The notes under the pieces were generated by a model, which was given only the letters and a program-made list of their open reading frames with translations, made no database searches and was not told where the DNA came from. A program made the position numbers and the translations under genes. Below, piece by piece: positions 1 to 64,000 of a DNA stretch of 64,000 nt. Position 1 is the first letter of the stretch. Every line of letters begins with the position of its first letter. The stretch comes from Bacillota bacterium. GTDB taxonomy: Bacteria > Bacillota_A > Clostridia > Lachnospirales > Lachnospiraceae. The DNA lies in the NCBI GenBank assembly GCA_023443625.1, contig JAEZTQ010000017.1, positions 1 through 64,000 on the forward strand, written 5' to 3'.

Positions 1-36
1 CGACAATTAATATCATAAAGAAAAACTATGTGATTG

Positions 37-71
37 GGAAGTAGGGATTTATCCTCTGCTTCCTTTTTTTT
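37..71 (+). terminator. Rho-independent terminator of a gene left of the window
   Basis: GGAAG (37-41) pairs with CTTCC (59-63), an inner AGGGAT/ATCCT pairing extends the stem, and eight T residues follow. It probably ends transcription of a plus-strand gene whose coding part lies outside the window. Confidence 0.7.
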
Positions 72-374
72 AGTTTACATAACTAAAAATATCTTATCAT
101 CTTTGCCAACTATAATTTTACACTAACCGGAATATGACTGTTTGAATTAATAGAAAAAATTCTACAATATTAACTTACTATAATGCATGACAATGAAATA
201 ATGCATAATAGTGCATAAATTTTACACCCATTTTGGGAGATTGGTCATATAAAATGCATAAAAAATACAAGATAATATGATTAAATGCAACAATTAGTGA
301 TGACTTAGCCATGGAAATATATAGAATTAAGTTATAGCGTAAGAGCTATAAAAAGATTTGAGGGAGGATTTATT
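72..374 (+). promoter_or_regulatory. Leader region of the first sugar-uptake operon with repeated TGCATRA octamers
   Basis: This AT-rich gap has no credible gene. It holds four near-identical octamers, ATGCATGA at 183 and (A/G)TGCATAA at 201, 211 and 254, which may be binding sites for a regulator of the operon. The ribosome binding site of the next gene is GGGAGG just before the ATG at 375. I could not settle on one clear -35/-10 pair. Confidence 0.35.
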
Positions 375-1778
375 ATGAAATTAAAAAAAGTGGTAGCATT
401 ATTATTAGCAGTTGTTCTTGCATTTTCTTTAATGGCATGTGGGAACAAGAAAGAAAAAGATGATGTAGATGCATCAAAAGAAGTTGATCTTGCTGACTTA
501 AAGGGAACGACAATCACAGTGTATACCCATGGTGGTAACCGTGTTCTCGGTGAAGAGAAAAAGGATAAGGATGGTAATACCTACCGTGATGTAGAAAACA
601 CAGCATACCTAAAGTATCTGGCTGAGAGATTTACGAAAGAGACAGAGATTAAAGTTGAACTTAACGTAATAACAAATGAAGATGAATTAAGACCTTTATT
701 TAATGTAAAGGATGATAGTGTGGATATCTTTACAGCACCTAACTGGAGTCTTGAGGAGTGGTCCACATATGCTGAGCCTTATTGTACTATTGAAGAAGGT
801 AAGGAGCTTTATGGGGAATATGCTTTAGCAATGCCTACCGTAGGTGATAAAATTTACAGTATCATGCCAGGTAGGGCTTATAATCAGGCAGTTGTTTACA
901 ATGAAGAAGTAATTAAGGCTGCAGGCTATGAGGAAATCCCTGCTACCATCGAAGAATTCAATAAAATGTGTGATGCGATTAAAGCCAATGGCGTGACTCC
1001 TATATCCTTACATAGAGTTGAAAATTGGCCTCTTGCAACAGTACAGGATTTTGCAGGATATGTTGCAGGTAACCCTAATGTATTTGCTGAATGCTTAAAG
1101 ACAGAAAATCCTTTTAATACAGATGCACCCTTTGGAAAGACAATTAAGTTATATACCGAGTGGAAAGCCAAAGGATATTTTGAAGCAGAACAATACACAG
1201 ACTTCGGTATTGCTATGGATAGCGTAGCTTATGGTAAGGCTGCAATGATGTTATTTGGATCTTGGGTTGTTCCTCAGATTCAGGGACGTGTTCCCGAAGG
1301 AACAGATCCTTCCATTATTAAATTTGCACCAGCTCCTGACTTTGGTGCGGGTAGATATGTATTAGCAGCTCCCGCTGATAACTGGGCTATTAGTAAGTTC
1401 TCAAAGAATAAAGAAGCTGCCAGAGCATTTATTGAATATGTTTCTGAAGATGCTCAGTTTATTGCTGATAGTGGCTTTATTGCTAATAAGAAGGGAGTTA
1501 CTCCTGTAGTTCCTGCCTTATATTCCGTTATAGATGAAGCGGTAGCAGCAGGCAAATGTACAGTATTATTACAGCCAGCCAATGATGATAATGCAAAAAA
1601 TAATCAGGCTGTCCTTGAAGAGGCTGGATTATATGCTGATTATAAATATGTTGGATTATTATTCGACTCTCTTGATATAACTAAGCCGGATGACTGGTCA
1701 GCGTATGATAAACAAGTTGAGACTCAGAATAAAGCTTATGCAGATTACAAAGCTGAACTTGGATTAGATTGGAAATAG
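375..1778 (+). CDS. ABC sugar-binding lipoprotein (family 1 extracellular solute-binding protein)
   Basis: The 467-residue protein starts with a lipoprotein signal peptide: Lys-rich N-terminus, hydrophobic core and lipobox LMAC at about residue 22, followed by a charged linker. The rest matches family 1 solute-binding proteins in length and in typical segments such as the inter-lobe region with FGSWVVPQI and the C-terminal AARAFIEYVSEDA. It should be anchored outside the membrane and pass an oligosaccharide to the two permeases encoded next. No ATPase gene follows, which is usual for this class because a shared MsmK/UgpC-type ATPase often serves many importers. The substrate is unknown; the downstream GH31 enzyme suggests an alpha-linked glucoside or xyloside. 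GGGAGG precedes the ATG. Confidence 0.9.
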   Translation: MKLKKVVALLLAVVLAFSLMACGNKKEKDDVDASKEVDLADLKGTTITVYTHGGNRVLGEEKKDKDGNTYRDVENTAYLKYLAERFTKETEIKVELNVITNEDELRPLFNVKDDSVDIFTAPNWSLEEWSTYAEPYCTIEEGKELYGEYALAMPTVGDKIYSIMPGRAYNQAVVYNEEVIKAAGYEEIPATIEEFNKMCDAIKANGVTPISLHRVENWPLATVQDFAGYVAGNPNVFAECLKTENPFNTDAPFGKTIKLYTEWKAKGYFEAEQYTDFGIAMDSVAYGKAAMMLFGSWVVPQIQGRVPEGTDPSIIKFAPAPDFGAGRYVLAAPADNWAISKFSKNKEAARAFIEYVSEDAQFIADSGFIANKKGVTPVVPALYSVIDEAVAAGKCTVLLQPANDDNAKNNQAVLEEAGLYADYKYVGLLFDSLDITKPDDWSAYDKQVETQNKAYADYKAELGLDWK

Positions 1779-1798
1779 AACTTCGCCCATAACTAAAA

Positions 1799-2002
1799 AG
1801 GACTGTTGTAAAAGGGTATAATACTAGAATATAGCCTCTGTCTTATGAGATTTTCCTGTGAGAAGATGTTTGTCTTCATACTGCACCGGCATCCGTAGTG
1901 TCTATGGAAGGAACGGGCAGCTATGATTGGTGCATATAGGCAGAAAAATCTCAAGATAGAGGCTATCTTGAAATAATTTTATGTCCTATCTTATAACAGC
2001 CT
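1799..2002. repeat. MITE-like palindromic repeat element (long copy)
   Basis: The gap between lipoprotein and permease genes is filled by a non-coding element of about 200 bp with imperfect terminal inverted repeats. The left arm at 1831-1858 begins ATAGCCTCTGTCTTATGAGA. The right arm at 1941-1966 is close to its reverse complement. Outer flanks (GGACTGTTGTAA near 1799 and TTATAACAGCC near 1991) are also inverted. Shorter relatives are at 8528-8580 and 38090-38135. It has no coding capacity, so a non-autonomous element or structured intergenic repeat is likely. It sits inside what should be one operon. Confidence 0.6.
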
Positions 2003-2102
2003 TATATAGAGAACAGGTTAATAATCAAAAAACAAATACCTATGGTTTTTCATATGAACAATTGTGGCAGAAGGATTGAAATGTGATGAGAGAAGGGAAG
2101 CT

Positions 2103-2966
2103 ATGATAAAAACCAGAAGCAGTAAGATTATTATTATTTCATTTTTAATATTGCCTATTATTCATTTGTTGGTATTTTCCTACATTCCGATTCTTAGTAA
2201 TATATATTTGAGTTTTACTAATTATAAGGGTATTGGAGTACCTCAATTTATAGGCTTAAGAAACTATAAGAGGTTATTAACAGATCCGCAATACATAATG
2301 TTATTTAAGAATTGCCTGTGGTATATGTTGGTAGCAATACCCCAGCTTATTTTTGCCTTCGCTTTGGCTGTATTTGTTAATGGTAAATTTCGTGGACTAA
2401 ATCTTTTTAAAAGTATACTTATTATTCCATATCTATTAAATGGTGTTATTGTTTCAACAATTTTTATAATTTTCTTTAATAATTCAGGTACTTTAAATTT
2501 AATTCTAGATGCTATTGGTCTTGATAATTTAAGACAGCCATGGCTACAGAAACTAAGTGTCGTAAATCCCGCCATTGCATCCATCAGTATATGGAGATAT
2601 TATGGATGTAATTTTATTATGTTCTTTGGAGGCTTGCAGACAATTCCCAGTGAGTTATATGAAGCGGCAGCAGTTGATGGCTGTACCAAATGGCAAGAGA
2701 TACGATATATATCTATTCCTTCGATAAAAAAAGTATTATTTATTAATATATTATTAAGTATCTCAGGGTCTATTCAGGTCTATGAGATTCCTTATATTAT
2801 GCTTAATGGTTCAAATGGAACGGTTACTCCAGTAATTCAGATTCAGCAGAGCGCATTTTCTGATAACAGAATGGGCTTTGCGGCAGCACTTTCTGTAATG
2901 GTATTTGTTATTGTTGTCATAGCCGTAGGATTACAAAGCTTACTCAATAAGAAGGGAGATGATTAA
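2103..2966 (+). CDS. ABC sugar transporter permease (MalF/UgpA type)
   Basis: This 287-residue integral membrane protein has about six hydrophobic segments and the binding-protein-dependent permease loop, seen as YEAAAVDGCTKWQEIRYISIPSI, here split as EAAAVDG then the IP motif, which contacts the ATPase. It is the first of the two permeases of the importer served by the lipoprotein at 375. I chose the ATG at 2103 because AGAAGGGAAG precedes it. An in-frame GTG at 2064 would add 13 residues that are charged and lack a good binding site. It probably overlaps in translation with the next permease. Confidence 0.88.
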   Translation: MIKTRSSKIIIISFLILPIIHLLVFSYIPILSNIYLSFTNYKGIGVPQFIGLRNYKRLLTDPQYIMLFKNCLWYMLVAIPQLIFAFALAVFVNGKFRGLNLFKSILIIPYLLNGVIVSTIFIIFFNNSGTLNLILDAIGLDNLRQPWLQKLSVVNPAIASISIWRYYGCNFIMFFGGLQTIPSELYEAAAVDGCTKWQEIRYISIPSIKKVLFINILLSISGSIQVYEIPYIMLNGSNGTVTPVIQIQQSAFSDNRMGFAAALSVMVFVIVVIAVGLQSLLNKKGDD

Positions 2967-2967
2967 T

Positions 2968-3795
2968 ATGATTCGTGAAAGCAATTTATATAAAATTATG
3001 CGCTATATATTTTTAATTGCTGCCTGCGCTTTTGTCATCATACCCATTATCCCTTTGGTGTATATGGCCTTTAAGACCGGTGCAGAATATGCCTCTACCA
3101 ATGTATTGGTACCACCCAAGAACTGGTTTAACACCTATAATTTCAAGTATGCAATTAGGGTTGGTAATTTAGGTAAAGCCTTATTTTATACAGCAATCAT
3201 TCTTGGGATATCCCTAACTATTCAAATCATATTTACATCAATGGTGTCCTATGTACTAAACCGTTTTGAATTTGTGGGAAAAAAGATTATTATGGCACTG
3301 TTTACCTTAACGATGTTTATTCCAGTGGTAACAACACAAACGGTAGTATTTCAAATAATATATAAGATGGGACTGGTAAATCGTTTGCCCAGTGTAATTC
3401 TTCTGTATTCCGGTGTTGGTATTGTAGGCATTTATATTATGCTGAATTTATTATCTTCTATATCGAAAGATTTGGATGAATCAGCCCTAATTGATGGAGC
3501 AGGATACCTTACTATATTTAGAAAAATAGTATTTCCCCTGTTAAAACCTGCATGTACAACACTTCTCATATTAAACGGTATTGGATATTACAACGATTTT
3601 TATCTTCCTAATTTATACCTACAGAAGGATGTACAAACCTTTACCGTTGCCCTATATGATTTCTTTGGTAATGCAGCTACTCCATTTGAGATAGTTTCGG
3701 CAGCAATACTCCTTGGAATAATACCAATTGGTATTGTTTATTTACTTCTTCAAAAATACATTTTCTATGGCTTGGCAGGTGCTATTAAATCATGA
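2968..3795 (+). CDS. ABC sugar transporter permease (MalG/UgpE type)
   Basis: The 275-residue membrane protein has six predicted spans and the EAA loop with DESALIDGAGYLTIFRKIVF (about residues 170-190), the usual site of ATPase contact. It forms the heterodimeric channel with the preceding permease. ATG 2968 is preferred over ATG 2959 because the GAAGGGAG ribosome binding site abuts 2959 directly but is well spaced for 2968. Its stop overlaps the start of the next gene (ATGA), so translation is probably coupled. Confidence 0.87.
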   Translation: MIRESNLYKIMRYIFLIAACAFVIIPIIPLVYMAFKTGAEYASTNVLVPPKNWFNTYNFKYAIRVGNLGKALFYTAIILGISLTIQIIFTSMVSYVLNRFEFVGKKIIMALFTLTMFIPVVTTQTVVFQIIYKMGLVNRLPSVILLYSGVGIVGIYIMLNLLSSISKDLDESALIDGAGYLTIFRKIVFPLLKPACTTLLILNGIGYYNDFYLPNLYLQKDVQTFTVALYDFFGNAATPFEIVSAAILLGIIPIGIVYLLLQKYIFYGLAGAIKS

Positions 3796-4436
3796 TCAGA
3801 GATAGCATTTTCTATAAGGTACTATCCGCAATTCATATCGTGTTCTTTACCAGTATTCTTAGCTTTGGATTGATTTATTTGTCCTTTGGGATACTTGTGA
3901 TACCCTCTTTGGCTGCCACGTTTTTCATTGGCAGGGATTATCTATACAAGAAATATGACATCACGGATAGTATCATAAAAGTTTACTTTGGATATTTTAA
4001 AAAATCCTTGAAGCTGATGAAGTTTATTCCTGTTTATCTTATCTTCCTTATTAATATTGGTGGGATGTTAGTCGCAGGAAAGTCGGAGAATATGATTTAT
4101 AGTATAGTATGCTTGTCTTTTTCAGCTTTTTTATTAACTTTTGTATTATATATTGCAGGCTATTATACCTTTATTGGGAAAGAGATTAATTTAGTAGAAG
4201 TATTATTTATTATGTTTTTAAAACCGTATTTATTGATACCTGTATTTATTATAATGATTTTATGTATATTCTTTTTCTCCTTAGTATTTATGGCGGTATC
4301 TTTAATAGTAGGTGGCTTTTTCCTTTTTGTATTGGAAGTAATAATTTTTATACAAGTTCTTTTCTATAAGAAGGCCTGTGACAAGTTGGGCGAGGAGGAA
4401 TATGCCTTCTTAATCACTGGAAAAAATAAAAAATAA
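3792..4436 (+). CDS. YesL-like (DUF624) membrane protein
   Basis: The 214-residue protein is hydrophobic throughout with about five membrane spans. It has the layout of the YesL/DUF624 family, which is commonly encoded beside sugar ABC transporters and YesM/YesN regulators in Firmicutes. Its function is not known. Its start overlaps the stop of the permease gene (ATGA), so it is the last gene of the uptake operon, and a terminator follows at 4458. The family call rests on membrane topology and context more than on a decisive motif. Confidence 0.65.
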   Translation: MIRDSIFYKVLSAIHIVFFTSILSFGLIYLSFGILVIPSLAATFFIGRDYLYKKYDITDSIIKVYFGYFKKSLKLMKFIPVYLIFLINIGGMLVAGKSENMIYSIVCLSFSAFLLTFVLYIAGYYTFIGKEINLVEVLFIMFLKPYLLIPVFIIMILCIFFFSLVFMAVSLIVGGFFLFVLEVIIFIQVLFYKKACDKLGEEEYAFLITGKNKK

Positions 4437-4457
4437 ATTAATTTGTGAATTAAAACA

Positions 4458-4507
4458 GGAGCTGTTTAAAACCAATTGATTAGTGGTAAGAAACAGCTCC
4501 CTTTATG
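4458..4507 (+). terminator. Rho-independent terminator after the first uptake operon
   Basis: GGAGCTGTTT (4458-4467) pairs perfectly with AAACAGCTCC (4491-4500), followed by CTTT. The rest of the gap up to 4677 shows no gene. Confidence 0.75.
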
Positions 4508-4677
4508 AATTATTTGAGAATTAAAGAAATCAAGGTTCTGTTAACCTTCTACAAGCTGTAGGGCCAGGTCAAAGGAATTATATACACTAATCATATTAAT
4601 TTGTTAATTATATACAAATAGTTGTGAAAACATGAGTTAAAATTATACAAATAATACAAAATTATACATTAGTCATA

Positions 4678-4706
4678 TTGTAATTTGAAATATTATTGAC
4701 TATAAT
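4678..4706 (+). promoter_or_regulatory. Promoter of the chemoreceptor gene
   Basis: TTGTAA at 4678-4683 and a perfect TATAAT at 4701-4706 are separated by 17 bp, a good housekeeping sigma-factor promoter about 45 bp before the start codon. Confidence 0.65.
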
Positions 4707-4750
4707 AGCAGTAGCAATAACAAATGAAGAGGTATAAGGAGAGCGCAGCG

Positions 4751-6226
4751 ATGAATAAAGGAATTTATAATTTTAAAAAGGCGGATTTATTATGTACATG
4801 TATTATCATAGCAGCTTGTTTTTTTACAGGGGTTTTTAATTTTACTAGTAGAGATCTTACAGGAGCCATAAATCTAACCATACCCTTATTAATCGTTGTA
4901 ATAATTGCAATAGGATTATTATTCATACCAATTGATAGCAGGATCAAAGGATTCATTTATAGTGTAATTATTTTTGCAGCAGCAGTATTTTCCTTGCTTC
5001 AGGATTCTAGCTTACAAGGATCACATTATACCATTGCGGCTTCCATAGTAGTATTATGTCTTTATTATTCGCCTAAGCTGATTATTGCTTATGCTGTTAT
5101 AGTGAATGCTGTTTTTATTGGTTTTTATTGTGTTGACATTACTATATTGTTTGACAGGGAAATGCCCATAAATCATTTTCTATCTATCTTAATAATGATG
5201 AATTCTATATTTAGCGTCCTGTTCTTTTGCAATAGATGGGGTATCGATATCATTAAAAAAGCATCAGCGAAGGAAGAGGAGGTTAAAGATCTTTTGTCTG
5301 AACTTAAGCTTACCTTTGAAAAAGTAGAACAATCCTCTCTAGTCTTAAATAAGAATGTGGGAACCCTTGATCTTAATTTGGATTCTATTGTTGGGTCTAG
5401 CATAGATACCACAAGAACTATGAATGAAATTGCCAAAGGAACGGAGCAACAAGCAAAAAGCATCAGTGATATTAATACAAATATGAACGAAGTAATGAAA
5501 GACGTTAGTCATTCTAGGGAGATATCCGATAAATTAGCAGAGAACTCAAGTATGATATCAGAGAGAGTATCAAGAAGTTCAGAGAAAATCAATTCTATGT
5601 CAGCACAGATGCAGACAATTAACCAGGCTGTCAGTGCAGCACTAGCAACTGTCAATGAGCTGCAGTCCAATATCGGGGATATTAATAAATTTCTGGAAGG
5701 AATCACACAAATATCTGAGCAGACCAATTTGTTATCATTAAATGCAGCCATTGAATCGGCAAAAGCCGGGGAACAAGGAAGAGGGTTTGCTGTTGTAGCA
5801 GGAGAGGTGGGGAAACTTGCAGTACAAAGTAATCAGACTGTTAAAAGCATTAAGGAAATTACAGAAGTAATATCAATGAATTCTATGGCTGCAGTGAATA
5901 AAGTGAGCCAGGGGGAACAAGCTGTCATTGATGGAAAAAGTGTACTAAAAGAGGTTGGTGACTATTTTAAGGATGTTGAAAGCACAATTAGAGAAACCTT
6001 TGTATTATTAGACACAGAATATCAGATGATTAATAAGATTATGGGTAAGTTTATGGAGGTACAGGAGAGAATAGAGAATATTGCAAGTATTTCCGAAGAA
6101 CATTCTGCATCCAATGAGGAGATTCTTGCCACCCTGGAGAATGAGAATAGTGGTATTATTGCAATCAAGGATTCCGTAGTTGAGATAAAAGAAATGACAT
6201 CTGTACTCAATGAGATGCTGCACTAG
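4751..6226 (+). CDS. Methyl-accepting chemotaxis protein, membrane-embedded sensor type
   Basis: The 491-residue protein has about six closely spaced transmembrane segments in residues 15-165, with no large extracellular domain, then a long coiled-coil cytoplasmic signalling domain. The tip is recognisable as [20 protein letters not shown] with [13 protein letters not shown] next to it, the CheA/CheW contact hairpin. It should signal to the flagellar motor; ligand sensing would have to be within the membrane or cytoplasm. ATG 4751 is chosen because AAGGAGAG lies seven bases upstream, whereas ATG 4724 lacks a binding site. Its position between a sugar importer and a glycosidase suggests taxis linked to carbohydrate use, which is an inference. 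Confidence 0.9.
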
Positions 6227-6268
6227 ATAAGAGGCGAGCCATCTAGACAAAATAAATATTAGGATAGA

Positions 6269-6320
6269 TGCACCTTTAAGTAGTAGAGAAAAAATCTAGT
6301 GTGAAAAGGTGCACTTTTCA
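6269..6320 (+). terminator. Rho-independent terminator after the chemoreceptor gene
   Basis: TGCACCTTT (6269-6277) pairs with AAAGGTGCA (6305-6313), followed by CTTTT. Confidence 0.65.
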
Positions 6321-6403
6321 TATCCTTCCTAATAGAAATTGATTATATTATAATTTAATACCTAAAAAATATAATTAAATACCAAGAAAATTTTGAAGTA
6401 AAA

Positions 6404-6412
6404 TGCTATAAT
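6404..6412 (+). promoter_or_regulatory. Extended -10 promoter of the GH31 gene
   Basis: TGC followed by TATAAT (6404-6412) is an extended -10 element 30 bp before the ATG. No good -35 is visible. GGGAGG at 6431 is the ribosome binding site. Confidence 0.5.
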
Positions 6413-6441
6413 TTTTGTAGGAACATTCATGGGAGGTAAAG

Positions 6442-8505
6442 ATGAAATACGAAATTAGGGGTAACCGATTAGTTTGTTGGAATGGAGAAGAGACCATATG
6501 GATTGAGCCCTGGGGGGAGTCATCCTTAAGAATAAGGGTAAACAGGGAAGCTGCAATGGATAGGAATGACTGGGCTTTGACGGAGGAAGTGAAGTCATTA
6601 TCAGCAGTAATTAAGCTGGAAGAGATAGAGGTACTAGAGCCTTGGTATCGCAGAGAACCAGAGGGACATGTTCAGAAGTTTAAAGTAGCAAGTATAACCA
6701 ACGGAAATATTACAGCTAGAGTAAATCATGAGGGCTGGTTATCTTTTGAAAATGAGAAAGGGGAGCTTTTGACTCAGGAATACTGGAGAAATCGTGACAG
6801 AATAGACCGTTATTGTGTTCCGCTGCGAGTGGGAGCAAGGGAACTTAAACCCATAGCTGGAACTACAGACTATAAATTGACTGCTCGCTTTGAAGCTTAT
6901 GAGGATGAGAAAATATTTGGTATGGGTCAATATCAGGAGGGGAACTTAGATAAGAAGGGGGCTCTTCTTGAATTGGCTCATAGAAATTCACAGGCCAGTG
7001 TGCCCTTTATGATATCCAACAGGGGATATGGCTTCTTGTGGAATAACCCTGCAATTGGAACTGCCAGTTTTGGTACCAATAAGACCGAGTGGGTAGCAGA
7101 GAGCACTAAGAAATTGGACTATTGGATTACAGCGGGTGATTCTCCTGCCCAGATTTTAGAGCAATATGCTGGTGTAACGGGAAGAACCCCTATGATGCCC
7201 GAATATGGCCTTGGCTTTTGGCAGTGTAAGCTTCGCTACCGTAATCAGGAGGAACTCCTTACAGTAGCTCGTGAGCACAAAAAGAGAGGTCTTCCTATGG
7301 ATGTTATTGTAATTGACTTCTTCCACTGGACAAAGCAGGGAGATTTTATGTTTGACCCCATTGATTGGCCGGACCCGGAAGCAATGATAGCAGAGCTAAA
7401 AGATCTGGGAATTGAACTGATGGTATCCGTATGGCCCACCATAGATGCGACTTCAATCAACAGGGAGGAGATGGCATCAGAGGGTATGCTGGTAAAATGC
7501 GACAGGGGTATGGGTATTCATATGAACTGGATGGGTGAAACAGCCTTCTTTGATGCAACCCATCCCGGAGCAAGAGAATTTGTCTGGAAACGTTGTAAAG
7601 AGAACTATTTTAATAAAGGAGTAAAAATATTTTGGTTAGATGAAGCAGAACCAGAATTTGGTCCCTATGATTTTGATATCTACCGTTATTATCAGGGACC
7701 TGCTCTTTCTTGTAGTAATATATATCCTGCCATGTATGCTAAGGCCTTCTTTGATGGTATGAAAGAGGAAGGAATGGAGAATATCGTGAATCTGGTACGC
7801 TGCGTATGGGCGGGAAGCCAGCGATATGGTGCTCTTGCTTGGTCAGGTGATATTCACTCATCCTTTCGTAGTTTAAGGGAGCAGTTACAGGCGGGTCTTA
7901 ATGTAGGTATGGCAGGTATTCCTTGGTGGACTACAGATATTGGAGGTTTTCTGGGAGGAGATATAAGCGATGAGAAATTTCATGAACTACTCATCCGCTG
8001 GTTTGAGTGGGGTGTTTTCTGCCCCGTTACAAGATTACATGGAGAACGACCTCCCTTTTATCCCGTGGAAGAGGAATTTCATAATGGAGTGCGCCAATTT
8101 TCTTCAGGACAGGATAATGAGGTATGGAGTTTTGGAGAAGATAATTACAAGATATTATCCCGTTACCTGTTTTTAAGAGAACGACTACGTCCATATACCA
8201 GAAAGCTCATGGAAGAAGCTCATGAGAAGGGCGCACCGGTAATGAGAACCATGTTCTACGAGTTTCCTAAGGATAAAATATGTTGGGATTTAACAGATCA
8301 GTATATGTTCGGTTCCGAAGTTCTTGTTGCCCCAGTTATGGAAGAAAAGGTTCGATCAAGAAATGTATACTTACCAGTAGGAGCGACCTGGGTTAATGCC
8401 TCTACAGGTAAGGAGTATGAAGGCGGACAGACTGTTACTGTGGAAGCTCCCCTTGAGATTATTCCAGTCTTTACGAAGAAAGGCTTTGAGATTAAAATTT
8501 ATTAA
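6442..8505 (+). CDS. Glycoside hydrolase family 31 alpha-glucosidase/alpha-xylosidase
   Basis: The 687-residue protein has the GH31 layout: an N-terminal beta-sandwich (about 1-235), the TIM barrel (about 240-570) and C-terminal beta domains. The catalytic nucleophile is Asp400 in FWLDEAEPE and the acid/base is Asp470 in WSGDIHSSF. The segment GIPWWTTDIGGF is typical of the alpha-xylosidase/alpha-glucosidase branch. There is no signal peptide, so it should act in the cytoplasm on an oligosaccharide taken up by the importer encoded upstream. It is transcribed alone between a terminator and a repeat hairpin. The exact substrate cannot be told from the sequence. Confidence 0.92.
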   Translation: MKYEIRGNRLVCWNGEETIWIEPWGESSLRIRVNREAAMDRNDWALTEEVKSLSAVIKLEEIEVLEPWYRREPEGHVQKFKVASITNGNITARVNHEGWLSFENEKGELLTQEYWRNRDRIDRYCVPLRVGARELKPIAGTTDYKLTARFEAYEDEKIFGMGQYQEGNLDKKGALLELAHRNSQASVPFMISNRGYGFLWNNPAIGTASFGTNKTEWVAESTKKLDYWITAGDSPAQILEQYAGVTGRTPMMPEYGLGFWQCKLRYRNQEELLTVAREHKKRGLPMDVIVIDFFHWTKQGDFMFDPIDWPDPEAMIAELKDLGIELMVSVWPTIDATSINREEMASEGMLVKCDRGMGIHMNWMGETAFFDATHPGAREFVWKRCKENYFNKGVKIFWLDEAEPEFGPYDFDIYRYYQGPALSCSNIYPAMYAKAFFDGMKEEGMENIVNLVRCVWAGSQRYGALAWSGDIHSSFRSLREQLQAGLNVGMAGIPWWTTDIGGFLGGDISDEKFHELLIRWFEWGVFCPVTRLHGERPPFYPVEEEFHNGVRQFSSGQDNEVWSFGEDNYKILSRYLFLRERLRPYTRKLMEEAHEKGAPVMRTMFYEFPKDKICWDLTDQYMFGSEVLVAPVMEEKVRSRNVYLPVGATWVNASTGKEYEGGQTVTVEAPLEIIPVFTKKGFEIKIY

Positions 8506-8527
8506 TTGGATTAAAGCATATGACACT

Positions 8528-8580
8528 ATAGCCTCTATCATGTGAGATTTTCTTCGAAAAACTCACAAGACAGAGGCTAT
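8528..8580. repeat. Short copy of the palindromic repeat; may terminate the GH31 transcript
   Basis: ATAGCCTCTATCATGTGAG (8528-8546) faces its near reverse complement at 8562-8580 around a short loop, giving a long hairpin. It carries the same arms as the element at 1799-2002 but lacks the middle. The remaining gap to 8777 shows no gene. Confidence 0.6.
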
Positions 8581-8777
8581 ATTCAATCATAGATATTTTA
8601 TTCAAAACCACCTTATGATAAGGGGGCAGTGACTATTAGTTGAGAATATTACCTTCGTCCATCTTCTCAAAGTGGACCTGGTTTGGAATGATAGTAATTG
8701 TAATTCAAGGTCGATTTGTACTCGTCTGGGAAAAATGACTTTAAGGTGAAATGGATATGAATAATTATTGTAATATA

Positions 8778-8806
8778 TTGACAAGGTAAATTTAGTAAGT
8801 TATTAT
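8778..8806 (+). promoter_or_regulatory. Strong promoter before the GyrI-like gene and the cluster
   Basis: Consensus TTGACA at 8778-8783 and TATTAT at 8801-8806 are exactly 17 bp apart. This is the only strong promoter visible before the biosynthetic genes, so it may drive both the GyrI-like gene and, by read-through of the hairpin at 9496, the whole cluster. Confidence 0.75.
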
Positions 8807-8833
8807 ATAGAAAACGAGAAAGGAAGGAGTAAA

Positions 8834-9472
8834 ATGGGTAACGAAGTTAAAGTTGACTATAAAAAAGTGTATAAGGATTTGTATTTTCCGAAAAATACAC
8901 CTGCATTAATTGAAATACCTTCAATGAACTTTTTTATGGTAGATGGAAAAGGAAAACCAGCAAGTGAAGAGTATCATAACGCAATGCAAAGCCTTTACAG
9001 TTTCACTTTTTCAATCAAAATGAGTAAAATGACAGGTAATCAACCTTCCGGGTATTTTGAATATGTGGTACCACCGCTGGAAGGGTTATGGAGCTGCGAA
9101 GATGGTCCCTTTATTTTTAGTAAGTCAAATCAATGGATTTGGACATCATTAATCAGACAACCTGAGTTTGTTACACAGGAGGTATTCGAAAAAACTCGTG
9201 AAGAGTTAGGTGTTAAAAAACCTGAGATAGATGTTTCAAAAGTAAGATTTGAAACAATGGAAGAAGGACTCTGTGTGCAGCTGATGCATATAGGACCATA
9301 TGAATTGGAGGAAACCTCCATAGACAAAATATTACAATTTGTTGATGAAAATAATCTAAAAACGGATTTTGAATCAGGAAGGAAACATCATGAGATTTAC
9401 TTATCGGATCCAAGACGTTGCAAACCTGAAAATTTAAAAACAGTAATTCGATATCCGGTAAAAAAAATGTAA
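8834..9472 (+). CDS. GyrI-like small-molecule-binding domain protein
   Basis: The 212-residue soluble protein resembles stand-alone GyrI-like proteins (COG4832 type). It opens with an IEIPSMNFFMVDGKG segment and has the later MHIGPYELEE segment typical of the SHS2-fold effector pocket. Such proteins bind drugs or other hydrophobic ligands. A second GyrI domain is fused to the MerR regulator at the other end of the cluster, so the two may sense or sequester the cluster product. That is an inference. AAGGAAGGAG lies just before the ATG. The gene is followed by the very strong hairpin at 9496-9553. Confidence 0.75.
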   Translation: MGNEVKVDYKKVYKDLYFPKNTPALIEIPSMNFFMVDGKGKPASEEYHNAMQSLYSFTFSIKMSKMTGNQPSGYFEYVVPPLEGLWSCEDGPFIFSKSNQWIWTSLIRQPEFVTQEVFEKTREELGVKKPEIDVSKVRFETMEEGLCVQLMHIGPYELEETSIDKILQFVDENNLKTDFESGRKHHEIYLSDPRRCKPENLKTVIRYPVKKM

Positions 9473-9495
9473 TTGAATAAAACCCATAATTTTAG

Positions 9496-9553
9496 AAGGC
9501 TTATACTACAGCGGGTTGCTAAAGCAACCCACTGTAGTATAAGCCTTTTTTTT
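9496..9553 (+). terminator. Very strong terminator or attenuator before the biosynthetic operon
   Basis: A 24-base arm at 9496-9519 pairs with 9524-9547 around a TAAA loop, with one C/A mismatch, and eight T residues (9546-9553) follow. Only 28 bp separate the T-run from the first biosynthetic start codon. No promoter can fit in that space, so transcription must pass this hairpin. It may therefore work as a regulated attenuator. Confidence 0.9.
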
Positions 9554-9581
9554 GGCTTATATTGTAAAGAAAGGATTAAAA

Positions 9582-10856
9582 ATGGAAAATTATGATATTC
9601 GGTTGTCGGAAAATGAGATTCCCAAAAAGTGGTTAAATGCTTTTGTTGATTTAAAAGTTCCAATACCAGAAGCGAAAAACAGTGAATTTGGTAATCAATT
9701 GAAGGATATGGAAAATATTCGCCTGAAGGAACTTACAAAAGAAGAAAAAAGTAGAGAAAAATGGATGAATATACCAGAAGATATACTGAATGAATATATA
9801 AAGGCGGGACGACCTACTAAACTAACTCGTGCAGTGAACCTGGAGAAATATATTGGCTGTTCATCCAAGATTTACCTAAAGCGTGAGGATTTACTACCAA
9901 CACATAGCTTTAAATTAAATACGGCAATTGCACAAGCTTATTTTGCTGAAAAAGAAAACATCCAGGAATTGGTTACTGAGACGGGAGCAGGACAGTGGGG
10001 AGTATCATTAGCATATGCATGTAGAAAAAGGGATATTAAGGTTAAGATTTTCTGGGCAAAAGCATCAAAACAGCAAAAAGAATTAAGAAGAATAATGACA
10101 GAACTGTTTGGAGCAGAGTTATTTTCATCACCCTGTGCAGACAGCGAAGTTGGCAGAAAAATAATGGAAAAGAATGAATATGGAACAATTGGGTCAGGAA
10201 TCAGTGAAGCAATAGATTATGCATTGCACCATGAAAATTGTCGTTATGTATCAGGTAGTGTTCATAAACATGTTTTAATTCACCAATCCATTATAGGATT
10301 AGAAACTCAAATGCAACTTAAGCAGGCGGGAGTGAAACCAGATGTTTTGGTAGCATGTGTTGGTGGTGGAAGTAATCTCGGAGGGCTTATGCTGCCATTT
10401 ATAATTTCCGATGATTATAGTAATTTGAAATATCAAGGAGCAGAATCTATGGCATCTCCAAGATTTACGAAGGGAGAATATCGCTATGATCATTCGGATC
10501 CTCTGGGGTTAACACCATTAACCTGCTCATATACATTGGGAATGGATTTTGTCCCATCACCAGTTCACACAGGTGGACTCAGGCAACATAATAGTTCACC
10601 AATTCTGGGAGCTTTATATAGAAATTCTATTTTAGACATTAAAGCATATCAACAAGAAGAAATCTTTCAGGCAGGAAGAGTGCTTGCAATGCAGGAAGGA
10701 ATTTTACCAGCACCAGAATCATGTCATGGGGTAAAGGCCGCAATTGATATAGCCATGGCAGCAGAAAAAGAAGGAAGAGAAAAGAATATTGTCGTATGTT
10801 TAAGTGGTAGTGGATACTATGACCTTACCGGTTATAAAGAAGTACTTAACTTTTAA
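9582..10856 (+). CDS. TrpB2-like PLP-dependent enzyme A
   Basis: The 424-residue protein aligns along its length with TrpB2-type tryptophan synthase beta-like enzymes. It has AGRPTKLTRA at 75-84, the PLP lysine Lys111 in PTHSFKLN, catalytic Glu133 in ETGAGQWG, and the phosphate-binding loop GGGSN at 261-265. The lysine context differs from the HKPN/HKIN of tryptophan synthases and recalls SFK of threonine dehydratase-type enzymes. No trpA or other tryptophan gene is near. A beta-replacement or deamination of serine or a related amino acid is plausible. ATG 9582 has AAGAAAGGA upstream; an earlier TTG at 9552 lies within the terminator T-run and is rejected. A paralogue is at 31727. Confidence 0.82.
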   Translation: MENYDIRLSENEIPKKWLNAFVDLKVPIPEAKNSEFGNQLKDMENIRLKELTKEEKSREKWMNIPEDILNEYIKAGRPTKLTRAVNLEKYIGCSSKIYLKREDLLPTHSFKLNTAIAQAYFAEKENIQELVTETGAGQWGVSLAYACRKRDIKVKIFWAKASKQQKELRRIMTELFGAELFSSPCADSEVGRKIMEKNEYGTIGSGISEAIDYALHHENCRYVSGSVHKHVLIHQSIIGLETQMQLKQAGVKPDVLVACVGGGSNLGGLMLPFIISDDYSNLKYQGAESMASPRFTKGEYRYDHSDPLGLTPLTCSYTLGMDFVPSPVHTGGLRQHNSSPILGALYRNSILDIKAYQQEEIFQAGRVLAMQEGILPAPESCHGVKAAIDIAMAAEKEGREKNIVVCLSGSGYYDLTGYKEVLNF

Positions 10857-10871
10857 TGAAAGGATGAAAAA

Positions 10872-11987
10872 ATGATACCACAAATGGAAAAATTTGATGT
10901 CCACTTAGAGGGGAATCCTGCATATTACCTCCTTTATGATGGACAGGATACCTTTACAAAAATATTAAAAGAATACAAACCAGATAAAGTGTTTCTTGTA
11001 GTAGATAAGAGTGTTGCAGAATTAACAAAGGATGAACTATTCCACCTTATTCAGAACTATTTTTCCTGTGAAAAAATTGTTATAGAGTCAAGGGAGAGAA
11101 ATAAGTCGTTTGATAGTCTGAGAGATTTATGTGAGAAGCTGATTAGAGATGGTGTTACCAAGGACTCAATTGTTGTTGCTCATGGAGGGGGTATGATTGG
11201 TAATCTTGCAGGTCTTGCTGCGGCACTTATTTATAGAGGAATCCGATTTGTTGAAGCTCCTACAACTTTTCTTGCACAGACAGATAGTGTCTTAAGCAAT
11301 AAACAAGCTGTTAACAGTAGTGTAGGTAAGAATCACTTTGGTGTATATTATGCTCCCATCTTTATCTATGCTGATGTGAAGTATCTAACAAGGGATGAGC
11401 CTTTTAGGATCAAAAATGGAATAGTGGAGACTATCAAAAATGCTTTGATATCAGATAAAGGCTTGGTACAAGTATTGAAGGAGGTATTACATGGGGATGG
11501 AATATATACAGATGAGGAAATTTATCAATTAGTCAGATTATCTGTAATATCAAAAGCACATATTTTGGCGAAAGATTCTTCAGAAAAACAATACGGAATG
11601 ATTTTAGAATACGGGCATACATTTGGACATGCTATTGAAAAGCTTTCCAATGGGAAAATCATGCATGGTGAAGCAGTAGCTGTTGGTATGATTGTTGCAG
11701 GAAAAATTAGTTTGAGTATGAGTTTACTATCTCAATCAGAATATGACGAAATGGTACAACTAATAAGACACTATGGTGGAATGAATATAAAAATACCAGA
11801 AGAAATAACAGTTGATGACATTATATGTTCAATTCTTACAGATAATAAGAAGAAGGCTAAGGGAATTTGCTATGTTTTATTGAAAGGCATTGGTGAAATA
11901 CATAATCCAAATGGAGACTACTTGGTTACCTTAGAGGATACAATTGTTAGGAAAGCATTGGAAGAATATAAAACTGAGGTGAATTGA
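10872..11987 (+). CDS. Sugar-phosphate cyclase, 2-deoxy-scyllo-inosose synthase-like (DHQ synthase superfamily)
   Basis: The 371-residue protein has the NAD-binding motif HGGG at 104-107 and likely metal ligands Glu186, His249 and His265. Several motifs follow DOI synthases such as BtrC rather than dehydroquinate synthases: GNLAG at 110-114 in place of GDLAG, and DSVLSNKQAVN at 138-148. Lys144 and Glu246 fit the BtrC residues Lys141 and Glu243 that I recall as catalytic, with a constant offset of three. It would convert glucose 6-phosphate or a similar sugar phosphate to a carbocycle. The aminotransferase that would make 2-deoxystreptamine is absent from the window. A divergent DHQ synthase remains possible. 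Confidence 0.75.
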   Translation: MIPQMEKFDVHLEGNPAYYLLYDGQDTFTKILKEYKPDKVFLVVDKSVAELTKDELFHLIQNYFSCEKIVIESRERNKSFDSLRDLCEKLIRDGVTKDSIVVAHGGGMIGNLAGLAAALIYRGIRFVEAPTTFLAQTDSVLSNKQAVNSSVGKNHFGVYYAPIFIYADVKYLTRDEPFRIKNGIVETIKNALISDKGLVQVLKEVLHGDGIYTDEEIYQLVRLSVISKAHILAKDSSEKQYGMILEYGHTFGHAIEKLSNGKIMHGEAVAVGMIVAGKISLSMSLLSQSEYDEMVQLIRHYGGMNIKIPEEITVDDIICSILTDNKKKAKGICYVLLKGIGEIHNPNGDYLVTLEDTIVRKALEEYKTEVN

Positions 11988-12674
11988 TTGGATATCATAA
12001 AACGAATACCAAAGATAAAAGATTGGTTAAGGGAGGATATGGTCGATACCTATATTCAATATATCAATGAACAGATGCTGTATAAGGAAGATTACATATC
12101 AAATCTTATCCAAGAAATTAAGAGAAATCCAGAAGGATGCGTTATGGAATATAGTTCAGGAGTCTCAGGCCTTCTTTATCAGTCTATGTATCCGGAGTAT
12201 GAAGGCAATGTAACTTATGCAGAACATAACCCCATCATATTAAAAAGGGTTAAAGATCATCTGTGTAATCAGAATACTAGTATCTCCTGGAAGCCCGTAT
12301 TATGTAATGAGAACTTGGATCAAATTGAGGATAATACATATTCTCTTATTTATTCTTTTGATTCCTTGCATGATTGTGATGATATTAAAAATAGAATCAG
12401 ACAATTAATTAACAAACTGAAGCCTAATGGACAAGCCTGGATTTATGATTTACGCCGTGATGCTGAAAAAGCCATGCTTGAGCAGGTCATGATTGGATAT
12501 AAGAATTTAGAGCAGATGTCAGACTGGTATCTGAAGAACTTTCTTCTATCATGGAGAGCTTCTTATACCATAGAAGAAGTTGAGAGTGTTTTGATTGAGA
12601 TCCCTTATATCAATTTCAGAGTTGAGAAGGAAAATGCAATGACTTTATCAATCCAAATAATAAAGGAGGGTTAG
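11988..12674 (+). CDS. Methyltransferase-fold protein with degenerate SAM motif
   Basis: The 228-residue protein resembles the class I methyltransferases encoded at 16373 and 22789, including the C-terminal segment SWRASYTIEEVESVL (compare SLHASYSLEEVQALL in the former). Its motif I reads MEYSSGVSGLLYQ instead of the usual acidic-x-Gly-x-Gly pattern, so SAM binding is doubtful. It might act as a cyclase, a partner subunit or an altered transferase. The start is TTG at 11988, with GAGGTG just upstream and no gap after the cyclase gene. Confidence 0.6.
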   Translation: MDIIKRIPKIKDWLREDMVDTYIQYINEQMLYKEDYISNLIQEIKRNPEGCVMEYSSGVSGLLYQSMYPEYEGNVTYAEHNPIILKRVKDHLCNQNTSISWKPVLCNENLDQIEDNTYSLIYSFDSLHDCDDIKNRIRQLINKLKPNGQAWIYDLRRDAEKAMLEQVMIGYKNLEQMSDWYLKNFLLSWRASYTIEEVESVLIEIPYINFRVEKENAMTLSIQIIKEG

Positions 12675-12676
12675 AT

Positions 12677-13534
12677 GTGGAATTATTTGATAAAAAGATT
12701 ATGGTCAGTTTAGTTCAAATGAAGATTTTACCTGGAAAAAAACAGGACAATTTAAACAAGGCATTAAAGTATATTTCCCAAAGTTGTGAAGCTGGGGCAA
12801 AACTAATTGTACTTCCTGAATGCTTTTCAACTGGAATAAATCTGACATCCATGAAGAAAGATGCGGAAGGCATATGCGATAGTGAAGCAATAAAGTCTCT
12901 GTGTAATGTGGCAAAGGAAAAACAAATTTATATATGTGCCGGATTATTAGAAAAAGCAGATGGGAAAATATATGACTCTATTAATTTGATATCACCTGAG
13001 GGAGAAGTAATTTATACATATCGTCGCAGAATACTGTGGAAGATGGAACGAGATTTTTGTGAGGCAGGTACAGAGAAGCCGAGAGTTATAAATACTAGTA
13101 TTGGAAAAATCGGATTTATTCTTGGATATGAAATTTATTTTCCAGAAGCCTGTAGAGAACTATATGAATTGGGTGCGGATATTATTGTATGCCCTTCCAA
13201 TATATTAAAGATGGCCTCTAGTTCAGTAGAGGTCCTATGCAGGGCGAGAGCTGAAGAAAACCATTGTTATTTTCTTTTTGTAAGCTGCCTTGGATATCAC
13301 TTATTCACAAACAGCAATTATATGGGAAATAGTATGGTTACTTGTAATACTGCTTGCCTTATTTATGAAATGGGAGCAAAACATTTGGATTCAACAGGTT
13401 TGCTTGTAAAAGCAGGCGATGAGGAAGGTATTATTACAGCTGGAATTTCTATTAAACACATTGGAAAACATAAAAAGAAAAGTTCTGAATTGGAAGATTT
13501 CCTTGCTTTCAAGGAAAGAGGTGAGCAGTATTAA
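12677..13534 (+). CDS. Nitrilase-fold protein lacking catalytic Lys and Cys (copy 1)
   Basis: The 285-residue protein has the carbon-nitrogen hydrolase fold. Of the Glu-Lys-Cys triad, Glu48 (LPECF) is kept. The lysine position in YRRRIL is Arg117, and the nucleophilic cysteine position in GFILGYEIYFPE is Gly150. It therefore should not hydrolyse amides by the normal covalent mechanism. It may be a scaffold or use the pocket for other chemistry. The start codon is GTG, preceded by AAAGGAGGG. Two more homologues lie at 18469 (also lacking Lys and Cys) and 24135 (intact). Confidence 0.8.
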   Translation: MELFDKKIMVSLVQMKILPGKKQDNLNKALKYISQSCEAGAKLIVLPECFSTGINLTSMKKDAEGICDSEAIKSLCNVAKEKQIYICAGLLEKADGKIYDSINLISPEGEVIYTYRRRILWKMERDFCEAGTEKPRVINTSIGKIGFILGYEIYFPEACRELYELGADIIVCPSNILKMASSSVEVLCRARAEENHCYFLFVSCLGYHLFTNSNYMGNSMVTCNTACLIYEMGAKHLDSTGLLVKAGDEEGIITAGISIKHIGKHKKKSSELEDFLAFKERGEQY

Positions 13535-14288
13535 AAATCAAGTCAATAAGCTTCTTTATTATGTATCAAAAGATTTACTGGAATATGTGAAATACAAAAC
13601 AGCAATCATATCAAATTTACTATTAAGTGTAATTATGGTTAAGTCTTTTGGTGACTTTTCTATGGCAGGCGGATTTGGTAATGATGACTATTATTTATAC
13701 ATACTTCCTGGAATCATTGCCATGGGTATGATGAATAACTGTATTTTCTCAGCCAGCTATAATGTTGCTATGGATAGTGAAAAACATTTAACAGATGATG
13801 TGGTTATATCGGTTTCTTCTTATTTAAATTATATGATTGCAAAGTATATCGGTAATTTTGTAAAAGCACTCATACAATTCCTAGTTGTGGTTTTACTATC
13901 CGTATACTTCTATAACATTTCAATTAACAATTTAGGCTTACTTCTTGGCTTCTTCACCATTGGAACTGTAATGTTTATTTCAATTGGAATGCTTCTTGCA
14001 GCATTCACAGATATCTTGTCACTGGGGGGGCTGGCAAACCTTATTATTGTCCCGTTTACTTATTTTTCAGGCATCTTTTTTCCTGTGACAACATTAGATG
14101 GCGTAATAAAAGTTATTGCTAAGTTTTTGCCTATTACGCCATTTATCGAGACATTACGGTATGCAATAAGTTCTGAAGTGATGTTTGGTAACCTAGGTTC
14201 CCATGTAATTTATATCACTCTTGTGACAGTAATTTTAGTTTTAGTAACTCTTATAAAATATTACAAAAAATTAAAAAGAGGTTATTAA
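13521..14288 (+). CDS. ABC-2 type transporter permease of the cluster
   Basis: The protein of about 255 residues has six predicted membrane spans and ABC-2 character, with the conserved FSGIFFPV segment in the second half. With the ATPase encoded next it should form an exporter for the cluster product or for self-protection. The start is uncertain. GTG 13521 overlaps the nitrilase-like gene and has AAGGAAAG upstream. An ATT at 13530 has GAGGTG at good spacing. An upstream in-frame ATG at 13419 lies deep inside the preceding gene and is unlikely. Confidence 0.8.
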   Translation: MSSIKNQVNKLLYYVSKDLLEYVKYKTAIISNLLLSVIMVKSFGDFSMAGGFGNDDYYLYILPGIIAMGMMNNCIFSASYNVAMDSEKHLTDDVVISVSSYLNYMIAKYIGNFVKALIQFLVVVLLSVYFYNISINNLGLLLGFFTIGTVMFISIGMLLAAFTDILSLGGLANLIIVPFTYFSGIFFPVTTLDGVIKVIAKFLPITPFIETLRYAISSEVMFGNLGSHVIYITLVTVILVLVTLIKYYKKLKRGY

Positions 14289-14289
14289 T

Positions 14290-14934
14290 TTGAAGAGGAT
14301 TGATGTTAAAGATGTAACGGTTATAAGAAAAGATAAGATACTCTGTACCCATGTTAATTTTAGCATTAATGAAAATGATTATGTTGCCCTAATGGGAGCA
14401 AATGGTTCCGGTAAGACTACCCTGCTTAGAGTAATACTGGGTGTCATCCAGCCTTTTACCGGACAAATACTAGTAGAAGGGGAGAAAAACTTCGATAACG
14501 ATAAAACGGGGATAATTCATCAACATGATAGTCTTTCGGATTATTTGACAGTGAAGCAGTATATGAAGTTAGAATGCAAACTAGCTCATGCTGATAAAAA
14601 TTATTGTGAATACTTGGCTGAATATATGAAATTGACAGAATGGATGAATAAGGATATAGCGAAGCTCTCTTACGGTACAAAACGGAAATTATCATTATGG
14701 AAGGCATTGATAAAAAAACCGGAATTACTACTTATGGATGAACCCACCACTGGACTAGATGAGAACATAAAAGAACAGGTATGGGATATTTTATTAGAGT
14801 TAAAGAAAAAAGGAACCACAGCTATTATTGCAACCAATAGTGAGGAAGAGGCAATAAGACTCTGTAATAGGCTATTGTATTTGGAAAATCAGACTATTAA
14901 GGAGAAGAGCTTATTGACGCTGCGGGACAAATAG
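14290..14934 (+). CDS. ABC transporter ATPase of the cluster exporter
   Basis: The 214-residue ATPase has Walker A GANGSGKTTLL (about 36-46), a signature motif in the form LSYGTKRK, and Walker B LLLMDEPTTGLDE. The short length and signature are typical of ATPases paired with ABC-2 permeases. It starts with TTG at 14290, two bases after the permease stop, with AGAGG upstream. Confidence 0.88.
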   Translation: MKRIDVKDVTVIRKDKILCTHVNFSINENDYVALMGANGSGKTTLLRVILGVIQPFTGQILVEGEKNFDNDKTGIIHQHDSLSDYLTVKQYMKLECKLAHADKNYCEYLAEYMKLTEWMNKDIAKLSYGTKRKLSLWKALIKKPELLLMDEPTTGLDENIKEQVWDILLELKKKGTTAIIATNSEEEAIRLCNRLLYLENQTIKEKSLLTLRDK

Positions 14935-14949
14935 AAAGGAATGGTAGAG

Positions 14950-16359
14950 ATGAGTGATTTTTTTTGGAAGGAGTATCCGGAATGTGATCGTGAATATGTA
15001 CGTTGGTATCCTTGTAATGTTCGAGAAATGGATGAAGCAGAGCATTTAAAAAAGGATCAGTATGTATTTTATGTACATATCCCATTTTGCAATAACGTCT
15101 GTAGTTGTTGTCTTTATAATAAGCAGAATACGAAGGGAGAGTTACTGGAGCGCTATCTTGTAGCAATTAAGCAGGAGATAGAAATTTATTCCAGAGATCC
15201 AGCGATTCAAAATGCTATATTTATTGCTGGATATATAGGTGGCGGCACCCCAACAGCGTTATCTAAAGAGCAGTTGAGTGATTTATTGGAGTTTATCAAG
15301 TCTCATTTAAATATTAGAGAATCAGCTCCCATTACAGTTGAAACAACACCCGCAGACATTACTTTAGAAAAAGCCAAGGTTTTATTGGCCCAGGGCGTTA
15401 ACAGAGTTAGTGTTGGTGTTCAGTCTTTTGATGACGTACTACTAAAAAGGATTGGTCGAGCTCATACAGCTAAAAAGGCAATTGAGACTATTGAGATGTT
15501 AAGAGAGGCTGGATTTAAGGAAATCAATATTGATTTGATGTATGCAATGCCAGGAGATTCCATGACGGCATGGAAAAAGACCCTTGATCAGATGGATGAG
15601 TTAAGTGTTGAGTCTGTTTCATTATACTATTATATTCTTTTGCCAGAAAGTAAGCTAACAACTAGGATACAGCAGGGCAGGATCCCAGAGTGTCCTAATG
15701 AGGAGGAAGCTGAGAAGCTTTATATGTATGGAATTAATTATCTGTTATCAAAAGGATATGTAGCGGTATCTCCCAATGATTTTGGCAAGGACAAATCAAT
15801 TGGAGAAGAAAAATGGAATGATGAAGGAGCTGTCAGCTATCTACTAGACAAAGATAAGGGGTTTAAGGCTGCAATGGCTTATACGATGGAACGAACCTCC
15901 TACATATCACATTGTTGGTATAACAATGGGGCTATGTTAGCGTTCGGGGCAGGTGCATATGGATTTATGAAAGATCACATTTATTTTAACCAGCCTTCTA
16001 TAGAGAGGTATATAGAGACTGTAAAGGATAATCATCTTCCGGTAGTAATGGGAGCAGATGTAAAGCTGGATGAGATGATTCGTAGGAATATGATTTTAGC
16101 AGTTAAGCTTCTTTATATTCGTAGAAAAGATTTTATGGATAAATACGGCATCGATATTGGAGAGTATTTTGAAAAGGAAATTAACAAGCTTGTTGAACAA
16201 GGATTGGTTGAACTGACAGGGGATGCACTGATAGTTACTTTCCCGAAGGGGTGGAAATATATCGACAATATCAGCAAGGCATTTTATTCAAAAAGAAACT
16301 ATCGGTTACCGCAGCCAGCGCCAACTAATACAAATTTAATTAAATATTTAGATAATTGA
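14950..16359 (+). CDS. HemN-like radical SAM enzyme 1
   Basis: The 469-residue protein has the radical SAM cluster motif Cys47-x3-Cys51-x2-Cys54 in PFCNNVCSCC, the SAM-binding GGGTPT at 97-102, and a HemN-type C-terminal domain with FGAGAYGF. It opens with WKEYPECDREYVRWYPC, a segment shared with two other homologues here, and ends with a tail containing PKGWKYIDNISKAFY and NYRLPQP. Heme synthesis is unlikely: there are several copies and no heme genes. HemN-like enzymes beside methyltransferases can transfer a SAM-derived methylene group (C10P with C10Q in CC-1065). ATG 14950 is preferred because AAAGGA abuts ATG 14941 but is well spaced for 14950. Confidence 0.85.
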   Translation: MSDFFWKEYPECDREYVRWYPCNVREMDEAEHLKKDQYVFYVHIPFCNNVCSCCLYNKQNTKGELLERYLVAIKQEIEIYSRDPAIQNAIFIAGYIGGGTPTALSKEQLSDLLEFIKSHLNIRESAPITVETTPADITLEKAKVLLAQGVNRVSVGVQSFDDVLLKRIGRAHTAKKAIETIEMLREAGFKEINIDLMYAMPGDSMTAWKKTLDQMDELSVESVSLYYYILLPESKLTTRIQQGRIPECPNEEEAEKLYMYGINYLLSKGYVAVSPNDFGKDKSIGEEKWNDEGAVSYLLDKDKGFKAAMAYTMERTSYISHCWYNNGAMLAFGAGAYGFMKDHIYFNQPSIERYIETVKDNHLPVVMGADVKLDEMIRRNMILAVKLLYIRRKDFMDKYGIDIGEYFEKEINKLVEQGLVELTGDALIVTFPKGWKYIDNISKAFYSKRNYRLPQPAPTNTNLIKYLDN

Positions 16360-16372
16360 AAGGAGAAATTTT

Positions 16373-17056
16373 ATGTTTGGTAGATTGTTTTCACTGGAGG
16401 AGAGAGTTCCGTTAAAAGAAGAGAGAATTAAAGACATGGAAGGTGCAAGAGGATATGACAGAGTTTCAAGAATTTCTATGAGATTTCCTATGGAGAGTAT
16501 TATCAAAGATATTAAAAACATTATTAAGCCAGGTGATACAATCTTAGATGCCGGCTCTCAGAGTGGACTGTTAACATTAATGACAGCTGGGCTTCACCCG
16601 GATGCAGAGATCTTTGGCATTGAAGAGGATTCTCTTTTATATGAGGTTGCAGAAGAAAACTTGACTCTTGCAACATTGTCTCAGGCACCTGGAAAGGTTG
16701 AATTTACCTGTGCATCACTGACGAATATGCCAATAGATGATGAATCAGCAGATGTTGTAATCAGTTATATGCCTCTATTTCGTATTAGTGACCCAGTCGC
16801 ATTTTTAAAAGAGTGCAAGAGAATTTGTAAGAAAAATGGTAGGGTATATATTTATGATATGGCAAGAGATGCAGATGAAGGAACGATTTCCTTTATTCTA
16901 CAGTATGTATCATCCGGTCATGAAGAGTTTATGCAGTCTCTGCATGCGTCCTATTCCTTAGAGGAAGTTCAAGCACTGTTAAGAGAAGCCGGGCTTGAAG
17001 ATTGGATAGTAAGGCGAGAATCACTGAATTTAAAAATAACTTCAAAAGAAATCTAA
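16373..17056 (+). CDS. Class I SAM-dependent methyltransferase, partner of radical SAM enzyme 1
   Basis: The 227-residue protein has a usable SAM motif I (ILDAGSQSGLLTL) followed by the acidic GIEEDS at the end of strand 2 and a motif-IV region ADVVISYMPLF. It is encoded 13 bp after the first HemN-like enzyme and 12 bp before the second. That pairing resembles C10P/C10Q, where the methyltransferase-fold protein completes ring closure after radical methylene addition. Whether it methylates or cyclises cannot be told. It is related to the proteins at 11988 and 22789. Confidence 0.8.
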   Translation: MFGRLFSLEERVPLKEERIKDMEGARGYDRVSRISMRFPMESIIKDIKNIIKPGDTILDAGSQSGLLTLMTAGLHPDAEIFGIEEDSLLYEVAEENLTLATLSQAPGKVEFTCASLTNMPIDDESADVVISYMPLFRISDPVAFLKECKRICKKNGRVYIYDMARDADEGTISFILQYVSSGHEEFMQSLHASYSLEEVQALLREAGLEDWIVRRESLNLKITSKEI

Positions 17057-17068
17057 GGGAGGGATATT

Positions 17069-18463
17069 ATGAATAATTACATATTATTTAATAAAGAAAT
17101 GTCAAAAGAAACTTCACTAAATGCAGATGCAGTATGGGGACAAAAAAATCCCGTTGTCTTATATGTACATATACCATTTTGCAATAATGTTTGTCATTGC
17201 TGTATTTATAATAAATATTCGACGGATGGAAATTTGTTAGAGGCATATTTGGAGGCGTTAAAGAAAGAAATTGACAAGTATGCATCCCGGCCGCATATCA
17301 AAGATAGTGAAATAATTTCAGGATATATTGGCGGTGGTACACCGACTTGCTTGTCAACAGAACAGTTGGATGACTTACTTTGCTATCTTGAGAGAAGTTT
17401 TAACTTTAGAGAAAAGGATAAGTTCTTTAACATTACAGTAGAAACGACACCTCATGAAATGACGCTTGAAAAAGCACAGATGCTAAGAAGGCATGGTATT
17501 AATCGTATCAGTATTGGTGGACAAGCATTTAATGATCAGTTGTTAAGGAATATTGGAAGAACACATACTGCACAGATAACCAAGGATGTTGTAAAAATGC
17601 TTAGAGAGGTTGGCTTTGAGCATGTGTGCGTTGATTTAATGTATGGACTTCCAGGACAAACCATCGGTTTATGGAAAGAAACATTAGAGGAGTTTCTTAG
17701 TATTAAGGCAGATTCCTTAGGCTTTTATCCATATCTTGTAATTCCTAACAGCAAGCTTTATTCAAATATTAAGAGAGGAACTGTGCCTCCTACACCAGAG
17801 CAGGATGTTTTGGATGAGATGTTCAATATCGGTATAGAGACTTTATTATCCTCAGGTTATTATTGTGTGACGCCTAATGAACTTGGCAGAGAAACCTATA
17901 AAGATGGTGGTGATAAGTGGAAAGATTTTGACGTCCAGACTTATGAAATAGGTGATAAAGGATATCATGGCATAGTCGTATCTACATTTCCAGTTACGAC
18001 TCATATTGCTCATAGCTGGTATGAGGGCGGGGAATTGCTTGGAATCGGAGCAGGTGCTTACGGTTATATGAATGATTATTGGTATCTCAATGAACCAGAA
18101 GTTAATCATTATCTTAGCATGGTAAACAATGACAATGTGCTTCCCATTGTAGAAGGTTCTTATATGTCAAAAGAGGAAAAAGTTGCTCGTTTTCTTGTAA
18201 TGGGAACTAAATTTATTAAACTGCTGAGAAAAGATTTTAGTGATCGCTTTGGTGTTGATATGAAGCAAGTATTTAAGGATGAAATTAAGCAGCTTGAAGA
18301 ATGGGGTTTAATTGAAATGAAAGAGGATGCATTGGAGGTTACTTATCCAAAGGGCTGGTATTACATTGATAATATTAGTAAGCAATTTTATACACCAGCT
18401 AATTACCGTCTACCACAATCAACTCTTTCGAATACAAACTTATTAAGATATTTAAAGGAATAA
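17069..18463 (+). CDS. HemN-like radical SAM enzyme 2
   Basis: The 464-residue enzyme has Cys38-x3-Cys42-x2-Cys45 in PFCNNVCHCCIYNK, GGGTPT, and the HemN-type C-terminal domain and NYRLPQ tail. Unlike homologues 1, 3 and the degenerate copy, it lacks the N-terminal WKEYP...VRWYP segment and has SIGGQAF where the others have SxGVQSx, so its role probably differs. GGGAGGG lies before the ATG. Confidence 0.85.
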   Translation: MNNYILFNKEMSKETSLNADAVWGQKNPVVLYVHIPFCNNVCHCCIYNKYSTDGNLLEAYLEALKKEIDKYASRPHIKDSEIISGYIGGGTPTCLSTEQLDDLLCYLERSFNFREKDKFFNITVETTPHEMTLEKAQMLRRHGINRISIGGQAFNDQLLRNIGRTHTAQITKDVVKMLREVGFEHVCVDLMYGLPGQTIGLWKETLEEFLSIKADSLGFYPYLVIPNSKLYSNIKRGTVPPTPEQDVLDEMFNIGIETLLSSGYYCVTPNELGRETYKDGGDKWKDFDVQTYEIGDKGYHGIVVSTFPVTTHIAHSWYEGGELLGIGAGAYGYMNDYWYLNEPEVNHYLSMVNNDNVLPIVEGSYMSKEEKVARFLVMGTKFIKLLRKDFSDRFGVDMKQVFKDEIKQLEEWGLIEMKEDALEVTYPKGWYYIDNISKQFYTPANYRLPQSTLSNTNLLRYLKE

Positions 18464-18468
18464 AAAGT

Positions 18469-19320
18469 ATGAGGATAAATAATTTAACAATTGGGATTAA
18501 TCAAATGACATCTGAGCCTGGAAAATATGCTGAAAACATAGGTAAAGCAAGGAATATGCTAGCAGATTGTGCTTTGAATAAATGTCAATTAGCATGTTTA
18601 CCGGAAGCCTTTGCTACTACAATTGATTTTGGCAGTTTACCAGACATAGCAGAGAAAATACCAGGAAAGACAACAGACTTTTTAGCTGCACAGGCGAAGG
18701 AATATCATATGGATATCATAGCAGGTATTCTGGAAAAAGATGAGGATAAGGTCTATAGTTCAATGGTTTATATCGATTCTGAAGGTGTAATTCAAAATGT
18801 CTACAGAAGAATTAGTATTTATGAACTGGAAAAGAAATTCTTAACGCCTGGGGAGAATCTGGTAATCATAGAGAGTAAATGGGGGAAAATAGGATTGTTG
18901 GGTGGTTATGACATCAATTTTCCTGAAATATGCCGTAGATACTTCGAAAACAAAACGGAGCTTATAGTATGTGGTTGTCAGATTCCAGACGTATTCCGGA
19001 TTAGTACCGTATCCATAGCAAAAGCAAGAGCTTCAGAGAATAACTGTTACTTTGTTTTAGCTAGCAATATTGGTAAAAACAGCTTGGCAAGAATTGATTT
19101 TATGGGAAACAGCCTAGTTGCCCAAGGTGGAGATACCTTTGACTTTTCCAGTAATGAGTATGTACCTCAGAAAGAGGTACTTGCTGAAGCTGCAGGAGAA
19201 GAACAGATTTTAATTGTGCAAGTAAATTTAAAAAAGAAAAGAATGGAATTGGAAAGAAATCCACATTTGATGGATAGAAAACCAAATTATGGAAGCTTGG
19301 AGGTAAAGTATGGAGAATAA
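18469..19320 (+). CDS. Nitrilase-fold protein lacking catalytic Lys and Cys (copy 2)
   Basis: The 283-residue homologue of carbon-nitrogen hydrolases keeps Glu46 (LPEAF). It has Arg114 at the lysine position (VYRRISIY) and Gly146 at the cysteine position in LLGGYDINFPE. The reading frame is intact, and the same two residues are lost as in the copy at 12677, so a selected non-hydrolytic role is likelier than decay. Its end overlaps the next gene by 11 bases, implying coupled translation with the degenerate radical SAM homologue. Confidence 0.8.
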   Translation: MRINNLTIGINQMTSEPGKYAENIGKARNMLADCALNKCQLACLPEAFATTIDFGSLPDIAEKIPGKTTDFLAAQAKEYHMDIIAGILEKDEDKVYSSMVYIDSEGVIQNVYRRISIYELEKKFLTPGENLVIIESKWGKIGLLGGYDINFPEICRRYFENKTELIVCGCQIPDVFRISTVSIAKARASENNCYFVLASNIGKNSLARIDFMGNSLVAQGGDTFDFSSNEYVPQKEVLAEAAGEEQILIVQVNLKKKRMELERNPHLMDRKPNYGSLEVKYGE

Positions 19321-20140
19321 AATAAAGGACAAAAGTGCATCAAATATTATGGATTCAACAGGATATTGGAGAGAATATCCGGAAAGAGATTTAGAGCATG
19401 TCAGGAGATATCCTGTCACAGTAGAAATTGTAAATGAAAATGATGTATGGAAGAAAAGCAATATGAAATTAGTATGTGTGTTACCAGAGGATTTAGCTTC
19501 AGATACAGATAAAAACCATTACATAAGTGCTGTACAAAAGGAATTACATAAACAAGCAGAAGAAAACTATATTAAAAATCTTACCTTAGAAGAAGTTATT
19601 GTATGGGATAAAGGCTCTGCTTTCGATGAAGCAGAGTACAATGTATTGTTCAATCTGGTAAAGGAACTATTCGATTGCAAGAGCGACTTAAGTTTAAGTG
19701 TTAAGAAAACAGGCGAATACAAAGAGTTAAAAATCTGGGATGGTGAAATGCCTATTCTTGCAGCAGGAGCAGGTGCACGTGGTTATATAAAGGGCTGTGA
19801 CTATTTCAATATAGAGTCTGTTTCAGAATATATAGAAAGTGCTGAAAAAGGAGAATATCCTTTAAAAATTGCATTTACCGTTACCGCAAAGGAAGTTTTA
19901 GCGAGAACATTTAAGCAAGCAATTAATATAGGAAAACTTTCACTGGAAGAATTTCAAAGGCGTCATGGATTTTATTTTGAAAAAGTATTTGAGGATGAAA
20001 TCAAAGAACTTGAGAAAAAGAAGTATTTAAAATTGCATGAGACAGAGTGTGTTTTTATAGAACAAGACAAAATAATTGAAATTCTTCATATATTAATGCA
20101 GGTTTCAGGAGGGATGAAATATGAAACTTCCAAAGCATGA
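19310..20140 (+). CDS. Degenerate HemN-like radical SAM homologue without Fe-S motif
   Basis: The 276-residue protein keeps the N-terminal segment YWREYPERDLEHVRRYP (19-35) shared with radical SAM homologues 1 and 3, and the HemN-type C-terminal part starting LAAGAGARGYI (150-160). Where the active copies have CxxxCxxC it reads PEDLASDTDKN. Where they have GGGTPT it reads DKGSAFDE. Much of the second half of the barrel and the NYRLPQ tail are missing. The frame is open and it overlaps genes on both sides (11 and 20 bases), so it is expressed as designed. A non-catalytic partner subunit of one of the active enzymes is a reasonable inference. Confidence 0.75.
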   Translation: MENKIKDKSASNIMDSTGYWREYPERDLEHVRRYPVTVEIVNENDVWKKSNMKLVCVLPEDLASDTDKNHYISAVQKELHKQAEENYIKNLTLEEVIVWDKGSAFDEAEYNVLFNLVKELFDCKSDLSLSVKKTGEYKELKIWDGEMPILAAGAGARGYIKGCDYFNIESVSEYIESAEKGEYPLKIAFTVTAKEVLARTFKQAINIGKLSLEEFQRRHGFYFEKVFEDEIKELEKKKYLKLHETECVFIEQDKIIEILHILMQVSGGMKYETSKA

Positions 20141-21593
20141 TAAAAAGAAAAATCTCCCGGAGGAGATGCTTGATTTTGGGTTCTGGAAAGAATACCCCCA
20201 TAGAGACAGAGAGTATGTAAGATGGTATCCCTGTAGTGTAAAAAAGCTAACGGGGAAGGAAATCTGGAATCAGATATATGACCATAAAGAACCATTGTCC
20301 TTCTATCTTCATATTCCCTTCTGTAATAATACATGTCATTCATGTTTTTATACGAAATATAAAACACAGCCTAATTTGACAGAAAACTATTTGAAGGCAG
20401 TTAAGAAGGAAATTTCTATGTATGCAAGAAAATCGTACATTAATAAAAAAACTTTTCATTCAGGTTATTTTGGAGGGGGTACTCCTACTGCTTTGTCGGA
20501 AAAGCAGCTTGAGGATCTGCTGGTACATATTAATACAGAATTAAATATTGAAAAAGATGCTGGAATCACAATGGAAACTACCCCTCGGGAAGTTACAAAG
20601 GGAAAAATAAAGATTATGCTCCATAACGGAATCAAGAGAGTCAGCATTGGAGTGCAATCATTAGATGATGTATTACTTCAAAGAATTGGACGAAACCATA
20701 CGGCTCAAGAAGCTAAAAACGCAATACATCTATTAAGAGAAGAGGGTGTAAAAGCTATTAATGTTGACTTAATGTATGGCTTACCCGGGGAAACCATGGA
20801 AAGTTGGAAGAATACCATTGAGCAACTTATGGAGCTTGATATCGATTCTGTATCCCTCTATTCCTTTGTTGTGATTCCCTTCAGTAAAATTTTTATGAGA
20901 ATCATGAATGGACAATTACCTGAGTGCCCGAAAGAAGATATGTGCATCGAGTTATACAATATGGCGGTAAAAACATTGCTTGAACATAATTATAAAGCAA
21001 CTAGTACAGCGGATTTCGTAAACTGTGGTATTGAGACTTCAGACTATATACAGACAGGAGAAAGTTTTTCACTAGGAGAGAAAAATTATGAAGGCGTTTT
21101 TGCCCCAAGTCTTTCTCAACTTGCCTATCCTGTTGATCGCTGGTACTACTGTCGTGATCAGGTTCCTTTTGGCTCAGGTGCTTATGGTTATGTAAATAGT
21201 TATACATGCTTGAATGAGCCCGATATTATGAAATACATCGAAAAAGTAGATCAAGGCGAATTCCCAGTTGTTATGGGGAGTAAAGTAGATACGGAAGAAA
21301 GAAAAGCAATGCTTATGGTACTAGGTACAAAGATGCTTAAGGTAAAAAAACAAGATTTTTATGATCGTATTCATATTCCCATGGAAGAGGTATTTGGTGA
21401 TGTGATTAAAACTCTTGAACAACAAGGCTTGGTACGGATGACTGAGGAAGCTTTGGAAGTGACCTATCCAAAAGGTTGGTATTATTCGGATAATATCAGT
21501 AAAGCCTTTTATACAAAAAAGAATTATCGTATTCCACAGCCTGCGGTAGACAATATTACAGTGCTTAAGTATTTGAATGAAAGTAAGGAGTAA
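20121..21593 (+). CDS. HemN-like radical SAM enzyme 3
   Basis: The 490-residue enzyme has Cys68-x3-Cys72-x2-Cys75 in PFCNNTCHSC, GGGTPTALS, VDLMYGLPGE, the N-terminal FWKEYPHRDREYVRWYPC segment and the C-terminal PKGWYYSDNISKAFY/NYRIPQP tail. It overlaps the degenerate homologue by 20 bases with GGAGGGATG upstream of its start. Close co-translation suggests that the two may form a heteromer. The substrate is unknown. Confidence 0.85.
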   Translation: MKLPKHDKKKNLPEEMLDFGFWKEYPHRDREYVRWYPCSVKKLTGKEIWNQIYDHKEPLSFYLHIPFCNNTCHSCFYTKYKTQPNLTENYLKAVKKEISMYARKSYINKKTFHSGYFGGGTPTALSEKQLEDLLVHINTELNIEKDAGITMETTPREVTKGKIKIMLHNGIKRVSIGVQSLDDVLLQRIGRNHTAQEAKNAIHLLREEGVKAINVDLMYGLPGETMESWKNTIEQLMELDIDSVSLYSFVVIPFSKIFMRIMNGQLPECPKEDMCIELYNMAVKTLLEHNYKATSTADFVNCGIETSDYIQTGESFSLGEKNYEGVFAPSLSQLAYPVDRWYYCRDQVPFGSGAYGYVNSYTCLNEPDIMKYIEKVDQGEFPVVMGSKVDTEERKAMLMVLGTKMLKVKKQDFYDRIHIPMEEVFGDVIKTLEQQGLVRMTEEALEVTYPKGWYYSDNISKAFYTKKNYRIPQPAVDNITVLKYLNESKE

Positions 21594-21598
21594 TATAA

Positions 21599-22777
21599 AT
21601 GAAGAAATTATTGCAAAACCTGGATAGGGAAAGCTGGATAGGAAAACACTGCGAAACAACAGCTATAAAACGTGTTTTAGATTATTATGGATTTAGTTTT
21701 TCGGAAGAATTTCTTTTTGGGCTTAGTGGTGGTATTGGCTTTATCTACTGGTATACCAAACAGATGAATTCTCCTTTTATTGGAACAAAAAACAAGACTA
21801 AAAAAGGAACTATCAAAGAGGTATGTGAGAAATTAAATCTAGAAGTATGGGTTAAGGAAACACAAAGCACAAAGCGTGCTCGGCAGTGGATGAAAGATTC
21901 GATTAAGTTAAATATTCCGGTTATTGTCAATGTAGATCTTGCAATGCTTCATTATACAGGTGTTCCCCCAAAAGCCCATTTTGGGGGACATGCCGTAGCT
22001 GTTATGGGCTATGATGAGGAAAAGAATAGGGTTTACATATTTGACAGAGGGAAAAAGATGGTGTCAGAGGATGAGGAGGATTTTGAAAAAGCAAGAAATT
22101 CAACATTTCAGCCATTTCCACCAAAGAATAGAATTTATATGATTCAGCCGCCTGTGGGTAAAGTGCATTCCTATGAGAGGTACGTAGGTGAAGATATAAT
22201 TTACAGTTCTATCAAAGAAAGCCTGGTAGAAATGCGTTATCCGGAAATAAAAAATAAAGGATTATCAGGGTTTGATGTCTGGTCATCAAGAATGAAAAAG
22301 TGGTCTGATATTTTTGAAGGGAAGGACTTCTTAGGGTGTCTGATGTCTTTATACACAAACATTATAATAGGTGGAACAGGGGGAGATGCCTTTCGAAGCA
22401 TGTACGCGCAGTTTTTATATGAGGCAGCTGAGTTAACTGCAAAGGACAGATTAAGAGATGCTGCAGCTATTTATAAAATATCCGGGAATAAATGGAGGGA
22501 AATAGCTGATTTAGCACTATCCGATGAATATCTTCATTTAAAGCAATTAAAGGATATTATGGTTATGAAGAACAAGATATTTGAGGATGCAAGCTTGGGG
22601 GCAGTTAAAAAGATGCAGGATTTACAAAAACAAGAGGAATCTATTATAGAAATGGCAGCGAAAGAGGCTGTTCAAAACAAGAAGCAAATAATTTATAGTT
22701 TGTGCCAGCAGGTTAAGATTTTAAAGATGATTGAACAGGAGGCATTAGCAAGGCTGGAAGATTATCTGGATACTTAG
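21599..22777 (+). CDS. BtrH-like N-terminal domain protein (DUF4872 type)
   Basis: The 392-residue protein matches the butirosin BtrH N-terminal-domain family with a helical C-terminal half like DUF4872. The papain-like triad can be read as Cys18 (KHCETTAI), His131 (FGGHAVAVMGYD) and Asp149 (VYIFDRG). BtrH transfers an aminoacyl side chain from an acyl carrier protein to ribostamycin. Here no carrier protein gene is visible in the cluster, so an adenylate, thioester or peptide might be the donor. Together with the DOI synthase-like cyclase it hints at acylation of a cyclitol amine, which remains an inference. Confidence 0.7.
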   Translation: MKKLLQNLDRESWIGKHCETTAIKRVLDYYGFSFSEEFLFGLSGGIGFIYWYTKQMNSPFIGTKNKTKKGTIKEVCEKLNLEVWVKETQSTKRARQWMKDSIKLNIPVIVNVDLAMLHYTGVPPKAHFGGHAVAVMGYDEEKNRVYIFDRGKKMVSEDEEDFEKARNSTFQPFPPKNRIYMIQPPVGKVHSYERYVGEDIIYSSIKESLVEMRYPEIKNKGLSGFDVWSSRMKKWSDIFEGKDFLGCLMSLYTNIIIGGTGGDAFRSMYAQFLYEAAELTAKDRLRDAAAIYKISGNKWREIADLALSDEYLHLKQLKDIMVMKNKIFEDASLGAVKKMQDLQKQEESIIEMAAKEAVQNKKQIIYSLCQQVKILKMIEQEALARLEDYLDT

Positions 22778-22788
22778 AGGAGGAGAAT

Positions 22789-23496
22789 ATGTTTAAGAAT
22801 TCTAGTGAGAATAGGGTTCCTGTGCGAAAGGATAAATTTCATACAATAGCTGAAGTGAGAGATTATGATCAGGCAGCTCCAAGAAACACTTTACTTTATC
22901 CAATGCAAAGACTGAAAGAGCTGATAAAGCCATATATGAAAGAAGGAAAAACAATCGTTAATCTTGGATGTGAGACTGGGATACTTGTATTGATGAGTAG
23001 TGGAGAAAATGGTGTGCATATTACAGGATTTGATGAAGAACCATTACTGATAAAAGGAGCAGAAGAGAATTTGAGGCTGGCAAAGTTATGCAGTTATCCA
23101 GGTGATGCGACTTTCACTTATGCAGAGCTTACCAATCTTCCCCTTGCTTCTCATACAGTGGACGTAGTATTTGCAGATAATTTTCTTTATAAGACTGAAA
23201 AAATAGCAGAAGTGTTAAAAGAGTGCAGACGAATTGTTAAAGATACCGGAGTTATAATAATGAACCAATTGATTCGAGATGCGGATAAGGAAAAAATACA
23301 ATTTTTAAGACAATATCTTAAGAATGATGTTTTTGGTGGAGAAGAAGAATTTATAGAGACGTTAAATAGTTGTTATTCTTATGTGGAATACGTAAAGGTG
23401 TTACAAGAAAATAAAGAATTAGGCTATGAAATCCGTAAAGAGCAGATGTCGGTTATTATCTCGTATAATGCTGAAAAAATAAATGATTGGATATGA
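22789..23496 (+). CDS. Class I SAM-dependent methyltransferase 3
   Basis: The 235-residue protein resembles the methyltransferase at 16373: the same N-terminal start with arginine-rich VPVRKDKF, motif I as NLGCETGILVLMS, acidic GFDEEP, and a NSCYSYVEYVKVL segment matching its C-terminal helix. It may serve radical SAM enzyme 3 as the one at 16373 serves enzyme 1. AGGAGGAG precedes the ATG. Confidence 0.78.
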   Translation: MFKNSSENRVPVRKDKFHTIAEVRDYDQAAPRNTLLYPMQRLKELIKPYMKEGKTIVNLGCETGILVLMSSGENGVHITGFDEEPLLIKGAEENLRLAKLCSYPGDATFTYAELTNLPLASHTVDVVFADNFLYKTEKIAEVLKECRRIVKDTGVIIMNQLIRDADKEKIQFLRQYLKNDVFGGEEEFIETLNSCYSYVEYVKVLQENKELGYEIRKEQMSVIISYNAEKINDWI

Positions 23497-23508
23497 TAGG
23501 AGGATTGC

Positions 23509-24138
23509 ATGAAGGAGAAGGAAGTTTGGATTGAGGGAGTGCAGGAATTGGCGCTGTTATATCCTGAAGAAATTCGATTCTTAAGTAACTTGGTAACTAA
23601 AACGAATGATAAAAAAGGAATTATAGTTGATATTGGAACATTTAAAGGAGGGAGCAGCATTTCTCTGGCAATGGGGATAATGCAAGCTGGACTAAAAGAC
23701 AAGGTTTATACAGTGGATAATTATAAGAAGTTTTTTTATGATGAAAATGAAAATACGGAGGATGATGATGAATGGGGAATTAATGGGAAAATACGTAGTT
23801 GCTTCTTACAAAATGTAAAGACATTTGGATTAGAAGATTATATTGTGCCTGTCTTTGCTGATTCTACTGAATTTTTAAAGAATAATACGTCAGATATTAA
23901 ATTTATGTTTTATGATGGGTCTATTATGACTAATAAGGTGAAGGAAGACTTGGTTCTTATGGCACCTAAAATGGTAGCTGGCTCCTATATTTGTTTACAC
24001 GATTTTCATGATGTTGAAATTTATGGAGGAAATGTAAAAGAGGCTGTAGATGAGTTTTTAATAGAGCATCCGGAGTTTGCGTTTGTCGGGAAACTTGGCG
24101 AGACAGGAATTGTAAAGAAGATGGAGGAGACAAAATGA
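23509..24138 (+). CDS. Methyltransferase of the Methyltransf_24/TylF-like type
   Basis: The 209-residue protein has motif I VDIGTFKGGSSISLA and the late acidic motifs FMFYDGS and LHDFHDV of metal-dependent O-methyltransferases and sugar-modifying TylF/Cmc-type enzymes. It belongs to a different branch from the other three methyltransferase-fold proteins here. An O-methylation of a hydroxyl on the product is plausible. Its stop overlaps the next start (ATGA). Confidence 0.72.
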   Translation: MKEKEVWIEGVQELALLYPEEIRFLSNLVTKTNDKKGIIVDIGTFKGGSSISLAMGIMQAGLKDKVYTVDNYKKFFYDENENTEDDDEWGINGKIRSCFLQNVKTFGLEDYIVPVFADSTEFLKNNTSDIKFMFYDGSIMTNKVKEDLVLMAPKMVAGSYICLHDFHDVEIYGGNVKEAVDEFLIEHPEFAFVGKLGETGIVKKMEETK

Positions 24139-25058
24139 GCAGTGTAAAGATTGCATGTGTTCAATATCGATGGAGAGAAAAGCCAGAGGATAATCTGCAA
24201 TATGTTCTATCTAAGATACAAGAAATTGGACAATCCCAAAAGGCAGAAGTGATTTTTTTACCAGAGTTTATCATTGGGGCCCCATTTCACTTCCCGGGAA
24301 GGGCTCATTTAAAAGGTACTGTGGATGATACAATTCCAGGAAAAATTACCCTTGCTTTCTCAGAGCTTGCGAAAAAGTACAATATTTACATATTTGGTGG
24401 AACAATTGTTGAAAGAGAGGGAGATCATTACTATAATTCCAGTTTTGTTATTGGGCCAGAAGGAGATATTATTGGAAAAGCGAGAAAAAATCATTGTTAT
24501 GCGGCTGAGATGGTTGCAGTTTCCCCAGGAAATGAACTGTTACTGCTTGATTTACCTTTTGGCAAAGTTGGTGTGCTGGTATGTTCCGATTTTTGGATTC
24601 CTGAAATGCCAAGAATTCTATCTTTAAGAGGTGCAGAAATTATCTATGTCGCAGGGTCTTCTCTTTTGCAGAATATAGACGATATCAAACCTTGTATGAG
24701 GGCGAATTCGGTATTTAATGTCTGCTACACAGTATTTACCAGTGTAGTTGGGAGAGTAGAAGGTATGAGGATAAATGACAAGAAATTTACGATTGAGTTT
24801 GGCGGACATACCACAGTAGCAGAACCAGAAAGTCTTCTCTGCTCTTTAGAAGCTGAGGAAGCAATCTTATATTCGGAATTAGATATGGATTATATCAGAG
24901 AACTAAGAACAGTTGATGTGAAATTCCAAAAGACACATTTCTTCAGCCTTTGGGGAAGAAGAACGGAGCTATATGGAGATATTTTAAAACCCTATGCGGG
25001 GAAAGAGCAAGAGCTAAGGGAACTAGTAAAAGAATATATGACTAGTAAGGAGGAGTAG
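24135..25058 (+). CDS. Carbon-nitrogen hydrolase (nitrilase superfamily), triad intact
   Basis: The 307-residue protein has the whole triad: Glu44 (LPEFI), Lys118 (KARKNH) and Cys150 (GVLVCSDFWIPE). It should hydrolyse or transfer an amide or nitrile, for example as a deformylase, deacylase or N-carbamoyl hydrolase. It is the only one of three homologues in the cluster with all catalytic residues. Its stop codon overlaps the first arm of the hairpin array that follows. Confidence 0.82.
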   Translation: MSSVKIACVQYRWREKPEDNLQYVLSKIQEIGQSQKAEVIFLPEFIIGAPFHFPGRAHLKGTVDDTIPGKITLAFSELAKKYNIYIFGGTIVEREGDHYYNSSFVIGPEGDIIGKARKNHCYAAEMVAVSPGNELLLLDLPFGKVGVLVCSDFWIPEMPRILSLRGAEIIYVAGSSLLQNIDDIKPCMRANSVFNVCYTVFTSVVGRVEGMRINDKKFTIEFGGHTTVAEPESLLCSLEAEEAILYSELDMDYIRELRTVDVKFQKTHFFSLWGRRTELYGDILKPYAGKEQELRELVKEYMTSKEE

Positions 25059-25300
25059 TGTGAAAATAAAAAGCAATTTTCACACCTAGAAGTTTGTGCC
25101 TGCGTAATCCTCGGCACAAACTAACTCAAAGGGAAGGCATGTACTGTTAGTGTGAATTATTGAAAAGCATAATTCACACCCAGAAGTTTGTGCCTGCGTA
25201 ATCCTCGGCACAAACTAACTCAAAGGAAAGGAATGTACTGTTAGTATGAATGAAAAGCACTTTCACTCTAGATTTGTGCCGCTGGGAGCGGCGGAAGGGA
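25058..25300 (+). repeat. Tandem array of covarying RNA hairpins inside the operon
   Basis: Two full units about 93 bp apart and a third degenerate one fill this non-coding gap. Hairpin A has different stems but a similar GAAAAGC-type loop: GTGTGAAAAT pairs with ATTTTCACAC (25058-25085) in unit 1, and GTGTGAATTAT pairs with ATAATTCACAC (25150-25179) in unit 2. Both strands changed together. Hairpin B is identical in both: AGTTTGTGCC with GGCACAAACT at 25091-25122 and 25185-25216. Unit 3 keeps the loop and half of B, then has GCCGCT/AGCGGC near 25278. Base-paired covariation implies function as RNA. Confidence 0.8.
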
Positions 25301-25307
25301 GGATAAT

Positions 25308-26144
25308 TTGAACTTAGCATATAACATCAATGGACTTCGTAATTTAGATGTTAGAACGGCAATTTTGAAACTAGGGAATGCAGGTTATAATGCAGTGGAG
25401 CTATCACTGCACCATAGACATATCCATCCATATTTTACAAGTGAAAATCAATTGCGAATGCTAAAAATATTATTAAAGGAGAATGGTATACGTCCAATTT
25501 GCCTTGCAACAGGAGCAGCAGACCTTTTGACAAATATAGTACACGAACCTTCTCTTATTACATTGGTGGCAGCGGGAAGAGATGCTAGAATTGCTCTTAT
25601 TCGGGAGGCTGCTCATATGGCAGAGGAATTGGAAATACCTGTGGTGAACTTTTCCTCTGGTTACAAAAATCCATCACTTGCAGACACTGAAGCTGAGAAA
25701 TATTTAATTGATAGTATATGGAAAATTGCCTTAGGATCAGGTAAAGTGACCTTTGCAATTGAGCCTGAACCGGGCATGTTTATTGAGACAACCAGTCAAG
25801 CCATCGCATTGATAAAGAAAGCAAAAGTTCCAAACTTAAAACTAAACACAGACCTTGGACATGTTGTGTGTTGTGAAGAAAATATTGAAGAAAGTCTAAA
25901 AAATGCATTGCCCTTTACGGTACATATGCACGTAGAGGACATCAAAGGAAGAAGTCACAGACATTTGATTCCTGGTAGGGGTGATATTCAATGGAATAGG
26001 GTAATTGGATGCCTCATGGGTGAAGAATATAAAGGCTATTTGAGCGTGGAATTATATGACTATGATAGTATTGCTGATGAAGCCATGAAAGAGAGTCGAG
26101 ATTTCTTATTAAAAGTAGAAAAAGATTATATAGAAGAAAAGTAA
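25308..26144 (+). CDS. Sugar phosphate isomerase/epimerase-like TIM barrel protein
   Basis: The 278-residue protein matches the AP-endonuclease-2/xylose isomerase-like barrel. Metal-binding residues can be read in FAIEPEPG (Glu), NTDLGH (Asp/His), HMHVEDIKG (His) and SVELYDY (Glu). Related enzymes act on sugars and cyclitols, such as inosose dehydratase and epimerases, so it may modify the carbocycle made by the DOI synthase-like enzyme. The start is TTG, with GGGAGG seven bases upstream. It opens the second half of the operon after the hairpin array. Confidence 0.75.
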   Translation: MNLAYNINGLRNLDVRTAILKLGNAGYNAVELSLHHRHIHPYFTSENQLRMLKILLKENGIRPICLATGAADLLTNIVHEPSLITLVAAGRDARIALIREAAHMAEELEIPVVNFSSGYKNPSLADTEAEKYLIDSIWKIALGSGKVTFAIEPEPGMFIETTSQAIALIKKAKVPNLKLNTDLGHVVCCEENIEESLKNALPFTVHMHVEDIKGRSHRHLIPGRGDIQWNRVIGCLMGEEYKGYLSVELYDYDSIADEAMKESRDFLLKVEKDYIEEK

Positions 26145-26196
26145 GGAAGCTGCCTGATAGTAATAACCAGATTCTGCAAGAATGAAAGGTGAGGCA

Positions 26197-27348
26197 ATGT
26201 ATTTAGAAAAGGGTATATCAGCACAAGCAATTAAGAAGAAGCTGGAAGGTCATAGACAGAAGGATCATAAATATCTGGACGGCAAAATATTTAATTCAAT
26301 TTGTACGGAACCGCTTATTGTAGCAAAAGATGCTTATCAGCAATTTTTAAGTACGAATCTTGGGGATAAGAGGATATACAGGGGTACAGCAGAAATTGAA
26401 CGAGAGACAGTTACTATGCTTGGGGAAATATTCGGAAATAAAGATGCTCCGGGTAGTATTGTAAGTGGCGGGACGGAAGCAAATATTCTTGCTCTCTATG
26501 CAGCCAGACAAATTGCTGAAAAAAAAGGAAAAGAAAAGTTTGAGGTTATTGTACCAGAATCAGTACATTTCTCAATTATAAAGGCAGCAAAACTTTTGAA
26601 TTTAAAATTAGTCTTTACAAAACTGGATTCATCATATCGTGCAGATCCAGAGGCCATGAAAGATAGTATTACGGATAATACCATAGCAATTGTTGTATCA
26701 GCTGGAACAAGTGAGTTAGGAATGATAGACCCTTATGATAAGGTGGAGAAAATTGCTAAAGAGAGAGAGCTATACTTTCATATTGATGCAGCTTCTGGGG
26801 GGTTTATCTTACCATTTCAAGAAGAACCTAGAAGGATACTGTTACAAAATGGTGTATCCTCCATAACAGTGGACCCGCACAAATATGGATTTTCTGTTAT
26901 ACCAAGCGGAGCAATTTTGTTCAAAGACAAAGAAATAATGGATCATATTCAGTTCCCTTCTTTTTTTGATGGTACACAAGCCCATAATACGGTTCTTGGA
27001 ACTCGTTCCGGTGCAGGAGCGGCAGCAACTTACGCCGTGATGTCTTATATGGGGAGGTTTGGATATGGAAATTGCGTAAAAAAGATCTTAGAAATTACTC
27101 ATCTCGGAGAACAGTATGTAGTAAAAAAAGGTCTGGTTCTATTTCAGAAGTCAGATTTAAATATTATTTCTATTTGCTCTAAAAATCCGGTGATAATTCA
27201 AGAAATATTAGAGGAACAAGGCTTCATCATATCGGTATGTAAAAAATACAATGTAATTCGTCTTGTTATTCATTTGCAGCATACTTATCCGGATGTTGTA
27301 AAGGTTATTGATTTGATTCAAGAATTGGAAAGTAGGGTGTGTGTATGA
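26197..27348 (+). CDS. Group II PLP-dependent amino acid decarboxylase (MfnA-like)
   Basis: The 383-residue protein has the fold-type I decarboxylase layout with SGGTEANILAL for PLP phosphate, HIDAASGGF, and the PLP lysine in TVDPHKYG. It resembles archaeal MfnA tyrosine/aspartate decarboxylases. It would supply an amine building block such as tyramine or beta-alanine; the substrate cannot be told. ATG 26197 is preferred with AAAGGTGAGG upstream; an in-frame ATG at 26182 lacks a site. Its end overlaps the next start. Confidence 0.8.
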   Translation: MYLEKGISAQAIKKKLEGHRQKDHKYLDGKIFNSICTEPLIVAKDAYQQFLSTNLGDKRIYRGTAEIERETVTMLGEIFGNKDAPGSIVSGGTEANILALYAARQIAEKKGKEKFEVIVPESVHFSIIKAAKLLNLKLVFTKLDSSYRADPEAMKDSITDNTIAIVVSAGTSELGMIDPYDKVEKIAKERELYFHIDAASGGFILPFQEEPRRILLQNGVSSITVDPHKYGFSVIPSGAILFKDKEIMDHIQFPSFFDGTQAHNTVLGTRSGAGAAATYAVMSYMGRFGYGNCVKKILEITHLGEQYVVKKGLVLFQKSDLNIISICSKNPVIIQEILEEQGFIISVCKKYNVIRLVIHLQHTYPDVVKVIDLIQELESRVCV

Positions 27349-28787
27349 AAATGCTTTTTATTTCACCAAATAGAGAAACTGGGTTTCGGCCAGTGTTTCC
27401 TCTTGGGGCTAATATCGTAGCAGGTGCAGTAAGGGAAATGGGATTTGATACGAAACTTCTGGATTTGTGTTTTTCTAGCCAACCCTTGGAGGATGTAGAA
27501 AGTGAAATACTGCAATTTCAACCTGATTTTATCGGGATTTCCATTCGAAATCTTGATTTTCAGAGTTACTTAGAACCTGTCTTTCATCTTCCATTTATTA
27601 AGAGAGTTGTAGATAAGATAAAAGCAGTCAATAGTCGGTCTATTATCATTCTTGGAGGTTGTGGATTTACTTTGGCGCCAAAGGAAATTCTTAATTGTTT
27701 AGATGTACCATATGGGATTATTGGCCCCGGAGAAAGGGCATTGCCAATGTTGCTTCAGTGTATTGCAGAGGGTGATAAATTTGAGAAATGCGATAGTTTA
27801 GTTTGGAGGGATAAGCAGAAAATAATACATATTAATAATAAGAGAGATAGGGTAGATGATTTTTTTGATTTTACAGAGTCTCAACGCCAGGAACATTATG
27901 ATAAACGATATTATCAAAGAGAATGGAGTACAAAGGCGTCACCTATTGATCAAATTGCGGATGGGGTGGAAGGAAAGCGTGGCTGTACAGAAAATTGTAT
28001 TTACTGTACTAATTCGAATATAGCAGGGACAAAGATATTATTAAAGCCGCCAGCTCAAGTAGTAAATGAAATTGTAGATATTATTCACATGGGTCATGCC
28101 CAAAGATTTGAATTTACGGAAGGAGCTTTTAATCTGCCGGTTCATCATGCAATTGAAGTAATAAAGGAATTAAAGAAAAGGCAGATAAAATTCCCCTGGA
28201 ATTGCATGTTTTCACCTGCTGGGTATGCAAAGGAGTTAGTAAGAGGGATGAAAGAAACTGGATGTGACCTGGTTGAAATGGGAATTGAGTCGGGAAGCGA
28301 TACCATTTTAGCTAATTTGAACAAAGGGTTTCGCTTTGAGAAGGTCATAGAGGCACAGAAGGGTTTAATCTCAAATGGAATAAGGATTGAGCATTGCATT
28401 TTTGTTGGTTCCCCAGGAGAAACCGAAGATACCGTTAAAGAATCATTAGATCGGATTGATAGGCTTCTAAAAAGTGATAATGTACATTTGTTTATAAATT
28501 TTGGATATCGTATTTTTCCTGATACGGGACTGTTTAAGTTAGCAATAGAAAAGAATATGATTACAAAAGCAACGAATTTAGCATTTCCACATTATTATAT
28601 TGAGCCTGAGATTTTAAATAACGAAAAGCTCCTAGACTATATTGAAGAATGGACAGTGAGCCATGATAATGCATACCTCTGGTGGGGTTTGCCAAGGATT
28701 CATTTAAAAGAAAGGGTTGCAGAGGTAACAATACAGCATAAACAAATGCAAGAGGTGTTCTTAGATTCTTTAGAGGTGGATAAATGA
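27345..28787 (+). CDS. B12-binding-domain radical SAM enzyme
   Basis: The 480-residue protein has an N-terminal cobalamin-binding-type domain (about 1-140), without the DxHxxG base-off motif, as in many class B methylases, and a radical SAM domain with Cys-x3-Cys-x2-Cys in KRGCTENCIYC. Enzymes of this class methylate unreactive carbon or phosphorus, contract rings or form C-C bonds. ATG 27345 overlaps the preceding TGA. It adds one more SAM-consuming step to the cluster and may need cobalamin. Confidence 0.82.
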   Translation: MKMLFISPNRETGFRPVFPLGANIVAGAVREMGFDTKLLDLCFSSQPLEDVESEILQFQPDFIGISIRNLDFQSYLEPVFHLPFIKRVVDKIKAVNSRSIIILGGCGFTLAPKEILNCLDVPYGIIGPGERALPMLLQCIAEGDKFEKCDSLVWRDKQKIIHINNKRDRVDDFFDFTESQRQEHYDKRYYQREWSTKASPIDQIADGVEGKRGCTENCIYCTNSNIAGTKILLKPPAQVVNEIVDIIHMGHAQRFEFTEGAFNLPVHHAIEVIKELKKRQIKFPWNCMFSPAGYAKELVRGMKETGCDLVEMGIESGSDTILANLNKGFRFEKVIEAQKGLISNGIRIEHCIFVGSPGETEDTVKESLDRIDRLLKSDNVHLFINFGYRIFPDTGLFKLAIEKNMITKATNLAFPHYYIEPEILNNEKLLDYIEEWTVSHDNAYLWWGLPRIHLKERVAEVTIQHKQMQEVFLDSLEVDK

Positions 28788-29809
28788 AAAAAATAGTATG
28801 CAGAAGACCAGAGTGTATTGAAATTGTAGATTGTGAGGTTCCAGAATTAAAGGATGATGAGGTACTTGTAAAAGTGCACAGGGTTAGTTTGTGTGGTTCG
28901 GATTATAAGTTTTTTGAAGGTACTTATAATGCTCCCCATTCATATCCTTTGGTTATCGGACATGAGTGGTCAGGGGAAGTTCTAGAGACTGGAAATAAGG
29001 AAGTTAATTTACAGGCCGGTGATAGAGTAACAGGCGAATGCTCTGTATGGTGTGGGGAATGCCAAAGTTGTATTAAGGATAAAAATATATGTGAGCATAT
29101 TAGTAAATATGGTATTACGCGAGATGGTTTTGCAGCTCAGTTTCAGGTAATAAAAAACAAATATGTGCATAGGGCACCTGAACATGTAGATTACGATGTA
29201 CTTGCATTAGCGGAGCCATTGTCGGTTGCAATGCATGGAATTCGTAAAATATCTCCAAGGATGAAATTAGTAGGGAATAGAGCAGTAATCATTGGTGGTG
29301 GGGCAATTGGGATGTGTATATATCTACTTTTGACAGAATACTTTCAGTTAAAAGAGGTAGTTATATTTGAGAAAGACAAAGAAAAAGCGGATTATCTCAA
29401 AAACACATTTCATGCAGAGGTTTGTTATGATATAGCAAATGACGACGAAGAAGACTATAGCAGACTATACCGGCAGGGGGGCTTTGACGTGGCATTTGAA
29501 GCAACAGGAACCAGCGAAGGAATTGAAATTGCCCTGAAGCTTTTAAAAATTCAAGGAGAACTTTGTCTGTATGGTTTGGGAAAAACATATGTTGCAGATA
29601 TGAAAAGTGTTGTTTTAAAAGCTATACACGTAACGGGAACTATAGGTGGTTCTGAGGAATTTGAGACAATTGTTCAATTTATATCTGAAAAACAGGCTAC
29701 CCTTAGAAAATTAATAACAAAGGAAATTTACTATACAGATATTGAAGAATTTTTTAGAAACTATAGGAGCAGTAATAATCTTGCATTGAAAAGCCAGATT
29801 TATTTCTGA
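28784..29809 (+). CDS. Zn-dependent medium-chain alcohol dehydrogenase
   Basis: The 341-residue protein is a threonine/sorbitol dehydrogenase-type MDR. Catalytic Zn ligands are in SLCGSDYKF and GHEWSGEV, the structural Zn cysteines in CGECQSCIKDKNIC, and the NAD(P) loop is GGGAIGM. The NeoA-type 2-deoxy-scyllo-inosamine dehydrogenases of aminoglycoside pathways belong to this superfamily, so oxidation of a cyclitol hydroxyl is one possibility. Its start overlaps the upstream stop (ATGA). Confidence 0.82.
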   Translation: MKKIVCRRPECIEIVDCEVPELKDDEVLVKVHRVSLCGSDYKFFEGTYNAPHSYPLVIGHEWSGEVLETGNKEVNLQAGDRVTGECSVWCGECQSCIKDKNICEHISKYGITRDGFAAQFQVIKNKYVHRAPEHVDYDVLALAEPLSVAMHGIRKISPRMKLVGNRAVIIGGGAIGMCIYLLLTEYFQLKEVVIFEKDKEKADYLKNTFHAEVCYDIANDDEEDYSRLYRQGGFDVAFEATGTSEGIEIALKLLKIQGELCLYGLGKTYVADMKSVVLKAIHVTGTIGGSEEFETIVQFISEKQATLRKLITKEIYYTDIEEFFRNYRSSNNLALKSQIYF

Positions 29810-29821
29810 TAGGAGGAAAAA

Positions 29822-31051
29822 TTGGAAATAGCTAAATCAGAGCAACTTTTAATTAAGCAATATGATTATATGATATATCATTCACCCTTTTATAAGAAGC
29901 GTCTCCAACATAATGAAATACCAAAAAGCATTAGTAAGATCAAGGATATAGAAAAATTACCATTTACAGAGAAGCAAGACCTTAGGGACCTCTATCCATT
30001 TGGTTTTCTGGCATCTAATATGGACAGAGTTATCCGGTATGGAGAAACAACAGGAACAACGGGGCAGCCGACTGCAGCTTATATGACTGAAAATGATTGG
30101 AAGCTAAATCTGATGTATACGCAAAAAAGCTACAGTACCATGTTTTCGAAAGAAGATATAGCTGTGATTAGCATACCTTATGAGCTCGCTTTCTCGGCAA
30201 TGGATATTGACAGGGCTTTGTCGAATATTGGTGTTACAGTAGTTGCAACAGGTGCACTGAATCAGGTGTGTCCCTGGGAAAGAACAGTAAAGATTATGTT
30301 GGAGATTAAACCTACGATTTTAGTTTGTACTGCAACCAGAGCAATTCGTTTTTTTGATATGCTGGACGAAAGAAAGATTGCCATAGAGGATATTGGTTTA
30401 AAATACATTTTCTATGTTGGCGAGGCAGCATCTAGGGCTAAAGTAAGGAAAATAGAAAAACAATTGGGTGTTAAGCTGGTAACGGCATATGGTAGTACGG
30501 AGACTAATACATTATCACTTCCCTGCAGGTACGGTTTTCAACATTTAAATGAAGAACGATATTATTTCGAAGTACTTGACATAAAAACCGGTTTACCAGT
30601 AAAAGAAGGAGAAATGGGTGAACTAGTTGTTACATCGTTGCAAAATGAAGCTATGCCGTTATTAAGATATAAAACGGGCGATTTAGTCGTTGCAGACAGG
30701 TGTCAATGTGGTTCTGAAACCAAAATAATTTACCATAATGGAAGAATAGGGGATCTTATACATATCAATGGAGTGAGTAAAAGTAAAGTAGAGATGGAGG
30801 AATTAATCTTTACTTCTCATATCCAGGGCTTTTATTATAACTACTTTCAGGATGAAGATGGTACTCTTATTATTGAAATTGAGAGCGGACCTGACAATAT
30901 TGGGGTAGAAAAACAATTAGAAGATACTATTCAGACAGTATTTGGTGTTACGCCCAAGGTTTATTTTGTAAAGAAAGCTTGTTTTACTAATAAAATTGAT
31001 ACTATTTTAAAACCGGGTAATGTCAATACCCTAAAAGGGGGAGTCAGATGA
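29822..31051 (+). CDS. PaaK-like adenylate-forming enzyme
   Basis: The 409-residue protein resembles phenylacetate-CoA ligases: P-loop-like YGETTGTTGQPT (about 70-81), GSTETN, and RYKTGDLV before the C-terminal subdomain, plus a CQCG zinc-knuckle-like pair. It should activate a carboxylic acid as an acyl-AMP for thioester or direct amide formation. No carrier protein is seen nearby. The start is TTG with AGGAGG upstream. The C-terminal domain of the protein at 33009 is its paralogue. Confidence 0.8.
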   Translation: MEIAKSEQLLIKQYDYMIYHSPFYKKRLQHNEIPKSISKIKDIEKLPFTEKQDLRDLYPFGFLASNMDRVIRYGETTGTTGQPTAAYMTENDWKLNLMYTQKSYSTMFSKEDIAVISIPYELAFSAMDIDRALSNIGVTVVATGALNQVCPWERTVKIMLEIKPTILVCTATRAIRFFDMLDERKIAIEDIGLKYIFYVGEAASRAKVRKIEKQLGVKLVTAYGSTETNTLSLPCRYGFQHLNEERYYFEVLDIKTGLPVKEGEMGELVVTSLQNEAMPLLRYKTGDLVVADRCQCGSETKIIYHNGRIGDLIHINGVSKSKVEMEELIFTSHIQGFYYNYFQDEDGTLIIEIESGPDNIGVEKQLEDTIQTVFGVTPKVYFVKKACFTNKIDTILKPGNVNTLKGGVR

Positions 31052-31737
31052 AGGTTAAGTTGGGAATTGTTGGTTATGGAAGAATGGGTCGTGCTTTAGC
31101 AGGAAGGCTTGTGGGCAAATTTGACCTTTATGCCTGTGATATACGAGAAGACCTAATATATGAGCAAGGTGTTAACAAAGTCGATACAAAAACCTTATTT
31201 AGTGTATGCAGATACATAGTCCTCTGTTTAAACAAAGTAGATATTCAGGAGGTTGTCCTGCAATATAAAAGTTACTGTAATAAAACAACCTATTTAATTA
31301 ATGTTGCTACAGAATCCCATATAGACCAGCTTAATAATTTAGTAAGGGACTGTCCTTATATTCAACCAATAGGAGTAAAAATAATGGGCCAGTACATAGC
31401 AATTGAACATGGTATGCAGTCTGTTATTGTAACAGAGAGTAAAGATGAAAGACTGTTTCAGGTTGTATCAGATGTTTTTTCAACTATAGCACTTGTTATA
31501 AAATACAAAGAAGACATAGTAGGAAAACTAAATCATTGGATTACTAAGAAGGCTATAAGAATGTTGTGTTCGGTATATGAAGAATGTAAGAAGTTCGGGA
31601 TAAAAAGTGAGGTATATGAATTAGCCGCAAAATCAATACTAATAGGCACAATCGAAGAATTTAAAATACCTTCAGGAAATGAATATATTGAAAAAATTAT
31701 GAATGAGATACGGGGTGAGGAGTGTAATGAAGGATGA
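31048..31737 (+). CDS. NAD(P)-binding reductase of the pyrroline-5-carboxylate reductase type
   Basis: The 229-residue protein begins with a Rossmann dinucleotide motif GIVGYGRMGRALAG and continues like the N-terminal domain of ProC with a helical C-terminus. It may reduce an imine or dehydrogenate an intermediate. It is shorter than usual ProC (about 270) and proline synthesis is not suggested by the context. It overlaps both neighbours by a few bases. Confidence 0.62.
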   Translation: MKVKLGIVGYGRMGRALAGRLVGKFDLYACDIREDLIYEQGVNKVDTKTLFSVCRYIVLCLNKVDIQEVVLQYKSYCNKTTYLINVATESHIDQLNNLVRDCPYIQPIGVKIMGQYIAIEHGMQSVIVTESKDERLFQVVSDVFSTIALVIKYKEDIVGKLNHWITKKAIRMLCSVYEECKKFGIKSEVYELAAKSILIGTIEEFKIPSGNEYIEKIMNEIRGEECNEG

Positions 31738-33007
31738 GATATACTATTTGAAAAGAGAAAAACAGCCAGTTAAATGGTATCAAATCTTATCAGATTTTTA
31801 TGAGCCTTTACCACCTTTATTGTATGGAGAAGATGTAAAACTGACGAAGGAAGATCATGATAAAATTCGAGTGAAAGAACTGGCTAAACAGGATATTCAA
31901 GCCACCAAGTGGGTAAATATACCGCAAGAAGTATTGGAAAAATATGAAATGTGTGGGAGGCCGACTCCTTTAATGCGTGCATACTCTTTAGAAGAACATT
32001 TGGGCAATTATGTTAATATCTACATAAAACGAGAAGATCTACTTCCTACACATAGTTTTAAGTTAAATAGTGCCTTGGCACAGGTGTATTATGCAAAAAG
32101 AGAAGGGTTTTTGAAAATTGTATCCGAAACAGGTGCGGGACAATGGGGACTCGCATTGTCTTATGCTGCAAAATTATTCGGAATGAAAGCTGAGATATTC
32201 TGGGTTAAATCATCAAAGAGACAAAAGCCATACCGGGCTGATTGGTGCAACTTATTCGGAACAGAGCTTCACGAGTCTCCATCTAAGTTGACTGAAACTG
32301 GAAAGAACGAATTAAGGAAAGATGTAAATTGCCCTGGTTCTTTAGGAATAGCTATTGGAGAAGCAGTAGAATATACACAAAAACAGCGTGACTGTGCATA
32401 CATCTCAGGGAGTAATCTGCCTCATGTTATTTTACATCAGACTGTTATTGGATTGGAGACGAAAGAGCAATTGAAGCAGATTGGTGTTATGCCAGATCTG
32501 TTCGTTGCCTGCTGCGGAGGCGGAAGCAATCTTGGTGGATTTATTGGGCCCTTCTTATTTGATGAAGAATATAAAAATGCCAATTTTATAGCAGCCGAAT
32601 CCCATGCTGCACCAAGATTATCAAAAGGGGAATATCGTTATGATTATCCGGATCCTTTAGGTATATTGCCAAAAGTAAAAAGTTACACTCTTGGAAAAGA
32701 CTATATGCCTCCTCTTACTCATGCAGGTGGTTTAAGACAGCATAATGGTTCTGCAATCATTGGATGGTTGAAAAATAAAGATATGCTCAGAGCAGAATCC
32801 TTCTCACAAGAGGAAGCACTGCAAGCAGGGAGGCTATATACAAGCTTGTATGGTACTATTCCTGCCCCGGAATCTTCTCATGCACTGGCAGCTGTTATTC
32901 GAAGAGCTTATGAAGCTAAGAAAAAGAATAAAAAAGAAACTATTGTCATGTGTTTATCAGGATGTGGTGTTTTAGATATGCAAGCATATCTTAAAGGAGG
33001 CAGGTAA
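31727..33007 (+). CDS. TrpB2-like PLP-dependent enzyme B
   Basis: The 426-residue paralogue of the enzyme at 9582 has CGRPTPLMRA, PLP Lys112 in PTHSFKLN, ETGAGQWG, CCGGGSNLGG, and TrpB2-type GEYRYDYPDPLG and HAGGLRQHNG. The same unusual PLP lysine context in both copies argues for a common non-tryptophan reaction. ATG 31727 lies inside the end of the previous gene, with GAGGAG upstream. Confidence 0.82.
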   Translation: MKDEIYYLKREKQPVKWYQILSDFYEPLPPLLYGEDVKLTKEDHDKIRVKELAKQDIQATKWVNIPQEVLEKYEMCGRPTPLMRAYSLEEHLGNYVNIYIKREDLLPTHSFKLNSALAQVYYAKREGFLKIVSETGAGQWGLALSYAAKLFGMKAEIFWVKSSKRQKPYRADWCNLFGTELHESPSKLTETGKNELRKDVNCPGSLGIAIGEAVEYTQKQRDCAYISGSNLPHVILHQTVIGLETKEQLKQIGVMPDLFVACCGGGSNLGGFIGPFLFDEEYKNANFIAAESHAAPRLSKGEYRYDYPDPLGILPKVKSYTLGKDYMPPLTHAGGLRQHNGSAIIGWLKNKDMLRAESFSQEEALQAGRLYTSLYGTIPAPESSHALAAVIRRAYEAKKKNKKETIVMCLSGCGVLDMQAYLKGGR

Positions 33008-33008
33008 A

Positions 33009-34892
33009 ATGGAGTTTCTTCAGAATAATGATTTTGAAAAACTATTGGACCAGATAATAAACAAGATGAATCATGATTTGGATAGAACAGAGGAGGATGC
33101 ATTATTAGAATTTGCTCCTTGGGAAAATTTATTAGACAAGCAGTATCTAAAAGGGATTCATCACTGGGCATATTACATTGGAGATTATAAAAAGGAAGAA
33201 ACAATAATTGAGCTGTACCAGTATTTGAATAAAAAGGAAAACATAACGCAGCTATCCTATGGACCGTCCTATATTGCACCAAAATATTATGGAACTCCTG
33301 GCTGGTGGTTTAGTTTTTCCATCAATGGCAAGCAAGTTGAGTTATTTGCAATGAAACAATTTGGAAAATGGGTTAATTATGAAGAGGAAGAGAAGCAGCA
33401 CCTTATGTCTCATTGCGCAATTGAGTTAAAAGGTAGGAGTTATTTTAACTACTGCATTAAGAGGTGGAGAAATATTCCTGGTATAAGTGTATTGATGATT
33501 AGCCAAGAGGATACCTTGGGGCATACCTATGCACATTTTTACAACAGAAAAACAAATAGAGTAGTAGAGTTAATCTATATAAAGACAGATAGAGGAAATA
33601 GTAAGAGAAAGTTTTTTCAACAGGCAATACAGCAAAAGGAAAAAGATAAACAAAACCTTGTGTCGGTAAGAAAAAGCTTTCAATTAAAAAGCGAGGAAAA
33701 GGAAAGCTGGCAAACAAAGCAGCTACAAAATGTTTATAAAAGATATCAAGGTAAACCAGGTTATAACCTGAGAATTGAGGACATCAATAAAGAAAGTATT
33801 AAAACAATTCCATTTATGACGCGACAGATGTTAATGGATGCATATCCGATGAATTTAGCAAGGAAAGATAAAAAGTGCTTGGTAAGATACGGAGAAAGCA
33901 CTGGTACAACCAAAAATCCAATTAGTGCTTATTATACAAGGAATGACTGGCATTATAATAATATGGTTGTTGCAGGATTTTTAAGTGAAATAATAGATGA
34001 AAATGATACTGTAATGATAGTTGTACCATATTCACTTGCTATGGTAGCGCAAGATGTAGATCGTGCTATCGAAGCTTTAAATGCAACAGTTATAGCAGTT
34101 GGGACAATTGGTGAAGCATGTAATATTGAAAGAGTAATATCAATTTTAAGAGCAACACAAGTAACTTCACTGGTCTGTTCGCCAACAAGGGCACTTTATA
34201 TTGCTTATGAAATTAAAAAGGCTGGATATGATATCAGAAAAGATTTTAATGTTACGAAGTTGTTCTGCGTAGGAGAAGGTTCATCTCCGGCAAAAACAGA
34301 AATACTAGAAAGAACTTGGGGCGCAAAGGTATACCCTATGTATGGAATGACCGAAACAAATACCCTTGGGATGCCATGTTCAGGTGGACAGCTGCATTTA
34401 GTGGAAAACAAAGCGTTTTTCGAGATTGTAGATGAGGCAGGAGATGATGTTGGCTTTGATAAAAGGGGGGAGCTTGTAGTCACAACCTATTTTGAAGGAA
34501 TGCCTATGCTACGATATAAAACGGGTGATATCTGCACAATGAAGTCTAAAAGATGCAGCTGTGGCTTAGATATGCCTGTTATAGAACATCATGGAAGAAA
34601 AATAGATATGATTAAAACAAAAAAAGGGGTAATAGCGATTCTTGATATAGAGCAGATTATCTTAAAAGATGCAGAATGCATGTTTTACAGTCTTTCTATG
34701 TCAGAGGATGAATGCATGATAATTGGATTAGCCCTTCATGATCTTGAATCCATTCAGGACAAACTTAAGAAGGATATAGAAGAGAAATTGGATATTCGAG
34801 CCATGATTGTTAGCATAAGTGAAGAAGAAATAGCAGATAGGATTAAGAATATGGTAAAACCATGCCTTGCTGCAATTTATAGTAAGTATTGA
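33009..34892 (+). CDS. Fusion of an N-terminal VOC-like domain with a PaaK-like adenylating domain
   Basis: Residues about 1-200 have two similar beta-rich stretches with His and Glu at positions typical of a vicinal-oxygen-chelate fold (HHWAYYIGD, VELFAMKQF, SHCAIELKG, GHTYAHFYNR, VELIY). This domain call is tentative. Residues about 235-627 are a PaaK-like adenylation domain with YGESTGTTKNP, MYGMTETNTLG and RYKTGDICT. It differs from the paralogue at 29822 by Lys in place of Gly in the P-loop. The whole protein may activate and process an acid in one polypeptide. Confidence 0.7.
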   Translation: MEFLQNNDFEKLLDQIINKMNHDLDRTEEDALLEFAPWENLLDKQYLKGIHHWAYYIGDYKKEETIIELYQYLNKKENITQLSYGPSYIAPKYYGTPGWWFSFSINGKQVELFAMKQFGKWVNYEEEEKQHLMSHCAIELKGRSYFNYCIKRWRNIPGISVLMISQEDTLGHTYAHFYNRKTNRVVELIYIKTDRGNSKRKFFQQAIQQKEKDKQNLVSVRKSFQLKSEEKESWQTKQLQNVYKRYQGKPGYNLRIEDINKESIKTIPFMTRQMLMDAYPMNLARKDKKCLVRYGESTGTTKNPISAYYTRNDWHYNNMVVAGFLSEIIDENDTVMIVVPYSLAMVAQDVDRAIEALNATVIAVGTIGEACNIERVISILRATQVTSLVCSPTRALYIAYEIKKAGYDIRKDFNVTKLFCVGEGSSPAKTEILERTWGAKVYPMYGMTETNTLGMPCSGGQLHLVENKAFFEIVDEAGDDVGFDKRGELVVTTYFEGMPMLRYKTGDICTMKSKRCSCGLDMPVIEHHGRKIDMIKTKKGVIAILDIEQIILKDAECMFYSLSMSEDECMIIGLALHDLESIQDKLKKDIEEKLDIRAMIVSISEEEIADRIKNMVKPCLAAIYSKY

Positions 34893-35785
34893 TGCTTATG
34901 ATAATCTCAAATTTAAGGAAGTTGGATGTTATCTTGGCAACATTGCAAGGAAAATATACAGTAAGCCAGGCAGCAGATATACTAAATGTATCGGAAAGAA
35001 GAATTAAGCAACTTAAAAATAATATAAGACAAGAAGAGTATTGTGCAAATCATAATTTTCAAAGTGAAAAGGCAGTTATTATTTCAGAATGGATGAAGGT
35101 AAAAGAAAAGGACATTAGCTTTATGGAATTTCAAAAAATGTTGCTTGAGTATGGAAATATAAAAGTATCATATGCTTCACTTTATCGTATTTTACAAAAT
35201 GAGAAAATTAGTAGTCCTTGTAAACATCAGAAAAAAGACACACTGGAGGCAGGAACCATATTCCAAGTGTTTTCAAAATCTTATCAATGGTTTGCTGATA
35301 AGAAACAACAATTTTTTTTATATGCATTTTTAGATGTTTCAGGGTGCATTACTGGTATTTACCTAGAGGATTGTGAGCAAATATCAGGATACATGAAAGT
35401 TATGAAGCAGACAATTTTAGAATTTGGTATTCCAGAGACTGTATGCTTTCAAAGAGGAAATAGTATTCCCAGTTCAGAGGATAGTCTGACAACCTATGGA
35501 AAAGAAGGGGTAAATTTAAAAGATATTTTAAAAAAAATGGGAGTATGCATACGTGAATTCTCATTTTGTAATGATAAGAAGTTAAATATGGTTTCACAGC
35601 GACTAAAAAAGGAAATTCCATTATGTTTTATGGAGGAGAAAATATCCAACCTTGTCAATGCCAATAAGTATTTAGAACAATATCGAAACAATTATAATTT
35701 GCCTTTTATAAAACAACTAAATTTTAATAATAGCTTGTTTGTTGAATTGACAGACAAGAAAGAAATTGATCATTGGTTTAGTTAA
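34892..35785 (+). CDS. Transposase-derived protein (ISNCY/IS1202-like) without DDE residues
   Basis: The 297-residue protein has an N-terminal helix-turn-helix (about 18-45, [18 protein letters not shown]) and a region that follows ISNCY-type integrase cores. The three catalytic positions are altered: Phe127 where IDGS has Asp ([10 protein letters not shown]), Gln187 where YSD has Asp, and Met233 where GRVER has Glu. The frame is intact, it overlaps the upstream stop (TGATG), and no insertion-sequence ends are seen around it. A domesticated DNA-binding regulator is likely. The start could also be ATG 34898 or TTG 34889. Confidence 0.65.
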
Positions 35786-35814
35786 TTCTAAAAAGAGAAA
35801 TGGAGGATATAAAA

Positions 35815-36981
35815 ATGAAAAACATATTATTTACATCGGAATCTGTTACAGGGGGACATCCAGATAAGATGTGTGATATAATTTCGGATGCTATACTGGA
35901 TAGTTATTTAAGAGGAGATAAAGACAGTAGAGTGGCATGTGAAGTAGCCGTTACGACTGGGCTAGTAGTCGTAATGGGGGAAATTACATCGAAAGCATCA
36001 ATTGATATCACGGAAGTTGTTCGTAAAACAATCAGGGAAATAGGTTATGAATCAAGTGAATGTGGATTTGATGCAGATACTTGTTCAGTTATACAAGCAA
36101 TTGATAAGCAGTCAACTGATATTTCTTTAGGTGTTAATCGACAAGATAATACTGGAAAAGAAATTATTGGAGCGGGCGATCAGGGCCTTGTATTTGGCTA
36201 TGCAAATTTACAAACAGAAGAGTACATGCCTTTACCAATTATATTGGCACACAAACTTGTGCAGCAACTGGAAAGAGTAAGAAGAGATGGTACTATTTCT
36301 TATCTTTATCCAGATGGTAAATCGCAGGTTACCATAGAGTATGATGATAATAGAAAAGCAGTTCGAATTAATACGGTTGTAATTTCAGCTCAACATCATG
36401 AGAAAGTTAAGCAGGATCAAATATTTGAGGATATAAAGAGGCATGTAATTACTCCTGTGCTACCATCAGAGTTAGTAGATGATAGGATTAGAATTCTGGT
36501 AAATCCAACAGGACGATTTGTAGTTGGAGGACCTCATGGCGACACTGGATTAACAGGAAGAAAGATTATTGTAGACACATATGGAGGATATGGTCGTCAT
36601 GGGGGAGGAGCTTTTTCAGGTAAGGATTATACGAAGGTAGATCGTTCTGCATCATATGCAGCACGTTATCTTGCCAAAAACATTGTAGCATCTGACTTGG
36701 CAGGGGAATGTGAAATTCAGCTTTCATATGCCATTGGAGTAGCTGCACCAATCTCTATCAATGTGAATACATATGGAACTGGAAAAGTCTCAGACAGAGA
36801 AATTGAAGAGGTCATCTTAAAAAACTTTGACTTGTCACCTAGTGGAATTATTGATAAATTTAATCTAAAGAGACCAATTTATAAAAAGACAGCAGCTTAT
36901 GGTCATTTTGGAAGAAGTGATGTACAATTTCCTTGGGAAGAAATTGATTGTGTAAATTTATTTAGAAAGTTACGGGAATAA
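35815..36981 (+). CDS. metK: S-adenosylmethionine synthetase
   Basis: The 388-residue enzyme has the full MetK motif set: [36 protein letters not shown], and [16 protein letters not shown] with the ATP-binding lysines. It makes SAM from methionine and ATP. As the last gene of the cluster it would supply the radical SAM enzymes and methyltransferases. The true housekeeping copy is presumably elsewhere. ATG 35815 is chosen with GGAGG upstream. No SAM riboswitch is visible before it. Confidence 0.93.
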
Positions 36982-37043
36982 TTAATATACTACAAATTAT
37001 ATCTTCCTCTATGAAAAAATATTAAAAAAAATTAAAAAGAGTA

Positions 37044-37075
37044 TTGACCTTCCCCTTTAGGGGAGGGTATAGAAT
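37044..37075 (+). promoter_or_regulatory. MerR-type promoter with operator in a long spacer
   Basis: TTGACC (37044-37049) and TATAGA (37068) or TAGAAT (37070) are 18 or 20 bp apart. The spacer is filled by an inverted repeat, CCTTCCCC then TTTA then GGGGAGGG. An overlong spacer carrying a palindrome is the hallmark of promoters twisted open by MerR proteins. The next gene encodes one, so autoregulation is likely. Confidence 0.85.
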
Positions 37076-37096
37076 AATGAAGAGAGGAAGATTAAG

Positions 37097-37888
37097 ATGT
37101 ACAAAATAGGTGAATTTTCTAAGATAACAATGATATCTGTAAAGGCTTTACGGTACTATGATGAGAAGGGGCTTCTTGTGCCATCCGATAGGAGTGATAA
37201 TCAATATCGAATGTATAACGAAAGGGATTATGAATTAGCACTATTGATCAAAAAGCTTAAAAAGTGTGGATTTACAATTGCAGAAATTAAAGAAGCCTTG
37301 GAACATTGTGATGACAAATTAGAGCTAAATTATATTTTGCATGAGAAAAAAGCTTTTATTACAGAGAATATAAAAAAGGAAATGGAACTTATTAATGTCA
37401 TCGAGAAAATGCTTCTTCCTAGAAAACAGGAGGTTAAAATTATGGAGTATGTATTTGAAACGAAAAATTTTGAAGCTGTAAAAGTAGTGTCAGTCCGTTA
37501 TAAAGGTCAATACAGCGATATGGGAAAATATATCGGAAGCCTTTATAAAGCAGTACAAGGTAAAGCTAATGGTGAACCATTTAGCTGCTATTATGATGAA
37601 GGTTATCAAGAAAATGCAGAGATTGAATTATGTATACCCTTCAGTGGCACTATTACAAGTAGTGAAGTAACAGTTAAACAGTTACCGGCGATTAAAGCAT
37701 TATGTACTAGGCATGTTGGAAGCTATGATACTCTTAATGAGGCATATAAAGCGATTATTGATCATGCTAAAGCTAAAGGGTTAGAGTTAAAAGTACCTTC
37801 AAGAGAAATATATATAAAAGGTCCTGGCATGATTTTTAAGGGAAATGCTGATAAATATATCACAGATATAGTGATCCCCATAGCATAG
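37097..37888 (+). CDS. MerR-family regulator with GyrI-like ligand-binding domain
   Basis: The 263-residue protein has a MerR winged helix-turn-helix at 1-70 (YKIGEFSKITMISVKALRYYDEKG is its start, cited here in part as IGEFSKIT and KALRYYDEKGLL), a dimerisation coiled coil (about 75-115) and a GyrI-like effector domain (about 118-263) ending KYITDIVIPIA. This is the BmrR/TipA-like multidrug-sensing layout. It probably activates its own promoter on binding a small molecule, perhaps the cluster product. AGAGAGGAAG precedes the ATG. Confidence 0.88.
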   Translation: MYKIGEFSKITMISVKALRYYDEKGLLVPSDRSDNQYRMYNERDYELALLIKKLKKCGFTIAEIKEALEHCDDKLELNYILHEKKAFITENIKKEMELINVIEKMLLPRKQEVKIMEYVFETKNFEAVKVVSVRYKGQYSDMGKYIGSLYKAVQGKANGEPFSCYYDEGYQENAEIELCIPFSGTITSSEVTVKQLPAIKALCTRHVGSYDTLNEAYKAIIDHAKAKGLELKVPSREIYIKGPGMIFKGNADKYITDIVIPIA

Positions 37889-37946
37889 AAAAGGTATGCG
37901 CTGTAAAATCAATCAGTCTTTCATATCAGGTGCTGACCTGGGCTAT

Positions 37947-38081
37947 TAAAAAGTTTGTGTAAACCTTCAAACTGATGTAAAATAAAATTACTCAGTATGG
38001 AGGTTTATTTATATGGCTAAAAGAAAAAAGGATGAATTCGTGAATAAAAGCCTTGGGAAATCCCAGGGCCTTTATTTATGA
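37947..38081 (+). pseudogene. Remnant of an IS256-family insertion sequence (left end and first codons)
   Basis: AAAAAGTTTGTGTAAACCTT near 37948 looks like an IS256-type terminal repeat. GGAGG and an ATG at 38013 follow, with MAKRKKDEFVN, which resembles the start of such transposases. Unrelated sequence and a stop come at 38081, so only the first eleven codons survive. The last part contains a hairpin, AAAGCCTTGGGA with TCCCAGGGCCTTT, that may act as a terminator. The identification is from memory of family ends. Confidence 0.5.
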
Positions 38082-38089
38082 ATTAGTTG

Positions 38090-38135
38090 TACAGCCTCTA
38101 TCTTTTGAGATTTTTCTCATGTGGATAAACAGAGA
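38090..38135. repeat. Partial copy of the palindromic repeat
   Basis: ACAGCCTCTATCTTTTGAGA (38091-38110) matches the left arm of the elements at 1831 and 8528. The right arm is mostly lost. The rest of the gap to 38400 holds the operator and promoter listed separately and no gene. Confidence 0.55.
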
Positions 38136-38258
38136 TAATGATTAAGGAACCTATTATAATGCAATTGAGAAATAGAAGCAGTTTGGGAGTTTTAAAATAT
38201 ATATTGGACAATTGTAATAAAAAATAAAGTAAAAGGTCGCAAATTATGAACAATTTAA

Positions 38259-38318
38259 TTAAACGTTTAAATTCTTATTTAAGTTTTTGTGGGAATCGTT
38301 AGTGTTATGGGCTATAAT
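38259..38318 (+). promoter_or_regulatory. Putative LacI-type operator and -10 element of the rbs-like operon
   Basis: TTAAACGTTTAA at 38259-38270 is a perfect 12-bp palindrome with a central CG, the usual LacI-family operator form. TATAAT lies at 38313-38318. A near copy, TGAAACGATTAA, is at 45614-45625 beside the LacI-type gene itself. Both are followed by promoters sharing CTATAATAA. Confidence 0.55.
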
Positions 38319-38400
38319 AAGAATATGAATTAGGAATGTTCAACATAACGGGGGATCAATCCTAATACTTAACAATAATATTAATACTAGGAGGGAAATT

Positions 38401-39429
38401 ATGAAGAAAAGATTATTATCACTAATTCTGTGCTTTTGTATGGTGGCATCAATACTTATGGGATGCGGTAGTAGCAAAGACACAACAAAAGGCACAAATG
38501 ACACAACAGCTAACAAGGATGGACTTAAAATTGCATTTGTTCCCAAGGTAATGGGACAGGCATGGTGGGATCATGTTCAGAAGAATGTGGAGGAATGGTC
38601 CAAAGAAAATAATATTGAAGTAATTTATAAAGGACCTACTGAGATTGATGCTGCAGCTCAGGTACAAATTATGACAGACCTTGTTAACCAGGGTATTGAT
38701 GTTCTTTGCTTTTCACCCAACGATCCAGCTGCAACCGAAGCTATCTGTAAGGAAGCCTTGGATAAGGGCATTATTGTTATTTCAACCGAAGCTTCTGGTA
38801 TGAAGAATGTTACATATGATGTGGAAGCCTTTGATGAAACAGGCCTTGGTGCATTCTTAATGGATCAATTAGCTGTACAGATGGGTGAAGAAGGACAGTA
38901 TATCACCATGGTAGGTTCTATGACCATGGAGTCTCAAAACAATTGGGCAGATGCAGGTGTGAAACGTCAGGAAGAAGCTTATCCAAAGATGGAACTTGTT
39001 CCAGATGCAAGAGTATCGGATGATTCTGATGCTGAGAAAGCATATGAGTTAACAAAACAGTTGATTCAGAAATATCCTGACTTAAAGGGTATTTTAGGAA
39101 CCGGGTCTTTTGATGCTCCTGGTTGTGCACGTGCAATTAAAGAACTTGGTTTAACTGGTAAAGTATTTGCGATTTCTGTTGCAATGCCTCTTGAAGTAAA
39201 GGATTATTTATTAGATGGAACCTTAGGCTCCGTAGCTCTTTGGGATGCAGGTATTACAGCAAAAGTTATGCTGAACTTAGCTGTCAAGTTACATAATGGT
39301 GAAACAATTGCTGATGGTGCAGACCTGGGAGAGGAAGGATATAATTCTGTAAAGATCCAGGATAAGGTTATTGTTGGTCAGGGTCAAATCGCTATTACTA
39401 CTGAAAATGTTGATGATTTTGGTTTCTAA
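38401..39429 (+). CDS. Sugar-binding lipoprotein, RhaS/LsrB-like (periplasmic binding protein type 1)
   Basis: The 342-residue protein has a lipoprotein signal with lipobox LMGC at about residue 21 and a periplasmic-binding-protein-like fold. PTEIDAAAQVQIMTDLVNQG and VALWDAG resemble the rhamnose (RhaS) and autoinducer-2 (LsrB) branch. It feeds the importer encoded downstream. The rhamnose mutarotase homologue at 46806 supports a deoxy-sugar or similar ligand, though autoinducer-2 cannot be excluded. GGAGG precedes the ATG. Confidence 0.87.
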   Translation: MKKRLLSLILCFCMVASILMGCGSSKDTTKGTNDTTANKDGLKIAFVPKVMGQAWWDHVQKNVEEWSKENNIEVIYKGPTEIDAAAQVQIMTDLVNQGIDVLCFSPNDPAATEAICKEALDKGIIVISTEASGMKNVTYDVEAFDETGLGAFLMDQLAVQMGEEGQYITMVGSMTMESQNNWADAGVKRQEEAYPKMELVPDARVSDDSDAEKAYELTKQLIQKYPDLKGILGTGSFDAPGCARAIKELGLTGKVFAISVAMPLEVKDYLLDGTLGSVALWDAGITAKVMLNLAVKLHNGETIADGADLGEEGYNSVKIQDKVIVGQGQIAITTENVDDFGF

Positions 39430-39549
39430 GAGATTTTGATTTCTAGCTAAGATGTGATTCAATAAGATTTTGGTGCAATGATAATACGAGGCAGAGGAGC
39501 TGTTTTCTCTGCCTCGAAAATTGAAAAATGTAAAGGAGGTTACACCTCT

Positions 39550-41034
39550 ATGTCAGAATACTTACTTGAAATGAAAAAAATATGTAAAGCCTTTGCAGGT
39601 GTTCATGCTTTGGAGCATGTGGACTTTAAAGTCAGACCTGGTAAGGTAATGTGTTTAGCAGGGGAGAATGGATGTGGAAAGTCCACCCTTGTAAAAATAA
39701 TCTCTGGTGTATATACCAAAGATGAAGGAGAAGTGTTTTTTGAGGGAAAACCCATAGAAAAAATCACGCCCGCAGAAGCAACTAAGTTAGGCATACAGGT
39801 TATATATCAAGATCTCTCCATCTTTCCTAATTTGACAGTTATGGAGAATTTGGCGATTAACTCTGAAATTACTGCCGGAAAAAAGCTTGTTAACAGAAAA
39901 CGATGGGAAGCGACAGCAAAGGAAGCTTTATCTAAAATCGGCTATAGTATAGATTTACATGCAAAAATGGGTGAATTGAGTGTTGCGGACAAGCAGCTGG
40001 TAGCTATTTGTCGTGCCCTGCTATTTAATGCTAAGTTAATAATTATGGATGAGCCAACAACAGCACTTACCAAGAAAGAAGTTGAAGCATTGTTCAAAAC
40101 AGTGTGCCAGCTTAGAGACAGTGGTATTGCCATTATGTTTATCAGCCATAAAACGGAAGAAATCTTTGAAATTTCAGATGATGTATGTATAATGCGAAAT
40201 GGTAAAAATGTATATGCTGGTCCTACTGCGGAGCTGACACAAAAGGATTTTACATATTATATGACGGGTCGTGAATTAACAGATGATCATTTCATACCCA
40301 AAAATATAAGTAAAGAACCGGTACTCAAGGTTGATAACCTTTCATTAAAAAATAAATTTAATAATGTTTCCTTTGAATTACGTAAAGGAGAAATCCTTGG
40401 TATTACCGGACTTCTCGGTTCCGGAAGAACGGAGCTGGCTCTTAGTCTTTTCGGTCTGGAGCATCCCCAGGAAGGCACTATCACTCTGAATGGAAAACAG
40501 GTTAAGATTACGTCTCCAATTATGGCACAAAAATTAAAAATAGGATATGTGCCCGAGGATCGTTTAACAGAGGGACTTTGCCTGCAGCAATCCATTGCAG
40601 ACAATATCACCTTATCCTCTTTAAAGCGTTTAGCAAGTTCCCTAGGGTTATTGAAGCAACAGGAGATTGTTAATGATGCAAATATTTGGAAGGATAAGTT
40701 TTCTATTGCAACAAATGATGTCAATAAGTTTGCGGCTACTTTATCAGGAGGAAATCAACAAAAAATAGTATTGTCCAAGTGGTTAAGTAATGATTTGGAT
40801 GTGTTGATTTTGAATGGTCCTACCGTAGGTGTAGATGTTGGAGCAAAGCAAGATATCCATGCGCTGGTTCATGACCTTGCCAATGAAGGCCTGGCGGTAA
40901 TTATCATTTCTGATGATCTATCTGAGGTGGTTGTAAACTGTAACCGTGTTGTGGTTATGAAAGATGGTGAAATCGTTGGTGAAATGACCGGCGATACAAT
41001 TTCCGAAGAAAATATTCTTGATATTATTCGCTAA
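39550..41034 (+). CDS. Sugar importer ATPase with two ABC domains (RbsA/MglA type)
   Basis: The 494-residue protein carries two nucleotide-binding domains. The first has Walker A GENGCGKSTL and Walker B IIMDEPTTAL. The second has a relaxed Walker A (GLLGSGRTELAL), signature LSGGNQQK, and a Walker B reading LILNGPTVGVDVG where Asp-Glu is replaced by Asn-Gly, so that site may not hydrolyse ATP. ATG 39550 is chosen because AAAGGAGG lies upstream. An earlier in-frame ATG at 39478 adds 24 residues without homology. Confidence 0.9.
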   Translation: MSEYLLEMKKICKAFAGVHALEHVDFKVRPGKVMCLAGENGCGKSTLVKIISGVYTKDEGEVFFEGKPIEKITPAEATKLGIQVIYQDLSIFPNLTVMENLAINSEITAGKKLVNRKRWEATAKEALSKIGYSIDLHAKMGELSVADKQLVAICRALLFNAKLIIMDEPTTALTKKEVEALFKTVCQLRDSGIAIMFISHKTEEIFEISDDVCIMRNGKNVYAGPTAELTQKDFTYYMTGRELTDDHFIPKNISKEPVLKVDNLSLKNKFNNVSFELRKGEILGITGLLGSGRTELALSLFGLEHPQEGTITLNGKQVKITSPIMAQKLKIGYVPEDRLTEGLCLQQSIADNITLSSLKRLASSLGLLKQQEIVNDANIWKDKFSIATNDVNKFAATLSGGNQQKIVLSKWLSNDLDVLILNGPTVGVDVGAKQDIHALVHDLANEGLAVIIISDDLSEVVVNCNRVVVMKDGEIVGEMTGDTISEENILDIIR

Positions 41035-41037
41035 AGG

Positions 41038-41170
41038 GGTCAGAGTGAAAGAAAAAACACTTTCACTCAGAAAGAAAAACACTTTCACTCAGAAAGAAAA
41101 CACTTTCACTGAGAAAGTTCCCGCAAAGCGGCTTTTTTCATCACATTTTGTGATGGTGCGAAGCACCATA
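41038..41170 (+). repeat. Tandem 22-bp repeats and hairpins between transporter genes
   Basis: Three near-identical units of AAAGAAAAACACTTTCACTC run from 41048 to 41113. The first with its flank forms GAGTGAAAG/CTTTCACTC. Further hairpins follow: CCGC/GCGG near 41120 with a T-run, and ATGGTGC-GAA-GCACCAT near 41152. It is not a CRISPR (no spacers). It may set the ratio of ATPase to permease expression by mRNA processing or partial termination. Confidence 0.55.
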
Positions 41171-41182
41171 ATGGAGGTTTAT

Positions 41183-42184
41183 ATGAATAATGCTAAGATA
41201 AAGCGAATGACCAAACAAACAGAATTTTGGATTTTTATGGTTCTGGTTATTTTATGTATTACAATTCAACTCGTTTCCGGCGGGCAGCTGTTTGAACCTA
41301 GCACTGTCGTGACAATTTTACGTTCCATGGTTGTAAACGGTATGTTTGCTATGGTTTGCCTGGTTGTTATGGTATCAGGTGGCTTTGACCTTTCCTTTCC
41401 CGCAGTTGCTGCGTTAGCCTATTCCCTTGCAACTACAATATGTGTCAATATGGGGTGGGGTAAAACCAACGCTTGGGCAGGATTTCTTATCGCTATGTTA
41501 ATTGGTGCCGTTCTCGGTGCCCTAAATGGTTGGATTATATCTAATTTTAAGCTTAATACCATGATTGTTACTTTGGCAACACAAACCTTATTTACAGGAA
41601 TATCCATGGGACTATTTCAGTTGAAAGAGATCACCTCTACATTACCCCTTGGTTTTCGTTCCTTAGGTGAATCTTATTTGTTCGAGGTAACAAATTCAGC
41701 AGGGCTTCGATCTACTATGACCACTATGTTTATACCATTTGTTGTTCTATGTATTATAACATCCTTTGTACTAAATAAGACAATGTTTGGACGTGCACTT
41801 TATGCCATCGGAGGAAATGAAGTTTCTGCCGAGCGTGCTGGATATAATGTGAAAAGAACGAAGTTCATCCTTTATATTGCAGTAGGAGCAACTGCCGCAT
41901 TGGTTGGTATGATACGAGTATGCATGGCTCGTCAGTCAATTCCAAAGGCACTGGTTGGTAATGAAATGACTATCATTCCAGCGGTTATTCTGGGTGGTGC
42001 CAGTATATTCGGCGGCGAGGGAACAGTATTTGGAACAATTTGTGCAGTTGGAATCATTACAGTGGTTTCCAACAGTATGTTGCTCATCGGAATTGATACA
42101 TATTGGCAGGATTTCTTTAATGGTCTTATAATTTTAATTGGTGTTACTGTTTCTGCTGTTCAAGCAAAGCGTCGTAATAAATAA
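41183..42184 (+). CDS. Sugar importer permease 1 (RbsC type)
   Basis: The 333-residue membrane protein has eight to ten predicted spans and RbsC-family motifs such as VMVSGGFDLSFPAVAALA and YAIGGNEVSAERAGYN. ATG 41183 has GGAGG six bases upstream. Longer in-frame starts would translate the hairpin repeats before it. It forms the channel with the next permease. Confidence 0.88.
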   Translation: MNNAKIKRMTKQTEFWIFMVLVILCITIQLVSGGQLFEPSTVVTILRSMVVNGMFAMVCLVVMVSGGFDLSFPAVAALAYSLATTICVNMGWGKTNAWAGFLIAMLIGAVLGALNGWIISNFKLNTMIVTLATQTLFTGISMGLFQLKEITSTLPLGFRSLGESYLFEVTNSAGLRSTMTTMFIPFVVLCIITSFVLNKTMFGRALYAIGGNEVSAERAGYNVKRTKFILYIAVGATAALVGMIRVCMARQSIPKALVGNEMTIIPAVILGGASIFGGEGTVFGTICAVGIITVVSNSMLLIGIDTYWQDFFNGLIILIGVTVSAVQAKRRNK

Positions 42185-42201
42185 AGGAGGAGGGGATACA
42201 A

Positions 42202-43239
42202 ATGCTAGCAAAATTAAAAGAATATTCAGCGAAAAATCGATATTTTGTCATGCTTTTTGGCTTAATGGTATTGGTGTTATTGTTTTTTACTATTACTAAG
42301 GGTGAAACCCTCTGGACCTTAGGAGCCTGGAAAGGTATCTTTATGCAATTTCCGGAATATGGGGTTATGACTTTAGGTGTTATGTTCTGTTTCATTATTG
42401 GCTGTATTGATATGTCCTTTGTTGCTTTAGGCGACTTTGCATGTATTATTGCTGTTAGATATATGGCAGCTAATGTTACGGAGGATATGAGTAATGGTCA
42501 AATTGGGATTGTAATATTAAAAGCACTTCTCATTGTGGGAGTTATCGCTGTGGTGGGAGGAATTATCAACGGTGCCTTAATCGCCTATCTTAATATTCCA
42601 CCAGTTATGGCAACCATTGCAATGTCTCTAGTTTGGTTGGGATTATCCACTGCTATCACTAAAGGATATGCAGTAACTGGCGTTCCAGAATTATATACAG
42701 AAATTGGTCATACGATGCTTTTTGGCTTTATACCTGTACCACTGTTGATCTTTCTTGTAGTATTTTTATTTTCTATGTTTTTGTTGAAATACACCACCTA
42801 TGGAAAGAAATTGTACATGACAGGAACGAATCTAAAAGCTGCAAAATTCTCTGCTATTAATACCAAGGGAATGATTATAGGTACCTTTATCCTTTGTGAA
42901 GTGATTTGTGCTTTGGGATGTTTGATCATGGTATCAACAATGAATTCTGCAAAGGCTGATTACGGTACATCCTATGTCATGCGTATTATCTTAATTCTAG
43001 TACTAGCTGGTGTTTTACCTGATGGAGGTCTAGGAAAGATTTTCAACGTATTACTTTCCATTGTAGCAATTCAGATTATTGCTTCCGGTGTTAATATGTT
43101 TTCACAGCTGAATTCCTATTACGCAAGCTTAATATGGGGCGGATTGTTAATTATCGTATTAATATTAAGTACAAAAATGAACGGAGGCAGCTGGAAGCTA
43201 TTTAACCTAAGAAAAGGTAGTATAAAGAATAAGTCCTAA
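42202..43239 (+). CDS. Sugar importer permease 2 (RbsC type)
   Basis: The 345-residue membrane protein is a second RbsC-type permease with IIGCIDMSFVALGDFA and YMTGTNLKAAKFSAIN, which parallel the motifs of permease 1. Two distinct permeases are typical of rhamnose and autoinducer-2 type importers (RhaP/RhaQ, LsrC/LsrD). AAAGGAGGAGG precedes the start. Confidence 0.88.
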   Translation: MLAKLKEYSAKNRYFVMLFGLMVLVLLFFTITKGETLWTLGAWKGIFMQFPEYGVMTLGVMFCFIIGCIDMSFVALGDFACIIAVRYMAANVTEDMSNGQIGIVILKALLIVGVIAVVGGIINGALIAYLNIPPVMATIAMSLVWLGLSTAITKGYAVTGVPELYTEIGHTMLFGFIPVPLLIFLVVFLFSMFLLKYTTYGKKLYMTGTNLKAAKFSAINTKGMIIGTFILCEVICALGCLIMVSTMNSAKADYGTSYVMRIILILVLAGVLPDGGLGKIFNVLLSIVAIQIIASGVNMFSQLNSYYASLIWGGLLIIVLILSTKMNGGSWKLFNLRKGSIKNKS

Positions 43240-43252
43240 TTTCCTATTGAAT

Positions 43253-43282
43253 AAAAAAGGAGCCGTTAGGTAACGGCCCCAT
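43253..43282. terminator. Bidirectional terminator between convergent genes
   Basis: GGAGCCGTTA and TAACGGCCCC form a stem at 43259-43280. The A-run on its left is a T-run for the minus strand, so it clearly terminates the LacI-type gene and probably also the transporter operon. Confidence 0.7.
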
Positions 43283-43303
43283 ATGGTTGTTGTCAGTATT
43301 TAG

Positions 43304-45553
43304 TTAAAAAAATTGATTGATAATGTTTATCTGACATTTTTCCAATGCCTTTGGAATGGTTAATTCTCCACTACGAATTTGATGAAAAGCCATTCGAAGA
43401 TTAGCTTCAAAGTCAGCAGGAACGATTAATTTGTTTTTTCCATGCAGAGGATATACTCGATTGCGACAATGGGATAATCCCTCTTCAGTCAGTTCCAGCC
43501 AGGGATAAAGGGATAACAGCTCATGATGAGTATGAGGATAAATGAGGGTAGATTGTCCGCAAAGAATCGTCTGATAATAACTGTTTTGTCTTTGGCACAA
43601 CCACTGAAATAATTGTTTTACAGCATCAGGTTCCTTTATCTTTTTGGAGACACAGAAATGCCATCCTACATTGGCAGGAGCATTTCCTGGCAACATGCTA
43701 TATCCGATTTTTGATAAAAATTCTGGATGGAGGCTATTTTGAATTTCGGAGGCATATTCCGTGAATGAAATTGCCATGGCAATTTCACCTGCCCCAATCT
43801 GAGCAAAGGTGGTTTCTTTGGAATTCACTAAGGGCGGTGTATAATTCACAGTTTCTAACATGTTTTTAAAGGCATTAATATTTTGAGGGTTACATAATTC
43901 CAGCTGATTACGATTATTAATAAATCCCCCGTCAAAGCTCCATATACGGATTAACAGCTCTAGCATAAAATCTTCCGGTAGATTGGATGAAATGGAAGTA
44001 CCATACTTTGTTGGTGAATCTGGATTATATTTTTGGGTAAAGAAACGGGCAATATGATTGAATTCTGTCCATGTTTTCGGAGGCCGAAGAGAGATTTGGT
44101 GTTCCTCCTTGTATTGACGCTGTAACCAAGGATCTTCAAATAAGTCCTTTCGGTAAAAAAGGAATTGTGTTCCGCCGATAACAGGAAATCCGTAATATTT
44201 ATTCTTGATTTTCGCATTGTCTAAATTTTTCGGAAAAATGGTGGTGACGATTTCAGGGATAGTACTCAACATCTGGGTAATATCCATAAACACATCCTTA
44301 TTGGTAAAATAAGGCATCCAGGAGACATCTGACAAATACAGGTCATATTTTGGTTCATCTAAATTTGCGTCTTCTTCAATTAACAAAAAGAGTTCGCGAA
44401 GGGAGAAAAAGTCAATTTCTAGCTTGATGTTATTAGTGGCAAGTAATTGATTGCTTACGGCGAAAATAGCCCGAATGGTAGGCAAGTCCGTACTAGCAAT
44501 ATGTATTGTATTTGGGCTTTTAACATGGGTTACGGGTATGAACTTTGGCTCAGGAATTGATAGAGGAGTACCCAGTACATTGTCTTTATACAGTTTAAAT
44601 TTTCTGTCGTAAAGCTGAGGAGATTCATTTTCCTCCATAAGGATACGAAAACTATCTTCTCCCAGTGTATAAGCAGTTGCTGCCGTATGAAGTACATCCT
44701 GATGATATCCAGATGCATTCCAACGCTCTTCAGAAAGAGTAATCAGGCAGACGTTGTCCTTTGGTTTAATGCTGTGAACATTACAAGCCTCTATAACCCC
44801 ATCCATAATTGTCTGAGAGGAGGTTATGATTGCCTGAGGCAGCCTAGTGGATAAAAAGGGCAAGGTTACTTTAAAGGCGCCTTCTTTTGACATATCAGTA
44901 GAAAGTACATTATCACTATAATAGGATACACCAGCGTAATCATGGGCTTCAAGATAGCCATTGACACATTCACTTTCGGAAAAAAAATCTTCCGGTCCAG
45001 TGACCAGGGCAATATCTGTATAGCCCTTCTGAAGCAGGCTTTTTGTTAAATAATAAATGGTATTGTAATTATCAAAGCCCAAAAAGTTCGCAGAGATTTT
45101 TTGTGGGAGCCGCATAATAAATACATTGCTGATGTTATATTTATATAAGGTGTTTTTGAAAAAGGTAGAGTTATTTGCCTGGCAGGTCATCAAGATAATT
45201 CCAGAATAGTTTTTGCTAATGAATTTATTGATAATATCCTGCTCGTTCCGTGGGTTGTTATAGCTGCAAGAAATATTGACGGTATAATTCTTTTTTTCGG
45301 CCTGGGCTATAATGCCTTTCAAAATTTCCGTAATTGTGGAATCATCAAGGTTTGGTAATATGACACCGATTTCGTCGGATGATCTATTCTTTAGACTACG
45401 GGCTGCAAAATTTGGGATATAGTTCAACGCAGCGATGGCCTCATTCACTTTCAATCGTGTCTCAGGCTTGATGTTATTTTTCCCATTAATACAATAAGAA
45501 ACGGTAGCAATGGATACGCCTGCTTTTTTGGCAACATCCTGTAGTGTAACCAT
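43304..45553 (-). CDS. LacI-type regulator fused to a solute-binding-protein domain
   Basis: The 749-residue protein has a LacI helix-turn-helix at 1-50 (TLQDVAKKAGVSIATVSYCI), a periplasmic-binding-like sensor (about 60-335), and an extra C-terminal half (about 345-749) that follows family 1 extracellular solute-binding proteins, seen in the FPVIGGTQFLFYRKDLF and GEIAMAISFTEYA segments. It has no signal peptide, so both ligand domains act in the cytoplasm. Normal LacI proteins have about 340 residues. Its position, convergent with the importer and divergent from the URO-D gene, with matching operators at both promoters, suggests that it controls both. Confidence 0.85.
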   Translation of the reverse strand: MVTLQDVAKKAGVSIATVSYCINGKNNIKPETRLKVNEAIAALNYIPNFAARSLKNRSSDEIGVILPNLDDSTITEILKGIIAQAEKKNYTVNISCSYNNPRNEQDIINKFISKNYSGIILMTCQANNSTFFKNTLYKYNISNVFIMRLPQKISANFLGFDNYNTIYYLTKSLLQKGYTDIALVTGPEDFFSESECVNGYLEAHDYAGVSYYSDNVLSTDMSKEGAFKVTLPFLSTRLPQAIITSSQTIMDGVIEACNVHSIKPKDNVCLITLSEERWNASGYHQDVLHTAATAYTLGEDSFRILMEENESPQLYDRKFKLYKDNVLGTPLSIPEPKFIPVTHVKSPNTIHIASTDLPTIRAIFAVSNQLLATNNIKLEIDFFSLRELFLLIEEDANLDEPKYDLYLSDVSWMPYFTNKDVFMDITQMLSTIPEIVTTIFPKNLDNAKIKNKYYGFPVIGGTQFLFYRKDLFEDPWLQRQYKEEHQISLRPPKTWTEFNHIARFFTQKYNPDSPTKYGTSISSNLPEDFMLELLIRIWSFDGGFINNRNQLELCNPQNINAFKNMLETVNYTPPLVNSKETTFAQIGAGEIAMAISFTEYASEIQNSLHPEFLSKIGYSMLPGNAPANVGWHFCVSKKIKEPDAVKQLFQWLCQRQNSYYQTILCGQSTLIYPHTHHELLSLYPWLELTEEGLSHCRNRVYPLHGKNKLIVPADFEANLRMAFHQIRSGELTIPKALEKCQINIINQFF

Positions 45554-45613
45554 GGTAAATCCCCCTTTCTATTCATAAGATTGTCACATTGCTAGAGAAA
45601 AGTCAATCTAAAA

Positions 45614-45695
45614 TGAAACGATTAAATAGATAAAGTTTTTATGAGATTTACCAGAGTATCATAACATGTTGATTAGGATAATTCTGGTCTATAAT
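45614..45695 (+). promoter_or_regulatory. Putative LacI-type operator and promoter of the URO-D gene
   Basis: TGAAACGATTAA (45614-45625) matches the palindrome at 38259 in 10 of 12 positions. TATAAT is at 45690-45695 with TGTTGA 17 bp upstream. Confidence 0.5.
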
Positions 45696-45744
45696 AAATA
45701 TTTTCATATATGTAGTGATTGTTATAAACGAAAGGAGATAGAGT

Positions 45745-46782
45745 ATGAATAGTAGAGAACGTTTTTTAGCTACAGTAAACCGTGAAAAGGTAGATCGCCC
45801 AACCGCTTGGTTAGGTATGCCGGATATTAAGGCGCAGCCAGCCTTATTTGATTATTATGGAGTAAAGGATCTTCATGAATTAAAGCTTGCCATTGGAGAT
45901 GATTTCTATGCCATTGATATTCCTTATCAATCCCCCACAGCAAATGCCATCTATGCAGCTTTTGATTGGTACATGGATGGTAATGTAGATAGTGAGGAGC
46001 GCACGCTTACAGCGGATGGATGCTTTAAAGAGGCAGAAGAAATCGAAGACATAGATTTTTTTGAATGGCCGGATCCGGCAAAATACATAGACGTAGAAGA
46101 ATGTAAGAGAAGAGTTGATATGGCACCAAAGGATAAGGTTCGTATGGCTATGTGCTGGTCTGCTCATTTTCAGGATACCTGTGCATCCTTTGGAATGGAA
46201 ACGGCATTGATGAATATGTTAGCAAATCCCGAAATCTATGAAGCAGTAGATAATAAAGTAGTGGACTTTTACTTAAAAGCCAATGAAATTTTTTATGAGG
46301 CGACCAAAGGAAAACTGGATGCTGTATTAATCGGTAATGATGTGGGTAGCCAGAGAGGTCTAATACTTTCACCTGAGTGCGTACGTAATTTTGTAATCCC
46401 GGGCTGTAAGAAGTTAGTGGACCAGGCCCATTCCTATGGTCTGAAGGTAATATATCATTCCTGCGGCTCCATAGTAGAGGTTATTCCGGATCTGATTGAA
46501 GCTGGTGTGGATATAATTCATCCTATACAAGCTTTGGCAGCAGGAATGGATCCACAGAATTTAAAAGAAAAATTCCATGATAAAGTTTCCTTCTGTGGTG
46601 GAGTAGATACTCAGGATTTATTGGTACACGGTACACCGGATATGGTAAAGGCAAAGGTTAAGGAATTACGTACTATATTTCCTACAGGACTTATCATATC
46701 TCCCAGTCATGAAGCAATTATGAAGGATGTACCTCCGGCTAATATCCATGCTTTATTTGAAGAAGCACAGAAAATATACTAA
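45745..46782 (+). CDS. Uroporphyrinogen decarboxylase-family protein
   Basis: The 345-residue protein has the URO-D/MtaA-type barrel: a Zn-binding His-Cys pair in YHSCGSIVEVI, the later FCGGVDTQ, and ISPSHEAI near the end. True URO-D is not expected here; relatives include cobalamin-dependent methyltransferases and many proteins of unknown role in sugar operons. It is co-transcribed with the mutarotase homologue 24 bp downstream. Confidence 0.8.
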   Translation: MNSRERFLATVNREKVDRPTAWLGMPDIKAQPALFDYYGVKDLHELKLAIGDDFYAIDIPYQSPTANAIYAAFDWYMDGNVDSEERTLTADGCFKEAEEIEDIDFFEWPDPAKYIDVEECKRRVDMAPKDKVRMAMCWSAHFQDTCASFGMETALMNMLANPEIYEAVDNKVVDFYLKANEIFYEATKGKLDAVLIGNDVGSQRGLILSPECVRNFVIPGCKKLVDQAHSYGLKVIYHSCGSIVEVIPDLIEAGVDIIHPIQALAAGMDPQNLKEKFHDKVSFCGGVDTQDLLVHGTPDMVKAKVKELRTIFPTGLIISPSHEAIMKDVPPANIHALFEEAQKIY

Positions 46783-46805
46783 AGAGTATAGGATAGGAGA
46801 AGAAG

Positions 46806-47129
46806 ATGGCAGTTTTAAGATTTGGAGAAAAGATAAAAGTAAAGGATCTAAAGGCCTATAAAGAATGGCATGCTAACCCCATGCCAGGGGTTAATGAGAT
46901 GATAAAAGAATGCCATTTAAGAAACTATTCCATCTTTAGTAGAGGCGAGGATCTTTTTGCCTATTATGAATATGATGGAGAGGATTTTGAGGCAGATATG
47001 GCTAAAATGGCAGCGGACCCCAATACACAAGCTTGGTGGGATGTGGTAAAGCCCTTGATGCAGCCTTTAGATGATCGTTTAGAAGGCGAATTCTGGTCTG
47101 GCATGGAAGAGATTTATCATCTGGATTAG
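46806..47129 (+). CDS. rhaM: L-rhamnose mutarotase family protein
   Basis: The 107-residue protein matches RhaM in length and layout: an N-terminal LRFGEKIKVKDLKAYKEWH segment (shown in part), NYSIFSRGEDLFAYYEYDG, and the tryptophan-rich TQAWWDVVKPLMQPL. It should interconvert sugar anomers in the cytoplasm. It supports a deoxy-hexose as the importer substrate, but rhamnose isomerase, kinase and aldolase genes are not in the window. Confidence 0.8.
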   Translation: MAVLRFGEKIKVKDLKAYKEWHANPMPGVNEMIKECHLRNYSIFSRGEDLFAYYEYDGEDFEADMAKMAADPNTQAWWDVVKPLMQPLDDRLEGEFWSGMEEIYHLD

Positions 47130-47176
47130 GTCTTGTTACTTATTGAAGTAAAACAGTTGACATATTTGATTTGAAA

Positions 47177-47219
47177 TAGCCATCGGTGTTGTGGGGAACA
47201 TACCGATGGCTAATTTCAT
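47177..47219 (+). terminator. Hairpin terminator after the mutarotase gene
   Basis: TAGCCATCGGT (47177-47187) pairs perfectly with ACCGATGGCTA (47202-47212), followed by a short T stretch. The gap to 47521 holds an extended -10 element, TGCTACAAT at 47352-47360, and no gene. Confidence 0.55.
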
Positions 47220-47521
47220 ATTACTTTCATAGTAGCTTCGTCTCTCTTAAATTAAAGTTATTAAATCCTTTGCCATAAGTGTTTATCCCCATGTCTTCTC
47301 CACGGGTTGTATTTAATGTTTTACTTTTAAGCTGTTATTTATGCTATTCTATGCTACAATATGAAAGGTAAATATTTGGTAAAATGAGCATTGTATTGGA
47401 GTATAGTATCTGATAGACCTGAAAGTATTCTATCCAAATATTTTAAAGAAAATTTAGAGAAATACCTGTTACATTATTCTCAAAAGGCAATGGTTCATGC
47501 ATTGCAAATGAAAGGATACCT

Positions 47522-48205
47522 ATGAGATTATTGCTAATCGAGGATGATAAAGAGTTATGTGAAGCAATCGCTGTTCATTTAAAGCAAGAAGGCTATGAAT
47601 TAGATATCTGTAATGATGGCAATGATGTCTTTTATTATCTATCTAACTATAACCATGATGTAATTATGCTTGACCGTATGCTGCCGGGTGTGGATGGACT
47701 TACAATTCTTGATAAGCTGCGTAGGAAAGGAATAACCATACCGGTTATCATGATTACGGCTATGAATGGAATTAATGATAGAATAGACGGATTGGATACA
47801 GGAGCGGATGATTACCTGGTTAAGCCCTTTGTCGTAGAGGAATTACAGGCAAGAATCAGGGCTTTGCTTCGCAGACCAAGGAAGATGGGAAATTTTGATG
47901 TGCTGCAATACGGAGATATAACCTTGGACATTAACACCTATGCACTACAGTGTAAGGACGAAAAGGTTTCCTTGTCAAAAAGAGAAGGAGCCTTATTGGA
48001 GTTTTTTCTCTTAAACAAAGGACAGATTTTAGCCAGAGACCAGATACTTAGCCGGGTTTGGGGGATGGACTGCTTTGTAGAGGATGGCAATATTGATAAC
48101 TACATATTCCTGCTGAGGCGAAGATTAAAAGCAATCAATACCGGTGTTCGGATTAAGACGGTACATGGTATCGGATATCAATTGGAGTATAAGAAGAATG
48201 ATTAA
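47522..48205 (+). CDS. OmpR-family response regulator
   Basis: The 227-residue protein has a receiver domain with phospho-acceptor Asp51 (IMLDRMLPG) and Lys101 (LVKPF), then a winged-helix DNA-binding domain ending RIKTVHGIGYQLEYK. It pairs with the histidine kinase whose gene overlaps it by eight bases and probably controls the transport locus that follows. Confidence 0.92.
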   Translation: MRLLLIEDDKELCEAIAVHLKQEGYELDICNDGNDVFYYLSNYNHDVIMLDRMLPGVDGLTILDKLRRKGITIPVIMITAMNGINDRIDGLDTGADDYLVKPFVVEELQARIRALLRRPRKMGNFDVLQYGDITLDINTYALQCKDEKVSLSKREGALLEFFLLNKGQILARDQILSRVWGMDCFVEDGNIDNYIFLLRRRLKAINTGVRIKTVHGIGYQLEYKKND

Positions 48206-49499
48206 TAAATTAAGAAAAAGACTCATTATTTTATATACCTGCTCTACCGGGATCATTCTAACGGCAGTACTGGTGTTAGCACTGGCGGTTACAAATCAGC
48301 AGATTAATAGAAATAAAAAGGAAGCTTTCCAGAATAATTTTATAACCATCACCCAATATGTACTTATGAATAATGAAGTCAGCCATTTATGGCTGGCTGA
48401 GATGGAGACTAAGAATCAACTTATTATCCATATTGAAGATTGCGGGCAGGCCTTATGGTATAAGGGCTCTTGGCAGACAGTGACGGAACGGGATGTATTA
48501 ATCAGGAAAATGAAAGAATTAGCACTAACAGGTAATATCAATACGGATATCCGTCCCATTACTGTCAATAAGCTTCAAAGTGAAATACTTGAGTTATCAG
48601 GGGATAATAAGGACAAATATTTTGGACAAGTCTTTATGGTGACGACGAAGACAGGCTATCGCAGTGTCATATTACTTCAGTATATTTCAAATAGCTTTGC
48701 AGAAACCATAGGTCAAAGAATATTTATCATATTATTATATCTGGTTGGATTAATATCTTTATTCTTTGTCAGTCGATGGATTGTTGGAAAATCTTTAAAA
48801 CCTGTTGAGGAAGGCAGAAGACGCCAGACAGAATTCATTGCCTCTGCATCCCATGAGCTTAAGTCTCCCTTAGCTGTAATAAGGGCCAATGCCTCTGCTT
48901 TAATTATAGAACCTGAGAGAGCAGAGCATTTTACAAAGGGTATTGATAAAGAATGTATGCGTTTATCAGCATTGATTGAGGATTTACTATTACTAGCCTC
49001 AGCAGATGCAAAACACTGGCATATGAAAACAGAATTAGTTGATATGGATATGGTATTGATTGAAACCTACGATGTTTTTCAACCCTTTTGTAAAAAGCAT
49101 CAGAAAGATTTGATATTAGATCTGCAGGAAGAGCTATTACCCAAGATCGAAGGAGATTCCTTGCGTCTTAAGCAGATATTATCAATACTCCTTGACAATG
49201 CGGTATCCTATTCCAAAGAAAATGATACTATTTTCCTTCGGGCATATTTGAAGAAAAATCAACTGTTCCTAGAGATTGAGGATCATGGTATTGGGATTAA
49301 TGATACAATGAAAGAGGAAGTCTTTGAAAGATTTTATAAGGGAGATAAATCAAGGGAGGATAAGAACCATTTCGGGTTGGGACTTAGTATCGCCAAGGAG
49401 CTGACAGAGCTTCATGGAGGAAGAATTAGGATTAAGGATACCGAGGGTACAGGTGTAACCTTCATTGTTAGCCTTCCAATTCATAAAGGGAATAATTAA
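48198..49499 (+). CDS. Membrane sensor histidine kinase
   Basis: The 433-residue protein has two membrane spans (about 10-32 and 170-192) flanking an extracytoplasmic sensor region, a His box with His219 (SASHELKSPLAVI), an N box DNAVSYS and a G box GLGLSIAKEL. ATG 48198 overlaps the regulator stop. It should phosphorylate the preceding regulator. Confidence 0.9.
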   Translation: MINKLRKRLIILYTCSTGIILTAVLVLALAVTNQQINRNKKEAFQNNFITITQYVLMNNEVSHLWLAEMETKNQLIIHIEDCGQALWYKGSWQTVTERDVLIRKMKELALTGNINTDIRPITVNKLQSEILELSGDNKDKYFGQVFMVTTKTGYRSVILLQYISNSFAETIGQRIFIILLYLVGLISLFFVSRWIVGKSLKPVEEGRRRQTEFIASASHELKSPLAVIRANASALIIEPERAEHFTKGIDKECMRLSALIEDLLLLASADAKHWHMKTELVDMDMVLIETYDVFQPFCKKHQKDLILDLQEELLPKIEGDSLRLKQILSILLDNAVSYSKENDTIFLRAYLKKNQLFLEIEDHGIGINDTMKEEVFERFYKGDKSREDKNHFGLGLSIAKELTELHGGRIRIKDTEGTGVTFIVSLPIHKGNN

Positions 49500-49522
49500 A
49501 AGCCGGACAGTCAGAGTGAATT

Positions 49523-49566
49523 GACCCCTATATGTTAGACCTGAAAAATCTAACTTATAGGAGGTC
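49523..49566. mobile_element. Inverted-repeat remnant, possibly an IS3-type end
   Basis: GACCCCTATATGTTAGA (49523) faces TCTAACTTATAGGAGGTC (about 49549) around a short loop. The sequence recalls left ends of IS3-family elements, but no transposase follows. It may instead be a terminator. The rest of the gap to 49810 has TATAGT at 49737 as a possible -10 element and no gene. Confidence 0.35.
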
Positions 49567-49810
49567 ACATCAGAGTATATCTGCATTGTTTGGCTTTTAT
49601 ATTTTGTTTATGATGTAAAAAGCCATTATAGAAATATCATGAATATAATAAAAACCATCTTCATGGATTATTGCAGTTGTGGGATTTAATACTTTAAATT
49701 TTTTACATCTTAAAGATTTTTTAGAGAATTCCTTGCTATAGTATTTTTAAAGCTTAAGTGGCTCAGAAAGTATAAACCAAAATGACAATAAGAATTGGGA
49801 GGATTTTATA

Positions 49811-52099
49811 ATGAAGAGAGTAATGACAGCCCTTCTACTAATTTTACTGTTGGTCTTTACAGCTTTGCAGGGATGTAATACAAAGTCTGAGGGAAGTAAA
49901 AAGCAGGAAGATGAACATAAAGATAAAGGTGATATTGTTGAACAGACAAAGGGTGGCATAGATACAACTCCCACCATGGGGAGATTTATGGAGCAAAAGG
50001 TTGACTTCCCGGAATTTGAGAAAGATGAGAGTGTAATTAAAATATTGCAGAATTCAGATAATCAAATAGAGTTATATACCAAGGTAAAGGGAGCATATTT
50101 TTGCTACCTCTTGCAGGAAGATATGTCCTGGGAGAGAAGTCAACCCGGTTGGCTTAATGATGGTAAGCTAAGTAGTGGTGATATTGTATTTAACACAATG
50201 TGCCTTGGAGAGGATGGAAGCTATTACCTTAGCTATAGTGATTACAATGAGGAAGGAAAGTGCCACATTATTAAATCTGATGAAGGAGGTAAGGAATCAC
50301 TGGAGGTGGAGCTGCCCTATTTATCAGAAAAACAGCCCTTAGGAGATGTGAAGGCATACCCAACCATTTGTAGTCTGAAAGTCTTGGAAAACGGTAATTT
50401 AGCTCTCTTTGATTTACAGGTAAGCAATTCCTTATTCATTTTCTCACCTCAGGGGGAAAAATTAGATGAGTTATTAATCTCTGGGCAAGAATATACAGCA
50501 TCATTTATAGCATCAAAAAATGATATTATTACAGCAGCAGCGGATAATAAGGGGATTATTTTTTATGATACCGTTAATAAGGGGATTAGGAAAACCATTG
50601 AGTATGATGTAAAGCAAAGTGATCATGGCCTTGTTTATATGAGTTATGCGGTTAAAAAAGATGGAACGACAATCATGGGTAACTCTGATGGAATTCATCG
50701 TCTGATGAAGGATGGGACCTTATGGGAGACTACGGTGGACGGGGATTTGAATTCCATGAGTATGCCTACACTATACTTTGATGAATTATTTGTGATAGAG
50801 GGGGAAGAAGAGGAGTATTATGCATCTTATATGGTTTCTCAGGGCGGATATCAGCTGATGCATTATGTATTTGATAAAAATATCTCCTCAGTACCGGCAA
50901 CAGTGTTGACCGTATATTCTCTTCTTGAAAATAATAATATAAGACAGGCAATCTCCTTATTCCAGGCCAATAATACTGATGTAAAGGTGAATTATGTAGT
51001 AGCCATGGGAGAGGAAGGTGGTACAGTATCAGATTATATCCGTGCATTGAATACGGAGCTGCTAAATGGAAGCGGAGCGGATATTCTCCTACTGGATGGA
51101 CTACCGGTGGATTCTTACCTGGAAAAGGGTGTACTGGCTGATCTATCTGATATTATAGAGCCCATGGAGGCTTCCGGTGAGTTATTGAACAATATTTCCG
51201 GCAGTTTTCGTAGAGACGGGAAGATATTTTATATGCCAATGAGAATTGGATTACCTATTAGTGTGGGAGATAGTGAAGCTATGACAGCCATTAAGAGTCT
51301 TAATGGCATAGTAGGCTATATTAATCAGAATAAGGGAAAACCCTTTACCTTGTCTATAACCTACCAGGAGCTTTTACAAGATAGCCTAGCCCTGTATTCG
51401 GGAGATTTATATAATAACAATGAAATGTCCGGGGATCAATTAAAAGCCTTTCTTAACAACGTGAAGACAATTGCAGATAATATTAATGCAACAGAATATT
51501 CTGAGGACAAGGTGGCAGAGATTAAAGAGGTACAAGGCTTCATAAAGAACAGCTCCTTATTCCAGGCTAACATAATGAGAACATTAAATAATAAGGTTTC
51601 TCTTGTGACAAATCAAATCAATAGTATTTATAGTATCCTTGTACCCATAGCAATCGCCAAAGAGATTAATGCCGATTATACTGCCATTAATCAGATGTTT
51701 TTGCCCAATGGTCTAGTTGGTTTAAAAAGTGCAAGTAAGGAGAAGGACATGGCGAAGGAGTTTATTCGTTTCCTCTTCTCCAAGGAAGTCCAGGATGCAA
51801 ATCTTAATGATGGTTTTCCAGTTAATATGAAATCCCTGGAACAATGGATTGCACATGAGGATGAATCTTACTTTGCATTTGGTGATGAGAATGGGATAAT
51901 ATCTGCCACCTGGCCTCATAAGGAGGAGAGACAGAGAATCCAAAAGATAATTCAGGAGGTAAATAACCCAATTTTAATTCATCAGGTGATATATAATATT
52001 ATTCTTGAGGAAGCAATACCCTTCTTAAGGGGAGATATAGATGCAGATCAGGCTGCAGCTGCGGCACTTTCTAAGATAAATACTTATCTGGCAGAGTAG
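49811..52099 (+). CDS. Large lipoprotein with C-terminal solute-binding domain
   Basis: The 762-residue protein has a lipoprotein signal (lipobox LQGC near residue 22), a beta-rich N-terminal region to about residue 370 with repeated short strands suggesting a propeller, and a C-terminal family 1 solute-binding region (VNYVVAMGEEGG, GADILLLDGLPVDSYLEKG, FIRFLFSKEVQDA). Plain sugar-binding lipoproteins have about 450 residues. It is followed at four bases by two sugar-type permeases. The N-terminal domain may add a ligand or partner contact. Confidence 0.78.
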   Translation: MKRVMTALLLILLLVFTALQGCNTKSEGSKKQEDEHKDKGDIVEQTKGGIDTTPTMGRFMEQKVDFPEFEKDESVIKILQNSDNQIELYTKVKGAYFCYLLQEDMSWERSQPGWLNDGKLSSGDIVFNTMCLGEDGSYYLSYSDYNEEGKCHIIKSDEGGKESLEVELPYLSEKQPLGDVKAYPTICSLKVLENGNLALFDLQVSNSLFIFSPQGEKLDELLISGQEYTASFIASKNDIITAAADNKGIIFYDTVNKGIRKTIEYDVKQSDHGLVYMSYAVKKDGTTIMGNSDGIHRLMKDGTLWETTVDGDLNSMSMPTLYFDELFVIEGEEEEYYASYMVSQGGYQLMHYVFDKNISSVPATVLTVYSLLENNNIRQAISLFQANNTDVKVNYVVAMGEEGGTVSDYIRALNTELLNGSGADILLLDGLPVDSYLEKGVLADLSDIIEPMEASGELLNNISGSFRRDGKIFYMPMRIGLPISVGDSEAMTAIKSLNGIVGYINQNKGKPFTLSITYQELLQDSLALYSGDLYNNNEMSGDQLKAFLNNVKTIADNINATEYSEDKVAEIKEVQGFIKNSSLFQANIMRTLNNKVSLVTNQINSIYSILVPIAIAKEINADYTAINQMFLPNGLVGLKSASKEKDMAKEFIRFLFSKEVQDANLNDGFPVNMKSLEQWIAHEDESYFAFGDENGIISATWPHKEERQRIQKIIQEVNNPILIHQVIYNIILEEAIPFLRGDIDADQAAAAALSKINTYLAE

Positions 52100-52103
52100 A
52101 ACT

Positions 52104-52997
52104 ATGAAAAAGAAATTATATGTTTTAAAACCCGGTGGTAAAACCAGCACAAAGTTAGTAAGAAAGGAAGCAAGAAAGGCCTGGCTTTTCTTGCTCCCCA
52201 GCCTGCTGGGGATAATTCTCTTTGTGTTGTTGCCTTTTGCTGATGTAATCAGACGCTCCTTCTGTGAAGCCATGAGTAGCAAGTTTGTTGGACTTGATAA
52301 TTTTCAGACAGTACTTGGGAACAGTGCTTTTACACTGGCAGTAAAAAATACAATTAAATTTATTGGAATCTGTATTCCCTTGCTTCTGCTCCTATCACTC
52401 ATCCTAGCTATGCTCTTATACCATCAGAGAAAACAAGAAAAGTTTTTTAAAACTTCTTTTTTACTACCGATGGCAATTCCAGTGGGCTCTATTGTTATTC
52501 TATGGAAGTTACTCTTTCATAAGGCTGGACTAATCAATCTGCTGTTAGAATATTTTGGTGTAGAAAAGATAGATTTTATAAATTCAGATAAAGCTTTTTA
52601 TATATTGATCCTTAGCTACTTGTGGAAGAACATGGGATACGATATGATTCTATGGCTCTCTGGACTCAATGGGATATCCCTATCCCTTTATGAAGCTGCC
52701 AGTGTAGATGGTGCCGGTACATGGAACAAATTTCGCTATATCACATTACCCAAGCTGATTCCGTCCATATTCATGATCGGTATTCTATCCTTTATCAATT
52801 CCTTTAAAGTATTTCGTGAAGCATATCTCATAGCAGGAGATTATCCTCATGAGAGCATCTATATGCTACAGCATGTACTCAGTAATTGGTTTGTAGCGCT
52901 GGATATACAGAAGATGTGTGCGGCAGCGGTTATTCTGGTAATTGTATTTTTAGTATTAATTTTATTCTTTATGAAGCTTGATATAGAAGAGGAGTAG
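52104..52997 (+). CDS. ABC sugar-type permease (MalF/UgpA type)
   Basis: The 297-residue membrane protein has six spans and the EAA loop SLYEAASVDGAGTWNKFRYI. It pairs with the next permease and the preceding lipoprotein. Confidence 0.87.
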   Translation: MKKKLYVLKPGGKTSTKLVRKEARKAWLFLLPSLLGIILFVLLPFADVIRRSFCEAMSSKFVGLDNFQTVLGNSAFTLAVKNTIKFIGICIPLLLLLSLILAMLLYHQRKQEKFFKTSFLLPMAIPVGSIVILWKLLFHKAGLINLLLEYFGVEKIDFINSDKAFYILILSYLWKNMGYDMILWLSGLNGISLSLYEAASVDGAGTWNKFRYITLPKLIPSIFMIGILSFINSFKVFREAYLIAGDYPHESIYMLQHVLSNWFVALDIQKMCAAAVILVIVFLVLILFFMKLDIEEE

Positions 52998-53000
52998 ACA

Positions 53001-53849
53001 ATGAAGATAAAAAGTAAATTAAGATTCGCTATTCTCCTCCTATTAACACTTTTTACTTGGTTACCCATATGGACCTTGGTGTCAGGATCCTTTATGGGGG
53101 CAGATGAGGTTCTGGTTAGGGTGGGCCCCGTTTTAAATCAAAGCCAGGGGGCAGCGACTTGGTCCTTCCTGCCCCAGTATCCTACCTTACGTGCTTACGT
53201 TGAGTTGTTGTTGGATTCCCCTAATTTTTTTATTATGTTTTGGAATTCCTGTATTCAAGTAATTCCGGTACTTATCGGTCAGCTTTTTATAGCTGTTCCG
53301 GCGGCCTGGGCTTTTGCAAGATTTAAATTCCGAGGGAAAAAAGCTCTATTTATTTTATATATTATTCTTATGATTTTGCCATTTCAGATTACCATGGTAT
53401 CCAGTTATCTCGTGCTGTTCAAACTAAGGCTTACGGGCAGTCACCTGGCTCTGATTTTACCCAATATTTTTTCTGCATTTCCTGTGTTTGTTATGGCCAA
53501 ATTCTTTAAGACAGTTCCTTATTCCTTAATTGAAGCAGCAAAACTAGATGGTGCGGGAGAACTCTACATATTTATGCGTATAGGAATTCCTATGAGTACA
53601 TCAGGAATTCTTTCTATTTTTATACTTGGGTTTTTGGAATATTGGAATGCTATAGAGCAGCCCTTGACATTTCTGGCAAATAACAAGAAGCTCTGGCCTT
53701 TAACCCTGTATCTTCCCAATATAACAACCGATAAATTGCAGGTTGCATTTACTGCATCGGTATTCGTGATGTTTCCAGCACTTTTGTTATTTTTATATGG
53801 GCAGAAGTATTTGGAACAGGGGATTGCAGCCTCAGGCTTAAAAGAATGA
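53001..53849 (+). CDS. ABC sugar-type permease (MalG/UgpE type)
   Basis: The 282-residue membrane protein has six spans and the EAA loop SLIEAAKLDGAGELYIFMRI. Its stop overlaps the start of the adaptor gene, which ties importer-type and exporter-type genes into one transcript. Confidence 0.87.
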   Translation: MKIKSKLRFAILLLLTLFTWLPIWTLVSGSFMGADEVLVRVGPVLNQSQGAATWSFLPQYPTLRAYVELLLDSPNFFIMFWNSCIQVIPVLIGQLFIAVPAAWAFARFKFRGKKALFILYIILMILPFQITMVSSYLVLFKLRLTGSHLALILPNIFSAFPVFVMAKFFKTVPYSLIEAAKLDGAGELYIFMRIGIPMSTSGILSIFILGFLEYWNAIEQPLTFLANNKKLWPLTLYLPNITTDKLQVAFTASVFVMFPALLLFLYGQKYLEQGIAASGLKE

Positions 53850-55903
53850 GAGAGGAATATGATCTTATGGAAAATAGAATAAAAAAATTGCTAGTAGGTT
53901 TTTTTGTAATCATGTTAATCTTTACTTTCTTATCCAGGGCTGCTGCTTCTGCCCTGGTGGCTAAAGTACAGGTGGCTAATATTACAAGGGATAATCTGGT
54001 CTATAAAGCAAAGGGCACGGGTATTATTAAGGCAGATGCCCATAAATATGTAAATCTCTTAGACGGATATAAGGTTGGAGAAGTATATATAAAAGAGGGG
54101 CAGGAGGTAGACGTGGGTGATTTGCTGTTTTACTATGATATGAATAGTGTTCAGGAAAAAAAGTCTGATTTGGAGGCTGAACTGGAAAAGTTAAAGCTTG
54201 AGTACGATGCCATTGGTTTAACAGACCCAAGCATCTCTGATCCTGCTGAAATAGAAACGGCTGCCCTGGCTGCCAAAGTGGCAAAAGAAGATATTAAGAG
54301 GGCAGAGAATAACTTAGGGGACATACAAAAATACGAAAAAGATAAGAAGGTTAAGGAATATAAGGAAGCAGTTAGTGAATGGGAGAAGCTGGTAGCTTCA
54401 AAGGTGGAGGCTGAAATAGAAAAAGAAAGAAAAGTATCAGATGCAGAGGCGGAGCTTGCCAAACTAAAGGAACCGGAAGCTAGGGCAGAGCTGCTGATCA
54501 ATAATTATATTGCTTCTTTTGCTAGTCCCAATGAACTGCTAATTGATAAGGAATATGATAGGATATTTGACTTCTATTATGACGGGCAATATAAAGAGCA
54601 CCAGCAAAAGGTAAGTGAAGCAGAGAAAAAGCTTGCCAGGGCACAGGATGATTTGGTGGCTACCCAGGATAAGTGGGATAAAATTGTGTTCAATTTTGAT
54701 CCTTATGCAAAAGATGAGGAGAAGAATAGTTATTATGAAAAACTAAAATCGAAAAACGATGAAATAAATAATGCCAAGCGTATGGAAGCTGATGCAAAGG
54801 AAAGTCTATATCAACTCACCAAAGAGGATAAAATCCTTGAGGATGCTATCAGTACTTATCGCAGCTATGTGGAAAGTAATTCTGAATATGCCAGCATAAG
54901 TTTTGGGGCTTTATTAAAACGTTTAACGGAGGGAAAGACTACAGATCAATCAGAAATTGATGCTGCAACAAGGAAGCTTAGCAGAGCCAAGGAAGATAAG
55001 GAGTCAAATAGTATTGCCTGGGGAAAGAAAATTGAGGATGCAATAGAGAAGAAGAACCAATTAAATCAAAGCATACAGGCAATGGAGGATGGAAGTTATG
55101 ATTATACCGAAGTTTTGAAAGAAGAAAATAAAGCCCTGGAGGAAGGGAAAAGAGCTCTTACTAGGGCAGAGCTTCAACTGACACAGCTAGAGAATACCAA
55201 GGAGTCTGCAATAGAAAACCAAAAGAAGCAGGAGGCTTCTAATACGATACAGAGAGATATTCTTGAAATTGATAGGAAAAGCAAGGAGAAGGAACTTAAG
55301 ATTATTAAAGGTATTATATCTAAGGAGGGTGCAGTCCATACAACCGTAGCTGGTATAATCAAAGTAAGTCAAGTGGAAGAGGGTATTACATTGTCGGGCC
55401 AGGAGAAGCTTATCATCACTACCGGTGGGTACCAGCTTAACATGAAAACAGATATGGAGGACATGAAATACTTTGCAACAGGAGATGAAGTTACCATAAA
55501 AACAGGAGCAGATAATGCTACGATCATATCCCAAATTGAGAATATAGAACTTCCAGATGAGAATGGAAAGGTAAGCTTTACAGCCCTTTTACCAGAGGGT
55601 GATTATAAAATCGATGGCAGTCTGGACTTTGAATTAACCAAGGAATCAATGACCTACTCTATGTGCATTCCAATCCAGGCAATTCGTGAGGATAGGGAAG
55701 GTGCTTATGTTCTACTGGTTAAGGATAAGGACAGTGTTCTGGGAAAAGTTCAGGAAGCTTTTCGAATGAAGGTAACTGTCCTGTCCATGGATGATAAATG
55801 GTCTGCTATTGAAGCAGCAATATCCAAGGAGGATGCTATTATTATAGGAGGTAATAAGAATTTCTCAGAGGGTGATCGGGTGCGGATTTATGAAATGGAA
55901 TAA
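53846..55903 (+). CDS. HlyD-like membrane fusion/adaptor protein with long coiled coil
   Basis: The 685-residue protein has an N-terminal membrane anchor (about 13-32), a biotinyl-lipoyl-like half (YKVGEVYIKEGQEVDVGD), a very long coiled-coil region (about 95-495) rich in Glu, Lys and Ala, the second lipoyl half (HTTVAGIIKVSQVEEG), and a beta-barrel C-terminus. Usual adaptors have 350-450 residues; the extra length is all coiled coil. A start at ATG 53867, with GAGAGGA upstream, is an alternative. It should bridge the membrane protein encoded next to the cell-wall space. Confidence 0.8.
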   Translation: MREEYDLMENRIKKLLVGFFVIMLIFTFLSRAAASALVAKVQVANITRDNLVYKAKGTGIIKADAHKYVNLLDGYKVGEVYIKEGQEVDVGDLLFYYDMNSVQEKKSDLEAELEKLKLEYDAIGLTDPSISDPAEIETAALAAKVAKEDIKRAENNLGDIQKYEKDKKVKEYKEAVSEWEKLVASKVEAEIEKERKVSDAEAELAKLKEPEARAELLINNYIASFASPNELLIDKEYDRIFDFYYDGQYKEHQQKVSEAEKKLARAQDDLVATQDKWDKIVFNFDPYAKDEEKNSYYEKLKSKNDEINNAKRMEADAKESLYQLTKEDKILEDAISTYRSYVESNSEYASISFGALLKRLTEGKTTDQSEIDAATRKLSRAKEDKESNSIAWGKKIEDAIEKKNQLNQSIQAMEDGSYDYTEVLKEENKALEEGKRALTRAELQLTQLENTKESAIENQKKQEASNTIQRDILEIDRKSKEKELKIIKGIISKEGAVHTTVAGIIKVSQVEEGITLSGQEKLIITTGGYQLNMKTDMEDMKYFATGDEVTIKTGADNATIISQIENIELPDENGKVSFTALLPEGDYKIDGSLDFELTKESMTYSMCIPIQAIREDREGAYVLLVKDKDSVLGKVQEAFRMKVTVLSMDDKWSAIEAAISKEDAIIIGGNKNFSEGDRVRIYEME

Positions 55904-56957
55904 AAATCACTTAATTTTTGCTCTACTCCTCATAGCTGTAGTTGGGTTTTCAATCATGAAGGTTCAAGATGCTGCATTTATCAAAAGTCAGTATACTACC
56001 GTAAGTATCCGCTTTAAAACAGAAGGTGTTGTGGAGGAAGATATTCGTAAAGCCTTGGATAAGGAGAAAGACAAAGGAGGAAAATTCATACCAAGCATAA
56101 CAGCCTGGACACAGCTAGAAGAGGCAGAGGTAAGGAATAAGAATCTAAATCGGTCTAGGAAGGTGCCTATTCAGATTGTTGCTGGTGATATGTCCCTGAC
56201 AGCCCCAATGACCCTTTGCTACGGTAATTATCTTTATCAGTCAGACTCTAAGGGTTGTATTCTAGATAGGGATACAGCTTATCACCTCTATGGAACGGAG
56301 GATGCGGTAGGAAATATCCTATCTTATGACAAGCAAGAGTATCACATCAGAGGTGTTGTAAAATCCAGCAGACCCTTACTTATAATAGGGGGAGAGGCTT
56401 CCATGGTATATTCAAATCTTGAGCTCCAATATCCTAAAAAGCAACAAGAAATGGGAGAAGTATTGGCAGAGAGCTTTCTCTCTGGGAACGGTTTTACACA
56501 GGATTATGTTATGAATGATGGTTACTTCTATGGGAGCTTGATTTATTCTCTTTTAAATCTACCCCTATGGCTGTTTTATTCTATTCTTAATATTATTATC
56601 TTAAGATATCTATGGAAGATGAGAAGTGGGATAAGGCCTTATAAATTATCACTTTACACAATAATAGCAATCATATGTATGATAGGATATGGAGCTATAC
56701 TGTATCAATTTACCGGAAATCTTTTTTTTATACCAAGTAAGAGCATGCCAACAAAGTTTTCTGACTTTGATTTCTGGCGAGAGCTATCTTTAAAAACTAG
56801 GGAACATTTGCAGCAACTAAGGTATATGGTACCAAATGCAAAGGATGTATTCCTGGAAGAGGAGCTGTCCAAGTTGCCACTTAATTTAGCTGTCATGGTT
56901 CTTTTATATCTCTTGTTATTTATTCATGCCAGGACATGGCATAAAAAGGAAGATTAG
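55890..56957 (+). CDS. MacB-like membrane protein with extracytoplasmic domain
   Basis: The protein of about 355 residues has an N-terminal membrane span, an extracytoplasmic domain of about 170 residues with MacB-like character (YLYQSDSKGCILDRDTAYHL), and three more spans (about 205-230, 240-260, 325-345). It overlaps the adaptor gene. The start is uncertain: ATG 55890 or GTG 55872. It lacks the usual four-span FtsX core, so the family call is tentative. Confidence 0.55.
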   Translation: MKWNKNHLIFALLLIAVVGFSIMKVQDAAFIKSQYTTVSIRFKTEGVVEEDIRKALDKEKDKGGKFIPSITAWTQLEEAEVRNKNLNRSRKVPIQIVAGDMSLTAPMTLCYGNYLYQSDSKGCILDRDTAYHLYGTEDAVGNILSYDKQEYHIRGVVKSSRPLLIIGGEASMVYSNLELQYPKKQQEMGEVLAESFLSGNGFTQDYVMNDGYFYGSLIYSLLNLPLWLFYSILNIIILRYLWKMRSGIRPYKLSLYTIIAIICMIGYGAILYQFTGNLFFIPSKSMPTKFSDFDFWRELSLKTREHLQQLRYMVPNAKDVFLEEELSKLPLNLAVMVLLYLLLFIHARTWHKKED

Positions 56958-56987
56958 GGCGTATTTATTTTAAGCATATATTTAGAG

Positions 56988-57012
56988 GCTATGACTTTTG
57001 TCATAGCTTTTT
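56988..57012 (+). terminator. Rho-independent terminator within the transport locus
   Basis: GCTATGAC and GTCATAGC flank a TTTT loop, followed by five T residues. Confidence 0.8.
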
Positions 57013-57046
57013 CTATCTTTTATCACTTTTAGGGAAGGGATGCCAC

Positions 57047-57055
57047 TGCTATAAT
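57047..57055 (+). promoter_or_regulatory. Extended -10 promoter of the ABC exporter genes
   Basis: TGC followed by TATAAT at 57047-57055 lies 37 bp before the ATPase start and just after a terminator, so the exporter genes can be transcribed on their own. Confidence 0.6.
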
Positions 57056-57092
57056 TTACCTAACAATATGAGGTGTGGAGGGTAATAAATAA

Positions 57093-57863
57093 ATGGATAC
57101 AGTATTAAAATTAGAAGGATTAACAAAGAAGTATGATAATAAGCCTGTGGTTGATCATATTAATCTGGAAATTAAGAAGGGTGAGATCTTTGGCTTACTT
57201 GGGCCTAATGGGGCTGGCAAGAGTACTACCATGAATGCGGTATGCTCTTTGGTAAAGCCTACAGCAGGAAAAATCAAGTTATTTGGCTATGATATAAAAA
57301 TAGATATGAAAAAAGTTAAAGCAAAATTAGGCTATATCCCTCAGGAACTTGCAATTCACGGTAACTTAAAGGCTTGGGAGAATGTAGAGCTATTCACCTC
57401 CTTATACGGAATAAAGGGGGAGTCCCTTAAAGAGGCTGTAAGAGAAGCTCTGGAGTTTGTAGGATTGGAGGATAAGAAAAACACCTTTGTCAAGAATTTT
57501 TCAGGAGGAATGAAGAGAAGATTAAACATAGCCTGTGCCATTGGGCATAAGCCGGAGCTTCTCATCTTTGATGAGCCTACGGTGGGAATTGATCCCCAAT
57601 CTAGGAATTTCATATTAGATAGAATAAAGTACGTAAATGAGCAAGGAGCAACTGTAATCTATACCAGCCATTACATGGAGGAGATTGAAGCAATCTGTAC
57701 TAGAATAGCTATTATGGATAATGGAAAAATAATTGCAATAGGGACAAAGGAAGAGCTGGTTGAAATGGTAACTGCAGATAAAGATAGCAATATGACCTTA
57801 GAACAGGTATTTCTTACCCTCACGGGTAAAAAGTTGCGGGATTATGCAGAGGGGGAGATGTAG
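57093..57863 (+). CDS. ABC-2 transporter ATPase
   Basis: The 256-residue ATPase has Walker A GPNGAGKSTTM, signature FSGGMKRRL and Walker B LLIFDEPTVGID. It is of the drug/lipid exporter type and serves the two permeases encoded next. GGAGGG precedes the ATG. Confidence 0.92.
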   Translation: MDTVLKLEGLTKKYDNKPVVDHINLEIKKGEIFGLLGPNGAGKSTTMNAVCSLVKPTAGKIKLFGYDIKIDMKKVKAKLGYIPQELAIHGNLKAWENVELFTSLYGIKGESLKEAVREALEFVGLEDKKNTFVKNFSGGMKRRLNIACAIGHKPELLIFDEPTVGIDPQSRNFILDRIKYVNEQGATVIYTSHYMEEIEAICTRIAIMDNGKIIAIGTKEELVEMVTADKDSNMTLEQVFLTLTGKKLRDYAEGEM

Positions 57864-57864
57864 T

Positions 57865-58977
57865 ATGCCATTTATACTTATAAAAAATAATCTTAAACTC
57901 ATGCTGCGGAGTAAATGGATCTTATTTCTAATGATTATACTTCCAGTAGTCACCATTGCCCTATTATCCAATGCCTTTCAAGAGATGATGAAGTCTGCCT
58001 ATAGGTTCAGCGAATTTAAAGTTGGATACCGTATGGAGGAGGAAAGTATCTATAAGGACATATTTCCCATGTTGGAAAAGGAATGTGCAAAAAGAGATAT
58101 GATTCTAGTGGATTATCCCAGGGGAGATATTAGGGAGCTAATACAAAATAATACGGTGGCAGTATTTATCGAAATTAAGGATGATAACACCTATGCCTTA
58201 TATCGGTCAAATAGCAATAAAACAGAAGCAGCAATTGCAGAAAGTATCTTTTCTGTCTTCTTCTATGAGTTCAATGAAGGTTTGACCTTGCAGACCTATG
58301 GATTAGAACAAGGTCTATTAGAAATGCCTACGGTAGAGGGTGTAGATATAAAGCATGACTCATTAAATATTGATCCAGTTCCCTCCTCTACAGATTATTA
58401 TGGAATTATCTACATAGTATATTTTACCTGGTGTGGAATGGTGTCCCTAGTAGCAGTGGTTTCCAGTGAAAGAAAAAGTGCAATACCAAAGAGAATACGG
58501 GTATCCCATATATCTAAGATAGGCTATTATCTAGGTAAATTTATTCCTTGTACCTTGGCTATTTTTATAGAGGTATGTGCAGCTTGGGGATTATCGGTTT
58601 TTCTCATGGACATTCAATGGGGAAAGATAGGACTATCGGCCTTTATTTTATTCCTTCTATCCATGGCTGCCAGTGCTTTTGGACTCTTACTATTTCAGCT
58701 CTTTAATAATGTAGCCATCAGTATTGTAGCAGGTTTTGTAATTATATGGATAGAAGGTTTTTTGGGAGGCTCTTTCCAGACCTATATGTATTCCGGTCTG
58801 CCAGATAAGTTGGTGTATTTATCACCCCTATACTGGATAAACAGGACGCTGGTGGAATTTTCTACAAAGGGACAGAGCGATTATACTGTTGGATGTATTG
58901 TAATCATAGCAGGTATGATTGTTGTATTTGGTGTACTTGGGATTATATTAATGAATCGGAAAATGGAGGAGCAATAA
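57865..58977 (+). CDS. ABC-2 transporter permease 1
   Basis: The 370-residue protein has an N-terminal span, a large extracytoplasmic loop (about 40-185) and five C-terminal spans, the YhgE/DrrB-like ABC2 layout. ATG 57865 is two bases after the ATPase stop, with GGGGGAG upstream. It likely forms a heterodimer with permease 2. Confidence 0.85.
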   Translation: MPFILIKNNLKLMLRSKWILFLMIILPVVTIALLSNAFQEMMKSAYRFSEFKVGYRMEEESIYKDIFPMLEKECAKRDMILVDYPRGDIRELIQNNTVAVFIEIKDDNTYALYRSNSNKTEAAIAESIFSVFFYEFNEGLTLQTYGLEQGLLEMPTVEGVDIKHDSLNIDPVPSSTDYYGIIYIVYFTWCGMVSLVAVVSSERKSAIPKRIRVSHISKIGYYLGKFIPCTLAIFIEVCAAWGLSVFLMDIQWGKIGLSAFILFLLSMAASAFGLLLFQLFNNVAISIVAGFVIIWIEGFLGGSFQTYMYSGLPDKLVYLSPLYWINRTLVEFSTKGQSDYTVGCIVIIAGMIVVFGVLGIILMNRKMEEQ

Positions 58978-58978
58978 T

Positions 58979-60232
58979 ATGAATGGTTTTTTAGTTTTAT
59001 TTAAGACGAATTTAAAATTGCTTCTAAGAAATAGGGGATATTTAGCATTTATTATAATATTACCCATGTTATCCATAATCATGCTTAACATAAATAATAT
59101 AAACATTTCTGATGCAGATGGAAATGTTTATGCCATTCAAGAAATGAAAACAGAAAATAAAATGATATTAAATGTTACTAACTCTAAAATAAACGTTAAG
59201 ATATATGATTGCAGCAACTCAGAATTGTCTGAGTATATTATACAGGAGCTGGCTAATACAGGAGCATATCATATTTACCGCTATAAAAGTGAAGCAATTG
59301 ATATTGAGGAGGTAAGGGAAAAAGCACTATATTCTGCAAACCGTAATGTAGTCGCAGCTATCATTTATATCCCTGCATCATTTGAAGCTGAAATTCTAAG
59401 TGGGGATGACAGTAATATTGTATTATTTGATGCAACAAAGGATGGAAGAATTGAATTATTGGAGACAAATCTGAAGGCTTATCTGCAAACCCTTTATCAA
59501 TATAGAGCTGCTGTAGGCAATGATAAAGCAACCTTGCTAGATTTATTAAATACAACTATTGAGAATGCACCTTTGAAGGAAATTGTAAGTATAGAAGTAG
59601 GTGATGACCTGAACTTGACTGCTGATCAAATGGGCATGAGCTCCAGTATTGGATACTCAATTGCATTTTTAACCATCAGCTCTCTGTTTTGCGGGATATT
59701 CATTGCATCCACTGTAATTGAAGAGAGAAATAATAGGGTATTTAACAGGTTCCTCTTATCTACCTCCTCCCTGCTTAGCTATGGGTTCGTGAAAGTACTA
59801 ATGATACTTATGACAGCATTGTTGCAGACAGGAATTATTGCAATTGGAATTTTAGCATTTTTAAAAGATGATTTTGGGATCCCCTTTATTAGCTATCTCT
59901 TCCTGGTATTTTGTCTTGGACTGATTTTTAATCTCTTCAGTGTAGTAATTGGTATATTAACAAATAATGTGCTTACGGCTAATTACATTGTCTTTCTTGT
60001 GTGGTGTTTATCAGCGATATTAGCTGGGCTTTACTTTCCTCTTGATGGAGCTTCAAAATGGTGGGTAAGGGTATCCCTCCTTATGCCTCAGCGTTGGGTG
60101 GTGAAGTCTGCTGAGATGATTATGGCAGGAAAGAGTGGTGTCTACAGCATGTTTATTCTAGTAGTATTAAGCTATGTGGTTGTAATTGTCAGTGTTGGCT
60201 TCGTTGGAATTAAGGTAAGGCCAAAAGAGTAG
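58979..60232 (+). CDS. ABC-2 transporter permease 2
   Basis: The 417-residue protein has the same layout as permease 1: one N-terminal span, an extracytoplasmic loop to about residue 215, then five or six spans with the SAILAGLYFPLDGAS segment common in ABC-2 proteins. It starts two bases after its neighbour. Confidence 0.85.
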   Translation: MNGFLVLFKTNLKLLLRNRGYLAFIIILPMLSIIMLNINNINISDADGNVYAIQEMKTENKMILNVTNSKINVKIYDCSNSELSEYIIQELANTGAYHIYRYKSEAIDIEEVREKALYSANRNVVAAIIYIPASFEAEILSGDDSNIVLFDATKDGRIELLETNLKAYLQTLYQYRAAVGNDKATLLDLLNTTIENAPLKEIVSIEVGDDLNLTADQMGMSSSIGYSIAFLTISSLFCGIFIASTVIEERNNRVFNRFLLSTSSLLSYGFVKVLMILMTALLQTGIIAIGILAFLKDDFGIPFISYLFLVFCLGLIFNLFSVVIGILTNNVLTANYIVFLVWCLSAILAGLYFPLDGASKWWVRVSLLMPQRWVVKSAEMIMAGKSGVYSMFILVVLSYVVVIVSVGFVGIKVRPKE

Positions 60233-60276
60233 GTGGATATATCTTAGTAAAATACTTATATGTCTAAGTGAAATTG

Positions 60277-60301
60277 TTATAATTACATTTGCTAATTATA
60301 A
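60277..60301. terminator. AT-rich hairpin between convergent genes
   Basis: TTATAATTA and TAATTATAA pair around a CATTTGC loop. It may end transcription from both sides, but the stem is weak. Confidence 0.35.
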
Positions 60302-60314
60302 ACACCCTACCCAA

Positions 60315-62084
60315 TCATATTTCTTTCTCAGTATAAGGAATTTTAAAAGAAATACAGGTTCCATAATTTTTTTTGCTTAAGATATGCAGTGCACTGTCTG
60401 TGCCATATTTTAACAAAAGACGACGGTTTATGTTCGTTAAACCGATATTTTCACTGGTTTCGTCAAAAATGCGTTTGTTAAGGAAATCAATATCCTTTCG
60501 ACTTAAGCCAACACCATTGTCTATCACAATGAAGTATACATATTCAAGGCGTTTATAAACGCGTACTTTTATATAGACCGGAGTATCTGGATCGGTAATA
60601 CCATGCTGGATACTGTTTTCGATTAAGGGTTGTAGCATTAAGCGAAAAACAGTTAGATCCAACAACTTTTCTTCTATTTCATAATAAATAATGAATTGCT
60701 CCCCAAGGCGAAGTTTTTGAATATCGGCATATTTTTTCAGATAACTAAGCTCATCTTCTAAACAAACCTGATGAATTGGGTTACCTAAAGAATACTTTAA
60801 GATGTCAGACAGATTTTGAATCATTCTGTTTAAGGTACTGGGAGATCCTGTTATACTAAGAGCTTCAAAATCCAATGTCTGGAGGGTATTAAAGAGAAAA
60901 TGGGGATTTATCTGAAGCTGTAGAGCAGCCAGTTCTGCTAATTCCTGCTTATACTGTTTTTCATTCAGTTGATGTTTTAAGTAGCTTGAGTTTAGGAAAA
61001 CGGATATTACATTGTTGAGAATTACATCATATTCATCATTTGCATCGGCTTCTATTCTCTGAGGGATGTTCCCCTTATCTGCTTCATCAAAGGTTTCAAT
61101 GATATGAGAAATCTGCTGAAAGTTTCTCTTGGTCACATAATAAGCCAGCAACAGGGAGATAATGCAATTTGATATAACTGCTCCAAACATGATGAATATA
61201 TTAGGCATGAATCGAAGAAATATTTTCTGCCTAGGAATAAGAGATGTGAGTGTAATTCCATAATCTTCATTATATAAAGATTGTACTAAATATTTTGTGG
61301 AACCTACCTTTATCCAAATAGAAGTATAAGGTACTTTTTTAAGAGAAAAATCAGGGAGATTTTTCGTAAAAAAATCACTGCCTGGCTCTAAGAATATACT
61401 GCTATTTTTATTCCCACAAAGAAATTGATTCCGCTGATTTAATAGAACCAAGTAGTTTTCCTCGGCACCGGCATTGTTTAAAACATTTTCAAATTCTTTT
61501 ATATTAATATTAACAACGATGACTCCTTTGACATTGGACATTCTTTGAAACATGGTGAGATATTTTTTTGGCTCTGCATAAGTATATTCCTGATACTCCC
61601 GTTTCTCGATCCATATTGTATCAGAAGAAGCGTTTAAATAGTTGGTATGCCAGTCCTTGTCCTTGGCAGTGGTAAGATGGGTGATGCCGTCTCCAGAAGA
61701 GAGAAAACTATCATATCCATCTAAATAAAGATAAATGGTATCAATATAGGAGTGAGCCTGAGCAACAGCACTTAAAGAAGCCTTGATGCTGTTAGAAAAG
61801 ATTAAATCGGTATATTCAAAGGTGGTACCTCTTAACAGCTTTTCCAAAGATAGAATCAACTGAGGGTTGTAAGTTAATAAATCATATTGGTATGCAGAGG
61901 CACTTAGGACAGTATTGAAATTATCGTTTATAATAGATAGCGTATTAGAAGCTTCCTGGGCAACTGAGGTTTTGTTCCCATTATAAAGAAAGAAGGTAGA
62001 TATGGAGGACAAAATTATGATGGGAATCAGCATGAACAAAAAGAAGGATTTCCACCGTTTAAAAAAGAATTTTTGCATCATCAT
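60315..62084 (-). CDS. YesM-type sensor histidine kinase
   Basis: The 589-residue protein has two membrane spans (about 12-32 and 285-305) around an extracellular sensor domain, a HAMP-like linker, and the LytS/YesM kinase domain with QINPHFLFNTLQTL and the ATP-binding GVGLSRKD region. Such kinases with YesN-type regulators control nearby sugar importers. ATG at 62084 follows AAGGAG; longer in-frame starts would overlap the regulator gene. Confidence 0.9.
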   Translation of the reverse strand: MMMQKFFFKRWKSFFLFMLIPIIILSSISTFFLYNGNKTSVAQEASNTLSIINDNFNTVLSASAYQYDLLTYNPQLILSLEKLLRGTTFEYTDLIFSNSIKASLSAVAQAHSYIDTIYLYLDGYDSFLSSGDGITHLTTAKDKDWHTNYLNASSDTIWIEKREYQEYTYAEPKKYLTMFQRMSNVKGVIVVNINIKEFENVLNNAGAEENYLVLLNQRNQFLCGNKNSSIFLEPGSDFFTKNLPDFSLKKVPYTSIWIKVGSTKYLVQSLYNEDYGITLTSLIPRQKIFLRFMPNIFIMFGAVISNCIISLLLAYYVTKRNFQQISHIIETFDEADKGNIPQRIEADANDEYDVILNNVISVFLNSSYLKHQLNEKQYKQELAELAALQLQINPHFLFNTLQTLDFEALSITGSPSTLNRMIQNLSDILKYSLGNPIHQVCLEDELSYLKKYADIQKLRLGEQFIIYYEIEEKLLDLTVFRLMLQPLIENSIQHGITDPDTPVYIKVRVYKRLEYVYFIVIDNGVGLSRKDIDFLNKRIFDETSENIGLTNINRRLLLKYGTDSALHILSKKNYGTCISFKIPYTEKEI

Positions 62085-62103
62085 ATAAAACAATCTCCTT
62101 GTG

Positions 62104-62847
62104 TTAGTGTATATTTTTTTCACGAAACTCACTAGGAGATATTTTATAATATTGTTTAAATGCCCTGGAGAAATTTTTGGGATTATCATAGCCAATATAG
62201 TAAGCAATCTCATAGTGCTTGTAGGAAATGTCGCATAGGAGTTCTGCTGCTTTTTTCATGCGAATTTTATTTAAATGTTCCGCAAAACCAGCTTGGGATT
62301 TTTCCTTAAAAAGTTTGGATAGGTAATTAGGACTTAAATTCACTTTAATAGCAGCCTCTTCCAAGGTTGCGTTTTGATAATTGGTTTCCAAATAGGCAAC
62401 CACTTCTGATATAATTTTACCATAGTAAGAAGAGGTCTTTTCTATGACAGGTACTTCGACATGATGTTTTTTATCAAGTAGCTGGCGAATTTGGGAAAAG
62501 CAAGTATAAAGATCCTCATACTTTATGGGTTTTAGCAGGTAATCCGTTGCATGATTTAAAATTGCCGATCGCATATAACTAAAATCGCTATAGCCAGTAA
62601 GAAATACATATAAGACATCTGGATAGTCCTGGGCCAAATAATTGCTTAATTCAATGCCAGACATAATGGGCATACGAATATCAGTTAAAACCACATCTAC
62701 TTTATGCGCTTGTATGTATTTCAATGCCTGGGCACCATTTGTAAACTGCCCATGCACTTGAAAACCATGTTGATTCCAAGGAAATAGATTTACAAGCCCT
62801 TCTCTTATTTTTAATTCATCATCAACAATAATTAATGAATATGTCAT
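62104..62847 (-). CDS. YesN-type response regulator with AraC DNA-binding domain
   Basis: The 247-residue protein has a receiver domain with Asp56 (VVLTDIRMP) and a C-terminal AraC-type double helix-turn-helix (NLSPNYLSKLFKEK and YDNPKNFSRAFKQYY). It is co-transcribed with the kinase gene 19 bp downstream and divergent from the binding lipoprotein at 63079, its probable target. Confidence 0.92.
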   Translation of the reverse strand: MTYSLIIVDDELKIREGLVNLFPWNQHGFQVHGQFTNGAQALKYIQAHKVDVVLTDIRMPIMSGIELSNYLAQDYPDVLYVFLTGYSDFSYMRSAILNHATDYLLKPIKYEDLYTCFSQIRQLLDKKHHVEVPVIEKTSSYYGKIISEVVAYLETNYQNATLEEAAIKVNLSPNYLSKLFKEKSQAGFAEHLNKIRMKKAAELLCDISYKHYEIAYYIGYDNPKNFSRAFKQYYKISPSEFREKNIH

Positions 62848-63078
62848 ATGTTTCCCCCCGCTTAGGTAAGTGAGCTTTTCTATTACATTATATAATAAAA
62901 TCCTTCTGTTTTACAGCATGAGTAAAAGGATTGGGTAAAAAATGAATAAGAATGATAATAAAAGAGGAAATTCTGCCTTAATAAGATAAAAAATGAAGAA
63001 AAATAGTAACAAAGAGGATTGGAATAACCATAGATTATCGTTAAAATAAAGTCACAAAATAAAAAAGGGAGGTACAAA

Positions 63079-64000
63079 ATGAGGAGAAAAAAGGTATTAG
63101 CAATTATTTTGTCAGCCATGCTTTTTGGTACTATGCTAGCTGGTTGCAGTAATAATTCGGACAAAAAGAGTAACACCAATACAGATAGTTCCAAGGGAGC
63201 AGAAACATCAAAAGAGACTGATGATAGTAAGGAACCTGTAACCTTGCGCTTTAGCTGGTGGGGCGGCGATGAGAGAAATGAAGCAACATTAAAGGTAATT
63301 GAGAATTTTGAAGCAGAGTATTCATGGATTACAATAGAGCCAGAGTTTGGAGGCGACCAGGGATATTTAGAAAAGCTTTCAACGGCTCTAGCTGGAGATC
63401 AGGCAGCAGATATTATACAAAATGGCCCTGGATGGATGCCAAGCTTTGTTGAAAAAGGAGATTTCTTTGTTGATTTTAATGAATACAAAGATATCATTGA
63501 TTTATCAGGGTTTTCAGAGGATTATTTAAAAAATGTTGGTTCCTATTCAGGAAGACAATTGGGTATCCCTACAGGTATCAGCTCAACGACCATGCTGGTA
63601 AATAAAACATTAGCAGATGAAATTGGACTGGATTTTTCAAAGGATGTTACTTGGGAAAGCCTGATTGAAATGGGTAAGAAGGTTCAGGAATACAATAGCG
63701 ATATGTACTTATTGAATGTCGATACGAATTTTTTGGTAACCAATGTGTTTAGACCCTACAGCATGCAGTTTTCAGGGAAACCTTTTGTGGATGATTCAAC
63801 AAAATCACTTAGCTGTACTTCCGAGCAGATAACCAGTATACTGGATTATATTGCATCACTATATACAAATAAGGTAGTACAGGCAGCAGGGGAAACTGCA
63901 GCATTTGAAGGCGCTCCCCAGACCAACCCAAAATGGATTAACGGCGAGAATGTATGTGTTATGACCAATGCATCTCAGATTAATAATTTAATGAGTGCAA
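63079..64000 (+). CDS. ABC sugar-binding lipoprotein, truncated by the window edge
   Basis: The open frame from ATG 63079 runs past the window end. It begins MRRKKVLAIILSAMLFG and has lipobox LAGC near residue 23, a Ser/Asn/Lys linker, then family 1 solute-binding features (RFSWWGGDERN, NGPGWMPSF). GGGAGG precedes the start. The YesM/YesN pair divergent from it is the likely regulator. Confidence 0.88.
   Translation, partial: MRRKKVLAIILSAMLFGTMLAGCSNNSDKKSNTNTDSSKGAETSKETDDSKEPVTLRFSWWGGDERNEATLKVIENFEAEYSWITIEPEFGGDQGYLEKLSTALAGDQAADIIQNGPGWMPSFVEKGDFFVDFNEYKDIIDLSGFSEDYLKNVGSYSGRQLGIPTGISSTTMLVNKTLADEIGLDFSKDVTWESLIEMGKKVQEYNSDMYLLNVDTNFLVTNVFRPYSMQFSGKPFVDDSTKSLSCTSEQITSILDYIASLYTNKVVQAAGETAAFEGAPQTNPKWINGENVCVMTNASQINNLMSA

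What the first reader, a model, noticed from the sequence alone, without database searches (positions are those of the whole stretch)
8834..37888. Undescribed natural-product-like gene cluster
About 26 enzyme, exporter and accessory genes run on one strand with overlaps or very short gaps. They combine a DOI synthase-like cyclase, two TrpB2-like enzymes, three HemN-like and one B12-type radical SAM enzymes, four methyltransferase-fold proteins, a BtrH-like protein, two PaaK-like ligases, a decarboxylase, an ABC exporter and MetK. I know of no described pathway with this set. There are no NRPS, PKS or carrier-protein genes and no obvious precursor peptide, so standard cluster-finding rules may miss it.
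Basis: partly seen in the sequence, partly recalled or inferred. Interest (0 to 1): 0.95.

Follow-up and report, generated by a model that had tools for sequence, protein, structure and literature searches.

The report
Anaerobe's DNA-alkylating antibiotic gene cluster
A probably Lachnospiraceae-like anaerobe carries a 28-gene operon, kept gene for gene in Clostridium sp. KNHs205, whose core genes resemble those of CC-1065/yatakemycin-type antitumour antibiotic clusters, so it likely makes a cyclopropane-bearing compound that would damage DNA, with a ring predicted to come from sugar without oxygen-using enzymes.

Summary
In detail: 28 co-directional ORFs (8834-37888), about 98% coding, no PKS, NRPS or carrier protein. 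"No described pathway" does not. [quoted passage not shown] The first gene is a GyrI-like protein whose best solved relative is Lin2189, a proven yatakemycin/CC-1065 cyclopropane hydrolase, with the catalytic residues kept. All 28 genes are colinear in Clostridium sp. KNHs205. Two further cluster types share the core: four Kitasatospora/Streptomyces clusters (same DOI-synthase-like gene and GyrI, plus AlkD-like glycosylase and molybdenum enzyme) and ten Streptomyces/Massilia clusters (AlkD-like glycosylase in 9 of 10). I read it as an O2-independent variant of the CC-1065/yatakemycin kind: a DOI-synthase-like enzyme, isomerase and dehydrogenase replace tyrosine hydroxylation, two TrpB2 enzymes add serine units, ligases/BtrH join amides, HemN+methyltransferase pairs add one-carbon units, at least one probably a cyclopropane. 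Against: the clostridial clusters lack AlkD and the molybdenum enzyme, and only one of three methyltransferases keeps the C10Q-type histidine. The product is inferred. Conserved dead paralogs (HemN and nitrilases without cysteine) are a second unusual feature.

The parts
8778..8806 (+). promoter-like site TTGACA-17-TATTAT upstream of the first gene (consensus match only)
   Evidence: 11 of 12 consensus positions; 11 sites found in 8400-9700 against a shuffle mean of 4.1
8834..9472 (+). g01 GyrI-like protein, predicted cyclopropane hydrolase (self-protection)
   Evidence: only PDB relative by sequence at E <= 0.001 is Lin2189 (3b49, 229 bits; 5x5m, 5x5r); W85, W99, E157, E185, Y187 of Lin2189 all kept
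9552..10856 (+). g02 TrpB2-like PLP enzyme a
   Evidence: PALP, NF009057 507 bits (over cut-off); HSFKLN
10872..11987 (+). g03 DOI-synthase-like carbocycle-forming cyclase
   Evidence: best solved relative BtrC DOI synthase (198 bits) against 162 for the best DHQ synthase; shares EYGHT, KQAVN, GGGxxGN and DNK with BtrC, unlike the KNHs205 AroB
11988..12674 (+). g04 methyltransferase MTa (His at the place of the C10Q-type His)
12677..13534 (+). g05 nitrilase-family protein NITa, catalytic Cys replaced by Gly
13419..14288 (+). g06 ABC-2 permease (true start probably further in)
14290..14934 (+). g07 ABC exporter ATPase
14941..16359 (+). g08 HemN-like radical SAM enzyme a (CNNVCSCC)
16373..17056 (+). 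g09 methyltransferase MTb, nearest the C10Q-type partner (42-45% to the seven Streptomyces type C methyltransferases, 40-41% to the three of Massilia) but Phe at the His place
17069..18463 (+). g10 HemN-like radical SAM enzyme b (CNNVCHCC; lacks the W.EYP N-terminal segment)
18469..19320 (+). g11 nitrilase-family protein NITb, Cys to Gly and Lys to Arg
   Evidence: Gly at the Cys place in all 16 NITb-like relatives aligned
19310..20140 (+). g12 pseudo-HemN: HemN N- and C-terminal parts, no CxxxCxxC, most of the barrel missing
20121..21593 (+). g13 HemN-like radical SAM enzyme c (CNNTCHSC)
21599..22777 (+). g14 BtrH-like acyltransferase (HCET)
22789..23496 (+). g15 methyltransferase MTc (Tyr at the His place)
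23509..24138 (+). g16 CmcI-like O-methyltransferase
   Evidence: PF13578, PF04989
24135..25058 (+). g17 nitrilase-family protein NITc with intact Glu-Lys-Cys
25069..25251 (+). two 89-nt direct repeats with hairpins in the only long gap of the operon (dispersed repeat, probably incidental)
   Evidence: no Rfam match
25308..26144 (+). g18 sugar/inosose isomerase-like TIM barrel
26182..27348 (+). g19 MfnA-like PLP amino-acid decarboxylase
   Evidence: TIGR03812 372 bits (cut-off 299)
27339..28787 (+). g20 B12-binding radical SAM enzyme (CTENCIYC)
28784..29809 (+). g21 zinc alcohol dehydrogenase (threonine/scyllo-inosose dehydrogenase-like)
29822..31051 (+). g22 PaaK-like AMP ligase a
31048..31737 (+). 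g23 NAD-binding reductase-like protein
31703..33007 (+). g24 TrpB2-like PLP enzyme b
   Evidence: three PDB TrpB2-type entries, E about 1e-107
33009..34892 (+). g25 VOC-fold domain (residues 1-about 195) fused to PaaK-like ligase b
34889..35785 (+). g26 transposase-like (ISNCY/IS481-related) DNA-binding protein, kept at the same place in KNHs205 at 35%
35800..36981 (+). g27 MetK, SAM supply
   Evidence: TIGR01034 573 bits
37097..37888 (+). g28 MerR regulator with GyrI-like sensor domain (lacks the hydrolase acid pair)

Best explanation
The 28 genes at 8834-37888 form one operon, conserved gene for gene in Clostridium sp. KNHs205, that shares its core with clusters bearing the hallmarks of the CC-1065/yatakemycin kind and likely makes a cyclopropane-bearing compound that would alkylate DNA. 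Proposed order of steps, all inferred from family and context unless marked: (1) the DOI-synthase-like cyclase g03 closes a sugar phosphate to a cyclohexanone, and the isomerase-like g18 and dehydrogenase-like g21 take it towards a polyhydroxylated aromatic ring without O2; (2) the two TrpB2 enzymes g02 and g24 attach serine-derived alanyl side chains to that electron-rich ring, and the decarboxylase g19, the B12 radical SAM enzyme g20 and the reductase-like g23 shape them towards a pyrroloindole-like unit; (3) the PaaK ligases g22 and g25 activate carboxylates and the BtrH-like g14 (with the one intact nitrilase g17) forms amide links; (4) HemN a/b/c generate SAM-methylene radicals on sp2 carbons and the partner methyltransferases g04, g09, g15 close at least one adduct to a cyclopropane, others perhaps to C-methyl groups; (5) the GyrI-like g01 opens the cyclopropane of any product in the cell, the ABC pair g06/g07 exports it, the MerR-GyrI g28 senses it, and MetK g27 supplies SAM. 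Shown here: gene content, synteny, residue conservation and co-variation with the other cluster types. Not shown: any product or reaction.
For: HemN a/b/c share N-terminal W.EYP..D.E.VR.YP (a and c; b lacks it) and C-terminal PKGW.Y.DNISK.FY with the S. woodyi protein P0046 (37-40% identity; CxxxCxxC at 50/54/57, matching the published C57A position of Swoo_2002; P0046 as Swoo_2002 is my inference) (PMC6050322 passages). MTb is 42-45% identical to the seven Streptomyces type C methyltransferases (40-41% to Massilia's three); all 10 keep the C10Q spacing of 77 between the SAM-motif acid and the His. GyrI g01: Lin2189 is the only solved relative by sequence and E157, E185, W85, W99, Y187 are kept here, in KNHs205 and in 4 of 4 type K clusters (PMC5684135 passages and section 7). 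KNHs205: 28 of 28 genes colinear. Type K, 4 of 4: GyrI, a TrpB2, DOI-synthase-like, TIM, MfnA, B12 radical SAM, ADH, PaaK, BtrH, MTa (only 22-25%), HemN, MTb, NITb, NITc and the VOC domain in one place, with an AlkD-like glycosylase (4 of 4) and Mo enzyme (4 of 4). Type C, 10 of 10: HemN, MTb, NITb, B12 radical SAM, BtrH, ABC pair; AlkD-like in the cluster in 9 of 10. Co-variation: DOI-synthase-like + TIM + ADH in 5 of 5 relatives of that kind and 0 of 10 type C loci (5 of these read over 40-54 kb); the tryptophan-dioxygenase-like protein in 5 of 5 type C regions read over 40 kb or more and in none of the window, KNHs205 or type K. These groups are also clades in the HemN tree, so they are few independent events.
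Against: No AlkD-like glycosylase in the window cluster; KNHs205 has one weak PF08713 match about 516 kb away. No Mo-enzyme homolog at E <= 1e-5 anywhere in KNHs205. The C10Q-type His is Phe in MTb and Tyr in MTc; only the divergent MTa keeps it, and the four type K MTb have Ala (2) or Asn (2); C10Q H138A gave the methylated product, not the cyclopropane (PMC6050322). GyrI-like proteins are common (PF06445 in 14 of 15 genomes and 8 of 14 control genomes, 14 matches in KNHs205), and Lin2189 itself is from Listeria innocua, not known to me as a producer. Type C genomes have no g01-like gene (0 of 10), unlike published c10/ytk. I could not compare with the deposited c10 or ytk sequences. The role of the DOI-synthase-like enzyme in ring formation is inference. 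The dioxygenase-like Pfam match (Massilia) is just under its cut-off (33.0 against 34.9 bits) and its Streptomyces homolog gave no Pfam hit.
Confidence: 0.62

Rival explanations
1. The cluster makes an amide-linked aromatic compound of the same scaffold kind, but the HemN/methyltransferase pairs add C-methyl groups only and there is no alkylating cyclopropane; g01 serves against compounds of others.
For: MTb and MTc lack the C10Q-type His and loss of that His gives methylation in C10Q (PMC6050322); a HemN-like enzyme has been linked to methylation (CoeI, PMC9714029 passages); no AlkD-like glycosylase in the cluster.
Against: MTa keeps the His; g01 keeps the catalytic residues and is the first gene of the operon in both clostridial clusters and next to the cluster in 4 of 4 type K clusters.
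Confidence: 0.22
2. The DOI-synthase-like enzyme does not make the aromatic ring; the ring comes from tyrosine or another aromatic, and the cyclitol is a substituent or side product.
For: CC-1065 units come from tyrosine, serine and methionine (PMC9570651 passage); type K hosts are aerobes (recalled), so O2 avoidance alone does not explain the gene.
Against: DOI-synthase-like, TIM and ADH genes occur together and where the dioxygenase-like gene is missing; no hydroxylase family was hit among the 28.
Confidence: 0.3
3. An aminocyclitol (butirosin-like) pathway, from DOI synthase plus BtrH.
For: g03 is nearest BtrC and g14 has the BtrH domain.
Against: No sugar aminotransferase and no glycosyltransferase among the 28; HemN, TrpB2 and PaaK have no part in that pathway (recalled); BtrH-like genes recur in all 14 non-clostridial relatives, 10 of them without a DOI-synthase-like gene in the stretch read.
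Confidence: 0.04
4. A decaying or silent cluster, in view of the proteins without catalytic residues.
For: Pseudo-HemN and two nitrilases without Cys.
Against: All 28 frames open; the same loss recurs in other phyla (NITb Gly in 16 of 16 relatives) and pseudo-HemN is kept in five other sequences, KNHs205 among them, at 48-56%, so the losses are old and maintained.
Confidence: 0.05

Closest known systems
CC-1065 (c10) and yatakemycin (ytk) clusters of Streptomyces (spirocyclopropylcyclohexadienone family)
   Same: C10P-type HemN with methyltransferase partner, GyrI-like hydrolase. By way of the type C relatives, which carry published c10/ytk marks: TrpB-like, MfnA-like decarboxylase, nitrilase, PaaK, BtrH and B12 radical SAM proteins shared with the window.
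   Different: Three HemN (one in each type C locus read); DOI-synthase-like cyclase, isomerase and dehydrogenase; two TrpB2; no AlkD-like glycosylase, no Mo enzyme. Compared through relatives, not with the deposited c10/ytk genes.
Cryptic Shewanella woodyi cluster with Swoo_2002 (PMC6050322)
   Same: HemN-like enzyme proven to replace C10P; 37-40% to the three window enzymes if P0046 is Swoo_2002.
   Different: P0046 groups with the type C enzymes, outside the clade of the window's three paralogs.
Lin2189 / YtkR7 / C10R6 cyclopropanoid cyclopropyl hydrolases
   Same: 229 bits to Lin2189, acid pair and aromatic cage kept.
   Different: Y58 to Phe, F154 to Tyr; activity untested.
2-deoxy-scyllo-inosose synthase BtrC
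   Same: Best solved relative of g03; shared positions that differ from AroB.
   Different: No aminocyclitol genes around it; substrate unknown.

Membership tests
CC-1065/yatakemycin-type clusters | C10P/YtkT-type HemN-like radical SAM enzyme with CxxxCxxC | tested here: met
   three copies, 37-40% to P0046; motif intact
CC-1065/yatakemycin-type clusters | C10Q-type methyltransferase with catalytic His | tested here: inconclusive
   MTb nearest but Phe at that place; MTa has the His but is distant
CC-1065/yatakemycin-type clusters | GyrI-like cyclopropane hydrolase in the cluster | tested here: met
   g01, catalytic residues kept
CC-1065/yatakemycin-type clusters | AlkD-like DNA glycosylase (YtkR2/C10R5) | tested here: not met
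   none among the 28; KNHs205 only a weak match about 516 kb away
CC-1065/yatakemycin-type clusters | Molybdenum catechol-dehydroxylase-like enzyme | tested here: not met
   no match in the window and none in the whole KNHs205 genome at E <= 1e-5
CC-1065/yatakemycin-type clusters | Spirocyclopropane product that alkylates adenine | not testable with these tools
   needs isolation of the product
Cyclopropanoid cyclopropyl hydrolases (GyrI subfamily) | E157/E185 pair and aromatic cage with W85 and Y187 (Lin2189 numbering) | tested here: met
   the MerR-GyrI g28 fails it
Cyclopropanoid cyclopropyl hydrolases (GyrI subfamily) | Hydrolysis of yatakemycin/CC-1065 | not testable with these tools
   needs an assay
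2-deoxy-scyllo-inosose synthases | Closer to DOI synthase than to DHQ synthase, with DOI-type active-site replacements | tested here: met
   198 against 162 bits; EYGHT, KQAVN, GGGxxGN; reading of these places as active-site positions is recalled
Butirosin-type aminocyclitol pathways | Cyclitol aminotransferase and glycosyltransferase | tested here: not met
   none among the 28

The most novel reading that the evidence does not exclude
Strict anaerobes of the Lachnospiraceae build a DNA alkylator of the CC-1065 kind entirely without O2, with its aromatic ring made from sugar by a DOI-synthase-like cyclase and serine added by two TrpB2 enzymes, and with three HemN/methyltransferase sets that install more than one reactive cyclopropane, so that one molecule could join two DNA strands; inactive HemN and nitrilase relatives act as scaffold subunits of the assembly line.
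Probability: 0.2. Interest if true: 0.95.

Novelty: new variant of a known kind. Interest (0 to 1): 0.86.

Why it matters
CC-1065, the duocarmycins and yatakemycin are among the most potent DNA alkylators known (PMC8626424 abstract, seen), and the producers named in the passages I saw are Streptomyces. A clostridial branch would mean that anaerobes can make such genotoxins, would give an O2-free route to the scaffold, and makes an open question testable: how the benzodipyrrole core arises, since two gene sets (DOI-synthase-like against dioxygenase-like) exclude each other across the clusters read. It also gives a genome-mining rule (C10P-type HemN C-terminal motif next to nitrilase, TrpB2 and BtrH) for clusters without PKS or NRPS, and a set of conserved catalytically dead paralogs to explain.

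Tried and rejected
Rejected: butirosin-like aminocyclitol (no aminotransferase or glycosyltransferase); heme metabolism (the three HemN carry the terminal motifs of, and are 37-40% identical to, the Swoo_2002-like enzyme; in the tree the single HemW was set as outgroup, so the tree itself is no test of this); RiPP precursor (no Pfam/NCBIfam RiPP hit among the 28; ATG-started frames of 18 codons or more in the gaps over 40 nt were found only in the 249-nt gap, which KNHs205 lacks). A riboswitch in the 25059-25307 gap: no Rfam match at gathering score, only a chance-level one, and the hairpin recurs 13 times in one and 3 times in another genome (3 of 397 genomes matched, KNHs205 with one 3-mismatch copy), so a dispersed repeat.


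Full report
WHAT IS THERE. Window 8834-37888 holds 28 ORFs, all on the + strand; 23 of the 27 junctions are overlaps or gaps of 20 nt or less, and about 98% of the stretch is coding (98.7% with overlaps counted twice). No PKS, NRPS or carrier-protein domain was hit. A promoter-like site (11 of 12 consensus positions) lies at 8778-8806.

CONSERVATION. A protein search with HemN c gave 3369 hits at E <= 1e-20 among 7361 candidates, of which 120 were listed. A scan of the GTDB species genomes with an alignment of 26 HemN C-terminal pieces used one short peptide pattern; 30 stretches matched and 15 loci were confirmed. That is a lower bound: P0046 (S. woodyi) and P0026 (Paenibacillus), known, were not among them. 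In Clostridium sp. KNHs205 all 28 genes are present in the same order and strand (35-87% identity); in the 40 kb read there the window's flanks match nothing but the cluster's own ABC ATPase. In samples around KNHs205, HemN c at E <= 1e-60 was found only in KNHs205 itself: 1 of 397 family, 1 of 15 genus, 1 of 391 class genomes (in the family and class searches a few candidates per genome were scored), so the cluster is rare. The neighbouring glycoside hydrolase gene is nearest, among named hits, to Mobilitalea sp. (80%), Anaeromicropila herbilytica (73%) and Lachnospiraceae MAGs (69-71%); unnamed hits reach 83% (120 of 7985 hits listed). This is my only evidence on the host.

THE OTHER TWO CLUSTER TYPES. 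Type K (Kitasatospora aureofaciens, Kitasatospora sp. A2-31, Streptomyces olivaceoviridis, Streptomyces sp. Ru62; 4 loci) carries GyrI, one TrpB2, DOI-synthase-like, TIM isomerase, MfnA, B12 radical SAM, ADH, PaaK, BtrH, MTa (22-25%), one HemN, MTb, NITb, NITc and the VOC domain in one place, plus an AlkD-like glycosylase (4 of 4; two copies in two of them), a Mo enzyme (4 of 4) and an MFS transporter (4 of 4). Type C (7 Streptomyces, 3 Massilia) carries HemN, MTb, NITb, B12 radical SAM, BtrH and the ABC pair in 10 of 10, an AlkD-like glycosylase in the cluster in 9 of 10 (not in G008), and, in the five read over 40 kb or more, a Mo enzyme, UvrA-like protein and tryptophan-dioxygenase-like protein in 5 of 5. 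The other five type C loci were read over 16-20 kb only, so absences there say little.

WHY THIS POINTS TO CC-1065/YATAKEMYCIN. The published marks of those clusters are the cyclopropanase pair C10P/C10Q (PMC6050322, passages read), the GyrI-like hydrolases YtkR7/C10R6 (PMC5684135, passages and section 7), the AlkD-like glycosylases YtkR2/C10R5 (PMC8626424, passages) and a putative molybdenum dehydroxylase (PMC7028382, passages); the units come from tyrosine, serine and methionine (PMC9570651, passages). The S. woodyi protein P0046 has its third motif cysteine at residue 57, as the C57A mutant of Swoo_2002, the proven C10P substitute; it is 37-40% identical to the window's three HemN. In the type C methyltransferases the SAM-motif acid and the SS(L/M)H(R/L/K)W histidine are 77 residues apart in 10 of 10, as D61 and H138 in C10Q. 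The window's GyrI-like g01 has Lin2189, a solved hydrolase of yatakemycin and CC-1065, as its only PDB relative by sequence (229 bits) and keeps the acid pair E157/E185, W85, W99 and Y187; so do KNHs205 and the 4 type K proteins. The MerR-GyrI g28 does not, which fits a sensor.

WHAT IS DIFFERENT. The window and KNHs205 have no AlkD-like glycosylase in the cluster (one weak match about 516 kb away in KNHs205) and KNHs205 has no Mo-enzyme homolog at E <= 1e-5. They have three HemN. In a FastTree tree the paralogs a, b, c fall in separate clades (support 0.77, 1.00, 0.97), and three proteins each listed on one contig of 26,518 bases, which I take to be the same contig, fall one in each (P0006, P0009, P0005), so the triplication looks old. 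DOI-synthase-like, TIM and ADH genes occur together in window, KNHs205 and 4 of 4 type K, and in none of 10 type C loci; the dioxygenase-like gene shows the reverse in 5 of 5. These groups are also clades of the HemN tree, so this is a small number of independent events. The cyclase g03 is nearer to BtrC (198 bits) than to any solved DHQ synthase (162 bits), and at EYGHT, KQAVN and GGGxxGN it agrees with BtrC against the AroB of KNHs205. My inference is that a sugar-derived ring replaces the tyrosine/DOPA ring, which in an anaerobe avoids O2, and that the second TrpB2 (46.8% to the first) supplies the second serine unit. Against a simple O2 argument: type K hosts are aerobes (recalled) and have one TrpB2 in the cluster.

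DEAD PARALOGS. NITc keeps Glu, Lys and Cys; NITb has Gly for Cys in 16 of 16 relatives aligned; NITa has Gly in both Clostridia and Ser in 9 of 9 type C. Eight further type C sequences nearest NITc also lack the Cys. The fourth HemN relative g12 has lost the cysteine motif and the middle of the barrel but is kept in five other sequences, KNHs205 among them, at 48-56%; longer homologs P0127 and P0128 keep the barrel without the motif, P0029 keeps both, and P0040 is a fusion of a motif-less and an intact HemN. Partner or scaffold roles are inference.

VOC DOMAIN. The first 199 residues of g25 match no Pfam family. They align with sequences from 4 type K and 3 Massilia clusters with invariant His, Glu, His, Glu; in two type K clusters my ORF call makes it a stand-alone protein of 207 residues. 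The predicted structure (mean pLDDT 85, pTM 0.81, 8 sequences) finds methylmalonyl-CoA epimerases first (Foldseek probability 1.00, E 4.8e-5, 13% identity, TM 0.57 by target and 0.43 by query).

RESULTS AGAINST. MTb and MTc lack the C10Q-type His, and the four type K MTb have Ala (2) or Asn (2) there; loss of that His gave methylation in C10Q, so some or all pairs may methylate. GyrI-like proteins are frequent (14 of 15 genomes, 8 of 14 control genomes). Type C genomes have no g01-like gene (0 of 10), although c10 and ytk have one. The dioxygenase-like Pfam match is under its cut-off. No direct comparison with c10/ytk was possible.

LITERATURE. The listings of searches showed no report of such a cluster in Clostridia; of the papers listed I opened six (PMC6050322, PMC5684135, PMC9570651, PMC7028382, PMC8626424, PMC9714029), in passages or one section. 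One search returned mostly general gut papers; search 53 on KNHs205 gave one listing, which by title and abstract start is about mouse gut microbiota. The library lacks most subscription papers; the c10 and ytk cluster papers were seen only as references.

VERDICT. Real, conserved, a new variant of the CC-1065/yatakemycin kind by gene content; the product is unproven.

Noticed in passing
window 25069-25251: Two 89-nt direct repeats (92%) with perfect hairpins in the only long gap of the operon; the hairpin recurs 13 times in one and 3 times in another genome (3 of 397 family genomes matched), RNA fold z-score -4.3, no Rfam match.
   Followed up: partly
window 34889-35785: Transposase-like protein (ISNCY/IS481-related) kept between PaaK b and MetK in KNHs205 at only 35% identity while these two neighbours stay at 56% and 76%; may be a domesticated regulator.
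   Followed up: partly
window 19310-20140 and proteins P0029, P0127, P0128, P0040: A graded series from intact HemN to HemN without cysteines to HemN without most of the barrel, plus a fusion of dead and intact HemN.
   Followed up: partly
L029:2-2968 (Streptomyces sp. NRRL B-1347) and L033:5408-8593 (Massilia sp. BJB1822): UvrA-like proteins with a UvrA DNA-binding domain inside type C clusters, in L029 with a flavin-reductase domain at the end of my ORF call; possible second DNA-repair self-protection.
   Followed up: no
L018-L025 (type K clusters): A weakly TatD-like gene (under the Pfam cut-off) between the TIM isomerase and MfnA in 4 of 4 type K clusters, without a match in the window, KNHs205 or the type C stretches searched.
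   Followed up: no
G007:C45:400636-401871 (Massilia sp. BJB1822): A MetK gene (55% to g27) lies beside the type C cluster of Massilia too; it may be a recurring companion or simply that genome's housekeeping copy.
   Followed up: no
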